A DNA stretch of 64,000 bases, taken from Mucilaginibacter rubeus. GTDB lineage: Bacteria; Bacteroidota; Bacteroidia; Sphingobacteriales; Sphingobacteriaceae. The stretch is from assembly GCF_014643835.1 (NCBI RefSeq), contig NZ_BMKD01000004.1, positions 310,001 through 374,000 on the forward strand, given 5' to 3'. A model generated the notes under the pieces. The model ran no database searches and had not been told where the DNA came from. It worked only from the letters and a program-made list of their open reading frames with translations. Positions 1-64,000 of this stretch are shown here, piece by piece. Both the position numbers and the translations under genes were made by a program. Position 1 is the first letter of the stretch, and each line of letters begins with the position of its first letter.

Positions 1-2292
1 ATAGGCATAATCAATGTATTTTTTGTTGGCGATATTGCTTTCCCAAAAGAACAACCCAAACCTTTTGGTGCTTACACCTACCCTCGCGTTGAACTTGCTG
101 TAGCCTTTTTGTTCTATCTGGTTAGCGAGGTCAAAATACTGATCGCCAAGATAGCGCCACTCGCCGCGGGCAATCAATTTGGTTTTCAGCGCACCGCCCA
201 AATCATAGCCATATTGTAAGGCCAGCATACTGGTAATGTTCGGTGTATAAATTTGCTTGTTGCCCTTCAAATTCACCTCTTCGCCATTGTTGCCTACAAC
301 CAACGTAGTATAACGGGCGTGGGTATAACCAAAGTTGTAATCAAACTCCAGGCCTTTAATTGGGGTAGCGTTAATTTCGGCCTCTATACCTTTGCTGCTT
401 AACTTGCCTGCGTTTTTGGTAATGGTAATAGCATCAGGCAATACCAGGGTTGGTACCTGGGCATCGGTAACGCGGGTATAAAATGCGGTTACGTTTACAC
501 GGAGGCGGTTATCTAAAAAGTCGTTTTTTGATCCTACTTCAAAATTATTACTGTACTCGGGCTTGAAAGAATAAAGCGGCGGAGACGAAGGATCAGAACC
601 CAGTTCGGTAATGCCTCCCGCGCGGAAACCGCGGCTGTACGTAGCAAACAAATTACTGTGTGCCGATACATGGTAAGCCAAACTCACTTTAGGCGTAAAG
701 GCTTTGTAATGTGCCGTTGACGAAGTATCCGAACGGGTAACCACCGGTTCGCCGCCATTTGGCAGAAACTCGCCCATTACGTTTTCTTTTTTATGCTCGT
801 AGTCATAACGCAAACCCGCGGTGATGTCAAACTGCTCATTCACGGCATAAGTAGCCTGCCCGTAAACAGCTATGCCATAGTTCCTGTCGGTATTGGTATT
901 GATACTGGTAAAATCCGTCATCGGCGAGCCAACAGCGCCGGCATCGTCACCAAAGTAAGTGCCCTGCCTGTTTGGCGCATAGTGATAAAAGCCATAAGTC
1001 CCGGCTGCCCATTTCAATTTTGAGGCAGATGAAGCCGGCGAAGTAAAGCGGAACTCCTGGATGGTGGTTTTTACTTTATTCCATTTGCCGCCATAGTTGT
1101 TTACGATAGATACGGCGTCGATAGGGGAAAAATCGCCATCGATAGGTGTGGTATAATAGCGGTTGTTTACCTGGTAAGATGTTTGCGAAGTAAAATTAAA
1201 ATCACTACCGCTGTAATTAGCCGTTAATGATGACTGGAAAGTATTATCAACCATTTTAGTCGTAGCGTTCTGGTTAACCTCAAAAGGACGACTTAGAGCA
1301 TCATCGGGCGAACCGGCTAAAGTGAATGCGCCGTTGTTGCGGTTGTTGTAGTTTTTTACATTCAGGGTGAAAGCGAGCTTTGAAGTAGCCAAAAACTTTA
1401 GGTAATAGTTACCTAAAAAGTAATGTTGTTTATCAAAATGGGTATTATTAAAGGTGTTGGTATAAAAACCATTAAAGCCTGAATAAATTCCAGCTACGCC
1501 TAAATACAATTTACCTTTTACTAATGGGGCCTTGATGCCCAATGTATAGCGCTGTTGATTGTAATTACCCACATCAACACCGGCAAAACCGCTCAGGGTG
1601 TTTGATGGCTGCCTGGTGATCACATTGATAACGCCGCCTGTAGCATTACGGCCGTAAAGCGTTCCCTGCGGGCCGCGAAGCACTTCTATCCTATCCACAT
1701 CCAGCAATTGGGGGATATAGGTATCCAGTCCGTATTGGTTTACACCATCAACGTAAGTAGCCACAGCCGGATCGTATGATGTGGTAACAATCCCGCGGAT
1801 GCCGGTAACGGTACGGCCATCGCCGGGAGCACCTGAGTTTAAGTTAGGTACAATGGCGGTGAGGTCTTTCAGGTCCCAAAGCCTGTAATCCTGTATTTGT
1901 TTGGCCGAGAGCGTTGAAATGCTGAATGGTACACGTTGTGCCTGCTCTTCGGTTTTTTGGGCAGATACCGTAACCTCATCCAACTGGTTGCTGGCATCAT
2001 TCAACTGAATTGTTATTGGGCGACTGGTACCGATTATAATTACCGGGATATTTTTAGCCGCATAACCAACAGCGCTGATATGCAGGGTATATTTCCCGGC
2101 AGTTATGCTTTTTAAAATAAATTTTCCGCTTCTGTCGGCACTGGTTTGGTAATTGGTATTGAGCAAATATACCGTAGCGCCCGCGATAGGCTGGTTCTTG
2201 CTATCGGTAACGGTGCCCGAAAAATCGCCCCTGGTTTGGCTCCGGGCCGATAGTGCAATAACAACAAATAATAAAGTAAATAATTTACGCAT
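1..2292 (-). CDS. TonB-dependent outer-membrane receptor, 3' end cut by window edge
   Basis: Open frame read on the minus strand from ATG at 2292 to the first base of the window (764 codons, no stop), so only the extreme C-terminus is missing. The N-terminus is a signal peptide (MRKLFTLLFVVIALSARSQ), followed by a carboxypeptidase-regulatory-like beta-sandwich (about residues 20-100) and a TonB plug domain (about 115-225) with the typical text VDRIEVLRGPQGTLYGRNA and GGVINVITRQP. The rest is a 22-strand-type beta-barrel, ending in the window at a NxxxKKYIDYAY-like segment that normally lies near the last strands. It would import a ligand across the outer membrane using TonB energy. The plug resembles the siderophore/FecA-like class rather than SusC, and no SusD partner is visible. 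The substrate cannot be told. No convincing promoter was found upstream. Confidence 0.93.
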   Translation of the reverse strand, partial: MRKLFTLLFVVIALSARSQTRGDFSGTVTDSKNQPIAGATVYLLNTNYQTSADRSGKFILKSITAGKYTLHISAVGYAAKNIPVIIIGTSRPITIQLNDASNQLDEVTVSAQKTEEQAQRVPFSISTLSAKQIQDYRLWDLKDLTAIVPNLNSGAPGDGRTVTGIRGIVTTSYDPAVATYVDGVNQYGLDTYIPQLLDVDRIEVLRGPQGTLYGRNATGGVINVITRQPSNTLSGFAGVDVGNYNQQRYTLGIKAPLVKGKLYLGVAGIYSGFNGFYTNTFNNTHFDKQHYFLGNYYLKFLATSKLAFTLNVKNYNNRNNGAFTLAGSPDDALSRPFEVNQNATTKMVDNTFQSSLTANYSGSDFNFTSQTSYQVNNRYYTTPIDGDFSPIDAVSIVNNYGGKWNKVKTTIQEFRFTSPASSASKLKWAAGTYGFYHYAPNRQGTYFGDDAGAVGSPMTDFTSINTNTDRNYGIAVYGQATYAVNEQFDITAGLRYDYEHKKENVMGEFLPNGGEPVVTRSDTSSTAHYKAFTPKVSLAYHVSAHSNLFATYSRGFRAGGITELGSDPSSPPLYSFKPEYSNNFEVGSKNDFLDNRLRVNVTAFYTRVTDAQVPTLVLPDAITITKNAGKLSSKGIEAEINATPIKGLEFDYNFGYTHARYTTLVVGNNGEEVNLKGNKQIYTPNITSMLALQYGYDLGGALKTKLIARGEWRYLGDQYFDLANQIEQKGYSKFNARVGVSTKRFGLFFWESNIANKKYIDYAY

Positions 2293-2495
2293 AAAACAGG
2301 TATAAATGTGTACAGATCACACATTGTAATCGATTGTCAATATTAGCAAATGACAAACAATTAACGGTCATAACTACATAAATATTACCATTTTTTAATG
2401 GCTCTAAGTGTTGGCGAAAAATAAATTCTTATGAGTAATAATTTCTAAATTCGCTTAAACCTCAAACTACAACCTTAACAAACGGTATTAAAAAA

Positions 2496-2699
2496 ATGAA
2501 TTGGGAACTATTCTTCTACGGTATTTTCTCTTTAGCAATTGCATATTTATTTTACAGAATTTTTGTTAAAGGGAAGGACCCGTATTATGAAGACATGGGT
2601 GGGAAAATTTTAAAAATCAGCTACCTTAAAAGTTGGGGTTTAGTCATTACAGCTATTATAACAGGAATATTACTGATTTTTCAATCCATATCAGCTTAA
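2496..2699 (+). CDS. Small two-helix membrane protein, unknown function
   Basis: 67 codons starting at an ATG preceded by an A-rich stretch. The protein has two hydrophobic segments (about residues 4-22, starting at LFFYGIF, and 46-64, LVITAIITGILLIF) separated by a short charged loop with KGKDPYYEDM. This fits a small inner-membrane hairpin protein. I do not recognise the family. It stands alone, divergent from the TonB receptor and convergent with ahcY, so neighbours give no hint. The hydrophobic pattern and clean ATG-to-stop make it more likely a gene than a chance ORF. Confidence 0.6.
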   Translation: MNWELFFYGIFSLAIAYLFYRIFVKGKDPYYEDMGGKILKISYLKSWGLVITAIITGILLIFQSISA

Positions 2700-2851
2700 A
2701 TATCAAATAACCTATCAATTACTGCCGCAAGTCCTCCCTGTTTGTGGCGCGTCTTCAAGTGTGAAACACATTTCAACTGCACCCTCCAAAAGCTGATGCC
2801 CGGGATAGTTCATCGAACTTGACCAATGAAAAACATCAAATCATATAAATC

Positions 2852-2884
2852 AAAAAAGGCCGCATCACCATGTGATACAGCCTC
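2852..2884 (-). terminator. Rho-independent terminator of ahcY
   Basis: On the minus strand a 10-12 bp stem (GGCTGTATCAC pairing with GTGATGCGGCC, two G-U pairs, loop ATG) is followed directly by six T residues. It lies about 60 nt past the ahcY stop codon. Confidence 0.8.
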
Positions 2885-2945
2885 TCCATATTTTCCAAGC
2901 AAAGAGCCTTTCGGCTTTCTCCTTTATTGTTTAACCTTAAAAAGA

Positions 2946-4262
2946 TTAATAACGGTAATATTCCGGTTTAAACGGACCTTCAACCGTTACGCCGATGTAC
3001 TCAGCCTGATCCTGGTCAAGTACTTCCAGCTCAACACCAATTTTTGCAAGATGCAGGCGGGCTACTTTTTCGTCCAGGTGTTTTGGCAGGGTGTAAACTT
3101 TGTTTTCGTAAGCCGCGCCATTTGTCCAAAGCTCTAATTGAGCTAAAGTTTGGTTGGTGAACGAGTTACTCATTACAAAGCTTGGGTGACCGGTAGCGCA
3201 ACCTAAGTTAACCAAACGGCCTTCGGCTAATATAATAACGTCTTTGCCTTCAATGGTATATTTATCAACCTGTGGCTTAATTTCCACTTTGGTATTGCCA
3301 TAAGCACCGTTTAACCAGGCCATGTCAATCTCGTTATCAAAGTGACCAATGTTACAAACGATTGCTTTATCTTTCAACGCACGGAAGTGCTGCTCGCGAA
3401 CAATGTTCTTGTTGCCTGTAGCAGTAACCACGATATCAGCTTCAGTGATAGCAGTGCTTAGTTTTTTAACTTCAAAACCTTCCATTGCAGCCTGTAAAGC
3501 ACAGATCGGGTCGATCTCGGTAACAATAACACGTACGCCGGAATTGCGTAAAGAATCGGCCGAACCTTTACCAACATCGCCATAACCGCAAACAACGGCC
3601 ACTTTACCGGCCATCATCACGTCGGTAGCGCGACGGATAGCGTCAACCAATGATTCGCGGCAACCGTATTTGTTATCAAATTTTGATTTGGTAACCGAAT
3701 CGTTAACGTTAATAGCAGGCATTGGCAGGGTTCCTGCTTTCATGCGCTCATATAAACGGTGTACGCCGGTGGTAGTTTCTTCTGATAAGCCTTTGATAGC
3801 AGCAACCAGCTCAGGGTATTTATCCAATACCATGTTGGTTAAATCACCGCCATCATCAAGGATCATGTTAAGCGGCTGGCGGTCTTCGCCAAAAAATAAA
3901 GTTTGTTCAATGCACCAGTCAAATTCTTCGGCATTCATGCCTTTCCAGGCGTAAACAGAAATGCCGGCGGCAGCAATAGCAGCAGCGGCATGGTCCTGGG
4001 TTGAGAATATATTACATGACGACCAGGTAACTTCGGCACCAAGGGCAATCAGGGTTTCAATTAAAACAGCGGTTTGGATCGTCATGTGCAAACAACCGGC
4101 AATCCTTGCGCCTTTAAGCGGCTGGCTTGGGCCGTACTCTTTACGTAAAGCCATTAAGCCGGGCATCTCAGCCTCAGCCAGTTCAATTTCCTTCCGGCCC
4201 CACTCTGCCAGCGACAGATCTTTTACTTTGTATTTAACGAATGCAGTTTCTACTGATGACAT
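2946..4262 (-). CDS. ahcY: Adenosylhomocysteinase (SAH hydrolase)
   Basis: 438 aa, the usual length for the bacterial/eukaryotic enzyme. It hydrolyses S-adenosylhomocysteine to adenosine and homocysteine in the cytosol, regenerating the methyl cycle and relieving product inhibition of methyltransferases. The N-terminal substrate domain carries [16 protein letters not shown] and the active-site stretch [17 protein letters not shown] Rossmann NAD+ domain follows with [10 protein letters not shown], then [11 protein letters not shown], and the protein ends in the family-typical PFKPEYYRY. Start is ATG 4262, 22 nt after a TAACTTTG -7 element. It is transcribed alone and ends in a strong terminator. 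I looked for an SAH riboswitch upstream; the predicted leader is too short to hold one. Confidence 0.98.
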
Positions 4263-4284
4263 ATCGATTTTATTTTTGAGAGTG

Positions 4285-4292
4285 CAAAGTTA
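4285..4292 (-). promoter_or_regulatory. Bacteroidota -7 element of ahcY
   Basis: On the minus strand TAACTTTG matches TAnnTTTG exactly. The predicted transcript start falls about 15 nt before the ahcY ATG. No clear -33 TTTG was found. Confidence 0.5.
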
Positions 4293-4381
4293 ACTGATAT
4301 CCTTGTGAAAATGAAATGTTTGGTTCACGCGCTTCGAGGATGTTCGATAAATGAGCCTGCGGCTTAAAAAGCTAACTGATA

Positions 4382-4840
4382 TTAATTTTCCAAGTCTTTC
4401 AATATCCGTTCTAACAATAACGGGTCAATTCGAAAATTGGTTGACTTAATCAATTCAAAATAGGGCCTCAGTGACGGAATTTTATTTTGTTGTTTAGCGG
4501 CTATCAAAACACCCAGGGTACCAGTGAATTTGATATTAAGCTGACTTGCGAGTCGCCTGCCTTTAAAATCATCTACAATAAGTAAAGTATCTGGTATTTC
4601 TTGTGCTAAAGCTATAGCGCTTGCTTCACCTATATCAACCTGCAAACAGTAAACAGCAATTAATTGCGAATTTCTTACAGTCATTACCTGTATCCATTCG
4701 GGTAGGGGCTTTTTAAATTCAGCTGCAACTTCAGGCGTGGTTATGATATGATTATAAACGGATTGGAGAATATGCAGCGCCTGGATATTATCTAATAAAA
4801 TCAAACAACTGGTATCGGTGATAACGGCGTATTCAACCAT
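4382..4840 (-). CDS. DUF3368-type PIN-like protein, probable toxin of a type II TA pair
   Basis: 152 aa. PIN-fold features are visible: an N-terminal aspartate in VITDTSCLILLDN, a central acidic GEASAIALA segment and a third acidic site in LIVDDFKGRRLA, followed by the TGTLGVLIAAK text typical of DUF3368 proteins. Such proteins are Mg-dependent RNases of type II toxin-antitoxin systems or their relatives. Its start overlaps the end of the upstream UPF0175 gene by 8 bp, so the two are translated as a unit, antitoxin first. The family assignment is firm; toxicity is inferred. Confidence 0.87.
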   Translation of the reverse strand: MVEYAVITDTSCLILLDNIQALHILQSVYNHIITTPEVAAEFKKPLPEWIQVMTVRNSQLIAVYCLQVDIGEASAIALAQEIPDTLLIVDDFKGRRLASQLNIKFTGTLGVLIAAKQQNKIPSLRPYFELIKSTNFRIDPLLLERILKDLEN

Positions 4841-5066
4841 TGATCCGGGCTACATCCGCCAATATATCTTCGTAGTTGTATTGTATATAGTTAACGTTAA
4901 ATTCAGCTAACACTGCCGGAAAATCAACCTTCTCCATTCCGCACATTTCAGCAGCCTGCCCTAACGATAATTTACCGGCTTCATATAACTTGGCGGCAAG
5001 AAAACGCACAGTTTCATCATGCTCTTTTTCAAGCGCATCAGGCACATTTAATGTCATCGTAGTCAT
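4833..5066 (-). CDS. UPF0175-family antitoxin
   Basis: 77 aa. The central helix-turn-helix-like stretch AGKLSLGQAAEMCGMEKVDF is diagnostic of the UPF0175 family, small DNA-binding antitoxins usually encoded directly upstream of a PIN or DUF3368 protein. Order and 8-bp overlap with the next gene fit exactly. It would neutralise the partner and probably repress the operon. Start is ATG 5066; ATG at 5057 is possible. Confidence 0.85.
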   Translation of the reverse strand: MTTMTLNVPDALEKEHDETVRFLAAKLYEAGKLSLGQAAEMCGMEKVDFPAVLAEFNVNYIQYNYEDILADVARING

Positions 5067-5110
5067 AATATAAAGATAAGCATTTCTATATCAAAACAAA
5101 AACAAGGGGC

Positions 5111-5494
5111 TTATGCCTGCAACTGCTTTTGCACCTCTCCCTGCTGCATAGTCAGGTTACCATTGTATACCCCGCCATTTTCAACGGCCAGGTTCTGCGT
5201 TTTGATGTCGCCGGTTATACGGCCTGTAGCTTTTATTTCAAGCGAGGAGGTATTAATATCACCCCTTACAGTGCCGTAAACAAAGATCTCTTTAGTACTT
5301 ATATTGCCCTTAACCTCCCCCTTTTCGCCCAGGATCAGGCCCTCATCAACCATTACATCGCCGTTAACCAGTCCGTCGATCCGTACAAAAGCCGGGGCTT
5401 TCAGGTTACCCTCTAATACACTGCCTTCGCTAATGAGGGTCGAGATTGCCTGTAAATCAAGTGCAACCTTATCTTTTTTAGAAAAAATAGCCAT
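5111..5494 (-). CDS. Bactofilin (polymer-forming cytoskeletal protein)
   Basis: 127 aa, all one bactofilin (DUF583) domain. Residues about 15-110 form regular beta-helix rungs with the repeated hydrophobic-Gly pattern (SVLEGNLKAPAFVRIDG, GDVMVDEG, GEVKGNISTKEIFVYG). Bactofilins polymerise without nucleotide at the membrane and localise cell-wall enzymes. The gene lies about 125 bp after an M23 peptidase on the same strand, and such bactofilin/M23 pairs are known to shape the wall (Helicobacter CcmA/Csd, Caulobacter). A joint role is therefore likely, though co-transcription is inferred. Confidence 0.93.
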   Translation of the reverse strand: MAIFSKKDKVALDLQAISTLISEGSVLEGNLKAPAFVRIDGLVNGDVMVDEGLILGEKGEVKGNISTKEIFVYGTVRGDINTSSLEIKATGRITGDIKTQNLAVENGGVYNGNLTMQQGEVQKQLQA

Positions 5495-5502
5495 GTTTTT
5501 AA

Positions 5503-5597
5503 AGTCTTAACTTCTAAGTCCGAAGCCGATAGTTTCTAAATCTGCATCATAATAATCCATGGTCAACTTCCGACTCAGGATTTAAGACTTTCGATTT
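5503..5597. repeat. Imperfect inverted word repeat (CTTAACTTCTAAGTCC type)
   Basis: The gap between the M23 gene and bactofilin reads AAAGTCTTAACTTCTAAGTC on one side and CTTCCGACTCAGGATTTAAG, then ACTTTCGA on the other. AAAGTCTTAA and TTAAGACTTT are exact reverse complements. It belongs to the scattered word-repeat class described in the findings. Confidence 0.55.
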
Positions 5598-5618
5598 AAC
5601 AAACTTCCTGCTTAGAAC

Positions 5619-6485
5619 TTATTTATTCAGGGTTAAAAAATTTACCGGGTTAACCGGCTTCCCGTTTTTACGTACTTCATAGTGCAGGTGTGTACCTGTG
5701 GAGTGCCCGGTTGAACCTACCTTGCCTATGTTATCACCAACGGTAACCTGCTGCCCTACCTTCACTTCAATTTTCGAAAGATGACCGTACAAGGTTTCCA
5801 GGTTGTTAATATGCTGAATCCTGACACATTTACCATAACCACCGGCCCATCCCGCAAAAACAACTTTGCCGCTGGCTGTACATTTTACTGCATCGCCCCG
5901 GTTACCTTTAAAATCAATACCAGGGTGAAACTCGGCATGCTCCGAATCAAAAGGGTCGCTCCTGTAACCAAAAAATGAGGTAAACGAGCTGATCCTCGGG
6001 TAGCCCATCGGGGTAAACGCAATGGTGCTTGTTAAATGTTTAAGGTAATCGTCATACAGGCTGTAAGCTTCGGTATCGGGTAGCTTTACCCCTTCCCTGT
6101 TGCCATCGCCCCCGGTACCCTTTACAGTAAAACCTTTAAGGCCGCGCCTTTTTAAATACTCATTTATAGTTTTAAGTTTAACCTCGATAGATTGAATGTA
6201 CGACTGGGCAGTACCCTGCGTATTTACCTCTGCTTTAACAACCGGCATGGTGCCTTTAAGTTTAGCTATCTGCGCCTGTAACTGTTGGTTTTCGGCCTCC
6301 TGCACAGCGCTTTTGTGATGCAGGTAAAACACCAAGCCACCAAGTACGGCAACAACAGCAGCTATGCTCCACGCGTAGTGTTTAAGCCTGTTAAGGTGCT
6401 TGGTTTTTATTTGTAATGATTTTGTATGCTGTTGATTTTTGTTGATGATAACAACAGTGCTAATATCAGGTGTTTTAAGTTTCAT
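5619..6485 (-). CDS. M23 (LytM-type) peptidoglycan endopeptidase, membrane anchored
   Basis: 288 aa from ATG 6485 (an upstream TTG at 6494 is less likely). The cytoplasmic tail is basic, then one transmembrane helix (about residues 38-56), a coiled coil (about 60-80) and a C-terminal M23 domain (about 170-280). Zinc ligands are all present: H187 and D191 in HPGIDF, and H266/H268 in HLHYE. The Tyr-Gly-His stretch LYGHLS is also kept. It should cut peptide cross-links in the periplasm and is predicted active rather than a degenerate LytM factor. Bactofilin follows on the same strand. Confidence 0.93.
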   Translation of the reverse strand: MKLKTPDISTVVIINKNQQHTKSLQIKTKHLNRLKHYAWSIAAVVAVLGGLVFYLHHKSAVQEAENQQLQAQIAKLKGTMPVVKAEVNTQGTAQSYIQSIEVKLKTINEYLKRRGLKGFTVKGTGGDGNREGVKLPDTEAYSLYDDYLKHLTSTIAFTPMGYPRISSFTSFFGYRSDPFDSEHAEFHPGIDFKGNRGDAVKCTASGKVVFAGWAGGYGKCVRIQHINNLETLYGHLSKIEVKVGQQVTVGDNIGKVGSTGHSTGTHLHYEVRKNGKPVNPVNFLTLNK

Positions 6486-6645
6486 CAAATTCAAAATAAA
6501 TTAGGGGTATGCAAGTTAAAAATTACTGTTAATAAAACAATATTAAATGTATGTAAACAGGTTATCAATGAAATAGCCTTCTACGTTAATCGTCAACCAA
6601 TTGTTATTATTGAGTTTTTATAAACGTAAACCAAGTATCATTTCT

Positions 6646-6653
6646 TATTTTTG
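6646..6653 (+). promoter_or_regulatory. Bacteroidota -7 element of the bacilliredoxin gene
   Basis: TATTTTTG matches TAnnTTTG, 31 nt before ATG 6685. A good -33 element was not seen. It also argues against starting the ORF at 6601, upstream of the promoter. Confidence 0.45.
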
Positions 6654-6684
6654 TAACACTGATTTTATTGTAAAGCAAAAAAAA

Positions 6685-7098
6685 ATGATGTATCCGGAAT
6701 ATTTAGTAGCCCCGATGCGGGAAGATCTGACCAGGGTTGGTTTTGAAGAATTAAAAGATGCCGATGCTGTAAAAAACGCTATTGAAAGCGAAGGTACAGT
6801 ATTTGTAATGGTTAACTCGGTATGTGGCTGTGCTGCGGCAAACGCGCGCCCGGCTGCTAAAATTGCCGCCGCAAACGGCAAACATCCTGATAAACTGGTA
6901 ACCGTTTTTGCAGGCATGGAAAAAGAAGCTGTTGATACCGCGCGTAACTATATGCTGCCTTACCCGCCATCGTCACCTGCCATGGCGCTGTTTAAAGATG
7001 GCAAGCTGGTGCATATGATTGAGCGCTACCAGATAGAAGGCCGCCCGGCACAAATGATTGCCGATAACCTGATTGACGCGTTTGAACAATACTGCTAA
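6685..7098 (+). CDS. BrxA/BrxB-type bacilliredoxin (DUF1094)
   Basis: 137 aa from ATG 6685 (an ATG also follows at 6688). The frame is open upstream to 6601, but the family begins at MYPEYLVAPMR and a promoter-like box lies in between. The active site C47-G-C49 in NSVCGCAAANARP is the bacilliredoxin CGC motif, in a thioredoxin-like fold. The family removes bacillithiol from S-bacillithiolated proteins after oxidative stress, with reduction by YpdA. Whether this organism uses bacillithiol or another thiol is not shown here. Monocistronic, closed by a strong terminator. Confidence 0.93.
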   Translation: MMYPEYLVAPMREDLTRVGFEELKDADAVKNAIESEGTVFVMVNSVCGCAAANARPAAKIAAANGKHPDKLVTVFAGMEKEAVDTARNYMLPYPPSSPAMALFKDGKLVHMIERYQIEGRPAQMIADNLIDAFEQYC

Positions 7099-7147
7099 TT
7101 GAGCTGAAGGCCGAAGGCTTAAAGCAGAAAGCTAAAAAACATAAAAG

Positions 7148-7177
7148 AGCTGAGGGAAAATCCTTCAGCTTTTTTTG
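7148..7177 (+). terminator. Terminator after the bacilliredoxin gene
   Basis: Stem AGCTGAGGGA / TCCTTCAGCT (one G-U pair) with loop AAA, then seven T residues. On the opposite strand a weaker T run follows, so it may also serve the convergent gene ending at 7236. Confidence 0.85.
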
Positions 7178-7180
7178 TTT

Positions 7181-7222
7181 TCAAAATCCGAAATCGAAAA
7201 TTCGATATCCGAAATCAAATTG
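7181..7222. repeat. Short word repeat (AAATCCGAAATC type)
   Basis: Tandem ATCCGAAATC words in direct and inverted order (TCGAAAATTCGA at the centre). The same words recur around the prs gene and tRNA-Gln near 55.7-55.9 kb. Confidence 0.5.
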
Positions 7223-7235
7223 ATGTCATTCTGCT

Positions 7236-7793
7236 TTATTTATCGTCGTCGTTTTTGTCCTCATCCTCTTCATCATCGTCAAAATCATTGAAGCTGCCCA
7301 TGTCTTCGTCATCCTCGTTAAATTCTCCAAAAAAGCGGTCTTCATCAAACATCAGCTCTTCCATCTTTTCCTGTTCGGGCGTACTGGTATCAAAGCGGAT
7401 GGCCCAATTGTCGGGGATATCATAGCTTTTATCAAATCCCCTGATCCATTCTACAAAAACCAGGCGAAACTCCTCTACCTTTTCCCTCATCAACTGTACA
7501 TAGTCCTCTTCATTAATTTTTACCATTGATGCAAAAGATACGGCATTAAACATATCCTGTACCGCAAGTTTAATGAGCACAGCATTTTGCATCCGCAGCG
7601 AATACAGGCTACCACCTTCGGCGCCGGCAATTTTTGCCTGGATAAGAGCGGCATTACTGCACATCTGTATGGCCAGATGTTCTTTCATGCTGTCTTCCTT
7701 TAATGATTCGGCAATTACATCCGCCAGGTCAAATAATTCCTGCGATTTTTGGTATACCGGGAGCTTTTCAAACTTTTCGAGTCTACGGGCCAT
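7236..7793 (-). CDS. Helical-bundle protein with acidic tail, unknown function
   Basis: 185 aa. Residues 1-120 are predicted almost wholly helical (KLPVYQKSQELFDLADVIAE, then further long amphipathic helices) and faintly resemble four-helix-bundle proteins of the S23/TIGR02436 kind, but I would not assign that family. Residues from about 145 on are very acidic and end in a run of Asp/Glu (DDDEEDEDKNDDDK), a disordered tail that could bind basic partners. Divergent from purD with about 78 bp between the starts. No catalytic motif seen. Confidence 0.75.
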   Translation of the reverse strand: MARRLEKFEKLPVYQKSQELFDLADVIAESLKEDSMKEHLAIQMCSNAALIQAKIAGAEGGSLYSLRMQNAVLIKLAVQDMFNAVSFASMVKINEEDYVQLMREKVEEFRLVFVEWIRGFDKSYDIPDNWAIRFDTSTPEQEKMEELMFDEDRFFGEFNEDDEDMGSFNDFDDDEEDEDKNDDDK

Positions 7794-7859
7794 GGGGTAA
7801 ATTTACTACTTATAACACAAGTAGCCTCATATATAGTATTAAAGGCTTATTAAAAAAAC

Positions 7860-7867
7860 TATCTTTG
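7860..7867 (+). promoter_or_regulatory. Bacteroidota -7 element abutting purD
   Basis: TATCTTTG matches TAnnTTTG and ends only 4 nt before the purD ATG at 7872. Transcription would start at or next to the start codon, suggesting a leaderless mRNA. No good -33 element was seen. Confidence 0.5.
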
Positions 7868-7871
7868 CCGC

Positions 7872-9146
7872 ATGAACATTCTGATCCTTGGTTCGGGCGG
7901 AAGGGAAAGTGCCTTCGCCTGGAAAGTAGCCCAAAGCGCTCATTGCGACAAACTTTTTATTGCTCCCGGCAATGCCGGCACCACCCAATACGGTACAAAC
8001 GTAAATATTAAAGTTACCGACTTTGAAGGCATTAAAGCACTTGTTTTAAAAGAGGATATCAACCTGGTATTGGTTGGCCCCGAAGAGCCCCTGGTAAAAG
8101 GCGTTCATGATTTTTTCCTGGCCGATGAGCAATTGAAAAACATCCCGGTTGTTGGTCCGCAGCAGGAAGGCGCACAATTGGAAGGCAGTAAAGATTTCTC
8201 CAAGCAGTTTATGGAAAGACATAACATCCCTACTGCTGCTTACAGAACTTTCACCAAAGATACCCTGCAGGATGGTCTTACTTATTTGGCTACTGCCGGT
8301 TTACCTGTGGTATTGAAAGCCGATGGACTTGCAGCCGGTAAAGGAGTACTGATTTGCCTTACTTTAGAGGAAGCCCAAACCGAACTTACTGCTATGCTGG
8401 CCGATGCTAAATTTGGCGAAGCGAGCTCACGTGTGGTTGTTGAACAATTTTTAACAGGCATTGAGCTCTCGGTTTTTGTGATGACCGATGGTAACAGCTA
8501 TAAAATTTTACCCGAGGCTAAAGACTATAAACGTATTGGCGAAGGGGATACCGGCTTAAATACCGGTGGTATGGGCTCTATCTCTCCCGTTCCATTTGCC
8601 GATGCTGCCTATATGAAAAAGGTAGAGGAGCGCGTGATCACCCCTACCATTGAAGGTTTGAAGAAAGATGGCATCCCTTATAAAGGTTTTATTTTTATTG
8701 GCTTGATGAACAGCAATGGTGAACCCTGGGTTATTGAATACAACTGCCGTATGGGCGATCCGGAAACGGAAAGTGTGATGCGCCGTATAGATTCGGACTT
8801 TGTTGATTTGCTGTTAGGCGTTGCCGAAGGGAACCTGAACGAAAAAGAGATCATCATCAGCCCTAAAACAGCGGCCACCGTAGTCATGGTTGCGGGCGGT
8901 TACCCAGGCGAATACCTGAAAAACAAGGTGATTACCGGTACCGAAAACGTGCGCGACTCGATCGTGTTCCACGCAGGCACTTCAATGGATGGCAATGATG
9001 TAATAACCACAGGCGGCCGTGTATTAGCTATTACTACCGTACAGGATAATATGTTCAGCGCCCTGCAACAGGCTACTGCCGATGCAAGCCGGATTTATTA
9101 TGATGGCATGTACTTTAGGAAAGATATTGGCTTTGACCTTCTTTAA
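7872..9146 (+). CDS. purD: Phosphoribosylamine-glycine ligase (GAR synthetase)
   Basis: 424 aa, full family length. It joins 5-phosphoribosylamine and glycine with ATP in step 2 of de novo purine synthesis. The N-domain starts with the Gly-rich loop LILGSGGRESAFAWK. The ATP-grasp domain shows KADGLAAGKGV, NTGGMGSISPVP and the metal-binding EYNCRMGDPETE. The C-domain carries the family VMVAGGYPGEY. It has a single promoter-like box right at the ATG and a strong terminator behind it, so it is probably monocistronic; no other pur genes are in the window. Confidence 0.98.
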   Translation: MNILILGSGGRESAFAWKVAQSAHCDKLFIAPGNAGTTQYGTNVNIKVTDFEGIKALVLKEDINLVLVGPEEPLVKGVHDFFLADEQLKNIPVVGPQQEGAQLEGSKDFSKQFMERHNIPTAAYRTFTKDTLQDGLTYLATAGLPVVLKADGLAAGKGVLICLTLEEAQTELTAMLADAKFGEASSRVVVEQFLTGIELSVFVMTDGNSYKILPEAKDYKRIGEGDTGLNTGGMGSISPVPFADAAYMKKVEERVITPTIEGLKKDGIPYKGFIFIGLMNSNGEPWVIEYNCRMGDPETESVMRRIDSDFVDLLLGVAEGNLNEKEIIISPKTAATVVMVAGGYPGEYLKNKVITGTENVRDSIVFHAGTSMDGNDVITTGGRVLAITTVQDNMFSALQQATADASRIYYDGMYFRKDIGFDLL

Positions 9147-9189
9147 GAGGTCATTGGGGCATTAGTCATTAAGTCATTTTTCTTTGCAA

Positions 9190-9262
9190 CTCGAAAACTT
9201 CCGGAGCTTCTGAACCATGATTTTTAGGATTTATGGATTCTCAGGATGCATGGTGAATCGTC
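9190..9262. repeat. Word repeat (GATTTTTAGGATTTATGGATT-like words)
   Basis: Between purD and its terminator lie degenerate direct copies of GGATT/GATTT words (ATGATTTTTAGGATTTATGG, then ATTCTCAGGATGCATGG). A related text follows hemA at 20430-20520. Confidence 0.4.
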
Positions 9263-9266
9263 AAAC

Positions 9267-9318
9267 TTAAAGTCCCCTGAGAATCTCTCTGCGAGAGGTT
9301 CTCAGGGGACTTTAAAAA
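9267..9318 (+). terminator. Long perfect hairpin between purD and ispG, probable bidirectional terminator
   Basis: A 17-bp perfect stem (TTAAAGTCCCCTGAGAA pairing with TTCTCAGGGGACTTTAA) encloses a second small stem CTCTC-TGC-GAGAG. It lies between the convergent purD and ispG genes. The U tract is poor on both strands (TTTAAAAATC on the plus strand). Its inner CTCTC...GAGAG resembles the core of the REP family at 23.4 kb. Confidence 0.6.
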
Positions 9319-9359
9319 TCTTTAAATCCGGTAAATCAGCTTAATCCCGGTTCAGATAA

Positions 9360-11429
9360 TTACTCCTGCACCGCGTCAATCCAATTGCCGTCGCCTTTAA
9401 TAATATTGATAAGCTCATCAAGCGCATTGGCCGAACTGATGTTTTTCTTTACCGCTTCTTTACCACGGTAAAGGGTAATTTTATCAGTACCAGAGCCTAC
9501 GTAACCGTAATCGGCATCAGCCATTTCACCGGGACCATTTACAATACAGCCCATGATGCCAATCTTTAACCCTTTAAGGTGACTGGTACGACTGCGGATC
9601 ATTTGGGTAGTAACCATCAGATCGAACAAGGTACGCCCACAGCTTGGGCAAGAGATATATTCCGTTTTAGAAATCCTTGACCGGGTAGCCTGCAAAATAC
9701 CAAAAGAAGTAGAAGTAATTACACTTGTAGGCAATTCAGGTGCATCTATCCAGATACCATCGCCAAAACCATCAACTAATAAAGCGCCGAGGTCAGTAGA
9801 GGCGTAGAGTTGGAGAAGAGTTTGTCCATGGTCCATGGTCCATGGACTATGGACTTTCTCACTTTCGGACTTTCCGACTTCCGGACTTTCCGACTCAAAA
9901 ACATAGCTTCTCTTCACAATCACGGGCACATCAAGTCCCAGTTCCTCCATTTTAAAAAAGAAGGAGCGTTGCTCGGCCATGCCGTGTAAAGCATCTGTTT
10001 CAAGTACCAACACCAGCGACTTATCAAGTTGAATTGATCCGAAATCTTCCGAATCAATATCAGCAGGTTTTAAATGTACAAGGTTCAGTTTTGATGAACG
10101 ATCGACATCGCCAATATATTCCTGTAAAGTAAATACCGGGTGGCAGTTGGTTTTATCGGCCAGTTTAAGCCAGGTATTATAATTATACAGTTGTTTTAAG
10201 TTGCCCGGTAAGGTAAATGAAGGCAATTCATCGGCCAGGTAAACAAAATCAACCGATTGCTCGGCCATGTTATACTTATCCAGCAAAGGCGAGTACAGGT
10301 AGCCCGCCTCGTTCAATACCGCCGGGTCTTTCAGGTTCTTTTTAGATAGGTCGACAACAACCCGCGGCACCAAATGCCCGCCTATGAAAGCGTTGGCCTC
10401 GTAGGTTTCACGTTTTTTATATTCGTAGGGGTTGTGTTTTGAAGGTAAAAGGTCAAAGGTTAAAGGCGAAAGGTTTTTAACTTCCGTAGCTACCTTTTGC
10501 CTTTCACCTTTCGCCTTTTCCCTCATAGTGTAACGTCGAACCAGCTCAATAGCGACCGGTGCTTCCGCTTCGGGCTCTTCGGTGAGGGACACGCGAACAG
10601 TATCACCGAGGCCATCCTCCAATAGTGTACCAATACCTACGGCAGACTTGATCCGGCCGTCTTCACCATCACCTGCTTCGGTTACGCCAAGGTGCAGCGG
10701 ATAATTCATTCCTTCGGCAACCATGGTTTCAACCAACAGGCGGTATGCCTGTACCATTACCTGCGGATTGCTCGACTTCATGGAGATCACGAGGTTATAA
10801 AAATTCAACTGCTCGCACATCCGCATAAACTCCATGGCCGATTCAACCATGCCCTGCGGGGTATCGCCGTAGCGGCTCATGATCCTGTCGCTCAGCGAAC
10901 CGTGGTTGGTGCCAATGCGCATAGCGGTGCCATATTCCTTACAAACTTTTACAAGCGGTGTAAATTTCTGGAAGATGCGTTCCAATTCGCCCTGGTACTC
11001 CAGGTCGGTATAATCAATCTGGTCGAATTTTTTTTTATCGGCGTAATTGCCGGGGTTTACGCGTACTTTTTCAACTATACGGGCAGCCACCTCGGCAGCA
11101 TTTGGGGTAAAGTGGATATCTGCAACCAAAGGCACCGTGTAGCCACGGGCGCGAAGCTGCTTTTTAATTTCGGCCAGGTTTTGGGCCTCTTTGATGCTGG
11201 GGGCTGTAATGCGCACGTATTCGCAACCGGCATCAACCATGCGGATGGATTGCTCAACCGTACCAATGGTATCCATGGTATCAGTAGTAGTCATGCTTTG
11301 GATCCGGATTGGATTATTCCCGCCCATAGGCACGTCGCCAATATTAACCTCGCGGGTAACAAAGCGTGAATATTCGGTTAACGAGTTACAATAACGGCCG
11401 GGCAGCACTTTAACAGCATCAGTATTCAT
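9360..11429 (-). CDS. ispG: (E)-4-hydroxy-3-methylbut-2-enyl-diphosphate synthase, long form
   Basis: 689 aa from ATG 11429 (a TTG at 11432 is adjacent). This [4Fe-4S] enzyme makes HMBPP in the MEP isoprenoid pathway. The TIM barrel spans about residues 20-300 (GGNNPIRIQSMTTTDT, VADIHFTP, RVNPGNYADKKKF). A large insert domain, as in plants, Chlamydia and Bacteroidota, covers about 300-560. The C-terminal cluster domain has CPSCGRTLFDL and GCIVNGPGEMADADYG, giving the three cluster cysteines. Oddity: two linkers of the insert (about residues 302-330 and 512-536) are coded by inverted word repeats of the sort otherwise seen between genes. The frame is kept, so the gene appears functional. Confidence 0.96.
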   Translation of the reverse strand: MNTDAVKVLPGRYCNSLTEYSRFVTREVNIGDVPMGGNNPIRIQSMTTTDTMDTIGTVEQSIRMVDAGCEYVRITAPSIKEAQNLAEIKKQLRARGYTVPLVADIHFTPNAAEVAARIVEKVRVNPGNYADKKKFDQIDYTDLEYQGELERIFQKFTPLVKVCKEYGTAMRIGTNHGSLSDRIMSRYGDTPQGMVESAMEFMRMCEQLNFYNLVISMKSSNPQVMVQAYRLLVETMVAEGMNYPLHLGVTEAGDGEDGRIKSAVGIGTLLEDGLGDTVRVSLTEEPEAEAPVAIELVRRYTMREKAKGERQKVATEVKNLSPLTFDLLPSKHNPYEYKKRETYEANAFIGGHLVPRVVVDLSKKNLKDPAVLNEAGYLYSPLLDKYNMAEQSVDFVYLADELPSFTLPGNLKQLYNYNTWLKLADKTNCHPVFTLQEYIGDVDRSSKLNLVHLKPADIDSEDFGSIQLDKSLVLVLETDALHGMAEQRSFFFKMEELGLDVPVIVKRSYVFESESPEVGKSESEKVHSPWTMDHGQTLLQLYASTDLGALLVDGFGDGIWIDAPELPTSVITSTSFGILQATRSRISKTEYISCPSCGRTLFDLMVTTQMIRSRTSHLKGLKIGIMGCIVNGPGEMADADYGYVGSGTDKITLYRGKEAVKKNISSANALDELINIIKGDGNWIDAVQE
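9823..9896. repeat. Word repeat inside ispG (CCATGGAC and CTTTCCGACTTCCGGA words)
   Basis: The plus strand reads TCCATGG three times, then CCATGGACTATGGAC, giving an inverted pair, followed by GGACTTTC / CCGACTT words three times. CCATGGACTAT and GACTATGGACTT recur at 54.75 kb, and a close match to ACTTCCGACTC at 5.57 kb. In ispG it encodes an acidic Ser/Glu-rich linker with ESPEVGKSESEKV. Confidence 0.65.
10441..10524. repeat. Inverted word repeat inside ispG (AAAGGTNAAAGG words)
   Basis: Left arm has AAAGG words five times (GGTAAAAGGTCAAAGG, GTTAAAGGCGAAAGG); right arm has the reverse complement (CCTTTTGCCTTTCACC, TTTCGCCTTTTCC). The arms could form a long imperfect hairpin in DNA or mRNA. 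It encodes the KGERQKVATEVKNLSPLTF linker. Confidence 0.65.
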
Positions 11430-11452
11430 CAATGATGGAAATTAATATAATG

Positions 11453-11460
11453 CAAATTTA
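11453..11460 (-). promoter_or_regulatory. Bacteroidota -7 element of ispG
   Basis: On the minus strand TAAATTTG fits TAnnTTTG, 23 nt upstream of ATG 11429. Confidence 0.5.
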
Positions 11461-11570
11461 GTGAATATGTTGGGATTAGGCTACCTGTGCATGAAGGATA
11501 AATTATTGTGCAGCCAATAGTCTCAAACTGAATTTATATATCTTAGCCGGGTAGAACCTTAAAACAAATT

Positions 11571-12446
11571 ATGAAAAACAGCAGTTTGCTTATTCTAATT
11601 CTTATTGCCGTTATATCCTGTAAAAGCAAAAACAAAACACCTGTTTCCGACACTGCATCACAATCCGATAAACAAACTGCAAATACAATTCCTAACCGGG
11701 ACTCCCTGCAGCAAATTAAAACTATAATGCACGGCAATTGGGTGAAAAGTGACTACATTGCCGATCTTATCCGTACCAAATCGCCTTACATTTCATCAAA
11801 AAAATTATCCGGCATCGCCGCTCTTGAAATTAGTTTGGGATCGGCAAAAAGCGATAGCCTTGTAGCAGGCGTAAGCTTAAATAATCATGAGGGAGCAAAC
11901 CTGACCCTGTTTTTAAAACAAGGTAATAACCGTGCTTCATTCAAAACCAACTGGATTGATTATGAAGTGAGTACCAATTATTACGAGCTTGGTTATCAAA
12001 TAACAGGCGGCGATACCAGTTTACTTCTTTATCATTATAACAAAAACAACCAAGTTATTGATAGCACAAAGTATATTAGGGTTTTGGATAAACAAATAGT
12101 AAACGATATGGGCTACGGAATAGATTATATTACCAATAAACTACTCATATCCGGCGATTATATAATGACGGGGGCCGACGGAAAACAATCATCTGTAACT
12201 TTTACCAACGCAGGTAAAGTAAGAGGGTTTTCGGAGTATGAAACCTATTACGTTAATACTGATTTTGTGGCCGGCCCGGAAAATGATCTTGACCAGCTTA
12301 GTTTTAATGTGGATACCCACCATCAAAAAAACTTTCTCTTTCGCGTTAAAGGCGACACACTAAATATTTACAAAACCGATTTTAGTGCCGATTCCATCCA
12401 TTTAAAATGGGGTAAGCTGGAATATGAACTGGTTAAAAGAAAATAA
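11571..12446 (+). CDS. Lipoprotein, unknown function
   Basis: 291 aa. A lipoprotein signal peptide is clear: hydrophobic MKNSSLLILILIAVISCKSK with the lipobox cysteine at residue 17, followed by a Ser/Lys/Gln-rich linker. The mature part is rich in beta strands and has no motif I recognise. It carries several Tyr-rich stretches (NYYELGYQ, SEYETYYVN). Monocistronic: ispG is divergent and the RDD gene is convergent. A weak TATCTTAG box lies about 26 nt before the start. Envelope location is supported; function is not. Confidence 0.83.
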   Translation: MKNSSLLILILIAVISCKSKNKTPVSDTASQSDKQTANTIPNRDSLQQIKTIMHGNWVKSDYIADLIRTKSPYISSKKLSGIAALEISLGSAKSDSLVAGVSLNNHEGANLTLFLKQGNNRASFKTNWIDYEVSTNYYELGYQITGGDTSLLLYHYNKNNQVIDSTKYIRVLDKQIVNDMGYGIDYITNKLLISGDYIMTGADGKQSSVTFTNAGKVRGFSEYETYYVNTDFVAGPENDLDQLSFNVDTHHQKNFLFRVKGDTLNIYKTDFSADSIHLKWGKLEYELVKRK

Positions 12447-12517
12447 CTTATCTTGAAGAACTTCTTGCGTGTACTTTACTTATTGCTTTCCCTAACAGAA
12501 AGGAAACCACTTCCGTT

Positions 12518-13129
12518 TCACACCAACCTATCCTTAATTACCAGTGTCCCCGCTATCATATCATGTAAACATTGCTGCTGTTTATTAAAAAAAGCCATCA
12601 GGTAGCCTATAAAAAAGGTTAATACCGAAAATATTTTGGCCAGGTTACGGCCAATGGCTTTGCCAACACTGATCCTGTTTCCGTCCATATCAACTACTTT
12701 TATTTTGAGCATTTGTTTACCATAAGTAGCCTGCTTAACCGAGCTTTCCATTACCACATGATAAATAAATTTGCCTATGGGCGTAAAAGCGACAATGCTA
12801 ATAGAGGTATATATCCGCGCCTGCTTATCCGTAATGAACAGGAACACCGCCATGGCTGCCAGTAAAACAAATACGCCGAACAGGATAAACCAGTCGAGCG
12901 CCGAGGCCAGCCAGCGCTGGTCAAAACTGCCGTAGTATTGCATGAGCAACTTAGGGCGGGCAAAGCCGAACAGTTCCCTTAATTCGGCAATTTCCTGAGC
13001 CTCTTTATAATCTACCATATCGTCGGTTTTAACAAAATCGCCGGGTTTGATGCCGCGGGCTTTGAGTTCGGGAATGGTAAATGGACCTTCGGGTTTACCA
13101 TTAATGACTAATATATAGGATTGGGACAT
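12518..13129 (-). CDS. GYF_2 plus RDD-family membrane protein
   Basis: 203 aa. The first about 55 residues (YILVINGKPEGPFTIPEL, then GIKPGDFVKTD) are a GYF_2-like domain as found fused to Bacteroidota membrane proteins. Residues about 65-200 are an RDD domain: QRWLASALDWFILFGV with the Arg and Asp signatures, then hydrophobic segments, GKQMLKIKVVDMDG and LHDMIAGTLVI at the end. RDD proteins are poorly understood inner-membrane proteins, some linked to ion or sodium/proton transport. No partner gene is next to it. Confidence 0.9.
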   Translation of the reverse strand: MSQSYILVINGKPEGPFTIPELKARGIKPGDFVKTDDMVDYKEAQEIAELRELFGFARPKLLMQYYGSFDQRWLASALDWFILFGVFVLLAAMAVFLFITDKQARIYTSISIVAFTPIGKFIYHVVMESSVKQATYGKQMLKIKVVDMDGNRISVGKAIGRNLAKIFSVLTFFIGYLMAFFNKQQQCLHDMIAGTLVIKDRLV

Positions 13130-13150
13130 GGAATGGTCGATTACATAACC

Positions 13151-13241
13151 ATGTCATTGAGGAGGCACGACGAAGCAATCGCATACCATACAGGGCGGGA
13201 CCTGCCTCCGTACGATTGCCACGCTACGCTCGCAATGACAT
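13151..13241. repeat. REP/MITE-like element, TCATTGCGAG family, copy 1
   Basis: Starts ATGTCATTG and ends CAATGACAT, with inner arms CGACGAAGCAATC and GATTGCCACGCTACGCTCG, and a centre ACAGGGCGGGACCTGCC. Copies 2 and 3 are at 36803-36891 and 53848-53929. It sits between the RDD and MBL genes and is followed by a T-rich tract. Confidence 0.8.
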
Positions 13242-13274
13242 GTTTTTTATTGCTTTTTATTGTTTTTTATCCCT

Positions 13275-14273
13275 CTAAGATAAATATTCCTTCCACCAAT
13301 CAGAATTAAAGACACCTTTTACTTCGGTTGGCTCACCGGGTTTGGGTACAAATAAATCGATGTGTTTTTGGTTTGCCATAGCGGTTAGCCATTCAATAGG
13401 CTCGTACCAGGCATGCGGAGCCAGGTTAAACGTACCGTAATGGATGGGCATCATCAATTTGCCTTTCAGATCGAGATGGGCATTTGAAGCATTATCAGGC
13501 CCCATATGAATATCCGGCCAGAATTTACCATAAGCACCTATCTCCAGCATAGTCAAATCAAACGGACCAAAAGCCTCTCCTATCGCCTTAAATTCGGGCG
13601 AGTAACCCGAATCGGCGCCAAAGTAAATATTATGCTGCGGACCTTTGATCACGAACGACGACCACAATGTTTCGTTTCGCCCAACAATTCCCCTGCCCGA
13701 AAAATGGCGTGAGGGTGCTGCCGTAAGTACAATTTCATTGCCAATCATGGCGCTGTCGCCCCAATCCATTTCAGTAATAAAGTTGGCGGCCATGCCCCAG
13801 TTGGTTAAATACTGCGCTACCCCTATCGAACAGAAAAAAGGGATGTTTTTATCCGCAAAAAACTTAATGGTAGCCTTATCCAAATGATCATAATGATCAT
13901 GCGACTGGATCACCGCATCCAACGGGGGCAGATCTTCCAAAGCTATCGGCGGTTGAAAAAACCGCTTCGGCCCAAATGATTGCGAAAACGAAACCCGCTC
14001 GCTCCAAACCGGGTCGGTAAGGATGCGCTTGCCGTCAATCTCAATCAGGATACTGGAATGGCCAACCCAGGTAATGCGCAAGCCCGACGCGGGCGGTGTA
14101 CTGTAAACCGATAGATCTGTTTTAAAAGGGCCTAAAGTTTTCTTAGGCGTATTTTCGGCCTTGTTGTTCATGTACTCCCTTAAAATGGGGATCATTTTAC
14201 CAAAGCCGGCCTCGTCGGTAGGTATCGTATTGAGATATTTTCGTCCTTTTTTTCGCGATGCGGGTAAACTCAT
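13275..14273 (-). CDS. MBL-fold metallo-hydrolase (NAPE-PLD/UlaG-like)
   Basis: 332 aa. The metallo-beta-lactamase signature HDHYDH (H125, H127, D129, H130) follows the strand LDAVIQS. Further ligands are expected in SRHFSGRG and the aspartate of YFGADSGYSPEF, and a late His lies in MMPIHYGTF. The arrangement WVGHSSILIEIDGKRILTDP near the N-terminus is typical of the UlaG/NAPE-PLD-like branch, which hydrolyses phosphodiesters or lactones using two metals. The substrate is not predictable. No export signal. A hydrolase gene lies upstream on the same strand, with about 78 bp between them. Confidence 0.92.
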   Translation of the reverse strand: MSLPASRKKGRKYLNTIPTDEAGFGKMIPILREYMNNKAENTPKKTLGPFKTDLSVYSTPPASGLRITWVGHSSILIEIDGKRILTDPVWSERVSFSQSFGPKRFFQPPIALEDLPPLDAVIQSHDHYDHLDKATIKFFADKNIPFFCSIGVAQYLTNWGMAANFITEMDWGDSAMIGNEIVLTAAPSRHFSGRGIVGRNETLWSSFVIKGPQHNIYFGADSGYSPEFKAIGEAFGPFDLTMLEIGAYGKFWPDIHMGPDNASNAHLDLKGKLMMPIHYGTFNLAPHAWYEPIEWLTAMANQKHIDLFVPKPGEPTEVKGVFNSDWWKEYLS

Positions 14274-14351
14274 AACAGCAATTATAGTACTAATATCAGG
14301 TATGATATAACTAACGTAAAAAAGTCACGATTGGTTGAAACAGCTCAGCCT

Positions 14352-15182
14352 TTATTTACTTAAGAATGATATTGCCGTATCACAAAACTCAATCAGCTGG
14401 GCCGGCAAAGCATCTCCGGTAAAAGGATGTTCGCCACCAAAAGTATGATCTGCGCCTTTTTGCACTATGTATTCCGCAGCAGGATTAGCTTCATGCAATT
14501 GCAGGGAATGGCTTACAGGTACCGTAGGGTCGGCATCACCATGAACGATGAGCCATGGCTGTTTTATTAAACCTGCCTGCCTAATGATATCCAGCCTCAG
14601 CGGGTGATTGTCCAGATCATCTAACAGGGTTGATTTAACAGGCATTTGCTGCCCGGTACGCTTATTTTCAAAGTAAAAAACGCTCTGCAAACGCCACTGT
14701 TGTTCTATTTGCTTAGGCCACAGGTTCCGGAAACCGGATATGGAAGCCATAGTTACCAGCTTTTTAATCCGGCTATCTTCGGCAGTTTTGATAATACTTA
14801 CACCGCCGCCCATGCTATGCCCAATGAGGTATACACCATTAGCCATAGGCATACTTGCCCCACTACAGGCAAAATCAATGATGGTATCCAAATCTTCCAG
14901 TTCAATAGAGACGGTATTATCGGCAAAGGCTGTCAGATCGGCAAAATCTAAGGGGCTGGCAGGCGTTGTGCCATTGTGCGAAAAGTTAAATTTCAGGAAA
15001 CGAAAGCCCTTTTCGGCAAAATACCGGGCTAACAGATCATGCGTGCCCCAATCTTTAAACCCCTTAAAGCCATGTGCAAAAATTACCAGTGGTGTATTTT
15101 TAAAAACATCGTCGTAGGTAACATCGATAAGCATTGGCCGCCCTTTAGCGCCGGGAAGGGTAAAATTATCTTTCCTGATCAT
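14352..15182 (-). CDS. Alpha/beta hydrolase, probable carboxylesterase or dienelactone-hydrolase-like
   Basis: 276 aa from ATG 15182; the frame is open to 15236, but MIRKDNFTLPGAKGRP is the sensible N-terminus. The nucleophile elbow is GHSMGGG with Ser123, the oxyanion HG is in IFAHGFKGF, the acid probably in HGDADPTVP and the His in GADHTFGG. This is a cytosolic serine hydrolase of the S9/lysophospholipase-like group with unknown substrate. It may share a transcript with the MBL-fold gene downstream. Confidence 0.9.
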   Translation of the reverse strand: MIRKDNFTLPGAKGRPMLIDVTYDDVFKNTPLVIFAHGFKGFKDWGTHDLLARYFAEKGFRFLKFNFSHNGTTPASPLDFADLTAFADNTVSIELEDLDTIIDFACSGASMPMANGVYLIGHSMGGGVSIIKTAEDSRIKKLVTMASISGFRNLWPKQIEQQWRLQSVFYFENKRTGQQMPVKSTLLDDLDNHPLRLDIIRQAGLIKQPWLIVHGDADPTVPVSHSLQLHEANPAAEYIVQKGADHTFGGEHPFTGDALPAQLIEFCDTAISFLSK

Positions 15183-15326
15183 GGAGGCTAATTTAGTATT
15201 AAAGGCCGAAAATATTATTGAAATAAGTAAGTGCAATTGAACTGAAGCCTTCTCTTCCCGTCCCCTTTCCGGCCTTTCGTAGATTTTATTTAAACCTGAA
15301 AAGCAAAATCATCCAAACAGTTATAT

Positions 15327-15334
15327 TAAATTTG
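15327..15334 (+). promoter_or_regulatory. Bacteroidota -7 element of the AraC gene
   Basis: TAAATTTG matches TAnnTTTG, 22 nt before ATG 15357. Confidence 0.4.
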
Positions 15335-15356
15335 ATTATATCAGATTGCAGTTGAC

Positions 15357-16172
15357 ATGCGCTATACCGAATATCGTCCTAATGGCATACTAAAAGATTT
15401 CATACAATGTTATTTTGTGTGCGAAACTGATATTCCTGTTATGACTGACGATAAGGTGTTTGCTACCGGCGCTATCGAAATCTTATTCAACCTGGGAGCG
15501 GATGGCCCTCAACAAATAAAAAATGGAGACCTGGTAACCTGTCCCGATATACAATTGTGGGGACAAACTATACAGCCATTTACTTTTACCTCTTACGGTA
15601 AGCATTGTATGTTTGGGATCCGCTTTTTTACCCATACCGCCGCCTGCTTTTTTAATGAGCGGATAGAAGAATTTAATGACCGGATCATTGATTTCAAAGA
15701 GTTGGGAGGAAAGGAAGCTGCTTTGTTACATTTGAGATTGATGGAGGCCAAAACACCGGACCGGAGAATAGATTTAGTGGAAGAATTTCTGATGAAAAGG
15801 TTGTTAACCTCAGGGCCTAAATTCAGCAAGCTAAAGCTGGTCAACAACATCATGTTTGACTTAAGCAAAGAGGATTTTCTGGAGAATATCAATACAGTGG
15901 CAGCTAAATACGGTCTTTCGTCCCGGTACCTTCAGAAAATATTTTTAAACTATTCCGGGCTGAGCCCGAACTTGTACACTAAAATAGCACGGTTTCAAAA
16001 AAGCCTTTACCGGGTTGCCGAAAACAAACTATCGCTCACCTCTATCGCTTATGAGTGCGGGTACTTTGATCAGTCGCATTTTATAAAGGATTTTAAATTC
16101 TTCACTGGGTCGCCCCCTTCCCGGTTTTCGCCCGAAAGTTCAACCGATTTTTCTGCCGCGCTCAATAATTAA
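15357..16172 (+). CDS. AraC-family transcriptional regulator
   Basis: 271 aa. The C-terminal about 100 residues are a double helix-turn-helix AraC domain: INTVAAKYGLSSRYLQKIF, then LTSIAYECGYFDQSHFIKDF and FTGSPPSRF. The N-terminal half (MRYTEYRPNGILKDFIQCYF) matches the DUF6597-type sensor domain common in Bacteroidota, with the ligand unknown. It probably controls itself or neighbours; the NTF2-like gene starts 80 bp downstream on the same strand. Confidence 0.93.
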   Translation: MRYTEYRPNGILKDFIQCYFVCETDIPVMTDDKVFATGAIEILFNLGADGPQQIKNGDLVTCPDIQLWGQTIQPFTFTSYGKHCMFGIRFFTHTAACFFNERIEEFNDRIIDFKELGGKEAALLHLRLMEAKTPDRRIDLVEEFLMKRLLTSGPKFSKLKLVNNIMFDLSKEDFLENINTVAAKYGLSSRYLQKIFLNYSGLSPNLYTKIARFQKSLYRVAENKLSLTSIAYECGYFDQSHFIKDFKFFTGSPPSRFSPESSTDFSAALNN

Positions 16173-16251
16173 GCTGTTCCGATTTTTACAATTTTGGTCC
16201 ATTTTAAGGATATAGTTTCGCTTTAGTTATTCATTCAATATTTAAAGGATC

Positions 16252-16722
16252 ATGAAACAAAAAACCTTAACTGCAGCAATTATATGCCTGTGTCTTTTCT
16301 TAACGTACAAAAGCAGCATCGCCCAGGCAAATAATCCCGGCTTACAGCAGATCAAAAGCTCAATTCAAAAAATAAATACACTTTATTATGAGCTGTTTGC
16401 AAAAAGTGACGCCTCAATCATAAACCTGTATACTGATGATGCTATATTATTGGCGCCAAATATGCTGCCTATAAATGGCAAAAATGCACTGAAAAAGGAT
16501 TTCGAGGATACCTTTGTTGCAGGAAAAGTGAAAGGTGTTAAATTCCAAACGGGCAATATCTATGGCGATGGTAAAGCTTACATTACCGAAGAAGGCACCT
16601 GGCAGGTTTTTGACCCAAATGGTAAAGTTCTTGATGATGGGAAGTATTTAAAATTGTGGAAACTCACGAAAGCCGGCTGGAAAATATTCAGGGATTCTTT
16701 TAACAGCAACCACAAAATTTAA
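16252..16722 (+). CDS. Secreted NTF2-like (SnoaL/DUF4440) protein
   Basis: 156 aa. Signal peptide MKQKTLTAAIICLCLFLTYK...SIAQA, then one cone-shaped NTF2-like domain (INTLYYELFAKSDAS to the final KIFRDSFNS). The text LYTDDAILLAPN and GKNALKKDFED is typical of the YybH/SgcJ group, whose members bind small molecules or act as isomerases. A specific reaction cannot be named. Located behind the AraC gene, which may regulate it. Confidence 0.87.
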   Translation: MKQKTLTAAIICLCLFLTYKSSIAQANNPGLQQIKSSIQKINTLYYELFAKSDASIINLYTDDAILLAPNMLPINGKNALKKDFEDTFVAGKVKGVKFQTGNIYGDGKAYITEEGTWQVFDPNGKVLDDGKYLKLWKLTKAGWKIFRDSFNSNHKI

Positions 16723-16734
16723 AACATTCCAGTC

Positions 16735-17052
16735 CCATCACGGTCTCTCGCAGTTTAAGTTTATCCATAAAATCAATAGTCAAATTGGGTAATCTTGATA
16801 AGTTGAACCCCTCTGGGGTTCGGGTATAGGGTGTGATGTTATTTCTACAAACCTTTTCCCCCTCTGGGGGATTTTTACAATTTAATAAACATGTATTAAT
16901 CGCCCAAGGACAGATGCACCAGAGGTGCAAAAGGTTTGTAGCTCGTAAAGTTATAAAATACCCTTTGCCCCAGAGGGGCAAAACACGACGACTTGCTGTT
17001 TAAACGACAAGCAATTTTGTGGATAAACTTAAACTCGCAGAGGCATTGATGG
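16735..17052. mobile_element. MITE-like element with 39-nt terminal inverted repeats
   Basis: Left end 16735-16773 and right end 17014-17052 are inverted copies with 32 of 39 positions identical by hand alignment, sharing AGTTTAAGTTTATCCA exactly. Inside are four short palindromes of one type (AACCCCTCTGGGGTT, CCCCCTCTGGGGG, GCACCAGAGGTGC, GCCCCAGAGGGGC), with ACAAACCTTTT / AAAAGGTTTGTAG next to them. There is no credible coding content. The left end also resembles the REP core at 23407. Confidence 0.75.
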
Positions 17053-17073
17053 AACAACTAAGGGGGACAATCC

Positions 17074-18600
17074 CTACACCCTCTTCCCATTAAAAGTAAT
17101 GTTATACAAATCCGTGCGCCTGTCTTTGATATTTTGCACGCTGCCGTACTCATGCAGCTCATCCAGCAACGACAGGTCAACATCGGCAATAACAATCATT
17201 TCGGTGTTTGGCGTAGCTTCAGATTGGATCCCGTTAGTCGGGAAACCAAAATCTGAAGGTGTAAACACCGCCGACTGTGCATAGCTGATACCCATATTAT
17301 TTACATTAGGCAGGTTGCCTACACAACCCGCTATAGCGACATAGCATTCGTTTTCCACCGCACGGGCCTGGGCGCAAAACTTAACCCGGTTGTAACCGTT
17401 TTGCGTATCGGTAAGGAAAGGTACAAACAGGATCTGCATATCCTGACCGGCCAAAATGCGTGACAGTTCCGGAAACTCTACATCATAACAAATCAGGATG
17501 CCAACTTTGCCGCAATCGGTATCAAAAACTTTCACCTCATCGCCGCCGCGCATTCCCCATGAGCTAATCTCGGCCGGGGTTGGGTGAATTTTGTATACCT
17601 CTTCCATGCTGCCGTTCCGCCTGAACAGATAGGAAACGTTATATAACGACTCCTCAAAAATATAAGGCATACTGCCCGCAATGATGTTTACATTATAGGA
17701 TACCGCCAGTTTTGAAAACTCCTCGATAATGGGCTGGGTATATTTGGCCAGTTCGCGCATGGCCTTGGCCGAATCCATATGGTTATAATCGGCCATGAGC
17801 GGTGTATTGAACAGCTCGGGGAACAGGATAAAATCGGCCTGGTAATCGCTCACCGCATCAACAAAATATTCGGCATGCTTCATCAGCTCACTGATATTAC
17901 TGTACGAACGCATCTGCCATTGTACCAGGCCAATACGTACTACTGTTTTATGATTGATAACATCGCTTACTTCCTCGTAATACACGTTGTTCCACTCAAT
18001 AAGTGTAGCAAAACCTTTTGAGCGGCTATCCTCGGGCAGGTAGTTACGCAATACCTTGCGCACGTGAAAATCATTTGACAGCTGAAATGATAATGTTGGA
18101 TCATAGATCTCCTTATACTTTACCTTATCAATATACTGACGGGGCGTAAGCTCGTTCTGAAATTTTTGATAGTTAGGGATACGCCCGCCGGCAATAATAC
18201 TTTTCAGGTTCAGCTTTTCGCAAAGGGCCTTGCGGGCATCGTACAACCTCCGTGCAAGTCGCAAGCCGCGATATTTAGGATGGATAAACACATCAATACC
18301 GTACAGTACATCCCCTTTGTCATTATGGGTTTTAAAGGTACTGTCGCCGGTAATTTGCTTGTAGGTGTGATTATCGCCAAATTTTTGGTAATCGACTATA
18401 ATAGCCAGTGCACAGCCAACAACCGTATCGTTAACGGTAATGCAGATCTGCCCTTCGGGGAATATTTTGATGAGCCGGCGAATAGAATTGGCATCCCAAT
18501 AGTCCTCGTCCATATCCATATAGGCCGATTTCATTGACTTTTTTAGCTCCTGGTAGTCCTGTACTTCCAGGTTGCGCATTTCAATACTTTGCAGATCCAT
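17074..18600 (-). CDS. GNAT acetyltransferase fused to carbon-nitrogen hydrolase
   Basis: 508 aa from ATG 18600; the frame runs on to a TTG at 18624, but the ATG gives MDLQSIEMRNLEVQDY. Residues about 10-185 are a GNAT domain (VFIHPKYRGLRLARRLYDAR is the acetyl-CoA loop). Residues about 220-495 are a nitrilase-superfamily amidohydrolase with the E-K-C triad: Glu in FILFPELFN, Lys in EEVYKIHP and Cys in ILICYDVEFPE. This two-domain form is widespread as an uncharacterised 'bifunctional GNAT/CN-hydrolase'. It probably handles small amides or deaminated metabolites in the cytosol. Downstream of DoxX with a 44-bp gap, so the two may be co-transcribed. Confidence 0.95.
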   Translation of the reverse strand: MDLQSIEMRNLEVQDYQELKKSMKSAYMDMDEDYWDANSIRRLIKIFPEGQICITVNDTVVGCALAIIVDYQKFGDNHTYKQITGDSTFKTHNDKGDVLYGIDVFIHPKYRGLRLARRLYDARKALCEKLNLKSIIAGGRIPNYQKFQNELTPRQYIDKVKYKEIYDPTLSFQLSNDFHVRKVLRNYLPEDSRSKGFATLIEWNNVYYEEVSDVINHKTVVRIGLVQWQMRSYSNISELMKHAEYFVDAVSDYQADFILFPELFNTPLMADYNHMDSAKAMRELAKYTQPIIEEFSKLAVSYNVNIIAGSMPYIFEESLYNVSYLFRRNGSMEEVYKIHPTPAEISSWGMRGGDEVKVFDTDCGKVGILICYDVEFPELSRILAGQDMQILFVPFLTDTQNGYNRVKFCAQARAVENECYVAIAGCVGNLPNVNNMGISYAQSAVFTPSDFGFPTNGIQSEATPNTEMIVIADVDLSLLDELHEYGSVQNIKDRRTDLYNITFNGKRV

Positions 18601-18644
18601 ATTTTTATTTTGCTTCGATAGCAACAGCCAAACGCTGTTTTGGT

Positions 18645-19031
18645 TTAGGCTTTTTTAGTATCGGTTGTGTGCCACCAGGCCCAGTAGATCAGCACAAACT
18701 GCAGGAATAGGCGCAGCCATGCTAAAAAAGGTGTAACCGTTATGGAATTTAACTTCATTGGCGCTTTAAATGCCATGCTCACGTGGATCTGCAAAAAGGC
18801 AATCAACATTAAAACAATTCCCCAGGCAGCCCAGTACCGAGTTTTAGTTGGTATAAGTAACAAACCTAATGAAATTTCGGCAATCCCGGCAAGGAGGTTA
18901 ACAGTCTCTGGGTAAAGCAGGTTATTGGGCATTACGGCGTAGTAAAAGCCCGGATCGCGGAAGTGATTAAGGCCTGCAAGCACGTAAAACGCCACGAGTA
19001 TTACCAGGCTTATTTTTTTATACTTATCCAT
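18645..19031 (-). CDS. DoxX-family small membrane protein
   Basis: 128 aa with four predicted transmembrane helices (ISLVILVAFYVLAGLNHF, VNLLAGIAEISLGLLLIP, YWAAWGIVLMLIAFLQIHV, LFLQFVLIYWAWW). The early AGLNHFRDPGFY text is typical of the DoxX/MauE-like group. Role is unclear; relatives are linked to redox membrane proteins. Divergent from hemA. Confidence 0.87.
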   Translation of the reverse strand: MDKYKKISLVILVAFYVLAGLNHFRDPGFYYAVMPNNLLYPETVNLLAGIAEISLGLLLIPTKTRYWAAWGIVLMLIAFLQIHVSMAFKAPMKLNSITVTPFLAWLRLFLQFVLIYWAWWHTTDTKKA

Positions 19032-19168
19032 GTTTTAATTTACAAATATTTTGTGATACGCATTGCAAAACAGTTTAAATACTGCAAAACAAGCCGTTTT
19101 TGCAATTTATAACCATTCCAAATAAGCCTGTTTGACAAAGTGTTGACATTGGATGTGCCGAATAGTGA

Positions 19169-19176
19169 TACTTTTG
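19169..19176 (+). promoter_or_regulatory. Bacteroidota -7 element of hemA
   Basis: TACTTTTG matches TAnnTTTG; a TTG at 19143-19145, 23 nt upstream, may serve as -33. It lies inside the frame that could start at GTG 19140, so it argues for the TTG start at 19200. Confidence 0.5.
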
Positions 19177-19199
19177 TTCGGTCAAATTTTAAAACTGCT

Positions 19200-20426
19200 T
19201 TGAAGTATCTAAAGGTAATAGCTTTTACGCACAAACAGATTGAACTGAAGGAATTGGGTAGATTGGTGGTTTGCCAGGAAAATCTGACAGATAAACTTGC
19301 ACAGGTTAAAAAGCAGTTCAATATCCCGGAGATCTTCTACCTGGCTACCTGTAACCGTGTGGAATTTGTAATGACAACCCCACAATCTGTTGACAAAGAT
19401 TTTGCCAAAAAATTCATAGAAGCCTTTAACACAGAGCTTTGCCATGATTCACTGAGTACTTTTATGGATAGCGCGTCTATTTATGAAGACCAGGAAGCCA
19501 TGGTGCACTTATTGCGCACTTCATGTTCGCTGGAGAGTTTGATCGTGGGCGAAAAGGAGATCCTGGCCCAGTTACGCAAAGCATATGAACATTGCAAAGA
19601 GGCCGGCCTAACCGGCGATGCCATGCGCATGATCATGAACTGCGTGGTAAAAACAGCCAAGGAAGTTTATACGCATACCAACATCTCCAAAAACCCAATC
19701 TCGGTAGTATCGCTGGCTTACCGCAAGCTTAAAGACCTTAATCTTTGTTCAAATGCCCGTGTATTGATCATCGGCGCAGGCGAAACTAACCGTAACATTT
19801 CCAAATATCTTCAAAAACATAAATTTTCAAACTTCGCGGTATTTAACCGTACCGTGGCCAATGCCGAAAAATTAGCTGCCGATTTGGGCGGAGAAGCGTT
19901 TGACCTCGAAGCTTTGAAAAGCTATAAAAAAGGTTTTGATGCCATTATCACCTGCACATCGGCAGTTGAGCCAATCATCACTACCGAAATTTACCAATCG
20001 CTGCTCAACGGCGAAACCGGCAGGAAAACCATTGTCGATCTTGCCATCCCTAATGATACCGCTCCCGAAGTGCTGGAGCAATTCCCGGTTAACTTTATCG
20101 AAGTGCACTCGCTTAACGAAGTTGCCAAAAAGAACCTGCAGGAACGTTACCACGAACTGGTACACGCCGAAGCTATCATTGAGCAAAACATTGCCGAATT
20201 TGTACAGCAGCTTAAACAGCGCCGTATTGAAGTAGCTATGCGCCAGGTACCTGAAAAAATCAAAGAGATCCGCAATACCGCCATTAACTCCGTTTTTGCA
20301 GATGAAGTACAGGGCCTGGATGAGCAATCGCGAGAGATCCTGGAAAAGGTGATCAACTACATGGAGAAAAAATATATCAGCGTACCCATGGTTATGGCGA
20401 AAGATATATTGATCAATGAAAACTAA
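19200..20426 (+). CDS. hemA: Glutamyl-tRNA reductase
   Basis: 408 aa if started at TTG 19200; GTG 19140 would add 20 residues. I chose TTG because a promoter-like box lies between the two, and because it puts the catalytic cysteine of LATCNRVEF at residue 51, next to C50 of the E. coli enzyme. It reduces Glu-tRNA to glutamate-1-semialdehyde, the first committed step of tetrapyrrole synthesis. The catalytic domain is about residues 1-150 (SLESLIVGEKEILAQLR), then a Rossmann NADPH domain (VLIIGAGETNRNISKYL) and a helical dimerisation tail. The next haem gene on this strand, hemC, is 7.6 kb away. Confidence 0.96.
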   Translation: MKYLKVIAFTHKQIELKELGRLVVCQENLTDKLAQVKKQFNIPEIFYLATCNRVEFVMTTPQSVDKDFAKKFIEAFNTELCHDSLSTFMDSASIYEDQEAMVHLLRTSCSLESLIVGEKEILAQLRKAYEHCKEAGLTGDAMRMIMNCVVKTAKEVYTHTNISKNPISVVSLAYRKLKDLNLCSNARVLIIGAGETNRNISKYLQKHKFSNFAVFNRTVANAEKLAADLGGEAFDLEALKSYKKGFDAIITCTSAVEPIITTEIYQSLLNGETGRKTIVDLAIPNDTAPEVLEQFPVNFIEVHSLNEVAKKNLQERYHELVHAEAIIEQNIAEFVQQLKQRRIEVAMRQVPEKIKEIRNTAINSVFADEVQGLDEQSREILEKVINYMEKKYISVPMVMAKDILINEN

Positions 20427-20427
20427 A

Positions 20428-20520
20428 ACTTTCTGAATCAGAATTTACGGGATTTGAGGATTGACAGAATGCTTGCTTTTGTCTGAAACCGAATTTCTTT
20501 AATTTAAGAATTGATCAGAA
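20428..20520. repeat. Word repeat after hemA (CAGAATTTACGGGATTTGAGGATT words)
   Basis: Degenerate ATTGACAGAAT / CTGAATCAGAATTT words followed by partly complementary AATTTAAGAATTGATCAGAA. Same general pattern as 9190-9262. Confidence 0.4.
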
Positions 20521-20544
20521 TATTGGTTGTGATTTTATCTAATA

Positions 20545-20604
20545 CTGGTCGAAGTTTAGCGAAGCGTAACTTCGTCCTGAAATGAGTTAAGCTTTCAGCT
20601 TAAC
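20545..20604. repeat. Two-hairpin REP, TGGTCGAAGTTTAGC family, copy 1
   Basis: CTGGTCGAAGTTTAGCGA, then GCGTAACTTCGTCCTG forms one hairpin; GTTAAGCT-TTC-AGCTTAAC forms a second. The same two hairpins occur at 59373-59433, and the first one inverted at 59507-59541. Confidence 0.75.
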
Positions 20605-20644
20605 CGAACACCATATCATCAGCATGCAAAATATCAAATGTATG

Positions 20645-20765
20645 CTGCAAACTGTTTACTCATAACTGCCAACTGGATATGGGCGTTACCTCCGGTCCGG
20701 GCTGTACACTCATACGCCTGCAGGCTTTACGCTCGCTGGCCGGTATCCGCTCCCATCCCTAACGC
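20645..20765. repeat. GC-rich repeat element next to an AACTGCCAACTG word repeat
   Basis: 20681-20765 begins GGGCGTTACCTCCGGTCCGG and ends CATCCCTAACGC. An inverted relative at 31841-31938 has GGGCGTTGCCTGCGGCCCGG and CAATCCCTAACGC. Just before it, 20648-20676 carries CTGCAAACTG and ATAACTGCCAACTG, a 14-mer also found at 33490-33517. Confidence 0.6.
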
Positions 20766-20832
20766 AGGTATTTTTCGTTAAACCTATTTGGCTATTATTG
20801 GGGCTTATTTCCCTTGTAAAACAAACATTCAA

Positions 20833-23202
20833 TCATTCCGTCCTCAAACTCTTTATCGGGTTAACTGTCGCGGCTTTTACAGATTCATAACTAACCGTAA
20901 TCCACGCTATTCCCAATGCAGCTACAGAGGCAATAAAGAACACCAGCCAGCCAGCATTGATATGATAAGCAAAACCCGACAGCCAGCTGTTAACCGCATA
21001 CCATGAAAGTGGGATAGCGATAACTATAGCTATCAAAATAAGCCTGGTGATACCTGATGACAGTAAGTAAACGAGGTTTACTACAGATGCCCCTAACACT
21101 TTGCGTACGCCAATCTCCTTGGTACGCTGCTCGGCCATAAATGCAGATAAACCATATAAACCCAGGCACGAAATAAAGATTCCCAAACCGGCAAAAAGAT
21201 TAAAAATATTGCCCATTTGCTGTTCGCCTTTGTAAAGTTTGGATAACTCCTGGTCAATAAAATCAAATTTGAAGGGATAAGCCGGATTGAGCGCCTGGCT
21301 CATAGCCGCCAGTGCCTTTATTGTAGCATTAGTTTTTCCGGGCAAGGTCCTGATCACCACATAACCGCCTATTTTATTGAAAGGTATAACCAACGGCTCA
21401 ATGCTTTGCTGAACGGGCTTAAAATTAAAGTCTTTTATAACCCCTACAATAGTACCCTTGTTACCCCAAACCGCTAATGGCTTGCCTATGGCAGTGCCGG
21501 CGGTAAGGCCCATTACACTTGCCATTTTCTCGTTGATCATGTAATTATTCGAGTCGGTTTTAAAAGCTGCCGAAAAGCTTCGGCCGGCCGCTAACTTCAT
21601 TCTGAATGTATGCGTAAAATCTTCGTCGGCAGACATTACCGGGATAGACAATTGCGAACGTTGGTCTTTACCGCTCCACTGCACATTAAGTGTCCAGCCG
21701 CCAAGTTCAGTGGGCAAATCGGTAATCGTTGTAAAATCGCTCGTCAGCGAGGTTTGCCTTAACATGTTTTTCAAAGCCTCCTGCTTATGCCAGATCTCGC
21801 CCGTCATTGGCACGTATAAAAGATTGGCTTTCTCGAAACCGGGATTCCTGTCCCTGATAAATTTAAGCTGATTATAGATCACCACCGTACCCACTAATAA
21901 TACAATGGAAACCATAAACTGAACCACAACTAAAGCATTACGGAACAGCAAATTGCCTCCCATTGATTTCACGCTACCCTTAAGCACTTTAACCGGGTTA
22001 AAACCAGAGAGAAATAAGGCAGGATAACTTCCCGAGATAAGACCAGTTATTAAAGCAATACCGGTAAGACTTAACCAAAGCCTGGCATCCGACAGATCAA
22101 TAACAAGTTTCCTGTTAGCCAGATCATTAAACACTGGTAAAAACATCCGAACAATAATAAGCGCAAGTAACAGGGAAAGAAAGGAGATAAATACCGACTC
22201 GCTTAAAAACTGAAGCACCAATTGCCCGCGAACAGCACCCGCTACCTTACGTAAGCCTATTTCTTTGGCCCTGCGTGCCGAACGTGCGGTAGCCAGGTTC
22301 ATGAAATTGATACATGCTACAACGAGTATCAATATGGCGATCACAAAAAAGATACTTACGTACTGCGCATTCCCATGTCCGGACGAATCTCCCAATCTTT
22401 CAGGGTCCAGGTGTATTTTGGTTAGAGACTGTAATTTGAAGGCAGCCTTGGTATCCGGGCTATGTTTGTGAAAAATCTGACCTATTTGTGTTTCTAATTT
22501 GGCAATATTAACAGCGGAAGGATCAAAACTTTTATCGAACTGTACGTAACCAAAAAAATTAAAATTATCCCAGATATTATTTTTTAGATCATTATTGGTT
22601 TGTGCTATTAAAGCCATCGGAAGCAGGATGTCAAATTGCAGATCGGAGTTAGCCGGGATATTGGCCATAACGCCTGTTACTACCAGATTTTCCTTATTAT
22701 CTTTCCTTATCACTTTTCCTATGGGATCTTCTTTTCCGAAGTATTTTGTGGCGATATCTTCTGTTATTAAAACACCATTTGCCTGATTTAAAGCAGTAGC
22801 GCGGTCGCCTTTTATTAATGGATATGAAAACATGTCCATAAAATTGGGATCGGCATAAAACACATGTTCTTCCTGAAATTTCCGGTTACTTATTTCGAAT
22901 AAAACAGATGGAAAACCGGGATATAAACGGGCTACATTTTTAACCGCAGGGATCTCCGATTTTAATCCAAAAGGCATCCCGGCCGAACTTGCCGCGGTTT
23001 TAGAATCACTAAAATCGCTGTCGATTCGATAGATCTGCCCGGCATTTTTATTGAACTTATCATAGCTCAATTCATTTTGCACCCAAAGCAAAATCAGGAT
23101 ACTTGAAGCAAGGCCTATCGCCAAACCCGATATATTGATAATGGAGTAAGCTTTATCCTTTATGACATTCCGGTAAGCCAGTTTAAAATATGTTTTGAAC
23201 AT
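20833..23202 (-). CDS. FtsX/MacB-type ABC transporter permease
   Basis: 789 aa from ATG 23202 (MFKTYFKLAYRNVIKDK is the normal start; the frame is open to 23277). Two MacB_PCD periplasmic domains alternate with FtsX-type membrane bundles: N-terminal helix NISGLAIGLASSILILLWV, central helices near ILILVVACINFMNLATARSA, a middle helix near VVQFMVSIVLLVGTVVIY, and the C-terminal ISCLGLYGLSAFMAEQRTKE with GVRKVLGASV. Such proteins couple a cytoplasmic ATPase to work on lipoproteins, peptides or drugs at the envelope. No ATPase is adjacent. It is followed on the plus-strand order by a REP pair and a paralogous permease domain. Confidence 0.94.
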   Translation of the reverse strand: MFKTYFKLAYRNVIKDKAYSIINISGLAIGLASSILILLWVQNELSYDKFNKNAGQIYRIDSDFSDSKTAASSAGMPFGLKSEIPAVKNVARLYPGFPSVLFEISNRKFQEEHVFYADPNFMDMFSYPLIKGDRATALNQANGVLITEDIATKYFGKEDPIGKVIRKDNKENLVVTGVMANIPANSDLQFDILLPMALIAQTNNDLKNNIWDNFNFFGYVQFDKSFDPSAVNIAKLETQIGQIFHKHSPDTKAAFKLQSLTKIHLDPERLGDSSGHGNAQYVSIFFVIAILILVVACINFMNLATARSARRAKEIGLRKVAGAVRGQLVLQFLSESVFISFLSLLLALIIVRMFLPVFNDLANRKLVIDLSDARLWLSLTGIALITGLISGSYPALFLSGFNPVKVLKGSVKSMGGNLLFRNALVVVQFMVSIVLLVGTVVIYNQLKFIRDRNPGFEKANLLYVPMTGEIWHKQEALKNMLRQTSLTSDFTTITDLPTELGGWTLNVQWSGKDQRSQLSIPVMSADEDFTHTFRMKLAAGRSFSAAFKTDSNNYMINEKMASVMGLTAGTAIGKPLAVWGNKGTIVGVIKDFNFKPVQQSIEPLVIPFNKIGGYVVIRTLPGKTNATIKALAAMSQALNPAYPFKFDFIDQELSKLYKGEQQMGNIFNLFAGLGIFISCLGLYGLSAFMAEQRTKEIGVRKVLGASVVNLVYLLSSGITRLILIAIVIAIPLSWYAVNSWLSGFAYHINAGWLVFFIASVAALGIAWITVSYESVKAATVNPIKSLRTE

Positions 23203-23406
23203 GGGTATATTGATTGTAGAAGTTGTTGAACTTAAAACATTATTTAATATACAGGCATTATCTAAAACCCATGCCATTAATATAAATCATTGATAATTAA
23301 AACATTAATATCAATTTATTTATAACACCCGTTCGGAAACGTTACAACAAGTGTGCGCTTTTGCCGGGCATTACTACCCTGCGATAGAGCCCATCAAATT
23401 ACGTTC

Positions 23407-23522
23407 CATCAGGGTCTCTCGTAGAGGACCCTGATGTCTTCGCCAAGCAGGTAGGCCTTTTCTCGTAAGATGATCAAGGCTGATAGTGGAAACATCAGGG
23501 TCCTCTACAAGAGACCCTGATG
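23407..23522. repeat. Inverted pair of REP palindromes (CATCAGGGTC family)
   Basis: 23407-23436 is CATCAGGGTC, then TCTCGTAGAG, then GACCCTGATG. 23493-23522 is CATCAGGGTC, CTCTACAAGA, GACCCTGATG, which equals the reverse complement of the first at 29 of 30 positions. This is the head-to-head arrangement of BIME-like units, in the gap between the two permease genes. Confidence 0.85.
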
Positions 23523-23551
23523 AGAAGGTAGTCTCACAATAATCTTCCTGA

Positions 23552-26500
23552 TTATTCTGTCCTCAAACTTTTTACAGGGTTCGCCAGCGCGGCTTTTAAC
23601 GCTTTGTAACCTACCGTGAACCAGCCTATCAATAACGAAGTTGTAATGGCTGCCATAAAAACCCATAAGCCCGGCGAAATACGATAGGCGAAAGTTTGCA
23701 GCCATCCGTTCATCAGGTACCAGGCAAGGGGCGCGCCAATCATAAATGCCACCACGATAAGAGCTAAAAATTCCTTTGAAAACAGGTACACAATGCTGCT
23801 TACTGATGCGCCTAAAATCTTTCGGATCCCTACCTCTCTTGTGCGCTGTACCGCCATAAACGATACCAGGCCGTATAAGCCAAGGCAGGAGATAAAAATG
23901 GCGATGAGCGCAAATACTTTATAGATCAGTTCGAGCTGGTTTTCCTGTTCGTAAAATTTGGCAATGCTATCGTCAACAAAAAAGCCGGTGTAGGCATATT
24001 CGGGATATTTCTTTTCCCAGGCACTTTGCACCAATGCTGCCGTTTTTGCAAGTCTCCGGCTTTCAATTTTTACCGCTATTTGCTGTTCCGATTGTTTTGA
24101 GGGGAACATCACCAGCGGTTTAACTTCCTCGCGCATGGAGTTTGTTTTAAAGTCGGCAACAACACCTGCTATGGGCAGGTTTCCGTAACTATCAAAGGTA
24201 AGGGTTTTGCCCAAAGCATCATTTGCACGTTTAATACCCAATTTGCGTATAAAAGTTTCATTAACCACCAGTTCGCGCGCGGTATCGCTGGGTTCATAGC
24301 TTTTGCCTGCTATAAACCTGAGGCCAAAAGTTTTAAAGTAATCCGCGTCGGCAACTTTCATGAAAATATCAAAGCCAGGATCTTTATCTGAATGATTGAA
24401 GTAGAAATTGCTTGAATTATTATGCGATGACGATGGCGCGTCAGCCGAAAAACTGGCTGCCTTTACACCCTGCAAGGTAAGCACCTGCTGTTTAAAGCTG
24501 TTCATTCGTGATAAACCGATGCTATCGGCAGGGCATGGTATGGCCAATACGGCTTCTTTATTAAACCCGAGGTCGGCATTGTTTACAAAATCCATTTGTT
24601 TAACGGCGATAGCTGTTCCGATAATCAGCAACTGTGAAATGGTAAACTGGGTAACTACCAGCACACGGCGGAGCGATATACCACCAACAGCTGCCGAATT
24701 AATCTTATTTTTCAACGCCTCAACAGGTTTAAATCCCGATACGATAATTGCCGGATATACTCCTGAAAGCAGTATCACTGCAACTATTACACAGGCCAGG
24801 CAAAGCAATATGCCGGGATTGAACAAACCAATGGTATCCGGAACGCTGGCGATATGTTTGAGTAACGGTAAAGCAATTTCGGCTATGCAAATTGCAAGGC
24901 CGGCCGAAATTAGTACGATAATGGCCGTTTCGCACATTACCAGGCCTACCAATTGCCCGCGGCTGCTGCCCAGCACTTTGCGGATGCCTACCTCTTTGGA
25001 GCGGCCAACGGATTGCGCGGTTGAAAGGTTAATGAAATTGATGGATGCCATAACGATGATCAGCACCGCGATAAGCGACAAGGTACGCAGCGTGGACTTG
25101 CTGGTTACATGATCGCCCAGCGTGCCGCCAAAACTGGTGTCAAAATGGATTGCCGATAAGGGTTGCGCTACAGCATATCTTTTCCTGGCAGCGCGTTCAC
25201 TATCACTATTAAATTGTTTTTCGGAAAAACTAAGCATTTGACTTTCGATGCTGCTTTGCAATACATTTGCAGGAAATTTTATATATACCTGGCAGTCGCT
25301 GCTGGTTTCATCCCAGGTATATGCGTAATGGTAGCTTTTGGGGTTCTTCTTCCAGGTGATGTACGAAATCAACACTTTGAGCGGCAGGTCGGTATTTGGG
25401 GGAACATCCTGTATCACACCCGCCACTTTTAGCGTCAGCAGGTTATCCATCCTGAGCGTTTTTCCTACTGCCGTTTGCCAGTTACCAAAATATTTTATGG
25501 CGCTGCTTTTATCAATCACCACCATGTTAGGATCTTTTAAAGCTAACGCACTGCCGGCAAGCCAGGTTGCTGAAAAAATATCGAAAAGCTGAGGTTCGGC
25601 AAACATGATGCCGGTGTTCTCTATAAATTTTTTATCGCCGGCGGGGTTACCGTTAGCCGCCGGGGCTACGATCTGGCTGCCATAAATGGCGTTGATACCT
25701 GCAATGGTAGCCTGTGGGAAATAAAGACGAAAAGCATCTATCGCAGGCGTTGAGATCCCGGCACTATACCTGATATTACCTTCCCGCTCTTTTTTTGTAA
25801 CAATGCGATACGTGCTTTTATAACCGGGTTGATAGGTGTCAAAGCTCAACTCATATTGAACAACTACAAATATCAGCAGGCAGGCCGCAATGCCCACCGC
25901 CAGCCCGGCTACATTAATGGCCGAGTAACTTTTGTGACGGGTGATATTACGCCACGCGATCTTAAAATAATTTTTGAACATATAGCTGCGGTTTAATTTT
26001 CGGGAAGACCACATGATCGCGGCTTCATGGTCCGAAATTACCCTTGCAAACTGAGTACGTCGTCTTAAGTTATAACCTGGGAACTCTTTGTGAGGTTCAT
26101 TTTTATATTCCGCCGGGCTTTTGCCGGTTATTTGTTTAAAAATGCGGTTGAAGGATGATTTTGAGTTAAAACCGGAATCCAGTGCTATGCCAAGCAGGGT
26201 TATATGAGCAAAAGCAGGATCCTGCATTTTCCGGATTACTTCCGCAACGCGGTATTCGTTAATAAAATCGTTAAAGTTTTTTTTGAGAGCAATATTAATG
26301 ATCCGGGATAATTCATGCACTGTGAGCCCAAGCTTGTCAGCGAGCGAGGTCAAACTCAACTCCGCGTCCTCGTAATACCGCTTGTCTTCCATAACCCGCC
26401 TGAGCCAGGCCCCCTTTTGCCGCAGCACTGCCGGAACCGGTGTTCTCGAAACCGCGGGAGCCTGCGCAATAATAGTGCTTCCTGGTTTTGAATGGACAGT

Positions 26501-27229
26501 CGCCGCTATCCAAATCATCATTCCCGCTAACAGCAAATACAAGGGATAGTACGCTTGGATTCCTAACCGTTGGTGGAAATAAAAAAAATCTGCAACGGCA
26601 TATGGCAGCCATAATAACCATAAAAAACCAAAGGCTTTGATTAACCGGACCAGCCAGCGCATTTGGTTGCGGTAGCGGTCATTTACTTGATTGAATTTCA
26701 ACTGTTGATAATAGCTTTCAATCAGCCTGAAAGAAATATACAAATAGGCAACTACAGAAATGAATGCTGCCATATTGAGTACCAAGCCCGTTTGCTGAAA
26801 GACAGGTGTGTGGTAAGTTGCTACGCCGGTGCTGATGCTTTGCCCAATCTCCAATACAAAAATGCCCTGTTGCAGCAACAAGGGGATAAAGTGCAGCAGA
26901 TCCGTACCACGTAATTTATATCCCGGCCGGGTTATCTTAAGTACATAAAAATAAATGAACGGACCCAGCGCCAGCGAAAATTGAAGCGGCAACCGGCTCC
27001 AATGCGGGAAGTAAGTACCCAGCCCAATGCTTTCTCCCAACACCCGGGCCATCCATAAAACAATGGTTAGCATAGCAAGGGCCAGAAAACGATTTGCAGA
27101 GCGGTTAATATTGGGGGTAAACCATAAGAGCAGGCTAAAAGTCAGCCCGATAAATATCGTTGCTAAAAATGCAAAATCATAAGGGGTAATATGGAAAATG
27201 AATGCAGTCAAGTTGCCCAATTGCGTCAA
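23552..27229 (-). CDS. Membrane AraC regulator fused to FtsX/MacB-type permease
   Basis: One uninterrupted frame of 1225 codons, from TTG 27229 (TTG 27211 is an equally good start; there is no early ATG). Residues about 10-250 form seven or so transmembrane helices (FAFLATIFIGLTFSLLLWFT is the first), about 270-375 an AraC double HTH (LTSLADKLGLTVHELSRIIN, then LGIALDSGFNSKSSFNRIFK and GKSPAEY), and about 417-1225 a complete permease like the neighbour (MFKNYFKIAWRNITRH, two MacB_PCD/FtsX units, ending ANPVKSLRTE). Either half would be a normal protein alone. The 40-residue linker ends at Met417 (ATG 25981), which could also be an internal start. No ATPase adjacent. Confidence 0.88.
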   Translation of the reverse strand: MTQLGNLTAFIFHITPYDFAFLATIFIGLTFSLLLWFTPNINRSANRFLALAMLTIVLWMARVLGESIGLGTYFPHWSRLPLQFSLALGPFIYFYVLKITRPGYKLRGTDLLHFIPLLLQQGIFVLEIGQSISTGVATYHTPVFQQTGLVLNMAAFISVVAYLYISFRLIESYYQQLKFNQVNDRYRNQMRWLVRLIKAFGFLWLLWLPYAVADFFYFHQRLGIQAYYPLYLLLAGMMIWIAATVHSKPGSTIIAQAPAVSRTPVPAVLRQKGAWLRRVMEDKRYYEDAELSLTSLADKLGLTVHELSRIINIALKKNFNDFINEYRVAEVIRKMQDPAFAHITLLGIALDSGFNSKSSFNRIFKQITGKSPAEYKNEPHKEFPGYNLRRRTQFARVISDHEAAIMWSSRKLNRSYMFKNYFKIAWRNITRHKSYSAINVAGLAVGIAACLLIFVVVQYELSFDTYQPGYKSTYRIVTKKEREGNIRYSAGISTPAIDAFRLYFPQATIAGINAIYGSQIVAPAANGNPAGDKKFIENTGIMFAEPQLFDIFSATWLAGSALALKDPNMVVIDKSSAIKYFGNWQTAVGKTLRMDNLLTLKVAGVIQDVPPNTDLPLKVLISYITWKKNPKSYHYAYTWDETSSDCQVYIKFPANVLQSSIESQMLSFSEKQFNSDSERAARKRYAVAQPLSAIHFDTSFGGTLGDHVTSKSTLRTLSLIAVLIIVMASINFINLSTAQSVGRSKEVGIRKVLGSSRGQLVGLVMCETAIIVLISAGLAICIAEIALPLLKHIASVPDTIGLFNPGILLCLACVIVAVILLSGVYPAIIVSGFKPVEALKNKINSAAVGGISLRRVLVVTQFTISQLLIIGTAIAVKQMDFVNNADLGFNKEAVLAIPCPADSIGLSRMNSFKQQVLTLQGVKAASFSADAPSSSHNNSSNFYFNHSDKDPGFDIFMKVADADYFKTFGLRFIAGKSYEPSDTARELVVNETFIRKLGIKRANDALGKTLTFDSYGNLPIAGVVADFKTNSMREEVKPLVMFPSKQSEQQIAVKIESRRLAKTAALVQSAWEKKYPEYAYTGFFVDDSIAKFYEQENQLELIYKVFALIAIFISCLGLYGLVSFMAVQRTREVGIRKILGASVSSIVYLFSKEFLALIVVAFMIGAPLAWYLMNGWLQTFAYRISPGLWVFMAAITTSLLIGWFTVGYKALKAALANPVKSLRTE

Positions 27230-27439
27230 AGGTTATTCCAACTTTATAACTTACTGAAATATAGCGATTACAATTTTACAAGAGGCAATTATTGTAATAA
27301 AAACGGACGTTTGGTTGTGCGGATATGGGTCACCATTATTGTTTGAGGATACAAAGTCAGGTTTGTGATTCCGCGGCGTTATGTTCCACTTTTCATTAGC
27401 CGGCCGAAGTTAAAATCTGTTATATGCGCCTGCAATAGC

Positions 27440-27468
27440 TATCTGACGAAGCTACGCTTCGTCAGATA
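27440..27468. repeat. Perfect 13-bp hairpin
   Basis: TATCTGACGAAGC - TAC - GCTTCGTCAGATA. No T run follows on either strand, so it is more likely a REP unit than a terminator. Confidence 0.6.
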
Positions 27469-27747
27469 TAGAGAGAAGGGCACAAAGCTAATATTACATT
27501 CTTTAACTACTGGTGGCAATACTTTGTCAGCATCAAATTCAACCAACCAGTTTTACCTTAAAAAAATGAAAAAAAATAGGAAAAAAGGTTAAAAAATCAG
27601 CCTTATCTTCAACAGCCGTGAAACACCCAATAACCATTCCATAAAGTTTTAAATGCTGATTATCAATAATTTAACAACGTTCTATACAAAACATTAACGC
27701 ACTGACTATCAATCGATAACATCTAAAATCCGTTTCACTGTTTCACT

Positions 27748-27778
27748 CTTAAAAAATGGAACATATCCATTTTTTAAG
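27748..27778. terminator. Perfect 13-bp hairpin upstream of hemCD, possible terminator
   Basis: CTTAAAAAATGGA - ACATA - TCCATTTTTTAAG. The stem itself contains A6 and T6 tracts, as in bidirectional intrinsic terminators, but it is AT-rich and may be weak. Confidence 0.4.
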
Positions 27779-28013
27779 AAAAAGAAGCGCCGGGATCTTT
27801 TCATTTTTTTTCGGGAATCAAAAAATTGGGACAGCCTGTTTGTTACACAAATGCTGCTATTATAAAATCGCCGCCGCCGCAAGCCTCCCGGCCTGCAGCC
27901 CGGTTGCCAGCCTGGCTGGTTTTACATGGCTCTAATCGTACACATTACCGTCATTTTGTTGCAATTAACAATAATTCATTATATTGATGTACCTTATCAT
28001 CGGCATAAAAATT

Positions 28014-28021
28014 TAAATTTG
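28014..28021 (+). promoter_or_regulatory. Bacteroidota -7 element of hemCD
   Basis: TAAATTTG matches TAnnTTTG and lies 21 nt before the TTG at 28043; it falls inside the frame that could begin at ATG 27926. Confidence 0.45.
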
Positions 28022-28042
28022 CAGCTGCAAACATTCATTCTT

Positions 28043-29638
28043 TTGGACAGAAAACTGATTATAGGAACCCGTGGCAGTGAATTGGCTTTATGGCAGGCCA
28101 ATTTCGTTAAAGACAGCCTTGCTGCCATTAATATTACCGCCGAGTTAAAGATCATTAAAACCCAGGGCGACCGGATCCTGAACCTCAGCTTTGATAAGCT
28201 GGAAGGTAAGGGCTTTTTTACCAAAGAATTAGAAGAAGAGTTAATATCCGGCACTATTGATATAGCGGTTCACTCACATAAGGACCTGCCTACCGAAAAT
28301 CCTCCGGGACTCATCATCGCAGCAGTTTCAGAACGGGAAGACCCGGCTGAACTGTTGTTGATCTTGAAAGACTGCGTTGATGTGCACCAAAAGCTATCTG
28401 TTAAATATGGTGCTATCGTTGGCACCTCGTCAAACCGGCGCAAAGCCCAGCTCCTGGCCCACCGTCCCGATCTTGAAATTGAAGAACTTCGCGGTAACGT
28501 GCCTACCCGTATCGGTAAGCTGCGCGATGAAAAATATGATGCCATTATGCTGGCTAAAGCAGGTGTTACCCGCTTAGGCCTCGACCTGAGCGAGTTTCAT
28601 GTGGAAGAAATAACTCCGGTTGAAATGATCCCGGCACCGGCACAGGGCGCGCTGGCTATCCAGATCCGCGAAACCGATCATGAACTTTTTGAAGCCCTGC
28701 AGGCATTACACCATACCGATGTAGCCGAAGAGCTGGCTGTTGAACGTACTGTATTAAAATTATTTGGCGGTGGTTGCCACTTACCTTTAGGTTGTTATTG
28801 CCGTAAGGAAGATGGCTTTTTCCAGGTGTTTACCTCTAAAGCCAACGATGGAGATGAATTTCCGGACAGATTATTTGTAAAATCAGATACAACTGATGGA
28901 TTAGCCGAGAGAATAGTATCTATGTTTGACGCCAATCGTAAACTGGCTCAAAGCGTATTTATAACCCGTGATCTTTCAGAGCAGAGTTATTTCCGTAAAG
29001 CTATGAAAAAACATGGCATAGCAATAGATGCCCGCTCGTTAATTCGAACCGTGCCGGTAATCAACAAACTTGACCCATATATTTTACGGGATATCAACTG
29101 GATATTTTTTAGCAGCAAAAATGCTGTTGAGTATTTCTTCGCCCTGAAACCGCAATTGCCATCTAAAATAAAATTTGGCGTAATGGGTACAGGATCAGAA
29201 GATGCCTTGCGCCGAAACGGCTATTTTGCTGCTTATGTTGGTGAAAGCGGCGATACCACCGATGTAGCAGCTGATTTTGCGGCAATAGCCAACCATTCAA
29301 AAGTATTGTTTCCTGGTGCCGAAGGTTCTTTACGCAGCATACAACAAGGTTTATCTGCAGATACAAAAATAATTGACCTCACGGTTTACGAAACGGTGTT
29401 AGAGCAGCACGTTGAAGCCACAGGCGCAGACATACTTGTGTTTACCAGCCCGTCAAATGTTGAGGCATATTTTCAGGATAATTTATTAGAACCTAATCAA
29501 CAGGTAATTGCTATAGGTAAATCAACCGGTAAGAAATTTGATGAAATGGGTACCAGATATACCTTACCGTACTCGCCCGACGAAGTAGGTTTAGCCGAAG
29601 CTGTTTTTGGAACAGTCTGCCTAACTAACAGGTGCTAA
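28043..29638 (+). CDS. hemC: Hydroxymethylbilane synthase - uroporphyrinogen-III synthase fusion
   Basis: 531 aa from TTG 28043 (LDRKLIIGTRGSELALWQ is the family N-terminus; ATG 27926 would add 39 unrelated residues and precedes the promoter box). Residues 1-300 are HemC: HSHKDLPTE, GTSSNRRKAQLL, RGNVPTRIGKL, IPAPAQGALAIQ and the dipyrromethane-cofactor cysteine in FGGGCHLPLG. Residues about 310-525 are HemD-like (VFITRDLSEQSYFRKAM, WIFFSSKNAVEYFF, VFTSPSNVEAYF, VIAIGKSTGKKF). The fused protein would turn four porphobilinogen into uroporphyrinogen III. No separate hemD is in the window, which supports the fusion as real. Confidence 0.95.
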   Translation: MDRKLIIGTRGSELALWQANFVKDSLAAINITAELKIIKTQGDRILNLSFDKLEGKGFFTKELEEELISGTIDIAVHSHKDLPTENPPGLIIAAVSEREDPAELLLILKDCVDVHQKLSVKYGAIVGTSSNRRKAQLLAHRPDLEIEELRGNVPTRIGKLRDEKYDAIMLAKAGVTRLGLDLSEFHVEEITPVEMIPAPAQGALAIQIRETDHELFEALQALHHTDVAEELAVERTVLKLFGGGCHLPLGCYCRKEDGFFQVFTSKANDGDEFPDRLFVKSDTTDGLAERIVSMFDANRKLAQSVFITRDLSEQSYFRKAMKKHGIAIDARSLIRTVPVINKLDPYILRDINWIFFSSKNAVEYFFALKPQLPSKIKFGVMGTGSEDALRRNGYFAAYVGESGDTTDVAADFAAIANHSKVLFPGAEGSLRSIQQGLSADTKIIDLTVYETVLEQHVEATGADILVFTSPSNVEAYFQDNLLEPNQQVIAIGKSTGKKFDEMGTRYTLPYSPDEVGLAEAVFGTVCLTNRC

Positions 29639-29680
29639 AAAACAGATATTGTCCGTAGGTGGTAAGGCTACGGACAATAT
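29639..29680 (-). terminator. Terminator between hemCD and the convergent lipoprotein gene
   Basis: A 13-bp perfect stem ATATTGTCCGTAG / CTACGGACAATAT (29646-29658 and 29668-29680). Read on the minus strand it is followed by CTGTTTTTTAG, so it serves the lipoprotein gene best; hemCD may also use it, though without a T run. Confidence 0.75.
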
Positions 29681-29687
29681 TAAAAAA

Positions 29688-30641
29688 TCAATGTTTAACG
29701 TATTTCACAATCAACCTGGGGTGCCTTGTGCTGTCATAATAATAGCTTGAGCAAAATATCCGGCTGGTGTATAATACTTCATTTTGGAGAGAGAGCTTAA
29801 ATCCATAATTTGATTTATTGCTTATCATCACACTTACTATATCTTTTACGTTTATATTCATATTTAGAAAGGGCTGGTTAGTACTTGGCACCACAATCTG
29901 GTTGGCCGTTAAACCTGCAGGCTGATTAAACCAGCTAACATTTGTTATATCCCAATCGGCAGCTACCTGCTGTATTACAAAAGAATTATCAGCACCGAAG
30001 TTTGCGTGTACCAAATCACCGTTTTTAGGTATAGTATCAGAATATAAGCGGAGCTCCGCGGATATGACAGTGGCATTGGCCGGAATGCTGCTTAAATCAA
30101 ATTTTAATAAATTACGTACGGTGATGGGCAAGCCACCGATAGTCCAGGCAGCAAGCGGTTCCTCTATCGCGGTTCGGTTACTGGCATCCGTACCGTTGTA
30201 CAAACCGATATTGGTTTCATAAGGATTGTTGGTTGGCGAAAGATCAAGTGTTATTACATCCGAAGGCTTTACTGTTACCTCAACAGTATCAACACCCGTA
30301 AGACCATCCTTATTAATCACCATAAATTGGAACTGATACTTCCCTTCGACAAGATGTCTTGCTTTAGCCGATGCAGAAGCCTCATTTATAAGGAAAGCTT
30401 CTGCAGGCCCTGATATTTGGCTCCACAAATATCCGGCTATCCCATCAGCAGCATTACCACTTTTTCCGGTCAGTTGAACCGAATCCTGTGGTAAAGTAAT
30501 GGTTACGTCAGCTCCGGCCTGAGCCAAAACCTTTTGGGATACAGATTTTGTGGATACAGGGGGGACGCTCGTTTTTTTACATGAACCCAGCATAGCAAAA
30601 ACCAGCGGTGCAATTATCAGTGATAATCTAAAGTATTTCAT
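29688..30641 (-). CDS. Lipoprotein with PKD-like and DNRLRE/CBM96-like domains
   Basis: 317 aa. Lipoprotein signal MKYFRLSLIIAPLVFAMLGSC with cysteine at residue 21. A PKD-like domain spans about 40-130 (LPQDSVQLTGKSGN, YLWSQISGP, TVEVTVKPS). The C-terminal part, about 145-315, has the layout of a DNRLRE/CBM96-like beta domain (RNLLKFDLSSIPANATVISA, then AELRLYS, WDITNVSWFNQP and RHPRLIVKYV at the end). Such proteins are exposed on the outer membrane and may bind glycans. It lies between hemCD and hemB on the opposite strand, an unrelated-looking gene within the haem group. Confidence 0.85.
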   Translation of the reverse strand: MKYFRLSLIIAPLVFAMLGSCKKTSVPPVSTKSVSQKVLAQAGADVTITLPQDSVQLTGKSGNAADGIAGYLWSQISGPAEAFLINEASASAKARHLVEGKYQFQFMVINKDGLTGVDTVEVTVKPSDVITLDLSPTNNPYETNIGLYNGTDASNRTAIEEPLAAWTIGGLPITVRNLLKFDLSSIPANATVISAELRLYSDTIPKNGDLVHANFGADNSFVIQQVAADWDITNVSWFNQPAGLTANQIVVPSTNQPFLNMNINVKDIVSVMISNKSNYGFKLSLQNEVLYTSRIFCSSYYYDSTRHPRLIVKYVKH

Positions 30642-30767
30642 TATTCCTCAAGTAGTTAGGCTATACAAATATAATTATATATTCTATATAAACCTCGCTT
30701 TAAATCATTCTTACGCCATAAATTGCCTTTAAAGTCTTTTAAAGCCACATAATTGTATACGTTTATA

Positions 30768-30775
30768 TAAATTTG
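30768..30775 (+). promoter_or_regulatory. Bacteroidota -7 element of hemB
   Basis: TAAATTTG matches TAnnTTTG, 50 nt upstream of ATG 30826. Confidence 0.4.
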
Positions 30776-30825
30776 TGCTTCGCAGGCGGTAAGATAACTA
30801 TAGAAACCTGAGTATTGATCATAAT

Positions 30826-31797
30826 ATGTTACAACGACCAAGAAGGAACCGAAAAAGTGAAGTGATCCGCCAGATGGTGCAGGAAACGCATGTTAGCGCT
30901 GCTAACCTGATTTTTCCGCTGTTTATTATTGATGGTGTAAACCAGAAAACTGAAGTGGCGTCGATGCCGGGCATATTCCGTTATTCAATTGATAACCTGC
31001 TGCGCGAAATTGAAAGCTGCCTTAAACTTGGGCTTAACTCTTTCGACCTGTTCCCAAACATCGCCGAGGAACTGAAGGACAAATTTGCTACCGAAAGCTA
31101 TCGCGATGAAAGTTTGTATCTGCGTGCTATTCGCGAGGTAAAAAAGAACTTCCCTGAGGCCTGCGTTATTACCGACGTAGCTATGGATCCCTACAGCAGC
31201 GATGGCCACGATGGAATTGTAGATAATGGCGTGATCCTGAATGACGAAACGCTTGACATTTTGGGCAAAATGGCTTTGGCTCATGCACAGTCAGGTGCTG
31301 ATATTATTGCGCCATCAGATATGATGGATGGTCGTGTAGGTTATATTCGTAATGTGCTTGACGATAATGGTTTTACCAACGTATCGATCATGTCATACTC
31401 GGCTAAATATGCGAGTGCATTTTATGGCCCGTTCAGGGATGCATTGAACTCGGCACCTAAGTTCGGCGATAAAAAAACTTACCAGATGAACCCGGCCAAT
31501 CAACGCGAAGCCCTCATTGAAGCCGAACTGGACGAACTGGAAGGCGCAGATTTCCTGATGGTAAAACCGGCCCTGCCCTACCTGGATGTTATTAAATTAA
31601 TAAAAGATAATACCGAGTTACCTGTTGCAGCCTACAACGTAAGCGGCGAATATGCCATGATCAAAGCCGCCATACAACGCGGCTGGTTAAACGAGCAGCG
31701 TGCCATTACCGAGGTGCTTACCAGCATCCGCCGTGCCGGTGCAACTGCTATTTTAACCTATCATGCCAAGGAGGTTTTGGAGAATAAGTGGTTGTAG
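30826..31797 (+). CDS. hemB: Delta-aminolevulinic acid dehydratase (porphobilinogen synthase)
   Basis: 323 aa. It condenses two 5-aminolevulinate to porphobilinogen. N-terminus RPRRNRKSEVIRQMVQE is typical. The metal region reads DVAMDPYSSDGHDG, with Asp in place of the cysteines of zinc enzymes, so it should be of the Mg-type, zinc-independent at the active site. SDMMDGRVG follows. Schiff-base lysines lie in SYSAKYASAFYGPFRDA and MVKPALPYLD. Start ATG 30826. hemL follows after 258 bp of repeat-rich DNA. Confidence 0.98.
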   Translation: MLQRPRRNRKSEVIRQMVQETHVSAANLIFPLFIIDGVNQKTEVASMPGIFRYSIDNLLREIESCLKLGLNSFDLFPNIAEELKDKFATESYRDESLYLRAIREVKKNFPEACVITDVAMDPYSSDGHDGIVDNGVILNDETLDILGKMALAHAQSGADIIAPSDMMDGRVGYIRNVLDDNGFTNVSIMSYSAKYASAFYGPFRDALNSAPKFGDKKTYQMNPANQREALIEAELDELEGADFLMVKPALPYLDVIKLIKDNTELPVAAYNVSGEYAMIKAAIQRGWLNEQRAITEVLTSIRRAGATAILTYHAKEVLENKWL

Positions 31798-31802
31798 GGT
31801 AG

Positions 31803-31938
31803 TGATTAGAGGTTGGAGATTAGAGGTTAGTGCGCAGGCCGCGTTAGGGATTGCAGTGGAAAGCCCACAGCGCGGGCGGGATTGAGGGATGGCAAAGCGA
31901 GGACTTGCAACGGAAAGCCCGGGCCGCAGGCAACGCCC
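31803..31938. repeat. Word repeat plus GC-rich element between hemB and hemL
   Basis: 31803-31832 holds GATTAGAGGTT twice. 31841-31938 is the inverted relative of 20681-20765, and internally shows two halves, GATTGCAGTGGAAAGCCC and GACTTGCAACGGAAAGCCC. It is far more GC-rich than its surroundings. Confidence 0.65.
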
Positions 31939-32055
31939 ACAGTGATAAACATAATCGAAAAGCACAATTAATACCGATTACTTACAATTAACCAATTACA
32001 AGGAATTAAGTAGTACTGGTTAAACAAAAATCAGAGTTTAGAATTTCAACAATAT

Positions 32056-33423
32056 ATGTTCGATTCAATAAAAAAGATGTTTTCTGCAGAGGATGAACCG
32101 GTAAATACTACGGGCAAGCCCGATATCAGTCGTGAAAAATCGGCCGAATTGTATGCTAAGGCGCAAACCTATTTTCCGGGTGGGGTTAACTCGCCGGTAA
32201 GGGCTTTTAAATCTGTTTATGGCACGCCGCTGTTTATTCAAAAGGGCGATGGGAGCCATATCTGGGATGCCGACGGTAACGAATTTATCGATTACTGCTG
32301 CTCATGGGGGCCACTGATCCTTGGTCACAACAATGCCAAAGTAAGGGAAAAAGTTATCGAGGTAATGCAAAACGGCATGAGCTTCGGTGCACCTACCGCA
32401 TTGGAAAATGAGTTGGCCGAACTGATCCTGAAAAACAATAAGTTTATTGAAAAAATCCGCTTTGTAAGCTCAGGTACTGAAGCCGTAATGTCGGCCATCA
32501 GGTTAGCAAGGGGTTATACCAAACGCGATAAGATCCTGAAATTTGAAGGCTGCTATCACGGCCATGCTGATGCTTTATTGGTAAAAGCAGGTTCGGGCCT
32601 GGTTACCTTCGGCGAAACTTCATCTGCCGGTGTACCTAAATCTGTTGCCGACGAAACTATCGTGGTAGCACTTAACGATAAAGAAGCTTTGGCAAAAGCT
32701 TTTGAAGAATTTAAAGACCAGATTGCCGCGGTAATCATTGAGCCGGTACCGGCAAATAACGGTTTGCTGCTACAGGAAAAAGAATACCTGCAATACCTGC
32801 GCGACATCTGTACGCAAAACGGCACCATGCTGATATTTGATGAGGTGATCTCCGGTTTCCGCGTTGGCTTTGAAGGTGCTGCCGGTTATTACCAAATCAA
32901 ACCAGATATCATCACTTACGGTAAAATTATCGGTGGCGGTATGCCGGTTGGCGCTTATGGATCATCGGCAGCAATCATGAGCAATATCTCGCCGGAAGGT
33001 TCGGTTTACCAGGCAGGCACACTATCGGGTAACCCAGTTGCTATGGGTGCCGGTATCGCCCAGCTTAGTGAGCTTTTACGCATGGGCTTTTACCGCGACC
33101 TGAACAATAAAACAGAGGAGTTCGTAGAAGCCATTCAGCGTTTTGCTACCGCCCGCAATTATAAGTTTAAGGTGTTTGGCATAGGCTCCATATTTTGGTT
33201 TGCTTTTACAGATAAAGAGTATATTCGTAAAGCCGAAGATATTGATTCGTCAAGCATGGAAAAATTCAAAAAGTTCCACCGCGAATTGTTGAACAGGGGC
33301 ATTTATTTAGGTCCGTCGGGTTATGAGGTTGGCTTTATATCATCAGCCCATACCAAAACAGACCTGGAGAAAACAAAACGTGCTATATTTGATAGTTTGG
33401 ATTTAGTATTCAATTCTAAGTAG
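32056..33423 (+). CDS. hemL: Glutamate-1-semialdehyde 2,1-aminomutase
   Basis: 455 aa. PLP enzyme that moves the amino group of GSA to give 5-aminolevulinate, directly after the HemA step. Visible family text: FPGGVNSPVRAFKSV, SSGTEAVMSAIRLARGYT, FEGCYHGHADALLVKAGSG, DEVISGFRVG and the PLP lysine K290 in TYGKIIGGGMPVGAYG. The first about 28 residues (KKMFSAEDEPVNTTGKP) are a slightly extended N-terminus. ATG 32056 is preceded by an A-rich stretch, with no clear promoter. Confidence 0.98.
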   Translation: MFDSIKKMFSAEDEPVNTTGKPDISREKSAELYAKAQTYFPGGVNSPVRAFKSVYGTPLFIQKGDGSHIWDADGNEFIDYCCSWGPLILGHNNAKVREKVIEVMQNGMSFGAPTALENELAELILKNNKFIEKIRFVSSGTEAVMSAIRLARGYTKRDKILKFEGCYHGHADALLVKAGSGLVTFGETSSAGVPKSVADETIVVALNDKEALAKAFEEFKDQIAAVIIEPVPANNGLLLQEKEYLQYLRDICTQNGTMLIFDEVISGFRVGFEGAAGYYQIKPDIITYGKIIGGGMPVGAYGSSAAIMSNISPEGSVYQAGTLSGNPVAMGAGIAQLSELLRMGFYRDLNNKTEEFVEAIQRFATARNYKFKVFGIGSIFWFAFTDKEYIRKAEDIDSSSMEKFKKFHRELLNRGIYLGPSGYEVGFISSAHTKTDLEKTKRAIFDSLDLVFNSK

Positions 33424-33517
33424 CCAGTTTGCAGTTGCCGGCGGGCAGTTTGCACTTAATATAACATTGCAAACTGACAAACTACTGCCAACTGAAAACT
33501 GATAACTGCCAACTGAT
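33424..33517. repeat. Inverted word repeat (AACTGCCAACTGA type)
   Basis: Left arm has CAGTTTGCAGTTGCC and GGCAGTTTGCAC, right arm has GCAAACTGACAAACTACTGC and CCAACTGAAAACTG, then ATAACTGCCAACTG. It fills the whole gap between hemL and the kinase gene. Confidence 0.7.
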
Positions 33518-34393
33518 ATGAAGAAGTCATTTGTTATTTTTTACGCGCTCATCACCTATGCCGTTGCCGAACTGGTATGGTGGGGCTATATGCTGGTTAC
33601 GCTGCAACCGCGCCGTACCGGTATGATTCTGGGCGAAGGGGCTATGTTTGTAGCCGTATTTTTAATTGGCGCCATTAACCTGCACCGCTCGTTCAATAAG
33701 GAACGCAGGTTACAGGAGCAGAAAAAAAACTTCCTGCTTTCGGTAACGCATGAGCTGAAGTCGCCGCTGGCATCTATCAAGATCCTGCTGCAAACCATCC
33801 AGAAACGTCACCTCACCAAAGAACAGCTTCTTGATTTTATTGAAAAATCGTTAAATGATGTAGAGCGACTGGACGATATGGTTGAGAATATGCTGCTTGC
33901 ATCTAAGATCGAAAACCGCTCATATAGTTTCCCTAAGGCCAGCTTTAACCTTTCGGTTTTGGTTGACAGCATTGTTAACCGTCTGCAGATTTCCAAATGC
34001 GATTGCAACCAGCAGATCATCGAGGCCGAGATTGAGCCTAAGGTTGAAATAGTTGGCGATAAGTTTGCCCTGACATCGGTAGTAACCAATTTAATAGAAA
34101 ACGCTGTAAAATATTCAAGCCCCTGCTCATCTGTTGGGGTAAAGCTGTTTTCGAAAGATGATAAAGTTTATTTGCAGGTATCTGATCATGGTATCGGCAT
34201 AGCCGACGAGGAGAAAACCCGGATTTTCGATCGTTTTTACCGCGTAGGCAGTGAAGAAACCCGTAACACAAAGGGCACCGGACTGGGCCTTTATATTGTT
34301 AAGGAGGTGTTGGATAAACACCAGGCCAGCATCAGGGTTAAAGATAACCGCCCTGCTGGTAGTATTTTTGAAGTTACATTTGGACTAACCTAA
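33518..34393 (+). CDS. Sensor histidine kinase with two transmembrane helices
   Basis: 291 aa. Two helices (about 4-26 and 37-54) joined by about 10 residues, so almost no periplasmic sensor: the signal is probably sensed in the membrane or by a partner. The HisKA box has H78 in SVTHELKSPLASIKIL. The HATPase domain shows NLIENAVKYSS, DHGIGIADEEKTRIFDRFYR and GTGLGLYIVKE. Its regulator starts 9 bp after its stop. It lies between hemL and hemE, so it could be co-transcribed with haem genes; the regulated targets are unknown. Confidence 0.95.
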   Translation: MKKSFVIFYALITYAVAELVWWGYMLVTLQPRRTGMILGEGAMFVAVFLIGAINLHRSFNKERRLQEQKKNFLLSVTHELKSPLASIKILLQTIQKRHLTKEQLLDFIEKSLNDVERLDDMVENMLLASKIENRSYSFPKASFNLSVLVDSIVNRLQISKCDCNQQIIEAEIEPKVEIVGDKFALTSVVTNLIENAVKYSSPCSSVGVKLFSKDDKVYLQVSDHGIGIADEEKTRIFDRFYRVGSEETRNTKGTGLGLYIVKEVLDKHQASIRVKDNRPAGSIFEVTFGLT

Positions 34394-34402
34394 ATTAAGA
34401 CA

Positions 34403-35119
34403 ATGAATAATATGCCAAACAAAAAAAGGATTTTATTGGCCGAAGACGAAGAGCATTTGTTAGAAGCAATTAAGCTTAACCTTGAGCTGGAAGGCTATAA
34501 GGTAACTCCGGCTAAAAACGGCAAAAAAGCTTTACAGTTATTTAAGGAAGAACGTTTTAACCTGGTGATACTGGACGTAATGATGCCCGAAATTGACGGC
34601 TTTGTTGTCGCCGAAACCATCAGGCTTGAAAATACCGAAGTACCTATCATGTTCCTTACGGCTAAAAACACCAATGAGGACAAGATTTCGGGCTTAAAAA
34701 AAGGTGCTGATGATTATCTTACCAAGCCGTTTAACCTCGAGGAGCTTATTTTAAGGGTGAACAACCTGGTAAAACGCAGCTTAAAAGGCGAAGACCTGAA
34801 AGAGTTTAACAGCTATAAAATAGGTGATAAAACCATCCATTTTAACTCATTTGAGCTGGTTAACGAAGATGGCTCCATTACCGCCCTTACCAAAAAGGAA
34901 ACCATGCTGCTTAAATTGTTGATTGAGCGCCGTAATGACGCCGTATCGCGCGAGCAAATCCTGGAAACCGTTTGGAATTATGACGTTTATCCGTCAACCC
35001 GTACTATCGACAATTTTATCCTAACCTTCCGTAAGTACTTTGAACCAGATCCTAAAAACCCGGTTTATTTCCACTCCATTCGTGGCGTTGGCTATAAATT
35101 TACCGATAACCAGCATTAA
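34403..35119 (+). CDS. OmpR-family response regulator
   Basis: 238 aa. The receiver domain has acidic pair AEDEEH, phosphoacceptor D58 in NLVILDVMMPEIDG and the Lys of DDYLTKPFNLEEL. A winged-helix DNA-binding domain follows (ALTKKETMLLKLLIERRND, TRTIDNFILTFRKYF, HSIRGVGYKF). It is the partner of the kinase just upstream. Its stop overlaps the next ATG by one base (TAATG). Confidence 0.96.
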   Translation: MNNMPNKKRILLAEDEEHLLEAIKLNLELEGYKVTPAKNGKKALQLFKEERFNLVILDVMMPEIDGFVVAETIRLENTEVPIMFLTAKNTNEDKISGLKKGADDYLTKPFNLEELILRVNNLVKRSLKGEDLKEFNSYKIGDKTIHFNSFELVNEDGSITALTKKETMLLKLLIERRNDAVSREQILETVWNYDVYPSTRTIDNFILTFRKYFEPDPKNPVYFHSIRGVGYKFTDNQH

Positions 35120-35670
35120 TGTTCAGTAACAGGACACGTATATTCATTGCGTTTATATTTCTGCTGTCGTTAGGTATATTGGTATACTTTCATATTTATG
35201 AACTTGCGGCAGTTGCAGCTATGATGATCATCCTGCTTATTTGGGATTATTTCAGGCAGGGTACGTTGGTTGTAGCATCCAAACATTTTCATGTAAAGGA
35301 TTATGATAAAACTGCTGCCTCGTTAAACGAGATCATGAAACCCGAATGGCTCAGCAAAAACCGCCGGGGATATTATGAGTTTATATACGGCGGTTTATGC
35401 CTGCAAAGGCAGGATTTTGAAGGGGCAGAAATGCACTATGAAATAGCGGCACAATACCCCTTGCGTTCGGTTAACGACCACGTAGCCGCTTTGGTTAGTG
35501 TGGCCAATATCAGCATCAGGCGCGGTAATTTTGAAAAAGCCCAGGCCTATCTGCAATTAACTGAAAAACATAAAGAAAAAATAACTGCCAAAATGAGGGA
35601 AGTGATAAGCCGCCTTCAGCAGGAGATCAGGGAAGAGCCAGGAAAAAAGAGTCAAGAGACAAGAAAATAA
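35119..35670 (+). CDS. Membrane-anchored TPR-like protein, unknown function
   Basis: 183 aa. Two adjacent helices at the N-terminus (IFIAFIFLLSLGILVYF, LAAVAAMMIILLIWDYF), then a soluble helical part with TPR-like repeats (GGLCLQRQDFEGAEMHYEIA, then VANISIRRGNFEKAQAYLQL). Translation is coupled to the response regulator by a TAATG overlap, so it probably belongs to the same signalling unit. The last residues, PGKKSQETRK, run into a word repeat (35645-35757), which may have extended or replaced the original C-terminus. Confidence 0.85.
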   Translation: MFSNRTRIFIAFIFLLSLGILVYFHIYELAAVAAMMIILLIWDYFRQGTLVVASKHFHVKDYDKTAASLNEIMKPEWLSKNRRGYYEFIYGGLCLQRQDFEGAEMHYEIAAQYPLRSVNDHVAALVSVANISIRRGNFEKAQAYLQLTEKHKEKITAKMREVISRLQQEIREEPGKKSQETRK

Positions 35671-35757
35671 GAAATAAGACGGCAGGAGTCAGGAAGCAAG
35701 AATTATTAAGGGAGACGTTCTCTTCTTGGTTCTTGATTCTTGACCTCTTGCATCTAA
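35645..35757. repeat. Inverted word repeat (AGTCAAGAATCAAGA type)
   Basis: Left arm AGAGTCAAGAGACAAGAA and GGAGTCAGGAAGCAAGAATT; right arm TCTTCTTGGTTCTTGATTC and TTGACCTCTTGC. It covers the 3' end of the TPR gene and the gap before hemE. Confidence 0.7.
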
Positions 35758-35764
35758 CTAAAGT

Positions 35765-36790
35765 ATGAGAGATTCGTTATTAATAAAAGCGGCATTTTCG
35801 GAGCAGACAGAACGCCCGCCGGTTTGGATGATGAGGCAGGCAGGCCGCTTTATGAAAGAGTATTGGGATATTAAAAACAAATACTCGTTCCTCGAAATGT
35901 GTAAAACACCGGAGATCGCTGCCGATGTTACCATGCTACCGGTTGACCTGTTAGGGATTGACGGTGCCATTTTATTTTCAGATATCCTGGTAACGGGTGA
36001 AGCCATGGGAGGCGACCTGAGTTTCAACGCGGGTGTTGGTCCGCTGTTTGCCAATCCGGTACGTACACAGGCCGATATAGACAACCTGCAAACTGATGTA
36101 TTGGATAAGCTGCAATATGTCGTCGATGCCATTAAAGTAATTCAGCAACGCCTTGCCGGCCGCATCCCGTTAATTGGTTTTGCAGGTGCGCCGTTTACCG
36201 TAATGAGCTATTTGGTTGAAGGCGGATCATCAAAAGATTTTAAACGTACCAAATTGATGCTGCACAATGAGCCGGAAATGGCCCATCAGCTGTTATCAAA
36301 AATTGCCACCGTTACGGCCGATTACCTCAACATGCAGATTGCTGCAGGCGTAAACGCAGTACAGATCTTTGATAGCTGGGCACAGGCTTTGGCATGGGAT
36401 GATTATAAAGAATTTAGTCACCGTTATATTGCAGAGATCATCAGCAAACTAAACCGTAAAGATATCCCGGTGATTTCTTTCTGTAAAGGCAGCTCGGTTT
36501 TTGCACCGCTAATGGCAGAGGCTAAGCCAGATGTAATTTCTATCGATTGGAATGTCGATCTGTTAGATATCAAAAAACGTTTACCGGCAGGTATTGCAGT
36601 ACAGGGTAACCTTGATCCGCATATCCTTTATGCCGATAAAAAAGTAATTAAAGAACGCATCTACCGCCTGTTCGACCGAATGAAAGGCGAAAACGGCTTC
36701 ATCTTTAACCTGGGCCATGGCATCATGCCTGATATCCCGTTTGATAATGTGAAGTACGCGGTAGAAGTGATAAAAGAATACAGAAACTAA
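35765..36790 (+). CDS. hemE: Uroporphyrinogen decarboxylase
   Basis: 341 aa. It decarboxylates uroporphyrinogen III to coproporphyrinogen III. Family landmarks: RPPVWMMRQAGRFMKEY at the N-terminus, the catalytic Asp in LFSDILV, GFAGAPFTVMSYLVEGG, QIFDSWAQALAW, and NLGHGIMPDIPFDNVK at the C-terminus. Start ATG 35765, straight after a word repeat. hemJ follows after a REP element. Confidence 0.98.
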   Translation: MRDSLLIKAAFSEQTERPPVWMMRQAGRFMKEYWDIKNKYSFLEMCKTPEIAADVTMLPVDLLGIDGAILFSDILVTGEAMGGDLSFNAGVGPLFANPVRTQADIDNLQTDVLDKLQYVVDAIKVIQQRLAGRIPLIGFAGAPFTVMSYLVEGGSSKDFKRTKLMLHNEPEMAHQLLSKIATVTADYLNMQIAAGVNAVQIFDSWAQALAWDDYKEFSHRYIAEIISKLNRKDIPVISFCKGSSVFAPLMAEAKPDVISIDWNVDLLDIKKRLPAGIAVQGNLDPHILYADKKVIKERIYRLFDRMKGENGFIFNLGHGIMPDIPFDNVKYAVEVIKEYRN

Positions 36791-36802
36791 TAATAAAGCC
36801 AA

Positions 36803-36891
36803 CATGTCATTGCGAGCGATAGCGTGGCAATCCCGAACTATGCAAGTCGCTCTGTAAAGTTCGCGATTGCTTCGTTCCTCGCAATGACATG
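36803..36891. repeat. REP/MITE-like element, TCATTGCGAG family, copy 2
   Basis: CATGTCATTGCGAGCGATAG at the left and GCGATTGCTTCGTTCC, CTCGCAATGACATG at the right; an inverted-ended unit between hemE and hemJ. Confidence 0.8.
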
Positions 36892-36902
36892 TATTAATTG
36901 AC

Positions 36903-37436
36903 ATGTACGATTACGTAAAAGCTATACATATCATTTTTGTGGTCTGCTGGATGGCGGGGTTATTTTATAGCGTACGTTTATTTATTTATCATACCGAAGC
37001 CCAGGATAAGCCCGAGCCGGATCGTACTATATTGTCTAAACAATTCGAAATCATTGAACGCAAGTTATGGAATATCATAACTATCCCCTCAATGTACCTT
37101 ACTATAGCAGCGGGCGCAACGATGCTTATCCTCAAGCCAATTTGGCTTCAATTTGGATGGATGCATATCAAGCTGACTTTTGTTGTGGCTTTAGTGATCT
37201 ATCATTTCATCTGCCAAAATAAAATAAAACAGATGCGTAACGGCGTATTCAAATGGACATCCATTCAGCTCCGCTTGTGGAATGAAGTTGCTACCATTTT
37301 TCTGTTCGCCATTGTTTTCCTTGTGGTGCTTAAGAGCGCTTTGAATTGGATTTTTGGTGTTGTTGGCTTGGTATCATTGGCTGTTATATTGATGATTGCG
37401 GTTAAGATCTATAAGCGATACCGGGAAAAGAAGTAA
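36903..37436 (+). CDS. hemJ: HemJ-type protoporphyrinogen IX oxidase (UPF0093)
   Basis: 177 aa with four to five transmembrane helices. The N-terminal text KAIHIIFVVCWMAGLFY, then SVRLFIYHTEA matches the HemJ signature, including the conserved His and Arg. HemJ oxidises protoporphyrinogen IX to protoporphyrin IX in the membrane and replaces HemG/HemY in many bacteria. Its place just after hemE supports this over the related CopD family. It is the only late haem gene here; hemF/hemN and hemH are absent. Confidence 0.87.
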   Translation: MYDYVKAIHIIFVVCWMAGLFYSVRLFIYHTEAQDKPEPDRTILSKQFEIIERKLWNIITIPSMYLTIAAGATMLILKPIWLQFGWMHIKLTFVVALVIYHFICQNKIKQMRNGVFKWTSIQLRLWNEVATIFLFAIVFLVVLKSALNWIFGVVGLVSLAVILMIAVKIYKRYREKK

Positions 37437-37447
37437 TCAGCTGTCAT

Positions 37448-37750
37448 CTATTGAAAAGCCTTATCATCCAATTTTATTTTCCCCTCTAATTCCAGCAGAT
37501 TCTTTTGATTTTCTAAAATCGCAGATATATCTAATTCACCATCTTCCCTTTGGGCTCTTTGCTATTGCACAGGATCACCAAATGAAGACTCAGAAGTAGC
37601 CTTGAAGTTCAAAATCCGCTCTTTGAGCGCTTCACGGCTTATACCCTCAATTTCTGTACTTTTTTCTTCGACAATAACATTAAGCTCTTTAGCCAAAGCG
37701 ATTATCTTCGCGATGCTTTGCTTGTTATCTGATTTTAGGATTAATTCCAT
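37448..37750 (-). pseudogene. Small antitoxin-like gene split by an in-frame TAG
   Basis: A 62-codon ORF (ATG 37750 to TAG 37562) is followed in the same frame by 37 more sense-like codons to TAG 37448. The text across the stop reads SSFGDPVQ-stop-QRAQREDGELD; from memory, small Bacteroidota proteins with this SSFGD...WQRxQRED text carry a Trp here, so TGG to TAG is the likely change. The full product would be about 100 aa (ALKERILNFKATSE in the middle), perhaps an antitoxin-like protein. No toxin gene is next to it. It may be a broken gene, or a shortened protein may still be made. Confidence 0.6.
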
Positions 37751-37889
37751 GATTTTATCTATTGGCGCTTCTCAAAAAGCTGTAAACCGAAGTTACAACA
37801 AATCATCATCATTCATCTTCTTAAACTATTCATCAAAATATTTACATCCCCATGCAACCATTTGCATCACTCTGCCATCTTACTTATAA

Positions 37890-38462
37890 ATGATGTTTTT
37901 GGAACCTAAATATACCATTCACCAACTGATAGACCGCTGCCGGGCCGGTGAGCGGAAGGCGCAGGAACTGCTTTATAAGCAGTTTGCTTCAAAAATGCTG
38001 GGGGTATGTATGCGTTATGCCACCGACCGCATGGAGGCCGAAGACATGTTGCAGAATGGTTTTATAAGGGTCTTCCACAAAATGGATGATTACCGGGGCG
38101 ATGGTTCATTTGAGGGCTGGGTTAGGCGCATCATGGTTCACAGTTCAATTGAATACTATCGCAAACATCATAAAATGATGCAGGTAATTGATATTGACGA
38201 GGCAGGGCATGAGCCATCGGTTAATCCAATAGCCGCGGCCAACCTGGATGCAAAAGTGCTGATGGGCATGATACAGCAATTGGCACCGGGTTACCGGATA
38301 GTGTTTAACCTTTACGCGCTGGAAGGTTATTCGCACAAAGAGATAGCGGAGATTGTGGGCATTACCGAGGGTGCCTCTAAATCGCAGCTATCAAGGGCTC
38401 GTACAATACTGAAAGAACAGATTGCTAAAATGGAGGGCAAAAGTTATGGATATGCAGGATAA
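37890..38462 (+). CDS. ECF-type RNA polymerase sigma factor
   Basis: 190 aa. Sigma region 2 is at about 25-95 (YKQFASKMLGVCMRYATDRM, EAEDMLQNGFIRVFHKM, then FEGWVRRIMVHSSIEYYRK) and region 4 at about 130-185 (LAPGYRIVFNLYALEGYSHK, EIAEIVGITEGASKSQLSRA). There are two possible ATGs in a row (37890 and 37893). The last 17 bp overlap the next gene, which encodes a protein with a single transmembrane helix, the usual sigma/anti-sigma arrangement. Confidence 0.95.
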   Translation: MMFLEPKYTIHQLIDRCRAGERKAQELLYKQFASKMLGVCMRYATDRMEAEDMLQNGFIRVFHKMDDYRGDGSFEGWVRRIMVHSSIEYYRKHHKMMQVIDIDEAGHEPSVNPIAAANLDAKVLMGMIQQLAPGYRIVFNLYALEGYSHKEIAEIVGITEGASKSQLSRARTILKEQIAKMEGKSYGYAG

Positions 38463-39240
38463 GGAACTGGACAGGCTGTTTCAACAAAAGCTTGATGACC
38501 TGGAAATACAACCGTCGGCTCATGTATGGCAGGGCATCAACGCCGAATCAAACGCCGGCAGACGTAAAGGAATATTATTGCCTTTGCTAAGCGCAGCAGC
38601 AGGTGTTATATTACTGATTACCGCAGGTATCCTGTTTATCCCTAAACAAAGGGGGAAACATAATGACCATCCAACAGAAATAGTTAAAACCCATCAACCG
38701 GTAAAACAACCCGTTGCAGTTACAGTTGAGCCTGTGGTACCTCCGCCCCCTGCCCAAAACAAAATTACTGCTAACCCGGTTATAGCACCTGTTAACAATT
38801 TGGCCCACGTTAATAAAACCAAAACAAAAACTAACTTGACGCAATCCATACAACAGCCAATACTCACTGCCCAACCGCCTGTAGATGCCCATACAGACGA
38901 GCCCTTATTAGCAAATGCCCCTGCCGCGGATTATCCTGTTGTTAACGCCGCAGCTCCGGATACAGCAGCCAGGATCAGCCCGAAATCAACCATCATTGCC
39001 AGCGGCAACACACAGCCGGTATTAATAGCCCAGGTATCGCCGCATGCCGTTCCTGCTATAGCAAAATCTGTAAAAAAGCACCGCATCCGCAGCCTTGGCG
39101 ATATTTTTAACGTGGTGATAGCCGCTGTTGATAAACGTAAAGACAAAGTAATTGAATTCAGTAACACCGATGAAGACGATGCCACTATTACAGGCCTGAA
39201 CCTGGGCTTTATTAAAGTAAAAAAAGAGAAAGACAAATAA
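38446..39240 (+). CDS. Single-pass membrane protein, probable anti-sigma factor
   Basis: 264 aa from ATG 38446 (frame open to 38422), overlapping the sigma gene by 17 bp. The N-terminal cytoplasmic part (DKELDRLFQQKLDDLEIQPS, then VWQGI) resembles the short sigma-binding region of Bacteroidota anti-sigma-like proteins. One helix follows at about 45-62 (LLPLLSAAAGVILLITAGIL), then a Pro/Ala/Thr-rich periplasmic stretch and a C-terminal basic part (KVKKEKDK). No known anti-sigma domain is certain, so the role rests mainly on position. Confidence 0.8.
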   Translation: MDMQDKELDRLFQQKLDDLEIQPSAHVWQGINAESNAGRRKGILLPLLSAAAGVILLITAGILFIPKQRGKHNDHPTEIVKTHQPVKQPVAVTVEPVVPPPPAQNKITANPVIAPVNNLAHVNKTKTKTNLTQSIQQPILTAQPPVDAHTDEPLLANAPAADYPVVNAAAPDTAARISPKSTIIASGNTQPVLIAQVSPHAVPAIAKSVKKHRIRSLGDIFNVVIAAVDKRKDKVIEFSNTDEDDATITGLNLGFIKVKKEKDK

Positions 39241-39272
39241 TATCTTAGCGAACGATAGACATACCACAACAT

Positions 39273-40103
39273 ATGAAACGCCTTATTTTTACCATCACAA
39301 TATGCCTTGCCGCAAGCTTTGGTTTTGCTCAAAGCACACCTGCCGATTCTGCACAAAACACCACCGATACTACTACGCATAAAAAGCATGTTAAAGTAAA
39401 ACTTGGCTTTGGCGATGACGTAACCCAGGTGAATATCAATAACGATGAGCCCGATACCGTATACCATGCCCATAAAGCACCAGGCTTCTCGTTTGGGGTA
39501 ACCTTTTCAAGGATCGACCTCGGTTTTGCTACGCTGATTGACAATGGCAGCTTTACCCTATCTGATAAAAACAAATTTTTAAGCTACCGCCAGTGGAAAA
39601 CAAGCAACTTTGGTTTTGATGTACTGCAATTTGGTTACCGGTTTAACAGTGCTTTCAAAATCTATCTATCCGGCGGTTTCGACTGGACCCATATCCGCTT
39701 ACGTAATGATATCACCATACAGCGTAACGCGCCGGTGCTCACCTACGTTCAGGACAGTATCCACTTCAGTAAAAACCGTTTTTCATCAACCTACCTTCGC
39801 ATACCGCTATCGTTCTATTACCGCAGCCATGAAGATGACCGGGGGAATTATTTCAGGTTAGTTGCCGGTCCGGAGATTGGCATCTTGCTTAACGGCCGCG
39901 TAAAACAAATCAGTGAGGAAAATGGCAAGCAAAAATTTAACGACGACTATCATTTTGCCAAACTGCGCAAAGGCGTATTCGTACGCATGGGTTACGGCAT
40001 TATGGGCTTATACGCCAAGTATTACTTTAACGACATGTTTGAAAACAGCCCGGATCAAAAAGGGTTAAGGAACTTCTCATTCGGATTGACTTTTGGCTTC
40101 TGA
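39273..40103 (+). CDS. Outer-membrane beta-barrel protein
   Basis: 276 aa. Signal peptide MKRLIFTITICLAASFGFAQ. The mature part has alternating strands typical of an 8- to 10-stranded barrel (FGFDVLQFGYRFNSAFKIYL, then LRIPLSFYYRSHEDD, NYFRLVAGPEIGILLNG, FVRMGYGIMGLYAKYYF) and ends in the aromatic FSFGLTFGF expected for BAM recognition. It is PorT-like in general shape. Third gene of the sigma/anti-sigma operon (32-bp gap), so it is probably a target or partner of that sigma factor. Confidence 0.88.
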   Translation: MKRLIFTITICLAASFGFAQSTPADSAQNTTDTTTHKKHVKVKLGFGDDVTQVNINNDEPDTVYHAHKAPGFSFGVTFSRIDLGFATLIDNGSFTLSDKNKFLSYRQWKTSNFGFDVLQFGYRFNSAFKIYLSGGFDWTHIRLRNDITIQRNAPVLTYVQDSIHFSKNRFSSTYLRIPLSFYYRSHEDDRGNYFRLVAGPEIGILLNGRVKQISEENGKQKFNDDYHFAKLRKGVFVRMGYGIMGLYAKYYFNDMFENSPDQKGLRNFSFGLTFGF

Positions 40104-40104
40104 C

Positions 40105-40247
40105 CGCTGATTTAGGTGATTACGTTGATTTCGCTGATTATTTTTGATTGTAAATGATTATAATCTTCAAGCGAACTCTCATCTCCAAAATGATCAGTGT
40201 AATCCCAAAAAAGAAATCAACGCAATCAGCGTAATCATAACCATCAA
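40105..40247. repeat. Inverted word repeat (GATTACGCTGATT type)
   Basis: Left arm GGTGATTACGTTGATTTCGC, then TGATTATTTTTGATTG; right arm AAATCAACGCAATCAGCG, then TAATCATAACCATCAAC, the reverse complement in kind. It ends 5 nt before the promoter box of the ABC gene. Confidence 0.7.
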
Positions 40248-40252
40248 CGGTT

Positions 40253-40260
40253 TATCTTTG
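40253..40260 (+). promoter_or_regulatory. Bacteroidota -7 element abutting the ABC ATPase gene
   Basis: TATCTTTG matches TAnnTTTG and ends 6 nt before ATG 40267, predicting a leaderless or nearly leaderless mRNA, as at purD. Confidence 0.5.
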
Positions 40261-40266
40261 CCCCTG

Positions 40267-41265
40267 ATGTCAGAGATTCCTTTTTTGCAGGCAGTTGCCA
40301 TAAGTAAAATATACCCGGGAAAACAGCAGGCCGGTGTAAAAAAAACCGGGCTCATTATTGAGCCGGGCAAAATCACCGCCATTATTGGCGAAAGTGGCAG
40401 CGGTAAAAGTACTTTACTACGCTTGTTATATGGATTGCTCTCACCCGATGAAGGCACCGTTTACTTTAAAGGCGAACGCATTTGGGGGCCCGAAGAAAAG
40501 CTGATTCCCGGTCATGATGCCATGAAAATGGTAACCCAGCATACCGATGATCTTAACCTATTTGCCAAAGTTTGGGATAATGTGGCGGCTATGCTGCCGG
40601 CAACAGATCTCAAAGCCAAACAGGAGAAAACTGAAAGGGTGCTCAAACAGCTCAATATGTTCAACATGGCTGATAAGCGGGTGGCCGACCTGAGCGGTGG
40701 CGAAAAGCAACGCGTAGCCATTGCCCGCGCCATCGTTACCCATCCCCAGGTATTATTGCTCGATGAACCTTTTAACCAGGTTGATACTTCGTTCAGGGAA
40801 GGCCTGCAGCATGATATCAGGCAGATAGTTAAAGAAACCGGATTAACGGTGATCATGGTATCCCATGACCCGGCCGAAGTACTATCGATGGCAGATGAGC
40901 TCATTGTTATAAACAAAGGAGAAATTGTTGAGCATGGCAATCCCAAGGCACTGTACAAACACCCGAAATTTCTTTACACCGCCCAGTTGCTCACCAATTG
41001 CAACGTACTAACCGCTCATGAAGCCCGGTTTTGCGGCATTGACATAACCAAAGAATATGCGGTTGTTTATCCCGAGCAGATCAAAATTAAATTAATAGCA
41101 GCTACCAGGAGCTGGATTGTTAAGCAGGTGCTATTTAAAGGTTTTTATGAGGATCTGATCCTTGAGCATGAAGATATCATCTTGCGGGTTTTGAGTGAAG
41201 AAACCGGGAAATATGCCGAGGGAGATTTGGTAGCAGTACGGGTTGAGAAGTATTTGGAGTATTAA
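40267..41265 (+). CDS. ABC transporter ATP-binding protein
   Basis: 332 aa from ATG 40267 (the open frame to 40144 runs through a word repeat and past the promoter, so I excluded it). Walker A GESGSGKST, Q-loop MVTQHTDDL, signature LSGGEKQRVAIARA, Walker B VLLLDEPFNQVD and H-switch MVSHDPAE are all intact. The C-terminal about 90 residues (VVYPEQIKIKL onwards) look like the small TOBE-like regulatory part of MalK/FbpC-type importer ATPases. No permease or binding-protein gene is adjacent, so the substrate is unknown; it might serve a permease elsewhere. Confidence 0.93.
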   Translation: MSEIPFLQAVAISKIYPGKQQAGVKKTGLIIEPGKITAIIGESGSGKSTLLRLLYGLLSPDEGTVYFKGERIWGPEEKLIPGHDAMKMVTQHTDDLNLFAKVWDNVAAMLPATDLKAKQEKTERVLKQLNMFNMADKRVADLSGGEKQRVAIARAIVTHPQVLLLDEPFNQVDTSFREGLQHDIRQIVKETGLTVIMVSHDPAEVLSMADELIVINKGEIVEHGNPKALYKHPKFLYTAQLLTNCNVLTAHEARFCGIDITKEYAVVYPEQIKIKLIAATRSWIVKQVLFKGFYEDLILEHEDIILRVLSEETGKYAEGDLVAVRVEKYLEY

Positions 41266-41656
41266 TCCTACGATTAGGCTTACAAGGCAAGCAAGATATT
41301 TAGTTGTAGTTAACTGATATCGGCCCGCTCATTCGCCGCGGGTTGGCTTTGTTCTTTTTCTTGATAAAAAGAACCAAAAATCAAGTCAGCAGATAGGCTT
41401 CTTTGCGCTCAAGGCCTTTGCCCTGCAAACCGGGCATAACCACGGGCTGCAATTATTTTGCCCTGCTTCGCTCGCTCGTTGTCCCCGCTTCTGCAAAAAC
41501 TTGCTATGCCCCAACAGCAGCACAGGCCGGCATTGTTCTGCCCGCTTTCGTCCGAAGCTTACCCGCTGACGGGAAGGAAAAGAATTTTCTTAAAAATAAA
41601 CCGGCGCCATACCTCGCGTTGACCACCGGTTTTTAAACGTATATTTAAAAAATATC
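41266..41656. other. Gene-free stretch with hairpin and repeat-like DNA
   Basis: A hairpin GTTCTTTTT - CTTGAT - AAAAAGAAC lies at 41351-41374 and may end the ABC transcript. From about 41400 to 41640 there is GC-richer, repeat-like DNA with mirrored words (GCTTCGCTCGCTCG, TTACCCGCTGACGGGAAGG). An ORF at 41403-41636 is not protein-like. Confidence 0.45.
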
Positions 41657-41968
41657 TTAATGCCTTAAATCAAGGCTCAGCATTACCAGGTTTTTACTTT
41701 CAACATAGGAGGTGCGCTCATTCAACCTGTCAAGGACCTGATCAAGCGCCAGGCGGGTCTTTTTCTTTTTAATGTTGAGTTTGCTGTAAACTGTTTCTTC
41801 GTATATCAGCTTATTGTTATCGTTATAAAACTTAATGGTTTGCATGCGGGGCAAATTAATATTGTGTTCAACTACCCAAAAACCGCGTACGTTTGTTATT
41901 TTATTTTGAGCCTGCACCGCAGCTGCTGCAAATGCCAGTATACAAACTGTGATAATCAACTTTTTCAT
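41657..41968 (-). CDS. Small secreted protein, unknown function
   Basis: 103 aa from ATG 41968 (frame open further upstream to 42082). Signal peptide MKKLIITVCILAFAAAAVQA, cleaved before QNKITNV. The mature about 83 residues are basic (LNIKKKKTRLALDQ) with beta-like N-terminal half (GFWVVEHNINLPRMQTIKFY) and helical end. I do not recognise the family. Periplasmic or surface location is the only clear inference. Confidence 0.75.
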   Translation of the reverse strand: MKKLIITVCILAFAAAAVQAQNKITNVRGFWVVEHNINLPRMQTIKFYNDNNKLIYEETVYSKLNIKKKKTRLALDQVLDRLNERTSYVESKNLVMLSLDLRH

Positions 41969-42204
41969 GGTGTTATTTTTAATATAAACTAAAATTAAGG
42001 GCTCGTAAAATGGCTTGAAAATAGCATAGGCACACAACCCGCCAGTTACGATTAACCGCATTTTAATACGACAAATAAACATCCAACCTGAAAAACGTAC
42101 CGAAGCAGCCTTACTCCAGGTAGTTCGTCATCAAATGATTGCAGTTTGTCGCACTTTTATCCTAAAAGCCGTCCAATTAAACTGTTTTACAGTAAATTAG
42201 CTAT

Positions 42205-43320
42205 ATGAATACCGGCTTCGATCTCCTGCTCAATAATATAAAGCTGCCGCGCTTTTGGCAGCACGTGATATTTTGGGTAATTGTATCGTTTTTCATCACG
42301 ACGCTTTATTCGTTCCAGACCAATTTTTGGGTATCCTTACGCAATAACCTTTTGTACATGCCCATACAAATAGCTTATTACTATGCCATTGCTTACTGGC
42401 TGGTGCCCAAATACGTTTTTGAAAAACGATATGTGATGTTTTTCATGATGCTGATACCGCTTGTTTTTGCATGTATGTTTATCAGCCGTACCATCGGAAT
42501 CCTTTTTGTTGCGCCTTACCTGATCAGGGTGATGCACGTAACAGATGCCGGTTATATCGCCTCCACCCAACGTCCGTTTTTTGAGCAATTAACAGATGGG
42601 CAAAGCCTGGTAAATTCATTTAAAGGGACTAACCTGTTTACCGGATTTGTATTGGCTATTAAACTTTTTAAAATGTGGTATGAGCGCAAGCAGGCGGCAT
42701 TAGAAGCCGAACTCAACGCGTTGAAAGCCCAGGTACATCCGCATTTTTTATTTAATACACTTAATAACCTTTATTCGTTAAGTCTTAATAATTCGCCCAA
42801 ATCGCCGCAGGCTATAATTGGCCTGTCGGATCTGCTGCGCTATATGCTCTATGAATGCTCAGATAACGAAGTACTTTTGGAGAAGGAAGTATTTATGATG
42901 CAGCAATATGTAAAGCTCGAAAAACTACGCTATGAAGAACGCATCGACATTAACTTTACCATTACCGGTAATTTGAAAGATAAAACTATAGCCCCGCTGC
43001 TCATTTTACCTTTTATCGAAAATGCCTTTAAACATGGCACCAGCGAGCAGGTAGGCGCTACCTGGATCAATATTGATATCAGCGTTACACTAAACCACTT
43101 CAAGTTAAAAGTAGCCAACAGCAAACCCGAACATCCTGTTGAAGAAGGCTATACGCCGGGGCATATCGGGCTAAAGAATGTGACCAAAAGGCTCAACCTG
43201 CTGTACCCTCATACCTCGCGGCTGAAAATCGTGAACGAAGAAGATACCTTTTTTGTGGCACTTGACCTCGACCTGAAAATCATAAAACAATCTGCTGCAC
43301 AACAAATGGTAACCGCATGA
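42205..43320 (+). CDS. LytS-family sensor histidine kinase
   Basis: 371 aa. Four or so N-terminal helices (HVIFWVIVSFFITTLYSF, NNLLYMPIQIAYYYAIAYWL, VMFFMMLIPLVFACMFI, FTGFVLAIKLFKMW). A His_kinase (PF06580) domain follows, with the phosphoaccepting His in LKAQVHPHFLFNTLNNLYSL and the ATP-binding part APLLILPFIENAFKHG and GHIGLKNVTKRLNLLY. The regulator starts inside its stop codon (ATGA, 4-bp overlap), a clear operon. Signal unknown. Confidence 0.96.
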   Translation: MNTGFDLLLNNIKLPRFWQHVIFWVIVSFFITTLYSFQTNFWVSLRNNLLYMPIQIAYYYAIAYWLVPKYVFEKRYVMFFMMLIPLVFACMFISRTIGILFVAPYLIRVMHVTDAGYIASTQRPFFEQLTDGQSLVNSFKGTNLFTGFVLAIKLFKMWYERKQAALEAELNALKAQVHPHFLFNTLNNLYSLSLNNSPKSPQAIIGLSDLLRYMLYECSDNEVLLEKEVFMMQQYVKLEKLRYEERIDINFTITGNLKDKTIAPLLILPFIENAFKHGTSEQVGATWINIDISVTLNHFKLKVANSKPEHPVEEGYTPGHIGLKNVTKRLNLLYPHTSRLKIVNEEDTFFVALDLDLKIIKQSAAQQMVTA

Positions 43321-44051
43321 AAATCCGCACACTTATAGTCGACGATGAACCACATGCCATTGAGGTATTGAAAAACTACCTTGCGCGCTTCAGCGAGATG
43401 GAGGTTACCGCCACCTGTAATGACGGCATTGAAGCGTTTCGCCTGCTGCAACAAAAACCTATCGATCTGATGTTCCTGGATATTCAGATGCCGGGAATAA
43501 AAGGTACCGACCTGCTGAAAAGCCTCAAGAACCCACCTAAAGTAATTTTCACCACCGCCTACAGCGAATACGCCCTTGATGGTTTTGAGCTCAACGCGGT
43601 TGATTACCTTTTAAAGCCTATCTCTTTTGAGCGTTTCCTGCGGGCGGTCGACAAGATTTATCAGCTAAACGAGCATAAGGGCAAACTCCTGATTACCCAT
43701 GAAGAGCCTGTAAGTGATACCCATACGTTCATTTATCTTAAAGTAGACCGCAAAACAATTAAGGTTAATATCAATGATATTTTATGGATAGAAAGCCTGC
43801 GCGATTATGTTAAAGTAGTGGCCGTAAATAACCACGTCCACATTACCAGGCAAAAGATCAGCCTGCTCGAAGAAATGCTTCCTGAGAACAGGTTTGTACG
43901 CATCCACCGGTCGTTTATAGTTGCGTTGAACAAAATAGATTCTTTTTATGCCTATAGCATGGATGTTGCCGGACATGAACTGCCTATCGGTCGCAACTAT
44001 AAGCAGGACGTTCAGAAAAAGTTGAAGAGTGAGCGGTTACAGATGGGATAG
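43317..44051 (+). CDS. LytTR-family response regulator
   Basis: 244 aa. Receiver with phosphoacceptor D55 in IDLMFLDIQMPGIKG and VDYLLKPISFERFLRA. C-terminal LytTR DNA-binding domain about 130-240 (VNINDILWIESLRDYVKVVA, HITRQKISLLEEMLP, FVRIHRSFIVALNKIDSF). Translationally coupled to the LytS-type kinase. Such pairs typically control a few nearby or envelope genes; the target is not shown by the sequence. Confidence 0.96.
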   Translation: MKIRTLIVDDEPHAIEVLKNYLARFSEMEVTATCNDGIEAFRLLQQKPIDLMFLDIQMPGIKGTDLLKSLKNPPKVIFTTAYSEYALDGFELNAVDYLLKPISFERFLRAVDKIYQLNEHKGKLLITHEEPVSDTHTFIYLKVDRKTIKVNINDILWIESLRDYVKVVAVNNHVHITRQKISLLEEMLPENRFVRIHRSFIVALNKIDSFYAYSMDVAGHELPIGRNYKQDVQKKLKSERLQMG

Positions 44052-44071
44052 AAATAAGCTCATCCATACTT

Positions 44072-44389
44072 TTAATTAACCGGCTTGAAGCCTGCAAACA
44101 TATCACCTGCCTCCTTCAAAGTATTCAACGGCACATAATCACAAACTTCTGCATATTCGCCCCACATTTGCTGCACTGCTTTATTATGATGAGCACTTAC
44201 AATAGCTTCAGCACTCAGCCATTCAAAAACTTCTATGATAGTGCCGTCAGCAGCTTCCATAATGATGGATTCACGATCGGTTACCAACCTCTCTTGCTTA
44301 AGGCGTGGCAGATGCGTTTTCATTAACTGTTTTAGTGCTTCCTGTTTGCCCGGTTTAGGTTTATAAGCAACAATTACAATCTGTCCCAT
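44072..44389 (-). CDS. Antibiotic-biosynthesis-monooxygenase-like (ABM) protein
   Basis: 105 aa from ATG 44389 (the frame is open to 44452). It has the dimeric alpha-beta barrel layout of ABM/YgiN proteins: MGQIVIVAYKPKPGKQEALK, LVTDRESIIMEAADGTIIEV, FEWLSAEAIVSAHHNKAVQQ. Such small enzymes oxidise quinols or degrade haem, and others act as NIPSNAP-like binders. The specific role is unknown. Convergent with the LytTR gene. Confidence 0.83.
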   Translation of the reverse strand: MGQIVIVAYKPKPGKQEALKQLMKTHLPRLKQERLVTDRESIIMEAADGTIIEVFEWLSAEAIVSAHHNKAVQQMWGEYAEVCDYVPLNTLKEAGDMFAGFKPVN

Positions 44390-44542
44390 GGGTTTCAGTT
44401 TATTAATATGCAATTTACAAAAAACTGCATAGGCTATATGACTAAAAAACAAGTTTAAAACTGGTCGTTCCCGGGTATGGTGTTTAGCATTGTAAGCAGG
44501 GGCACTTATCGCTATTGGAGACCAGGCAAGGGACGCTTAATG

Positions 44543-44574
44543 CAAAAACGGCAACAAGATATCTTGTCGCCGTT
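44543..44574 (-). terminator. Terminator of the M1 peptidase gene
   Basis: On the minus strand, AACGGC - A/C mismatch - ACAAG...CTTGT - GCCGTT forms a long stem followed by a T run (CCGTTTTTGC). Located about 35-65 nt past the stop codon. Confidence 0.75.
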
Positions 44575-44607
44575 CACCGATCTCCCCTTCAGGAGAGATT
44601 TATAAGA

Positions 44608-46599
44608 TTATTTTTTCCAAACGTTATTTTCGGGATTGTAATCCGGTAATACTTTATCAGGATCGTAAGTAACCGATTCAATTTCTTCGGTTGATGGATA
44701 TTTAAATGTCCATGATGCATAACGCTCCCAAATTTCAACCGGCAGTTTTACGCGGTCAACTTTACCACCTTTGGTTTTAACTTCCAGGATAACCGGCATT
44801 GCCATTTTACCCAGGTTATCTAAAGTGATCAGCGAGCCTTTAGTTGGATCGTTGTCGACATATTTCACATCGCTTACAGCAACATCCAAACGCCAGTCGT
44901 TCAGGAACCAGCCTCTCCAAAACCATTGCAGGTTTTCGCCGCTTGCATTTTCCATCGTGCGGAAAAAGTCGTCGGGAGTTGGGTGTTTAAATGCCCAGCG
45001 GTTGATGTAGGTTTTAAATGCGAAATCAAAACGTTCAGGGCCTAAGATCTGCTCGCGTAGCAATACTAAACCGGCACTTGGTTTTGAGTAAAGCAGGGTA
45101 CCTGTATTTCTTTCTTTCAGGTTGGCCGGCTGGCTCATAACAGGCTCAAGGTCGGGCCTGGTAAAGAAAGCGCCGATAGTGTGCATATCCGGCACGCGGG
45201 TATTTTTGTATTCGCCGTTATTAAAGTTAGCGGTAGAAAGTGTATTGATGAACGTATTAAAGCCCTCGTCCATCCAGCCGTACATGCGCTCGTTTGAGCC
45301 TACGATCATCGGGAACCAGGTGTGACCAAACTCGTGATCGTTAACTCCCCAAAGGCTTGCTTTTTTCGCTTTAGCTCCGCAGAAAACAATACCGGGGTAT
45401 TCCATACCACCTACTATCCCGGCAACAGCAGTAGCGGCAGGGTAAGGGTACTCAAACCATTTTGATGAGTTATACTCGATAGATTTTTTAACATACTCGG
45501 TTGAACGGCCCCATGCATCGTTGCCATCGCTTTCAACAGGGTAAGCTGATATTGCAGTTGATTTTTTACCGCTTGGCAGGTCCATTTTAGCTGCATCGAC
45601 AATAAAGGCTGCAGATGAAGCCCATGAAGCATCGCGGGCATTCTTGATTTTAAAGTGCCAGGTTAACTGGGTTTTACCGGCAGGGCGCGATTTTGGATCG
45701 GTAACTTCAGCAGCCGAACGGATAATTACTGTGCTTTCGCTTTTTTCGGCAGCTGCCCAACGTTTCAATTGCTCAGGGGTATATACTTCCTGCGAGTTTA
45801 ATAATTCGCCGGATGCTACTACGATATGGTTTGCCGGAGCAGTGATGCTCAGGTCAAAATCACCATATTCCAGGTAAAACTCGCCCGGACCGCTGTACGG
45901 CAGGGTGTTCCAGCCCATTACGTCGTCATACACACATACACGCGGGTACCATTGTGCAATAGTATAAACTTTACCATTTTTGGTTTGCAGGTAGCCCATA
46001 CGGTCTGATCCATAGTTTGGCGACACAAATGAGTATTCAATTTTCAATTTAGCCTGACCGCCATTGGCAGCAATTTCCTTCGGAAGGAAAACCTGCATCC
46101 TGGTATCGGTGATCAGGAATTTAACGTCAACGTATTCTCCTTTCAAACTGGCAACTTTTACCGATTTAATTTTATAACCAGCATCAAATGCTTCACCGCG
46201 GCCCCAGTTACGGCTACCCGCAGGCGGAACGATAGCTGTGCCTCTTGAATCGAGCTTAAACAGGTTCTGATCAAGCTGCATCCACATAAAGCCCAATGTT
46301 TGCGGACTGTTATTGGTATACGTTAAAACTTCCGAACCGGTAATTTCATTGGTTTGATCGTTCAGCTTTGCCGCCAATTGGTAGTCGGCACGGTTTTGCC
46401 AGTATTTATATCCCGGCTCACCGCTTGCCGCGCGGAACTCAGTACCATTCTTAGTGTAAAACCCGGGACCGAAAGTTTCGTGATAATCGTAAACAGAACC
46501 GGCGGGGAGTGTGGTGGTAGGCGCTGGCTGCTGGGCATAACTCACCCCTGCGGCCAACATAAAGGCAAGGCTGCAACCTGCCATCAGTTTTAGTTTCAT
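44608..46599 (-). CDS. M1-family metallopeptidase, exported
   Basis: 663 aa. Signal peptide [24 protein letters not shown]-terminal beta domain like other M1 proteins, then the zinc site HEFGHTW with the third ligand 18 residues later ([11 protein letters not shown]), fitting HExxH-x18-E. A GxMEN-like motif is [10 protein letters not shown]. The C-terminal part ([20 protein letters not shown]) is typical of Bacteroidota M1 proteins. It should be a periplasmic or secreted aminopeptidase acting on peptides. Single gene with its own terminator; a TATACTTG box (one mismatch) lies about 45 bases upstream. Confidence 0.95.
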
Positions 46600-46735
46600 G
46601 TTCAGTCAAATAAATTGCGTAAAGGAACAAGTATACTACAAATTAGGCAGATGCAAAAGGTTGGTAAAACGATTGTTACCGATTTATTAAGGAATTGATT
46701 TCGTGCTTAGAGGCTGCTTATCAAGTGAATTGGTT

Positions 46736-46818
46736 ATTGTTGGTGACAACACCGACAATTGCTAAAAAATTAGGGACGCGTTAGATACTACGCCGTTGTT
46801 GGTGTTGTCACCAACAAC
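46736..46818. repeat. Two REP palindromes downstream of the RAYT gene
   Basis: 46736-46759 has arms TTGTTGGTG / CACCGACAA around ACAA. 46795-46818 is the perfect palindrome GTTGTTGGTG - TTGT - CACCAACAAC, opposite in loop orientation, 3 nt past the RAYT stop. Confidence 0.9.
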
Positions 46819-46821
46819 TAT

Positions 46822-47349
46822 TCACCCTGCATGATGTGTAACTAAACCGAACTCGTCTATCCCTGTTTCATAAAACCTGGCCGACGAATATTTATATTCT
46901 TCAGGATGTTGAGCCAGCTTCCATTTATCTTGTAAAGGATTATTATGTATGTAATCCAATTTTTGCATAAAAACTTTTGGAGACCACAAATCAATACTCA
47001 AAGAGTTGCGTTCCCAAAACTGATATTTCCTATCTTTTGCATTAACTATGAATTGGGTTAATCTATCATCATCGCTATCCAATAATTTGAACTTCATTTG
47101 CTGAGCAGTAAATTTCAAGAAACGCATTTGAACCAAATCACGTGTATGTCCGTCTTGTATCTGCCATATCAAATGAATATGATTAGGCATTATCACGAAA
47201 CCATAAACAACTATACTTCCTTCATTTTTTAAAAACAGCAGACTCCTTATAATTATATCCTTATAAATATCTTCTGTTAGCAATTGCTTCCATTCTAAAA
47301 TTGTTGCAGTGAAAAATTGTGGATGATAGTCAAAATTAATTTCAGCCAT
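46822..47349 (-). CDS. REP-associated tyrosine transposase (RAYT)
   Basis: 175 aa from ATG 47349 (the longer frame to 47427 starts inside a REP and is rejected). Y1 HUH-type single-strand nuclease: HUH motif H57-I-H59 in VIMPNHIHLIW, catalytic Tyr133 in LDYIHNNP, with family text DRKYQFWERNSL. RAYTs bind and cut REP hairpins and spread them as non-autonomous repeats. Here identical REP palindromes lie on both sides (two downstream, at least two upstream), so it is very likely the cognate enzyme. It is intact, single-copy in the window and without IS-type ends. Confidence 0.93.
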   Translation of the reverse strand: MAEINFDYHPQFFTATILEWKQLLTEDIYKDIIIRSLLFLKNEGSIVVYGFVIMPNHIHLIWQIQDGHTRDLVQMRFLKFTAQQMKFKLLDSDDDRLTQFIVNAKDRKYQFWERNSLSIDLWSPKVFMQKLDYIHNNPLQDKWKLAQHPEEYKYSSARFYETGIDEFGLVTHHAG

Positions 47350-47383
47350 ATATGCTAAAATAAGGAAAACTTGCTCACTTCCA

Positions 47384-47536
47384 CTTGGTGTTGTCGCCAG
47401 TAAAGTTGTTGGTGACAACACCAACAACGGCGCAATATTCAGTCATTGGGAAAACTATTACTAAAATCGCTTGTGCTTAATACTTACAGCAGAAGATAAT
47501 ACATGGCACAGAGTTGTTGGTGACAACACCAACAAC
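47384..47536. repeat. REP palindromes upstream of the RAYT gene
   Basis: Perfect 10-bp-arm units GTTGTTGGTG - ACAA - CACCAACAAC at 47405-47428 and 47513-47536, both followed by GGC; a degenerate unit (CTTGGTG - TTGT - CGCCAG) at 47384-47400. Confidence 0.9.
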
Positions 47537-47599
47537 GGCAAGGTTTGAAAGCCAACTAAACTTACGAAGCTTTTTCCCTTCGTAAGTTCCAAGCTATCT

Positions 47600-47950
47600 T
47601 TACTTCCCAAAAAAATGATCGGCATAAACCTTTTCATCAAAGCCGAAGAAAAGGAAGCCGTTATCTTCAATAACCGGGCGTTTGATCATGCTGGTTTTTT
47701 GCTGTAATAATTGCAGTGCGTCGGCATTGGTTTTGATGCTTTCTTTAACTGTCGGGTCAAGCTGTTTCCAGGTGAGGCCCTGTTTATTCAAAAATTTCTC
47801 ATAGCCCGCTTTGGTGTCCCATTCCTGCAGCTTTTCGGTACTTACACCCAGCTTTTTAAAATCCTGAAAATCGTAAGCTACTTTATTTTCTTTAAGCCAG
47901 TCGAGGGCTTTTTTTACTGTATTGCAATTGGTAATTCCATAAACTTTCAT
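47600..47950 (-). CDS. Spx/ArsC-family protein (YffB-like)
   Basis: 116 aa, a thioredoxin-fold ArsC-like domain over the whole length. N-terminal YGITNCNTVKKALDWL matches YffB/Spx-group proteins, with a single cysteine (C9) and no CxxC. DFQDFKKLGVSTEKLQEW, then the late QKTSMIKRPVIED holds the Arg-Pro-Ile conserved in the family. It may act as a thiol-dependent reductase or RNA polymerase-binding regulator; the single cysteine and lack of CxxC argue against redox-sensing Spx itself. REP units lie downstream. Confidence 0.88.
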   Translation of the reverse strand: MKVYGITNCNTVKKALDWLKENKVAYDFQDFKKLGVSTEKLQEWDTKAGYEKFLNKQGLTWKQLDPTVKESIKTNADALQLLQQKTSMIKRPVIEDNGFLFFGFDEKVYADHFFGK

Positions 47951-48026
47951 GGGGGTAAATTTACGGATTTCGATATATCATGAGCAGGCACTATTTTCAG
48001 CTCGCCTGTTGTTATGTAATATGGTG

Positions 48027-48061
48027 ATAAAAAACAAAAAGAGGCGCCATTACGCGCCTCT
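48027..48061 (-). terminator. Terminator of the TonB receptor gene at 48084
   Basis: On the minus strand AGAGGCGC - GTAATG - GCGCCTCT is followed by TTTTTGTTTTTTATC, just 23 nt past the stop. Confidence 0.88.
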
Positions 48062-48083
48062 CCTAACAAATATCTATCAGCAA

Positions 48084-50555
48084 TTAACCATTGCCGCCGC
48101 CATTGCTTTTTCCTCCGCCTTTGGTATCATCGTTATTAATGCCACGCTGGTTCTTTTTGATATCGCCATTCAATTTACCAAACTTAAAGTTTAATCTCAC
48201 GGCAAAATTCCTGTAGCGGTTATGGTATAATGATTCCTGGTCAAAATCAACTGTATGTGTGGTCGATCTGAATGTACGGTATCTACTGTATGGGTTGTTG
48301 GCTACCGCTGATATGGTTAGCTTTTTGTTCAGGAACTCTTTAGATAGTACGTAGGAGTTAAAAATAAAATTGCTCGATTTACCTTGTAAGGTAACATCAC
48401 CGCTAAAGAAACCGGCATCAAGCCCTAAACGGTAGCCACCATCAAACTTGTAACCAATATTGGCAAAAGCGTTGCCGGTGTAACCATCGTTTTTGTAAAA
48501 CTGACCATTATAAGTACCTTTTAACCATACATGCGAAATTTGCCCGTTGATGTTAACCGTAAACTTCTTAGTGATAGAATAATTGGTATTAAGGTTTAAC
48601 CCTAACGAACGGTTACTGCCCAGGTTTTGATAGGTGGTAAAAGTAACCGTGTCGATATGATCGCCCATGTTGTTTTGAATCAGGCTGGTCACATTTTGGA
48701 TAGCATTATTGGAGAATGCATAGCTCAAACCAACATTGATTGATCCTTTTGAGAAATTACTATAGTTCAACTCAAAAGTATTGTTCAGCTCCGGCTTCAG
48801 ATCGGGATTACCTGTGCTGATAAATTTGGGGTTCGATTTATCGATAAATGGGTTTAATTGGTAAATGCCTGGCCTTTGAATGCGCTGGGTAAAGCCCAAA
48901 CTGATGCTGCTGCTTTTCATAGAGCGCTGAACAGAAACCGATGGAATAAAGTTATTATAGCTTTTATCAAGCGGCGTGCCTGTAAACATGGCATTTACCT
49001 GCGTATGCTCTAAACGCAAGCCCGCCTTGCCTGTCCATTTATTCATCTTTAACTGATACGAGTTATAAGCACTGTACACATCCTGGTGATAGTCGAACTC
49101 GCCGGTTTGCCCTGCATTGACGTTATATACCGAACTGGTTGAATCTTTGTCTTCGCGTCTGTAGTCGCTGAAATTGTTCCGCAGGATCACTTTACCGCCG
49201 GCCTCAATACTGATTTTCTTCAATGGATAAGCATAATCTAACTGGAAAGTATGCTCACGGTTACCTGCATTATTATATTGCCTGAAATCGGGCTGAAGTG
49301 CATTGTAATAATTAACCCTGTCCGAAAACTGGTTATCTGTGAAATTTTTACTCGGTCCGTAGCTGTATTTGTAGGATAATGTTAGCAATTCATCTTTATG
49401 CCCTTTAAACCCTAACTGATAGTTGACAGACGCATCAAGTCCCTGATCATGATTATAGCTATTGCTCAACAGGTTATAGCCTTGGGTCAAATCGCCGGCG
49501 GCGTTTGTCTGGGCTGATCGCTGTGATCCGTCCTGATTAAATTCGCCGTGAAAAAATTCAAATGAACCGGTAAGCAGGTTCAAGGTGTCTATCTCATAGC
49601 TTAGCTCGGCATTGGCGTAACGATACTTGCCGCCAAATGAGTTACTTCCGGTTTGTAATATCTCTGATTCAGGATTAAAAAATGTTTGTTTTGTAGTTGA
49701 GGTATTGGTGTTGCGCTTCTGATTACCAAAACCCGCATACCCCGAAACCCCGAACTTGCCTTGTTTGGCTGTCATGTTCAGGTTATACCCCGGCCCCCAA
49801 ACACTGTTATAGCGCATGTTGACACTGCCATTATAGCCCTGATCCGCGTTCTTTTTAGTGATGATGTTAATTATACCTGCCAAGCCCTCCGCATCATATT
49901 TTGCAGGCGGCGTAGTGATCACCTCAATCTTTTCGATGTTGGTAGCCGGCATTGCTTTTAACACGTCTGATGGGTTTTTAGCCATCAACGCCGATTCTTT
50001 TCCGTTGATCAGGATCTTGTATTTGCCGCTGCCTTTTAACTTGATGTTATCATCGCCGTCCACAGCTAAAAGCGGCACTTTACGCATCATATCCAATGCA
50101 GATACCGCTTTACTTTCCGGATCGGCGGTAACATCATAACTGAGGCGGTCAACCTCCTGTTTCATTACAGGCTTTACAGCGGTAATGGTTACCTCGTTCA
50201 ACTGTTTGCTTGAAGGGGCTACCAGGATCCGCCCGGCATCAAACGTTTTACCATCCATTTTTACAGGGAGCACTTTGGTTGCATATCCTACTGAAGCTAC
50301 TACTAACTGATACGTTTTACCTTCGGGAGCTTTCAACTCAAAGCTGCCGTCATCTTTGGCAAGCGTACTTTTTACCGGAGTTTTGGTAGCAGCATCCTGC
50401 AGCGCAACAGTGCCATACCCCAATGGCTTGTTGGTTGCCGAATCGATCACGGTACCTTTAACGGTTATATTTTGAACAGGAACCGGTGCGGCAGCCTGGG
50501 CCATAGCCATGCCCGTGACAAAACAGCATAGCACTGTTAGTAGAAATTGTTTCAT
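48084..50555 (-). CDS. TonB-dependent receptor of the OMP_b-brl_3 type, paralogue A
   Basis: 823 aa from ATG 50555 (MKQFLLTVLCCFVTGMAMAQ is the signal peptide; the frame is open 18 bp further). A carboxypeptidase-regulatory-like domain (KGTVIDSATNKPLGYGTVAL) is followed by a plug (KVPLLAVDGDDNIKLKGSGK, IEKIEVITTPPAKYDAEGLA, GIINIITKKN) and an 'outer membrane beta-barrel family' barrel (QRSMKSSSISLGFTQRIQRP, GIYQLNPFIDKSNP). The C-terminus carries the odd tail KKNQRGINNDDTKGGGKSN after the last strand. Probably a transporter of small ligands; the substrate is unknown. It has a close paralogue immediately upstream. Confidence 0.94.
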   Translation of the reverse strand: MKQFLLTVLCCFVTGMAMAQAAAPVPVQNITVKGTVIDSATNKPLGYGTVALQDAATKTPVKSTLAKDDGSFELKAPEGKTYQLVVASVGYATKVLPVKMDGKTFDAGRILVAPSSKQLNEVTITAVKPVMKQEVDRLSYDVTADPESKAVSALDMMRKVPLLAVDGDDNIKLKGSGKYKILINGKESALMAKNPSDVLKAMPATNIEKIEVITTPPAKYDAEGLAGIINIITKKNADQGYNGSVNMRYNSVWGPGYNLNMTAKQGKFGVSGYAGFGNQKRNTNTSTTKQTFFNPESEILQTGSNSFGGKYRYANAELSYEIDTLNLLTGSFEFFHGEFNQDGSQRSAQTNAAGDLTQGYNLLSNSYNHDQGLDASVNYQLGFKGHKDELLTLSYKYSYGPSKNFTDNQFSDRVNYYNALQPDFRQYNNAGNREHTFQLDYAYPLKKISIEAGGKVILRNNFSDYRREDKDSTSSVYNVNAGQTGEFDYHQDVYSAYNSYQLKMNKWTGKAGLRLEHTQVNAMFTGTPLDKSYNNFIPSVSVQRSMKSSSISLGFTQRIQRPGIYQLNPFIDKSNPKFISTGNPDLKPELNNTFELNYSNFSKGSINVGLSYAFSNNAIQNVTSLIQNNMGDHIDTVTFTTYQNLGSNRSLGLNLNTNYSITKKFTVNINGQISHVWLKGTYNGQFYKNDGYTGNAFANIGYKFDGGYRLGLDAGFFSGDVTLQGKSSNFIFNSYVLSKEFLNKKLTISAVANNPYSRYRTFRSTTHTVDFDQESLYHNRYRNFAVRLNFKFGKLNGDIKKNQRGINNDDTKGGGKSNGGGNG

Positions 50556-50670
50556 AATTGCGATTTTGGTCATAAGACGTTTAAGATACCCGGGCGTGAC
50601 ACCAAAAAGTATGCGTTTAACACTTTTTAACGTTTGCCACTGCCAGGTAACGGATTAGTTACTAAAGTTG

Positions 50671-53127
50671 TTAATTGCGGCTTCCGCTGCTGGTATCATC
50701 ATTATTAATACCACGTTGATTTTTCTTTATGCTACTGTTAAGCCTGCCGAACTTGTAGCTCAGGCTCACGTTAATGGTGCGGTAAAAGTTGTTGTTAGCT
50801 GTATAAGTTTCAAAGCCATCACCTTTGGTATAAAAGTCGAGCTTGTTGAATTTTTTGAAAGGATTGTTAACATTTACTGATAGTGTGGCCTTTTCCTTAA
50901 ACATGGTTTTGGTACCGCTGATGGAGCTAAAGAAAAAATAATTATCCTTTCCTTGCAGCAATACATAACGGCTGTCATACCCAATGTTTAAACCGGCGCG
51001 GTAGCCACCATCAAATTTGTAGCTGGTATAAGTAAAAATGTGTCCCTGGTTACCACTGTTGCTGAAAAGCGAGCCGTTGTAATAGCCCTTCAGCCAAACA
51101 AACAGTAATTCGGCATTTATATTCACGTTCAGTTTTTTGGTGATTGGATAATTCACATTCAAATCAAAACCCCAGTTTTTGTTCGAGCCTACGTTAGCGT
51201 AAGTTGTAGTAGTAACTCCTGCTGTATCAACCGAGGCTAAATTTTGCACCGTGTTATTGGCAAACGAGTAATTGGTGCTCAGGTTGATGGAGCCTTTGGC
51301 AAAATTGCTGTAGCCTAATTCAAAATTATTGGTTACCGCGGCCCTTAGATTAGGATTACCAACGTTACGGTATTGCGGGTTGGATTGGTCGGTATATGGG
51401 TTAAGCTGGTAAATACCGGGGCGTTGGATGCGTTGGGTAAAACCAAGTGTGAGACTGCTACTTTTCAGGCTCCGTTGTACCGATACCGAGGGCACAAAAT
51501 TATCATAGCTTTGGTTAACGGTTGGTTTCCCTACCGCGAAATCGGCGTTAACCGTGGTATGTTCCAACCGCATACCGCCTTTAAAAGCCCATTTGGTTAG
51601 CTTAACCGAATAGGAGTTGTACACACCGTAAATATTTTGTTTATAGGTAAAATTATTCACCTGCGCTGTATCGGCGTGATACTCATTATCCACGTCACTT
51701 TTTACATCAGTATTAAACTGGCTATAGTTATTACGCAGGGTTGCTTTACCACCGGCCTCAACGGTAAGAATTTTTGAAGGCTGGATATAGTCTAACTGAA
51801 AAGCATGCTGCTTTGAACCTGAGTTATTGTATTGCCTGTAATCTTTAGGGACACCTTCGCCGCTAAAGTCATTACCTTTTGTGGCTTCGCTGGTTTGAAG
51901 ATTGTTATTATAATTGTATTTGTAGGATACGGTAAGGAGCTGCTCCTTGTTTTTTTTAAAGCCTAACTGGTAATTCAGCCCCACATCCGATCCTTTAAAT
52001 TCGCCTGTGCCATTGTTAAACAAACGGTAAAATTGCGTAACAGCATCGGCGCTATCGCGTTGGGTAGTAACCTGATAATTATGCTGATTGCTTTTGCCAT
52101 GATAAAAATCAAACATGCCTGTAATCAGGTTCAGGGTATCTACCTCATAACTTAACTCACCGCTGCCATACAGGTTTTTGCCAGTGTTGCCCCTTGTACC
52201 TGTTTGACTAAGTGTTGACTGCGGATCGGTTGACTGTGGCTTAAAAAAAGTGGTCATGTTCTCGAACGATGACGTACGCAAGGGCCTGTAGTTATAACCG
52301 GCATAGCCGCTAAAACCAAACTTCCCTTGCTTCAAGGTAAGGTTAACATTGCCCCGTTCACCATAAACACTATTGTACCCCGTATTGATACTTACGTTAT
52401 ACCCCTGGTCCGCATTTTTTTTGGTGATGATATTGATGATCCCCGCAAGGCCTTCGGCATCATATTTTGCGGGTGGTGTGGTGATTACTTCTATCTTTTC
52501 GATATTGGCAGCGGGCATGGATTTCAGCACATCCGATGGGTTCTTAGCCATCATGGCCGATTCTTTTCCATTGATCAGTATCTTGTAATTATCATTACCC
52601 CGTAGCTTAATAGCGTCGTTGCCATCAACAGATAACAAAGGTACTTTCCGGATCATATCCAGCGCGGTGATAGACTTACTTTCCGGGTCGGCGGTTACAT
52701 CATAGCTTAGGCGGTCGACCTCCTGTTTCATTACCGGCCTAACGGCGGTAACGGTAACTTCTTTCAATTGTTTGCTCGATGCCGAAAGCAGGATCCGGCC
52801 TGCATTAAATGTATTATTTGTAAGTTTTACCGGGATAGTTTTGGTGGCGTAACCAATAAAAACAGCAACTAACTGGTAAGTTTTACCTTCGGGTGCTTTT
52901 AGTTCAAAACTGCCATCGTCTTTAGCCAGCGTGCTTTTTACCGGCGCTTTGGTGGCGGCATCCTGGAGCGCAACAGTAACATATCCCATAGGTTTGTTAT
53001 TAGCCGAATCAATGATAATACCTTTTACAGTAATATTAGGAACTGCCGGAGCGACGGGAGCTTTTGTTTGAGCAAATAAGAAGGTAGAAAAGCAACAGCA
53101 AAGTACCGTTAGCAGGATTTGTTTCAT
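50671..53127 (-). CDS. TonB-dependent receptor of the OMP_b-brl_3 type, paralogue B
   Basis: 818 aa from ATG 53127. Same layout as its neighbour and plainly its tandem duplicate: signal MKQILLTVLCCCFSTFLFAQ, KGIIIDSANNKPMGYVTVAL, the identical plug text NIEKIEVITTPPAKYDAEGL, the barrel text QRSLKSSSLTLGFTQRIQRP, and the C-terminal KKNQRGINNDDTSSGSRN. The plug region is almost identical while the barrel loops differ, as expected if ligand specificity has diverged. 115 bp separates the two genes, so co-transcription is possible, though no shared promoter is clear. Confidence 0.94.
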   Translation of the reverse strand: MKQILLTVLCCCFSTFLFAQTKAPVAPAVPNITVKGIIIDSANNKPMGYVTVALQDAATKAPVKSTLAKDDGSFELKAPEGKTYQLVAVFIGYATKTIPVKLTNNTFNAGRILLSASSKQLKEVTVTAVRPVMKQEVDRLSYDVTADPESKSITALDMIRKVPLLSVDGNDAIKLRGNDNYKILINGKESAMMAKNPSDVLKSMPAANIEKIEVITTPPAKYDAEGLAGIINIITKKNADQGYNVSINTGYNSVYGERGNVNLTLKQGKFGFSGYAGYNYRPLRTSSFENMTTFFKPQSTDPQSTLSQTGTRGNTGKNLYGSGELSYEVDTLNLITGMFDFYHGKSNQHNYQVTTQRDSADAVTQFYRLFNNGTGEFKGSDVGLNYQLGFKKNKEQLLTVSYKYNYNNNLQTSEATKGNDFSGEGVPKDYRQYNNSGSKQHAFQLDYIQPSKILTVEAGGKATLRNNYSQFNTDVKSDVDNEYHADTAQVNNFTYKQNIYGVYNSYSVKLTKWAFKGGMRLEHTTVNADFAVGKPTVNQSYDNFVPSVSVQRSLKSSSLTLGFTQRIQRPGIYQLNPYTDQSNPQYRNVGNPNLRAAVTNNFELGYSNFAKGSINLSTNYSFANNTVQNLASVDTAGVTTTTYANVGSNKNWGFDLNVNYPITKKLNVNINAELLFVWLKGYYNGSLFSNSGNQGHIFTYTSYKFDGGYRAGLNIGYDSRYVLLQGKDNYFFFSSISGTKTMFKEKATLSVNVNNPFKKFNKLDFYTKGDGFETYTANNNFYRTINVSLSYKFGRLNSSIKKNQRGINNDDTSSGSRN

Positions 53128-53231
53128 AAGGTTATTTAGGTTTACAAGACGTAAGTACACACCCGTGTGTTACAACACGAATTACGATTTGAACGGAATT
53201 TTAACTAAAATATTAGTTTGTAACGACGTTG

Positions 53232-53792
53232 TTACTTATTATAACGAGTCATGGTAAGTTCGGTTCCAATAGTTGCAAAACTCTTCACCATCTCTATCGA
53301 ACGATCGATCAATGCAGGCAGTTCGGGCTGTTCGTCTTTATCAAACGGGCTCAGCACAAAATCAACCTGGCGGCCTTTGGGGTAATTATCACCAATGCCA
53401 AAGCGCAAACGGGCGTAGTTATTGTTGCCAAGCACCTCTTCAATATTTTTAAGGCCGTTATGCCCGGCGGCACTGCCTTTGGGTTTTAAGCGTAAGGTAC
53501 CCAGCGGCAGGGCAAGGTCATCCACGATAACTAAAACATTCCCCACCGGAATTTTCAGGTCTTTCATCCAGTAGCTCAGGGCTTTTCCGCTCAGGTTCAT
53601 GTAGGTAGTAGGTTTAATGAGGCAAAGCGTACGGCTTTTGAACGATACCTCGGTATAATAAGCTAAGCGTGAGTTTTGAAACCTCGCTCCCTCTTGCCTG
53701 GCCAGTTCATCCAACACCATAAAACCTATATTATGCCGTGTATCTGCATACTCCGGACCAATATTTCCTAAACCTACAATTAAATATTTCAT
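53232..53792 (-). CDS. pth: Peptidyl-tRNA hydrolase
   Basis: 186 aa. Frees tRNA from stalled peptidyl-tRNA. Conserved features: GLGNIGPEYADTRHNIGFMV with the catalytic His in RHNIG, PTTYMNLSGKAL with the Asn, VIVDDLALPLG with the Asp, and GSAAGHNGLKNI. Usual Pth length. It lies upstream of the TonB receptor genes on the same strand but separated by about 105 bp; rplY upstream ends in its own terminator, which is not the usual pth-rplY operon order read-through. Confidence 0.97.
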   Translation of the reverse strand: MKYLIVGLGNIGPEYADTRHNIGFMVLDELARQEGARFQNSRLAYYTEVSFKSRTLCLIKPTTYMNLSGKALSYWMKDLKIPVGNVLVIVDDLALPLGTLRLKPKGSAAGHNGLKNIEEVLGNNNYARLRFGIGDNYPKGRQVDFVLSPFDKDEQPELPALIDRSIEMVKSFATIGTELTMTRYNK

Positions 53793-54003
53793 GCCCCCTG
53801 GCCCCCTAAAGGGGGAATTATGAAGCTATCCAAACCAACAATACAATCGTCATTGCGAGGTACCAAGCAATCGCAAACTGTACAGGGCGGACCTCCTAAT
53901 CGGGGATTGCTTCGTACCTCGCAATGACGTGATGGTTATCTTTCAGAAATGCTCCGAGTAATTAATTAAATTTTTATGCGAAGATATTGTTTATTGCTCA
54001 AAC
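53793..54003. repeat. Gap between rplY and pth with TCATTGCGAG-family copy 3
   Basis: 53848-53929 is the element: CGTCATTGCGAGGTACCAAG at the left and GATTGCTTCGTACCTC, GCAATGACG at the right, with a centre ACAGGGCGGACCTCC shared with copy 1. 53793-53818 has GCCCCCTGGCCCCCTAAAGG, a partly palindromic C-rich/G-rich word, and CCCCCTTCAGGGGG recurs at 54056-54069. Confidence 0.75.
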
Positions 54004-54038
54004 AAAAACAGCGATAGAATTACTCTACCGCTGTTTTT
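54004..54038 (-). terminator. Terminator of rplY
   Basis: 10-bp stem AAAAACAGCG / CGCTGTTTTT enclosing TAGA...TCTA. Symmetric A and T tracts would allow use in both directions; rplY ends 40 nt upstream of it on the minus strand. Confidence 0.8.
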
Positions 54039-54077
54039 AATTTCACCTCTTGTTCCCCCTTCAGGGGGTTAAGGGGG

Positions 54078-54662
54078 TTATTTTTTACCTTGAGCTGCTT
54101 CCTGCTCTGCCTGACGTAATGCACGTGAGGTAGTTACAGAAACAATGGTATCTTCTTTAGCGTTGGTGATCACTAAGTTATCTAATTTAATATCAGATAC
54201 TTTTACTGATTTACCAACTTCAAGAGATTCGATGCTTACTTCAATAGCATCAAGATGATCTTTAGGAAGCGCTTTGATACGCAGTTTCCTTAATTTTTGA
54301 ACCAGCTTACCACCTACTTTAACACCTGGAGAAGTACCGGTTAATTTTACCGGGATCTCGATGGTGATAGGTTTTTTCTCATCTAACAATAAAAAGTCAA
54401 TGTGAGTGATTTTTTCAGTTAGTGGGTGGAACTGAATGTCCTGGATGATAGCTTGTGATTTAACACCGGCAATTTCAAGATCGATGAAATGAACAACCGG
54501 AGTATAAACAACGGCCCTCAAATCAGCTGCGGACACAGAAAAGTGGGTCTGGGTAGCACCACCATAAAGAACTGCAGGCACCTGGCCATTGTAACGCAGC
54601 TCTTTCGCGTCTCTTTTCCCTACGTTCTCTCTTAGAGAACCGCTAATAGCAATTGATTTCAT
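54078..54662 (-). CDS. rplY: 50S ribosomal protein L25, CTC form
   Basis: 194 aa, the long CTC form with an N-terminal L25 domain that binds 5S rRNA (IAISGSLRENVGKRDAKELR, VPAVLYGG, THFSVSAADL) and a C-terminal TL5/CTC domain (PVKLTGTSPGVKVGGKLVQK, LPKDHLDAIEVSIESLEVGK). The tail is Gln/Glu/Ala-rich. It follows prs on the same strand, as is common, with an inverted word repeat between them. Confidence 0.96.
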   Translation of the reverse strand: MKSIAISGSLRENVGKRDAKELRYNGQVPAVLYGGATQTHFSVSAADLRAVVYTPVVHFIDLEIAGVKSQAIIQDIQFHPLTEKITHIDFLLLDEKKPITIEIPVKLTGTSPGVKVGGKLVQKLRKLRIKALPKDHLDAIEVSIESLEVGKSVKVSDIKLDNLVITNAKEDTIVSVTTSRALRQAEQEAAQGKK

Positions 54663-54689
54663 TTTTATTTATTTGTTTATTTATTTGTA

Positions 54690-54780
54690 GTCCATGGTCG
54701 ATAGTCAATAGACCATAGATTTATTTTTATTCTAACTAATCAACCACAGCCATGGACTATCGACCACTGACTATGGACTT
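54690..54780. repeat. Inverted word repeat (CCATGGACTATGGAC type)
   Basis: Left arm GTCCATGGTCGATAGTC, then AATAGACCATAG; right arm CCATGGACTATCGACC, then ACTGACTATGGAC. It lies between prs and rplY. CCATGGACTAT and GACTATGGACTT also occur inside ispG. Confidence 0.7.
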
Positions 54781-54784
54781 AAAA

Positions 54785-55729
54785 CTAATCCACCTTAAAC
54801 AAGGTACTAATCGAACCATGTTCGTTTACGTTGCTTATCGCTTTTGCAAACAGTTCGGCGGTTGAAAGCACCCTTATTTTAGGGCTGCTTTGTTTAAGCG
54901 GGATTGTATCTGTAACTATCAGTTCGGTTAATGCCGAGTTTTCGATAGTTTCATAAGCTTTACCTGATAATACCGGATGTGTACAAACCGCGCGTACGCT
55001 GCGTGCACCACGCTCCATGATCAGTCCGGCTGCTTTTGCCAATGTACCCGCGGTATCGCAAATGTCATCAATCAGTACTATGTCCTGATCGGTAACATCC
55101 CCTATCAGCGTCATGGCTTCAATTTCGTTAGCACGTTTACGGCGTTTATCGCAAATTACCACTTCGGCATTAAAGAACTTGGCAAAGCTGCGGGCCCTGT
55201 ATGAACCGCCCATATCAGGCGATGCAATGGTAAGGTGACCTAAGCCAAGGCTTTTAATATAAGGTACAAAAATGATAGAAGCATCCAGGTGATCAACCGG
55301 AACATCAAAAAATCCCTGGATCTGCGCTGCGTGCAAATCCATGGTCATGATGCGGTTAATGCCGGCTGCAACTAACAGGTTGGCTACCAGTTTTGCACCA
55401 ATGGCAACACGTGGTTTATCTTTCCTGTCCTGGCGCGCCAAACCAAAATAAGGTATAACGGCGTTTACATAATGTGCTGAAGCGCGGCGGGCGGCATCGA
55501 TCATCATGAGTAACTCCATTAAATTATCGGTAGGCTGATGGGTAGACTGGATCAGGAAAACATCACATCCCCTTACAGATTCATTAAAATGCGGCTGGTA
55601 TTCGCCATCGCTAAAACGCGATATCACAACTTCGCCTAACTCACGACCATAAGCATCAGCTATAAGATGCGCAAGTTCCTGCGAACCTGATCCTGAAAAT
55701 AATTTAACCGGGTTAAATTGTAAGGGCAT
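54785..55729 (-). CDS. prs: Ribose-phosphate pyrophosphokinase
   Basis: 314 aa. It makes PRPP from ribose-5-phosphate and ATP, feeding purine, pyrimidine, NAD, His and Trp synthesis. Typical text: FSDGEYQPHFNESVRGCDVF, IPYFGLARQDRKDKPRVAIG, TMDLHAAQIQGFFDVPVDHL, SPDMGGSYRARSFAK, and the PRPP loop VLIDDICDTAGTLAKA. Standard class I length. Between the tRNA-Gln gene and rplY on the minus strand. Confidence 0.98.
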   Translation of the reverse strand: MPLQFNPVKLFSGSGSQELAHLIADAYGRELGEVVISRFSDGEYQPHFNESVRGCDVFLIQSTHQPTDNLMELLMMIDAARRASAHYVNAVIPYFGLARQDRKDKPRVAIGAKLVANLLVAAGINRIMTMDLHAAQIQGFFDVPVDHLDASIIFVPYIKSLGLGHLTIASPDMGGSYRARSFAKFFNAEVVICDKRRKRANEIEAMTLIGDVTDQDIVLIDDICDTAGTLAKAAGLIMERGARSVRAVCTHPVLSGKAYETIENSALTELIVTDTIPLKQSSPKIRVLSTAELFAKAISNVNEHGSISTLFKVD

Positions 55730-55734
55730 TTTGA

Positions 55735-55880
55735 TTTTGAATTTGGGATGTTCGATTTCGGATTTTACCTGTCCTTCACCGTTGATCTTTTACAAATACA
55801 ACCGTTATAAAACACAATTCGGATTTCAAGTTTTCCAATCAGAATAAATCCGAAATTGAAAATCCGAAATCCGAATTTTA
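55735..55880. repeat. Inverted word repeat (AAATCCGAAATCC type)
   Basis: Left arm TTGATTTTGAATTTGGGATG, then TTCGATTTCGGATTT; right arm AATCAGAATAAATCCGAAAT, then TGAAAATCCGAAATCCGAAT. It fills the gap between prs and tRNA-Gln. Confidence 0.65.
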
Positions 55881-55883
55881 TTG

Positions 55884-55954
55884 TTGCCCGACCAGGATTC
55901 GAACCTAGACAAACGGTACCAAAAACCGTCGTACTACCATTATACTATCAGGCA
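55884..55954 (-). tRNA. tRNA-Gln (anticodon TTG)
   Basis: 71 nt on the minus strand folding into a clover leaf: acceptor TGCCTGA / TCGGGCA with discriminator A; D stem GTAT/GTAC; anticodon stem ACGGT/ACCGT with loop TTTTGGT giving anticodon TTG; T stem CTAGG/CCTGG with loop TTCGAAT. CCA is not encoded. Confidence 0.95.
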
Positions 55955-56168
55955 ATCTCCTTTGGTTTGTTTTACTCCCCGAAAAGGAATGCAAATATAG
56001 CGCGAATATTTGAAAGTCAAAATAGAATTTTAAAAAAGTTCATTAGCACCTCAAATCCAGTAAAATAAAATTAAAACTGCACTCAAAAGGCCGTTTTTAA
56101 TGGTAACATCACAATAGTTTTACTATTTTCGGCTGCATTAATCCTGTTTTTTTACATAGTGTTCGATC

Positions 56169-59100
56169 ATGAATTATAAAAAACTCAACAATATATTTGG
56201 CTGGATAGCCTTTATTATTGCCACAGTAACTTACATTTTAACCCTTGAGCCATCATCAAGCTTTTGGGATTGCGGCGAATTTATTGCCTGTATTTACCGC
56301 TTACAGGTAGCCCACCAGCCCGGCGCGCCCCTGTTTACCATCATTGGCAAGGTATTTACCCTGTTATCTATGGGCGATAATACCAAAGTTGCTTATTGGG
56401 CCAATATGGCATCGGCCCTGGCCAGCGGCGCTACCATCATGTTCCTGTTTTGGACCATTACGGCCCTCGCCAAAAAGCTTTTGATTAAAACAGAAGAGCA
56501 ACTTAATTCAACCAACCTGATCCTCATCATTGGTTCGGGCCTTGTTGGTGCTTTAGCCTATGCATGGTCGGATACCTTTTGGTTTTCGGCCGTCGAATCA
56601 GAGGTTTATGCGCAATCATCCCTTTGTACCGCTGTAGTATTTTGGGCGATATTAAAATGGGATGCCCATGCCGATGAACCTCATGCCGACAGGTGGATAG
56701 TTTTTATCGCCTATGTAATGGGCCTTTCCATCGGTATTCACTTATTAAACTTACTGGTGATCCCGGCTATCGGTTTGGTGATCTATTTCCGCAGGGTAAA
56801 AAATGTTACTACAAAAGGAACGTTGCTTACCTTTTTGGCAAGCGTGGTGGCATTGGCCTTTGTACTTTGGGGAGTGATACAATACACCGTAAAAGGCGCG
56901 GCTTTTTCCGACCTGCTTTTTGTAAACACCCTGGGTATGGGTTTTGGCAGCGGGGCAGTAGTGTTTTTTGTACTGCTCATTATTACCATTGTTGCAGGCA
57001 TTTACTATACTATAAATCCTGTTAAACCTGCTATTATTTTAGCGGCCGTATGCTTTGTACTGATATTAGGCATAAGCGGTGGTATTATAGGTCTTATAGT
57101 AAGCGGAGTAGTTTTAGCCTTGTTAGAGTATGTAGTAAAGATCCGCGAAAAACGCTTCGCGCTTAACAGCTTTTTGATCTGCCTGCTTTTTATCCTGTTT
57201 GGCTACAGCTCATTTGTAATGATTGTGGTACGTGCAAAAGCTAATCCTAACCTCAACAACAGCGACCCTGAAAATGCCTTCGCCCTAAACAGCTACCTTA
57301 ACCGCGACCAATACGGCGATACCCCGTTATTATACGGGCAGTTTTTTGATTCGGAAGCTACGGCTCAAACCGAAGGCGCTAATATTTACCGCCGCGGGGC
57401 AACCAAATACGAGGTTGCCGGTAAAAAATTGAATACCGTTTATGACCGTAATACCATATTCCCGCGCATGTTTAGCGATAAGCCTGGTCACCCGGAGTTT
57501 TACCGTGAGTGGACGGGTCTCGGTGAAAGCGAACACCCAACCTTTGGCTCAAACATCAGTTTTTTTGCCAAATGGCAGATCAACCAAATGTATACCCGCT
57601 ATTTCCTGTGGAACTTTGCAGGCCGCGCCAATGACCTCGATGGTCAAAGCTTAAATTCAGGCGCCGATGGCGAATGGATAAGCGGATGGAATTTCAGTAA
57701 ACCCCTGCCCTATTCGGTTACCCAAAGCAAAAGCTATAACCGCCTGTTCTTTTTACCGCTTATCATTGGCTTGTTTGGTGCTGTATTTCATTTTGCGCGC
57801 AACCAGCGCGAAGCCGGGGTTGTTGCTATCCTGTTTGTTTGTACCGGTTTAGCCATTGTGCTTTACCTAAACCAGGATCCGCTGCAGCCCCGCGAACGTG
57901 ACTATGCTTATGCAGGCTCCTTTTATGCCTTTGCCATATGGATAGGTTTGGGCGTGATAGGCATTGCCGATGTGTTAAGCAAAAAGCTGAATGCAAAGGT
58001 TAGCGCCATTATCTCTACAGTGGTTTGTTTACTGGCCGCTCCTTTATTAATGGCCAACCAGGAATGGGACGATCATGACCGCTCAACCAAGCTTACCCCG
58101 CATGATATGGCTTATAACTATCTTAATTCATGCGCGCCAAATGCCATTTTATTTACTTATGGCGATAATGATACTTACCCGCTCTGGTACATCCAGGAAG
58201 TTGAAAACGTACGCCCCGATGTGCGTATCGTAAACCTGAGCCTGCTGGGTACCGACTGGTACATCCGCGGTATGAAAAACAAGATGAACGAATCGGAACC
58301 ATTGCCGATCAGTATGCCGAATGATAAATTTAAACCGGGCGTACGTGATGTGATCTATTTTAGCGATCAGAAAATTGCGGGGGCTACCGAGCTGAAAGAT
58401 GTTTTCGATTTCATTACCTCTGATAAAAAAGAAGCCATGGTTGAGTATAACAACGGAGACGTTGCCAATTACCTGCCAACCAATAAATTCAAATTGACAG
58501 TTAACCCCGACGAGGTAATTAAAACCGGCACTGTACCAACTGCCGATAAAGATAAAATAGCCCCGGAAATGGACTGGACCTTTAACGGTCGTTACGTTAC
58601 CAAGGATGTACTGGCGATGATGGATATCCTGAGCCATAACAACTGGAAGCGACCGATTTATTTTTCGGTTACCGTACCTAACAGTAATATGATCGGTTTG
58701 GACAAATACATGTACAACGAGGGCTTCGCTTACCGTTTACTGCCGTTAAAACCGGATACTGCTGTCGGACCACTTGAAGCCAGCAACACCGGTAAGATGT
58801 ACGAAAACATGATGACCAAATACAAATGGGGGAACATGAAAAACGCCAGCTATCTTGATCACGAATCAATGACCATGTTTTACCCACTCATCACCAGGCT
58901 TTACTCAACCCTGGCCGATGACCTGGCCAAAGCAGGTAAACCGGATTCGGCCCGTAAAGTGCTTAAGAAGTATGATGAGGTAATGCCAACTACCATTAAC
59001 TCGTTAGAGATAGCGGTACGAAAGTATTACATGATAGAAAACGCTTACCGCTTAAACGATATTCAGTTAGGCAACAAACTGGCTAACCTGGTTGATGACT

Positions 59101-59306
59101 ATGTAAGCAATCAGCTTGATTACAGCTATGCCCTGATACAAAAAGGTGAAACCAACCTCGAAAACCGCGACCTGCAATATTCAATGCAGATTTTAGGAGG
59201 GCTGGTTGAGTTTAGCAAGCAATACAAGCAGCCGCAATTGTTTAATAAGTTCAGCGCACAGCTGAGTGGATTTGAAAAGAAATTTGGGGTGACAGGGAAA
59301 AAATAA
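56169..59306 (+). CDS. GT117 / DUF2723 (TMEM260-like) membrane glycosyltransferase family protein
   Basis: 1045 aa. About a dozen transmembrane helices in the first 600 residues, starting IFGWIAFIIATVTYILTLEP. The signature SSSFWDCGEFIACIYRLQVA, then HQPGAPLF and the Asp/Glu pair in SFWDCGE mark the GT-C-fold DUF2723 family (human TMEM260 is an O-mannosyltransferase). The middle has PLQPRERDYAYAGSFYAFAI, then a periplasmic C-terminal half with ILFTYGDNDTYPLWYIQEVE and TPR-like helices at the end. It probably transfers a sugar to proteins in the periplasm. Single gene with a strong terminator. Confidence 0.93.
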   Translation: MNYKKLNNIFGWIAFIIATVTYILTLEPSSSFWDCGEFIACIYRLQVAHQPGAPLFTIIGKVFTLLSMGDNTKVAYWANMASALASGATIMFLFWTITALAKKLLIKTEEQLNSTNLILIIGSGLVGALAYAWSDTFWFSAVESEVYAQSSLCTAVVFWAILKWDAHADEPHADRWIVFIAYVMGLSIGIHLLNLLVIPAIGLVIYFRRVKNVTTKGTLLTFLASVVALAFVLWGVIQYTVKGAAFSDLLFVNTLGMGFGSGAVVFFVLLIITIVAGIYYTINPVKPAIILAAVCFVLILGISGGIIGLIVSGVVLALLEYVVKIREKRFALNSFLICLLFILFGYSSFVMIVVRAKANPNLNNSDPENAFALNSYLNRDQYGDTPLLYGQFFDSEATAQTEGANIYRRGATKYEVAGKKLNTVYDRNTIFPRMFSDKPGHPEFYREWTGLGESEHPTFGSNISFFAKWQINQMYTRYFLWNFAGRANDLDGQSLNSGADGEWISGWNFSKPLPYSVTQSKSYNRLFFLPLIIGLFGAVFHFARNQREAGVVAILFVCTGLAIVLYLNQDPLQPRERDYAYAGSFYAFAIWIGLGVIGIADVLSKKLNAKVSAIISTVVCLLAAPLLMANQEWDDHDRSTKLTPHDMAYNYLNSCAPNAILFTYGDNDTYPLWYIQEVENVRPDVRIVNLSLLGTDWYIRGMKNKMNESEPLPISMPNDKFKPGVRDVIYFSDQKIAGATELKDVFDFITSDKKEAMVEYNNGDVANYLPTNKFKLTVNPDEVIKTGTVPTADKDKIAPEMDWTFNGRYVTKDVLAMMDILSHNNWKRPIYFSVTVPNSNMIGLDKYMYNEGFAYRLLPLKPDTAVGPLEASNTGKMYENMMTKYKWGNMKNASYLDHESMTMFYPLITRLYSTLADDLAKAGKPDSARKVLKKYDEVMPTTINSLEIAVRKYYMIENAYRLNDIQLGNKLANLVDDYVSNQLDYSYALIQKGETNLENRDLQYSMQILGGLVEFSKQYKQPQLFNKFSAQLSGFEKKFGVTGKK

Positions 59307-59326
59307 GTCTCCTTTTCGATATTTGT

Positions 59327-59359
59327 AAAATGCCCACCGGTGAGGAGGGCATTTTTTTT
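59327..59359 (+). terminator. Terminator of the GT117 gene
   Basis: AAATGCCC / GGGCATTT stem around ACCGGTGAGGA, followed by a long T run. It is near-duplicated at 59562-59590. Confidence 0.88.
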
Positions 59360-59372
59360 ATCTACACGAGAG

Positions 59373-59433
59373 CTGGTCGAAGTTTAGCGACAGCGTAACT
59401 TCGTCCTAAAACAGCTCAAGCTTTCAGCTTGAG
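59373..59433. repeat. Two-hairpin REP, TGGTCGAAGTTTAGC family, copy 2
   Basis: CTGGTCGAAGTTTAGCGACA, then GCGTAACTTCGTCCT, then a second hairpin CTCAAGCT - TTC - AGCTTGAG. Same two-part layout as 20545-20604. Confidence 0.8.
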
Positions 59434-59506
59434 TGTGCCTGTCTAAATAGAATTCAAAGCGAGCATTTTAACCTGAGTCGCGGAAGCAGGATGCTTCCAC
59501 GATTTT

Positions 59507-59541
59507 AGGACGAAGTTACGCTGTCGCTAAACTTCGACCAG
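59507..59541. repeat. REP, TGGTCGAAGTTTAGC family, copy 3, inverted
   Basis: AGGACGAAGTTACGCTGTCG, then CTAAACTTCGACCAG, the exact reverse complement of copy 2's first hairpin. Copies 2 and 3 face each other over about 75 bp. Confidence 0.8.
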
Positions 59542-59561
59542 TGACAGACCCTTGATATTTA

Positions 59562-59590
59562 TAAATGCCCGCCGTTGAGCGGGCATTTTT
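59562..59590 (+). terminator. Second terminator-like hairpin, duplicate of that at 59327
   Basis: AAATGCCCGC - CGTTGA - GCGGGCATTT then a T run. With its upstream GATATTTATA it repeats the sequence around the first terminator. On the minus strand it may end the convergent lipoprotein gene. Confidence 0.75.
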
Positions 59591-59615
59591 TGGCAAATTA
59601 GGTATTATTATCTAC

Positions 59616-60752
59616 TTAACTTTCTTTGGATTTATTCTTGTTGCTATAATAATTTTTCACATTGTTCAAATAATCTAATAGCCACCGTCGTTGATTTTTA
59701 TCCATCAACAAAGTTTTCAATAATTGGTAATGCGAATTAATAAAAAGATAATCGTTATCAGCGAGGCAATACGATAGTATTTGGGCTTTATTAAGTTTAG
59801 TTTGTTGGTATCGCCCGCTTAAGGTTTTCGAATTATCCCAGTCATATCTGATACTGGTCGAATCATTTATGAATACTGGGCCATAGTTAAAATACACATC
59901 GTTATCATCATTGTAAAACTGTCGCCGGAAAACCACTTTCATTGTCAACGGATTAGTTTTTTGAATTTTTGCCTCGAATTTCGAAACATAGAAGCGCCAA
60001 AAAGCTTCGGCGTTACAAGTTTCGGGTAAATTTAATATCGGTATTAAATTATCCCCATCATACTTATAAAAGAAATAATTACGCCACCATATACCGGATC
60101 CTTCAGCAAATTCAAATCGACGGTAAACGATACTCCCACCATCTGCATCTTTAAAATGTTCTACATTATCAGTATATCTACTATATCCGCTTTGCTTTGC
60201 AATAATTTTTTTACCCTTAAAGAAATACAATTTAGAACCGGGGCAGTGCCCTGCATCACCTATTAATATTCCAAATTCGTCAAATCTATTTTTATTAGTA
60301 TCAAAGGAGAAGTACTCTAAATAAACGTTTCCTTTTTTAACAGAATCCAATAGACCTTTAGCTGTACAAGCAGAATCAATTTTTAGTTCTCCGAATATGT
60401 TTTTTGCGTCTTGAGCTTTTATCATTCCAACACGAATGCAACTTTTTAACAACGAAAAATCGGCAGCAGACAATTCTCTGTGCATCGGTTCGGTAAAGGT
60501 TTTAAAAACAGAATCTGCATAAAAAGCAGCCGTATCAGCAAGCGGCTGTACCGGCAACCTGCCAACACTATCTAAAAAAGCGATTAGTTGCGACTCGGTA
60601 TAATTGACCTCTTTATATTCTTTCAGCTTTACTTTCTGCATTTTTTTTACAGTTTTTTTATCAGGTTTCTTAGTCGCATGATTGCAGGCAAACACGACTA
60701 AAACAAGCATAAAACAGATTAAATTACTGATGGGTCTGAAAGGATTAGGCAT
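59616..60752 (-). CDS. Lipoprotein, unknown function
   Basis: 378 aa. Lipoprotein signal PNPFRPISNLICFMLVLVVF ending in the lipobox cysteine of VFACNHA, followed by a Lys-rich stretch (KKPDKKTVKKMQKVKLKEYK). The mature part shows no family I recognise; it contains YSRYTDNVEHFKDADGG and YRFYVSKFEAKI-like strands and a helical end with NNVKNYYSNKNK. Monocistronic, divergent from the OmpR regulator gene with about 110 bp between starts. Confidence 0.83.
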   Translation of the reverse strand: MPNPFRPISNLICFMLVLVVFACNHATKKPDKKTVKKMQKVKLKEYKEVNYTESQLIAFLDSVGRLPVQPLADTAAFYADSVFKTFTEPMHRELSAADFSLLKSCIRVGMIKAQDAKNIFGELKIDSACTAKGLLDSVKKGNVYLEYFSFDTNKNRFDEFGILIGDAGHCPGSKLYFFKGKKIIAKQSGYSRYTDNVEHFKDADGGSIVYRRFEFAEGSGIWWRNYFFYKYDGDNLIPILNLPETCNAEAFWRFYVSKFEAKIQKTNPLTMKVVFRRQFYNDDNDVYFNYGPVFINDSTSIRYDWDNSKTLSGRYQQTKLNKAQILSYCLADNDYLFINSHYQLLKTLLMDKNQRRWLLDYLNNVKNYYSNKNKSKES

Positions 60753-60849
60753 AACCGGGCTTACAATTTAATATCGCTTAATTTAATGATATTCCTGTGG
60801 AGTTTAACCAAAACATCATGGTTATTTATTGTTTATACTAAGCGTAATA

Positions 60850-60857
60850 TATATTTG
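60850..60857 (+). promoter_or_regulatory. Bacteroidota promoter abutting the OmpR gene
   Basis: TATATTTG matches TAnnTTTG, with TTG at 60829-60831 (18 nt spacer) as -33. It ends 5 nt before ATG 60863, again predicting a leaderless transcript. Confidence 0.55.
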
Positions 60858-60862
60858 CCACG

Positions 60863-61546
60863 ATGAAGATCCTGTTGATTGAAGATGAAGCTAAACTGGT
60901 ATCCATTATCCAGCGCGACCTTACTACCGAAGGTCACGAGATAAGTGTTGCCCTTGATGGTACAACCGGACTGGACATGGCCATGAAGATGGATTTTCAA
61001 CTCATTATACTGGATATCATGTTGCCCGGCATTAACGGCATTGAGGTTTGCCGCCGCTTGCGGCAGGCCAACCAAAACGCAGCCATATTAATGCTTACCG
61101 CACTCGGTACTACCGAAAACGTAGTTGTAGGCCTCGACAGCGGTGCCGATGATTACATGGTTAAACCCTTTAGCCTGGCCGAGCTTAACGCCCGCATCCG
61201 CACCCTGGCCCGCCGCAATACCAATCTTGTACAGCCGCCAAACGTGATACAAATTGCCGACCTCGTAATTAACGGCGACGAAAAATCAGTTAAACGCGGT
61301 GATAAAACCATTGACCTGACAGCTACGGAATATCGCCTGCTGGAGTTTCTGGCTAAAAATAAAAACCACATGCTCAGTCGCATTGAGATATTGGAGCACG
61401 TTTGGAACATTGATTTCAATATGAGCACCAACGTGGTTGATGTATACATTAACTACCTGCGCAAAAAGGTGGATAAAGATTTTGAGCCCAAGCTCATCCA
61501 CACAGTTATTGGCATGGGCTATATTTTAAAAAACAACGCGGCATGA
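60863..61546 (+). CDS. OmpR-family response regulator
   Basis: 227 aa. Receiver with ILLIEDEAKL, phosphoacceptor D51 in LIILDIMLPGINGIEV and DDYMVKPFSLAEL. C-terminal winged helix with IDLTATEYRLLEFLAKNKNH, MSTNVVDVYINYLRKKVD, then HTVIGMGYIL. In an operon with the kinase, ATGA overlap of 4 bp. CusR-like in general shape, but no metal genes nearby support that. Confidence 0.96.
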   Translation: MKILLIEDEAKLVSIIQRDLTTEGHEISVALDGTTGLDMAMKMDFQLIILDIMLPGINGIEVCRRLRQANQNAAILMLTALGTTENVVVGLDSGADDYMVKPFSLAELNARIRTLARRNTNLVQPPNVIQIADLVINGDEKSVKRGDKTIDLTATEYRLLEFLAKNKNHMLSRIEILEHVWNIDFNMSTNVVDVYINYLRKKVDKDFEPKLIHTVIGMGYILKNNAA

Positions 61547-62910
61547 GCATCCAGAAAAAAGTAGCGCTGTTGTTCCTGGTGCTAACAGTATCGGTAATAT
61601 TGATATTCAGCAGTGCTATCTTTTATTTTGTGCACCAGTTTACCTTCGATGATTTTTATAAACGGCTTGAGACCCGTGTAAACATCTCCTCCCAGATCCA
61701 TCACCTCAATGATCGCGACAGCCTCGGCATGTACCGGGAAATACGCCAGCGCTATCTGGAACGCCTCATAGCCGAAAAGCAATACATCATTAAACCTGAT
61801 ATTTACACAAAAGGCAAAACAGTTAAAGGCGTTCCGCGCCAACTAATTAATAACATCATCGCCAACGGTAAATCGAGGTTTAAAGCCGACAATGTATTTT
61901 ACGCCGGCAATATCTTCCACTTTCCGGAGGGGGATGCTATTATTGTGGTTTCGGCAACCAATCCATCTGGCCTTAGTGAGCTGAATGATCTTGAGCAGGT
62001 GCTGATAATCAGTTTCCTGATTTCGATATTGATCGTGTATATTATTGGTCGCCGGTTTTCATACCATACCTTTAAACCGGTACGCAGCATCATAAAAAAG
62101 GTAAATACCATTACCGCCAGCAACCTGCATTTGCGTTTGGAGGATTACAACGGGAAAGACGAAATAGCCGAGCTTACCCAAACTTTCAACAACATGCTCG
62201 ACAGGCTGGAAACAGCCTTTGAAACCCAGAACAACTTTATCAGCAACGCCTCGCACGAGTTACGCACCCCCCTGGCCATCATTAAAGGCGAAGCCGAACT
62301 TTCCCTTAAAAATCTGGATCAACCAGGGGCCGATCTGCATAAAAACCTCAAAGAGATCCTAACCGGCACACAAAGCCTGCAGGATATAATTACCAGCCTA
62401 TTGGGGCTGGCACAAAGCGGGTTCGACGGTAAAAAACAAAACTGGGAGCAAATTAGGGCTGATGAGCTGGCGTTTATGGTTAAAGAAGCTGTTGATCATA
62501 TTATCCCGACAAATAACCTCAGCATTGATTTTTCATCACTGCCTGATGATGTGGATAGCCTGGTTACACAGGGCAACATCAACCTGCTCAAACTGGCCAT
62601 AAGTAATATTGGCCTTAACGCCTGTAAATATTCCGAAAACAAACCGGTAATTCTTAAGGTATATGCCGAAAATCACAGCGTCATTTTTAGTGTAAAGGAC
62701 CAGGGGATAGGTATTCCCGAATGTGATGTCCAACACATATTCGAACCATTTTTCCGTGCATCAAATACCGGCAAATATGAGGGGCACGGCGTAGGCCTCC
62801 CTCTTGCACTAAACATTGTAAGGTTGCATAAGGGCAATATCGGTATCGTTTCTAAAGAGGGCGAAGGTACCGAGATCAGGGTAATGCTGCCGGTTTATAA
62901 AACCAAATAA
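61543..62910 (+). CDS. HAMP-containing sensor histidine kinase
   Basis: 455 aa. Helix 1 at about 8-30 (VALLFLVLTVSVILIFSSAI), a periplasmic domain of about 120 residues, helix 2 at about 150-168 (VLIISFLISILIVYIIG), a HAMP linker (SYHTFKPVRSIIKKVNTITA), HisKA with NFISNASHELRTPLAIIKGE, and HATPase with SNIGLNACKYSENKP, KDQGIGIPECDVQHIFEPFF and GHGVGLPLALNIV. Two-component partner of the gene before it. Confidence 0.96.
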   Translation: MSIQKKVALLFLVLTVSVILIFSSAIFYFVHQFTFDDFYKRLETRVNISSQIHHLNDRDSLGMYREIRQRYLERLIAEKQYIIKPDIYTKGKTVKGVPRQLINNIIANGKSRFKADNVFYAGNIFHFPEGDAIIVVSATNPSGLSELNDLEQVLIISFLISILIVYIIGRRFSYHTFKPVRSIIKKVNTITASNLHLRLEDYNGKDEIAELTQTFNNMLDRLETAFETQNNFISNASHELRTPLAIIKGEAELSLKNLDQPGADLHKNLKEILTGTQSLQDIITSLLGLAQSGFDGKKQNWEQIRADELAFMVKEAVDHIIPTNNLSIDFSSLPDDVDSLVTQGNINLLKLAISNIGLNACKYSENKPVILKVYAENHSVIFSVKDQGIGIPECDVQHIFEPFFRASNTGKYEGHGVGLPLALNIVRLHKGNIGIVSKEGEGTEIRVMLPVYKTK

Positions 62911-63108
62911 CACGTTTTGCCACGAACGTACCCCTGAGGGTATTGTGTGTTTTATAGGCTTTGCAAAGCGAATTAAGCATGGCGTAGGAGATTTCTTTTT
63001 CCCGCCAGCTCTCAACCGTTTGTTTATCATTCAACATTGTATTTATTAACATTAATCCATCACTGGCACAGCTATTGTTTTAATCAACCTGCATCAAAAC
63101 TAAACACC

Positions 63109-63477
63109 ATGAAAGCATTTAAAATAAAACTGGCCGTTATGCTATTGGGATTAACATTGGGCGCTACAGCGCCTTTGCTGGCGCAATCATCTAAAGATAC
63201 TTCATCATCAACTACCAAGGCTAATGGGGCAGGCGCCGGGAACGGGTCGAGCCAGGGTGCTCCGGGCACAGCTACCGTATCAGGCACCGGAACGGGGACA
63301 TTGCAGGACAGTGACAAAGCCAGCGTACCCAGCGGCGATGCCGGCGTAAAGCAAAGTACCGATCAGAAAACGGTAAACCCATCGCAGATAAGCGGTTACT
63401 GGATTTTGGGACTATTTAGCCTCATTGGCTTGATCATGCTGATCATATTGCGGAGAAAGAAGCAAGCAAATAACTAA
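63109..63477 (+). CDS. Small exported Ser/Thr/Gly-rich protein with C-terminal membrane anchor
   Basis: 122 aa from ATG 63109 (the open frame to 63037 is less likely). Signal peptide KAFKIKLAVMLLGLTLGATA ending in PLLAQ, then a low-complexity Ser/Thr/Gly/Ala stretch (SSSTTKANGAGAGNGSSQGA), then a helix WILGLFSLIGLIMLIILRR and a basic end KKQANN. The layout is that of a short envelope protein held by its C-terminus, with no catalytic domain. It resembles a wall-anchored protein in outline, but there is no LPxTG and no sortase is nearby. Confidence 0.7.
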   Translation: MKAFKIKLAVMLLGLTLGATAPLLAQSSKDTSSSTTKANGAGAGNGSSQGAPGTATVSGTGTGTLQDSDKASVPSGDAGVKQSTDQKTVNPSQISGYWILGLFSLIGLIMLIILRRKKQANN

Positions 63478-63493
63478 GCATACGCGTTAACGA

Positions 63494-64000
63494 TTATAGC
63501 AATTGTTTGCTCTCACGCTTTTTTATGATTCGGTAGCCGATTTTTTGAGCGGGCAACTCAATAAAATAATATAGAAATGAAGCAATGAATATGCAAACCA
63601 CCAAGACTAATAAAAACCTTGTAGTATAATTTGCTATAGCTTCGGTTCGGCTTTGAACAGTAAAATAATTGAGCAGTTGGAAATGCTTTAGCCAATCTAT
63701 CACAGCGAAATTGATTAAGTATATGCTGAAACTTATTTTACCTATATACCTTGTGACCTGGTTAACAATTATTTTAAATTCAAATTTGCTTAGGGCAAGG
63801 GCCAGCAATAAAAATGCTATTGTGCATAATAGATAATCGGGAATAATGTCTATTTGAGCATTTCGCAGCATCAGAATCAGTGCAGCGAGTAATATGACAG
63901 ATGGCTTAATCTTTATTTGATAATTATCCTTGATGATAAAATAAAAGATTATACCCAGTGCAAATGCCGGTAATTGTGAGGGAAAGTAAAAGAAGAGGTA
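63494..64000 (-). CDS. Acyltransferase-3-family membrane protein, 5' end cut by window edge
   Basis: The frame is open from the right edge (base 64000) to a stop at 63494, 168 codons, so only the C-terminal part is present. It is made of successive transmembrane helices: SQLPAFALGIIFYFIIK, YLLCTIAFLLLALALSK, YIGKISFSIYLINFAVIDWL, RFLLVLVVCIFIASFLYYFI. YIGKISFSIYLINFAVIDW and the end FIELPAQKIGYRIIKKRE match the C-terminal half of acyltransferase-3 (OafA-like) proteins, which O-acetylate surface sugars. ATG 63871 inside is an internal Met, not the start. Confidence 0.85.
   Translation of the reverse strand, partial: YLFFYFPSQLPAFALGIIFYFIIKDNYQIKIKPSVILLAALILMLRNAQIDIIPDYLLCTIAFLLLALALSKFEFKIIVNQVTRYIGKISFSIYLINFAVIDWLKHFQLLNYFTVQSRTEAIANYTTRFLLVLVVCIFIASFLYYFIELPAQKIGYRIIKKRESKQLL

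Follow-up and report, generated by a model that had tools for sequence, protein, structure and literature searches.

Heptad-hairpin repeats of Mucilaginibacter rubeus and its relatives: conserved sites occupied by different words

The closest known counterparts of the elements described here are the inverted GGGAATC heptads of Xanthomonas and the P6b hairpin of the Nostoc trnL intron. As far as the available part of their description goes, the Xanthomonas repeats, GGGAATC or (GGGANTN)n, and the Nostoc repeats, GGGGA(C/T)T, are degenerate 7-base units with some positions fixed; 70 and 75 close convergent array pairs are inverted, with the G-rich arm first, in one order (PMC4692102). The P6b region of the Nostoc tRNA-Leu(UAA) intron carries, at one site, a hairpin of complementary 7-base repeats (PMC4476775, PMC3488679). 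Two unrelated words, Class I and Class II, are found at this same site, and its authors infer repeated replacement of the whole region and suggest that both words serve the same role (PMC4476775). In some Bacteroidetes, arrays of the heptamer TAACTGA occur as direct repeats just before start codons (PMC4679880). Our open-access literature search found no paper on these repeats in Mucilaginibacter or Pedobacter.

We analyzed a 64,000-nucleotide stretch of the Mucilaginibacter rubeus genome (hereafter, the window) together with sequences of relatives. Its word hairpins consist of a degenerate 7-base word in tandem on one arm and the reverse complement on the other, and share with the Xanthomonas and Nostoc repeats the partly fixed tandem 7-base unit and the opposed arrays in a fixed order, although single-arm loci and one locus of contrary order exist. 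They are a variant of these inverted heptameric repeats and not a plain member. Xanthomonas and Nostoc are described as having one word family per genome, whereas 16 word clusters with at least two loci were found here, and word swapping at conserved sites and sites within genes are not among the features in the available part of that description (PMC4692102). As in P6b, unrelated words stand at the same site in related genomes and are replaced as a whole; however, P6b is one intron locus with two classes whose shifts run only one way, Class II to Class I, in the part of the account available (PMC4476775), in contrast to many loci, roughly a dozen words, and both gaps and protein loops here. 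TAACTGA is a variant of our AACTGNN word, but its described arrays are of one exact word and nearly all direct, with one inverted set in a Beggiatoaceae genome (PMC4679880).

The original prediction proposed that shared structure, rather than shared sequence, defines the class, and a structure-based search bore this out: the detector found 238 strict inverted-word loci in 2.25 Mb (window plus relatives) and 4 in one shuffled copy. Three named loci duplicate G001, G018, and G009, and without them 225 strict loci remain, many of which are orthologous copies; the three were left out of the lag, wobble, arm co-evolution, gap-occupancy, heptad-position, and arm-order pair tests. The main unit is 7 bases, with other lags for some words: lags of 7, 14, or 21 were found in 153 of the 225 loci, compared with 16 of 124 tandem matches in shuffled sequence, to which no inverted-match filter was applied. 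Across the window, 14 matches scored at least 20 (1 in 8 shuffled windows pooled), comprising eight word loci and six ordinary inverted repeats, two of which are copies of the REP GTCATTGCGAG; strict word-type matches numbered 7, versus 0 in one shuffled window. The element density of the G020 and G024 stretches is a biased estimate, as these were chosen partly for word matches. An earlier detector based on exact 7-mer register separated real from shuffled sequence too poorly (23 versus 12.3 at threshold 5) and was replaced. A CRISPR reading was ruled out, since the units are degenerate, head-to-tail, and without spacers. Plain REP/REPIN membership, meaning one conserved 20–40 bp palindrome in many copies, was also rejected, since neither length nor unit is constant among the word arrays.

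Eleven loci of the window had been predicted to carry inverted words, and each was scored against 400 dinucleotide shuffles of its own stretch. Eight stood, with 0 of 400 shuffles reaching the observed score (p = 0.0025 each), so that shuffled sequence does not reproduce the class; those at 7.2, 20.65, and 31.8 kb did not. The first of the eight is an AAGTC-type pair, AAAGTCTTAACTTCTAAGTCCGAAG and its reverse complement, at 5501..5591 (unstranded; score 22). On the plus strand, a CAGTTTG/AACTGNN hairpin at 33424..33517 lies between hemL and a kinase gene, where it fills all of the spacer between the stop and start codons. An AAGAGTC/TCTTGNN hairpin precedes hemE at 35646..35752 (plus strand); its detected arms are 35676–35702 and 35723–35749, the wider array being judged by eye, and its left end overlaps the upstream ORF. 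The GATTACGCTGATT hairpin at 40117..40237 (plus strand) has a 9-base lag. On the minus strand, a GTCCATGGTCGATAGTC hairpin at 54688..54773 occupies the gap adjoining the ribosomal L25 gene, and a GATTTCGGATTT/AAATCCG hairpin at 55741..55870 lies in the gap between tRNA-Gln and the PRPP synthetase gene. The remaining two are within ispG. Each of the three other loci, all unstranded, shows a single arm: the AAATCCG word of the AAATCCGAAATC array at 7184..7216 had no inverted copy, and the pair that scored there (p = 0.04) was another sequence; no inverted partner was found for the AACTG array (CAAACTG..AACTGCCAACTGG) at 20648..20676 (p = 0.19); and the GATTAGAGG array after hemB at 31804..31830 likewise appears to be single-armed (p = 0.28).

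The prediction that every locus has a word of its own was correct in that many loci differ, but the same words reappear between loci and genomes, in roughly a dozen families. In the sampled sequence, 16 of 33 word clusters had two or more loci and 17 had a single locus; sharing was weakly greater within than between genomes (p = 0.04 and 0.03). Within each family, arm order is fixed as a rule. Among word pairs common to different loci of one genome (555 examined), 27 were same-side and 4 opposite-side; AAAGG pairs showed one order in 7 of 7 cases (100 of 127 matches listed), as did TCTTG pairs in 15 of 15 among the matches listed, a hand count in which some may be orthologous. One AACTG locus (L143 of G026, of another family) had the contrary order.

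These results bear on whether each element arises locally, from a random seed in which slippage creates the tandem words and quasi-palindrome template switching the inverted ones. The single-locus clusters and the number of loci that differ in word would fit such an origin, as would the 7-base steps, the array length at 35.7 kb, which differs between sister species, and the concentration of variation in a few positions of the heptad (0.234 at the worst one, versus 0.335 in a substitution-based null, in which one altered unit gives two mismatches at the same position; a simpler null overstated the effect). However, identical words at many loci and genomes and a fixed arm order argue against it, and we regard local origin as quite improbable. 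Slippage, as originally suggested, is plausible for array length and its 7-base steps. In contrast, local hairpin-primed synthesis that starts at an arbitrary seed is disfavored, because it predicts both arm orders while the families mostly show one (27 versus 4, and 22 of 22 pairs among the matches listed), and because no clear arm-to-arm correction was seen within one word class.

Word change was followed at the hemL-kinase spacer. In 71 genomes, after removal of 11 loci whose neighbouring kinase could not be read, a hairpin was present in 39, of six types; the states, assigned roughly by eye and including some half elements, were A in 19, CC in 14, J in 2, F in 2, D2 in 1, Q in 1, and none in 32. 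Of the unoccupied rows, 21 have a short spacer and 11 a spacer of non-word sequence. Among the 39 occupied rows, the word changed at least 14 times, and in one clade of 20 rows the site was occupied throughout, by four types. A direct-swap model was favored over loss followed by gain (LR 37.3, falling to 26.2 when the 11 non-word rows were set as missing), a ratio possibly inflated by clades that differ in their use of the site. Between the window and G001, the 100 bases on each side of unrelated spacers were 94% and 98% identical, and between L053 and L054 the corresponding values were 97% and 98%. For the six further swapped pairs that were compared, the flanks and the remaining gene sequence were about equally similar. 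In the closest pairs, then, the borders of the swap are confined to the spacer.

The two elements predicted to lie within a gene are both in ispG (9360..11432, minus strand; GcpE family, Pfam PF04551, E = 5e-126), in frame. Site 1 (10443..10523) consists of AAAGGNN heptads and CCTTT (score 34.5), and site 2 (9824..9896) of GTCCATGG palindromic heptads with an adjoining GGACTTTCC array. The site 1 loop was longer in all 25 genus sequences (35–64 residues, versus 28–32 in 5 of 6 outgroup sequences), and at least seven words were counted by eye across the genus; at site 2, relatives had other words or shorter loops. Thus both sites behave like the hemL-kinase site, with position kept and words swapped. 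Rickettsia palindromic elements also lie within protein-coding genes with the frame intact, but are longer, sequence-conserved families and not heptad words, and by this description are set apart from those in ispG.

Change of word in a conserved place, as originally proposed, was thus often observed, at the hemL-kinase spacer, in ispG, and in other gaps. At 40.1 kb, a CATGATT..AGGATTTAAGG hairpin replaces GATTACGCTGATT in G014 and G018, and the gap adjoining the L25 gene (54.7 kb) contains TTCATGG words in G014 and a CCTCTCC-type hairpin in G018. No sister genome compared differed in its word at the 10.45, 35.7, and 55.8 kb sites: the tRNA-Gln hairpin is conserved in G001, G014, and G018, and the pre-hemE hairpin keeps its word in these genomes with a different array length. 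In hemB-hemL gaps, crude regular-expression labels gave 9 gaps with different arms, 29 with the same, and 25 not scorable (n = 63); the four "different" cases in the hemL-kinase gap and three in the g393-g401 gap are probably label errors. Six pairs of sister genomes yielded five indels, one of which was a 40-base duplication within a word element; none of the five was a clean new word-hairpin insertion of the kind in which the target-site duplication of a MITE could be read, and no target duplication was seen.

The claim that REPs do not explain the elements holds for the words, since the REP GTCATTGCGAG is separate from the word arrays, but not for their surroundings: REP and CCTCC-type hairpins share the same gaps in related species and are therefore part of the same turnover. 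The REP followed a left AAAGG/AAAGC array in 10 of the 14 hemB-hemL gaps that contain one. This co-occurrence raises the question of whether the words are REP-like elements moved by Y1 (RAYT-type) transposases, and their fixed polarity does resemble REP architecture. Of the 12 genomes searched, 11 encode Y1_Tnp proteins, and the available part of one report describes atypical secondary structures on the flanks of Bacteroidetes subclass 2.6 genes, further copies of which structures lie elsewhere (PMC6006769). However, Y1_Tnp counts do not track word counts, as G017 (one weak match) and G003 (none) both have words, and the 1.5 kb flanks read for 30 of the 53 matches listed showed a word-like hairpin in approximately three cases (L171, L184, and L199), irregularly placed. 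Mobilization by Y1 transposases therefore seems rather unlikely to us, and no enzyme for the word elements was seen in our analysis.

Elements were present in 163 of 865 co-directional, 18 of 221 divergent, and 15 of 162 convergent gaps, counts that rest on simple ORF predictions and on the same region sampled repeatedly in many species. In co-directional gaps they start a median of 5 nt past the stop codon and end a median of 10 nt before the start codon. This proximity may reflect selection for an mRNA fold (in 3' end stability, translation decoupling, or attenuation), whereby sequence would be irrelevant and words would drift or be replaced. The persistence of occupancy despite word change is consistent with such selection, as are the predicted folds, which are strong in the eight loci folded (z between -2.6 and -7.6, the latter at ispG site 1). 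Pooled stem mismatches on the transcribed strand speak against it, with no wobble preference (G-U 169 versus A-C 146, p = 0.22; gaps below 40 or above 500 bases excluded); of the single gaps, g351-hemE had an excess of G-U (43 versus 20) and hemL-kinase the reverse (10 versus 24). Arm co-evolution, suggested for five of six gaps (p ≤ 0.0004) by a first test that mixed word classes, was gone within classes, roughly set by regular expression, in seven of eight tests (lowest p = 0.054); the eighth (p = 0.0002) was a mixed class. The 32 of 71 relatives without an element in the hemL-kinase spacer and the two elements within ispG coding sequence also weigh against this account, which we consider conceivable but doubtful.

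Architecture, period, polarity, dispersal of words, and conserved sites with swapped words were all observed directly. We favor the reading that these are competing dispersed families of heptad hairpins that displace one another as entire units, which we think somewhat probable. Elements would settle at sites that tolerate insertion, usually co-directional gaps, which they span from stop to start codon, but also the two IspG loops, and an occupied site would tend to remain occupied. Its occupant may be exchanged whole, sometimes arm by arm, for a member of a different family, be it a new word, a copy of the REP, or a hairpin of the CCTCC type, and array length would then shift in 7-base steps, probably via slippage. 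The swaps may represent copies made of other parts of the genome, by a transposition-like route or one mediated by single strands or microhomology, and the hairpin may be tolerated or mildly useful regardless of sequence. A bolder version, in which sequence-blind cassette exchange removes one hairpin, be it the spacer from stop to start codon or part of a protein loop, and installs another from a shared dictionary of 7-base words while leaving the flanks untouched, is possible but speculative; if true, the dictionary and fixed arm order would reflect the substrate rule of a putative single-strand DNA enzyme.

Our study traces, across some 70 genomes with a tree, a structure that is kept at several sites, also within an essential enzyme gene, while its sequence is exchanged. 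It makes two old questions testable: how bacterial intergenic repeat families compete for and replace each other at one site, and why Bacteroidota, Cyanobacteria, and Xanthomonas all have 7-base units with a single arm order. In this group, moreover, neither alignments of spacers nor inserts in loops can be interpreted as products of ordinary sequence evolution.

Two further sites of the window have counterparts in relatives. The 5501..5591 element, in a gap between two minus-strand ORFs and with a weak tandem component, is conserved in G001, and the post-hemB site at 31.8 kb has AAAGG arms in G001, G018, and L041.

Our scan covered a region of a Mucilaginibacter chromosome that carries hemCD, hemB, hemL, hemE, purD, ispG and genes for a kinase, a response regulator and others. 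G001, the nearest genome compared, is collinear with the window at a mean identity of 90% across matched pieces, many of them at 92–96%; G018 and G014 show 86% and 84%. Two neighbouring 829-codon ORFs on the minus strand (48084–50573 and 50671–53160) resemble a tandem duplication, based on cross matches to the other copy in relatives at 65–76% identity.

The detector, which scored the best inverted match plus an overlapping tandem match, made 14 calls in the window at a score of 20 or above (8 word loci and 6 other inverted repeats), versus 1 call across 8 shuffled window copies together. Of the 11 loci named in the original prediction as inverted tandem words, 8 beat all 400 shuffles each; those at 7.2, 20.65 and 31.8 kb were single arms or weak. 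In fold prediction of single-strand RNA, eight of the window loci had z values of −2.6 to −7.6. A 2.25-Mb set, consisting of the window, collinear stretches of five relatives, 79 named loci and 400 kb of G014, yielded 238 strict calls against 4 in one shuffled copy; shuffled sequence thus did not match the real loci in number. Three loci are present twice in this set (225 calls without duplicates), orthologous copies make up many of the 238 calls, and a few of the singletons are possibly not word loci.

The tandem lag was 7, 14 or 21 in 153 of 225 calls, versus 16 of 124 shuffled tandem calls to which no inverted-match filter was applied. Within the heptad units, some positions were kept and others varied beyond a null of uniform substitution (0.234 versus 0.335, s.d. 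0.011, at the least conserved position; 207 arrays). Single-linkage clustering, which merged some words, gave 33 clusters, five of which held 179 of the 238 loci. Words recur, with 16 clusters holding at least two loci, so the proposed different word at each locus was borne out only in part. Roughly a dozen cores were recognized by eye, including CAGTT/AACTG, AAAGG/CCTTT, AAAGC/GCTTT, CAAGA/TCTTG, GTCCATGG, TTCATGG, AAATCCG, AGTATCAAG, GAGATTT, AAGTC, GATTAGAG and GGTTCG. At locus L145 (G018:C14 ~637535–637662), 17 or more AACTGCA units form a perfect array broken by a run of N, a single-arm, pure form of the degenerate AACTG word. The left AAGAGTC array at 35646–35670 overlaps the end of an ORF (35119–35670), whose stop codon seems to be supplied by the array.

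The arm order of word families is, as a rule, fixed. At least four 6-mers were common to 31 of 555 same-genome locus pairs; they sat on the same side in 27 of these pairs and on opposite sides in 4, which by eye join different words. In hand counts from pairs at most 200 bases apart, AAAGG came first in 7/7 close opposite-strand pairs among the 100 matches listed of the 127 in G001, and CAAGA came first in 15/15 TCTTG pairs among the matches listed for 18 genomes. The first arm had more G than C at 179 of 238 loci, less at 40 and equal amounts at 19.

Loci often stay in place while the word changes. With "changed" meaning different in at least one sister genome, the word was changed at 9.83, 31.8, 33.45, 40.1 and 54.7 kb. 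It was kept at 10.45 kb, though the left arm is partly decayed in G014, at 35.7 kb, with array length altered in sister genomes, at 55.8 kb, and also at 5.5 and 7.2 kb, for which a single relative offered anchors. Over as many as 75 genomes, the occupants of the hemB-hemL gap were AAAGG/AAAGC, TCAAAA, GTC-AT, REP, CCTCC and other stems, and those of the hemL-kinase gap were CAGTT/AACTG, CCTCC, GGTTCG, TATCAAG and TTCAT stems; a stem was present in 53/75 and 33/70 gaps, respectively. On a quick-search hemL tree of 71 rows, with strong support on 39 of 68 inner branches, the hemL-kinase occupant, scored in eight states, required a minimum of 25 changes, at least 14 among the 39 element-bearing rows, and at least 8 for element versus none. 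One 20-row clade was fully occupied (20/20) by four types (11, 5, 2 and 2). In a Markov model, direct swaps fitted better than an obligate path through an empty spacer (2 × ΔlnL = 37.3; 26.2 with 11 non-word spacers set as missing), an advantage that could be inflated by clades differing in site use.

The window (CAGTT) and G001 (CCTCC) are sisters on the hemL tree. Over 100 bases on either side, they are 94% identical at the hemL end and 98% at the kinase end, and their spacers look unrelated save for the last few bases. Loci L053 and L054 give the same picture (flanks 97% and 98% identical). None of nine compared pairs, eight with different words, showed a marked identity dip beside the hemL-kinase spacer. 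Because of the matching flanks, the unrelated spacers and the lack of a dip, word exchange seems to be confined to the spacer.

Of 14 hemB-hemL gaps that bear a REP copy (TTGCGAG core), 10 have it behind a left array of AAAGG/AAAGC words (L041, L042, L044, L047, L050, L051, L058, L068, L111 and G018), with a word arm on the far side of the REP in L041, L042, L047, L051 and G018. The arrangement looks as if the REP had inserted into an existing word hairpin. Other repeats include GTTGTTGGTGACAACACCAACAAC palindromes (46737–46817 and 47405–47536), which recur in neighbouring gaps, with a GTTGTTGGTGTTGTCACCAA sequence occurring in L051 as well; and a CTGGTCGAAGTTTAGCGA..GCGTAACTTCGTCC repeat, present in G014 too, at 20545–20577 and 59373–59541, the 59.4-kb copy being a 58-base inverted pair.

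Stem mismatches showed no preference for G-U over A-C pooled over seven co-directional gaps (169 vs 146, p=0.22, 113 elements), and single gaps leaned in opposite directions (g351-hemE, 43 vs 20; hemL-kinase, 10 vs 24). With one word class per gap, better arm pairing within than across species was not clear (p>0.05 in 7/8 tests, one of the seven at p=0.054; the eighth was a mixed class). At this resolution, the tests thus gave no sign of strong RNA-stem selection or of copying from arm to arm. Where both arms could be scored, they mostly carried the same word: same/different counts were 29/9 in 63 hemB-hemL, 18/4 in 40 hemL-kinase, 17/2 in 38 g351-hemE and 0/3 in 35 g393-g401 gaps, the remainder being unscorable. 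Words at different gaps were slightly more alike within than between genomes (p=0.04). Y1_Tnp genes occurred in 11 of 12 genomes; their number did not track the words, and 30 Y1_Tnp loci showed no regular word flank. We conclude that the word elements form dispersed families of hairpins which, where a site tolerates them, take each other's place as entire units.

Related systems have been described: (GGGANTN)n heptads in Xanthomonas, where two genomes have 70 and 75 convergent pairs, plus similar arrays in Nostoc (PMC4692102); the Nostoc tRNA-Leu intron P6b hairpin, whose seven-base repeats fall into two unrelated classes, one of which repeatedly took over from the other (PMC4476775); and TAACTGA arrays, upstream of start codons in Beggiatoaceae and also present in some Bacteroidetes (PMC4679880). 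The Mucilaginibacter hairpins unite features of these systems: many words, many sites, fixed order and swaps on a tree. No earlier description in Mucilaginibacter or Pedobacter was found in the open-access literature searched.

Three consecutive AAAGGNN units occurred 127 times in G001 (reversed control, 0). Of 296 genomes from the phylum, 41 contained such a run; beyond the genus, counts were low, often one perfect array, and the control also matched in some genomes. Triple AACTGNN was found in 9/20 genomes, with a maximum in G020, from another family (57 matches; control, 1). Triple TCTTGNN was found in 9/9 genus genomes searched (control, 0) and 3/9 others; in G020, the control count exceeded the real one. 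In G020 and G024, both from other families, stretches of 192.9 and 172.7 kb, picked partly for a known word match, held 11 strict loci versus 1 shuffled and 12 versus 0, respectively, with words partly their own. Among two-armed AACTG loci outside the genus, CAGTT came first in L141, L156 and L163, and AACTG in L143 of G026.

Both elements predicted inside a gene do lie in ispG. Site 1 (10.45 kb) forms a longer in-frame loop of 35–64 residues in 25/25 genus sequences, versus 28–32 residues in 5/6 sequences of other families; in G024 it has 37 residues and its own GTTTCAG hairpin. By eye, most genus sequences carry AAAGGC, AAAGC, AAGTC, GACCATGG, AACCCAC, CAAGA or CCTCC hairpin halves there; the arms are mixed in some, and G011 and G034 lack a clear word. 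Site 2 (9.83 kb) is short or changed more often than site 1.
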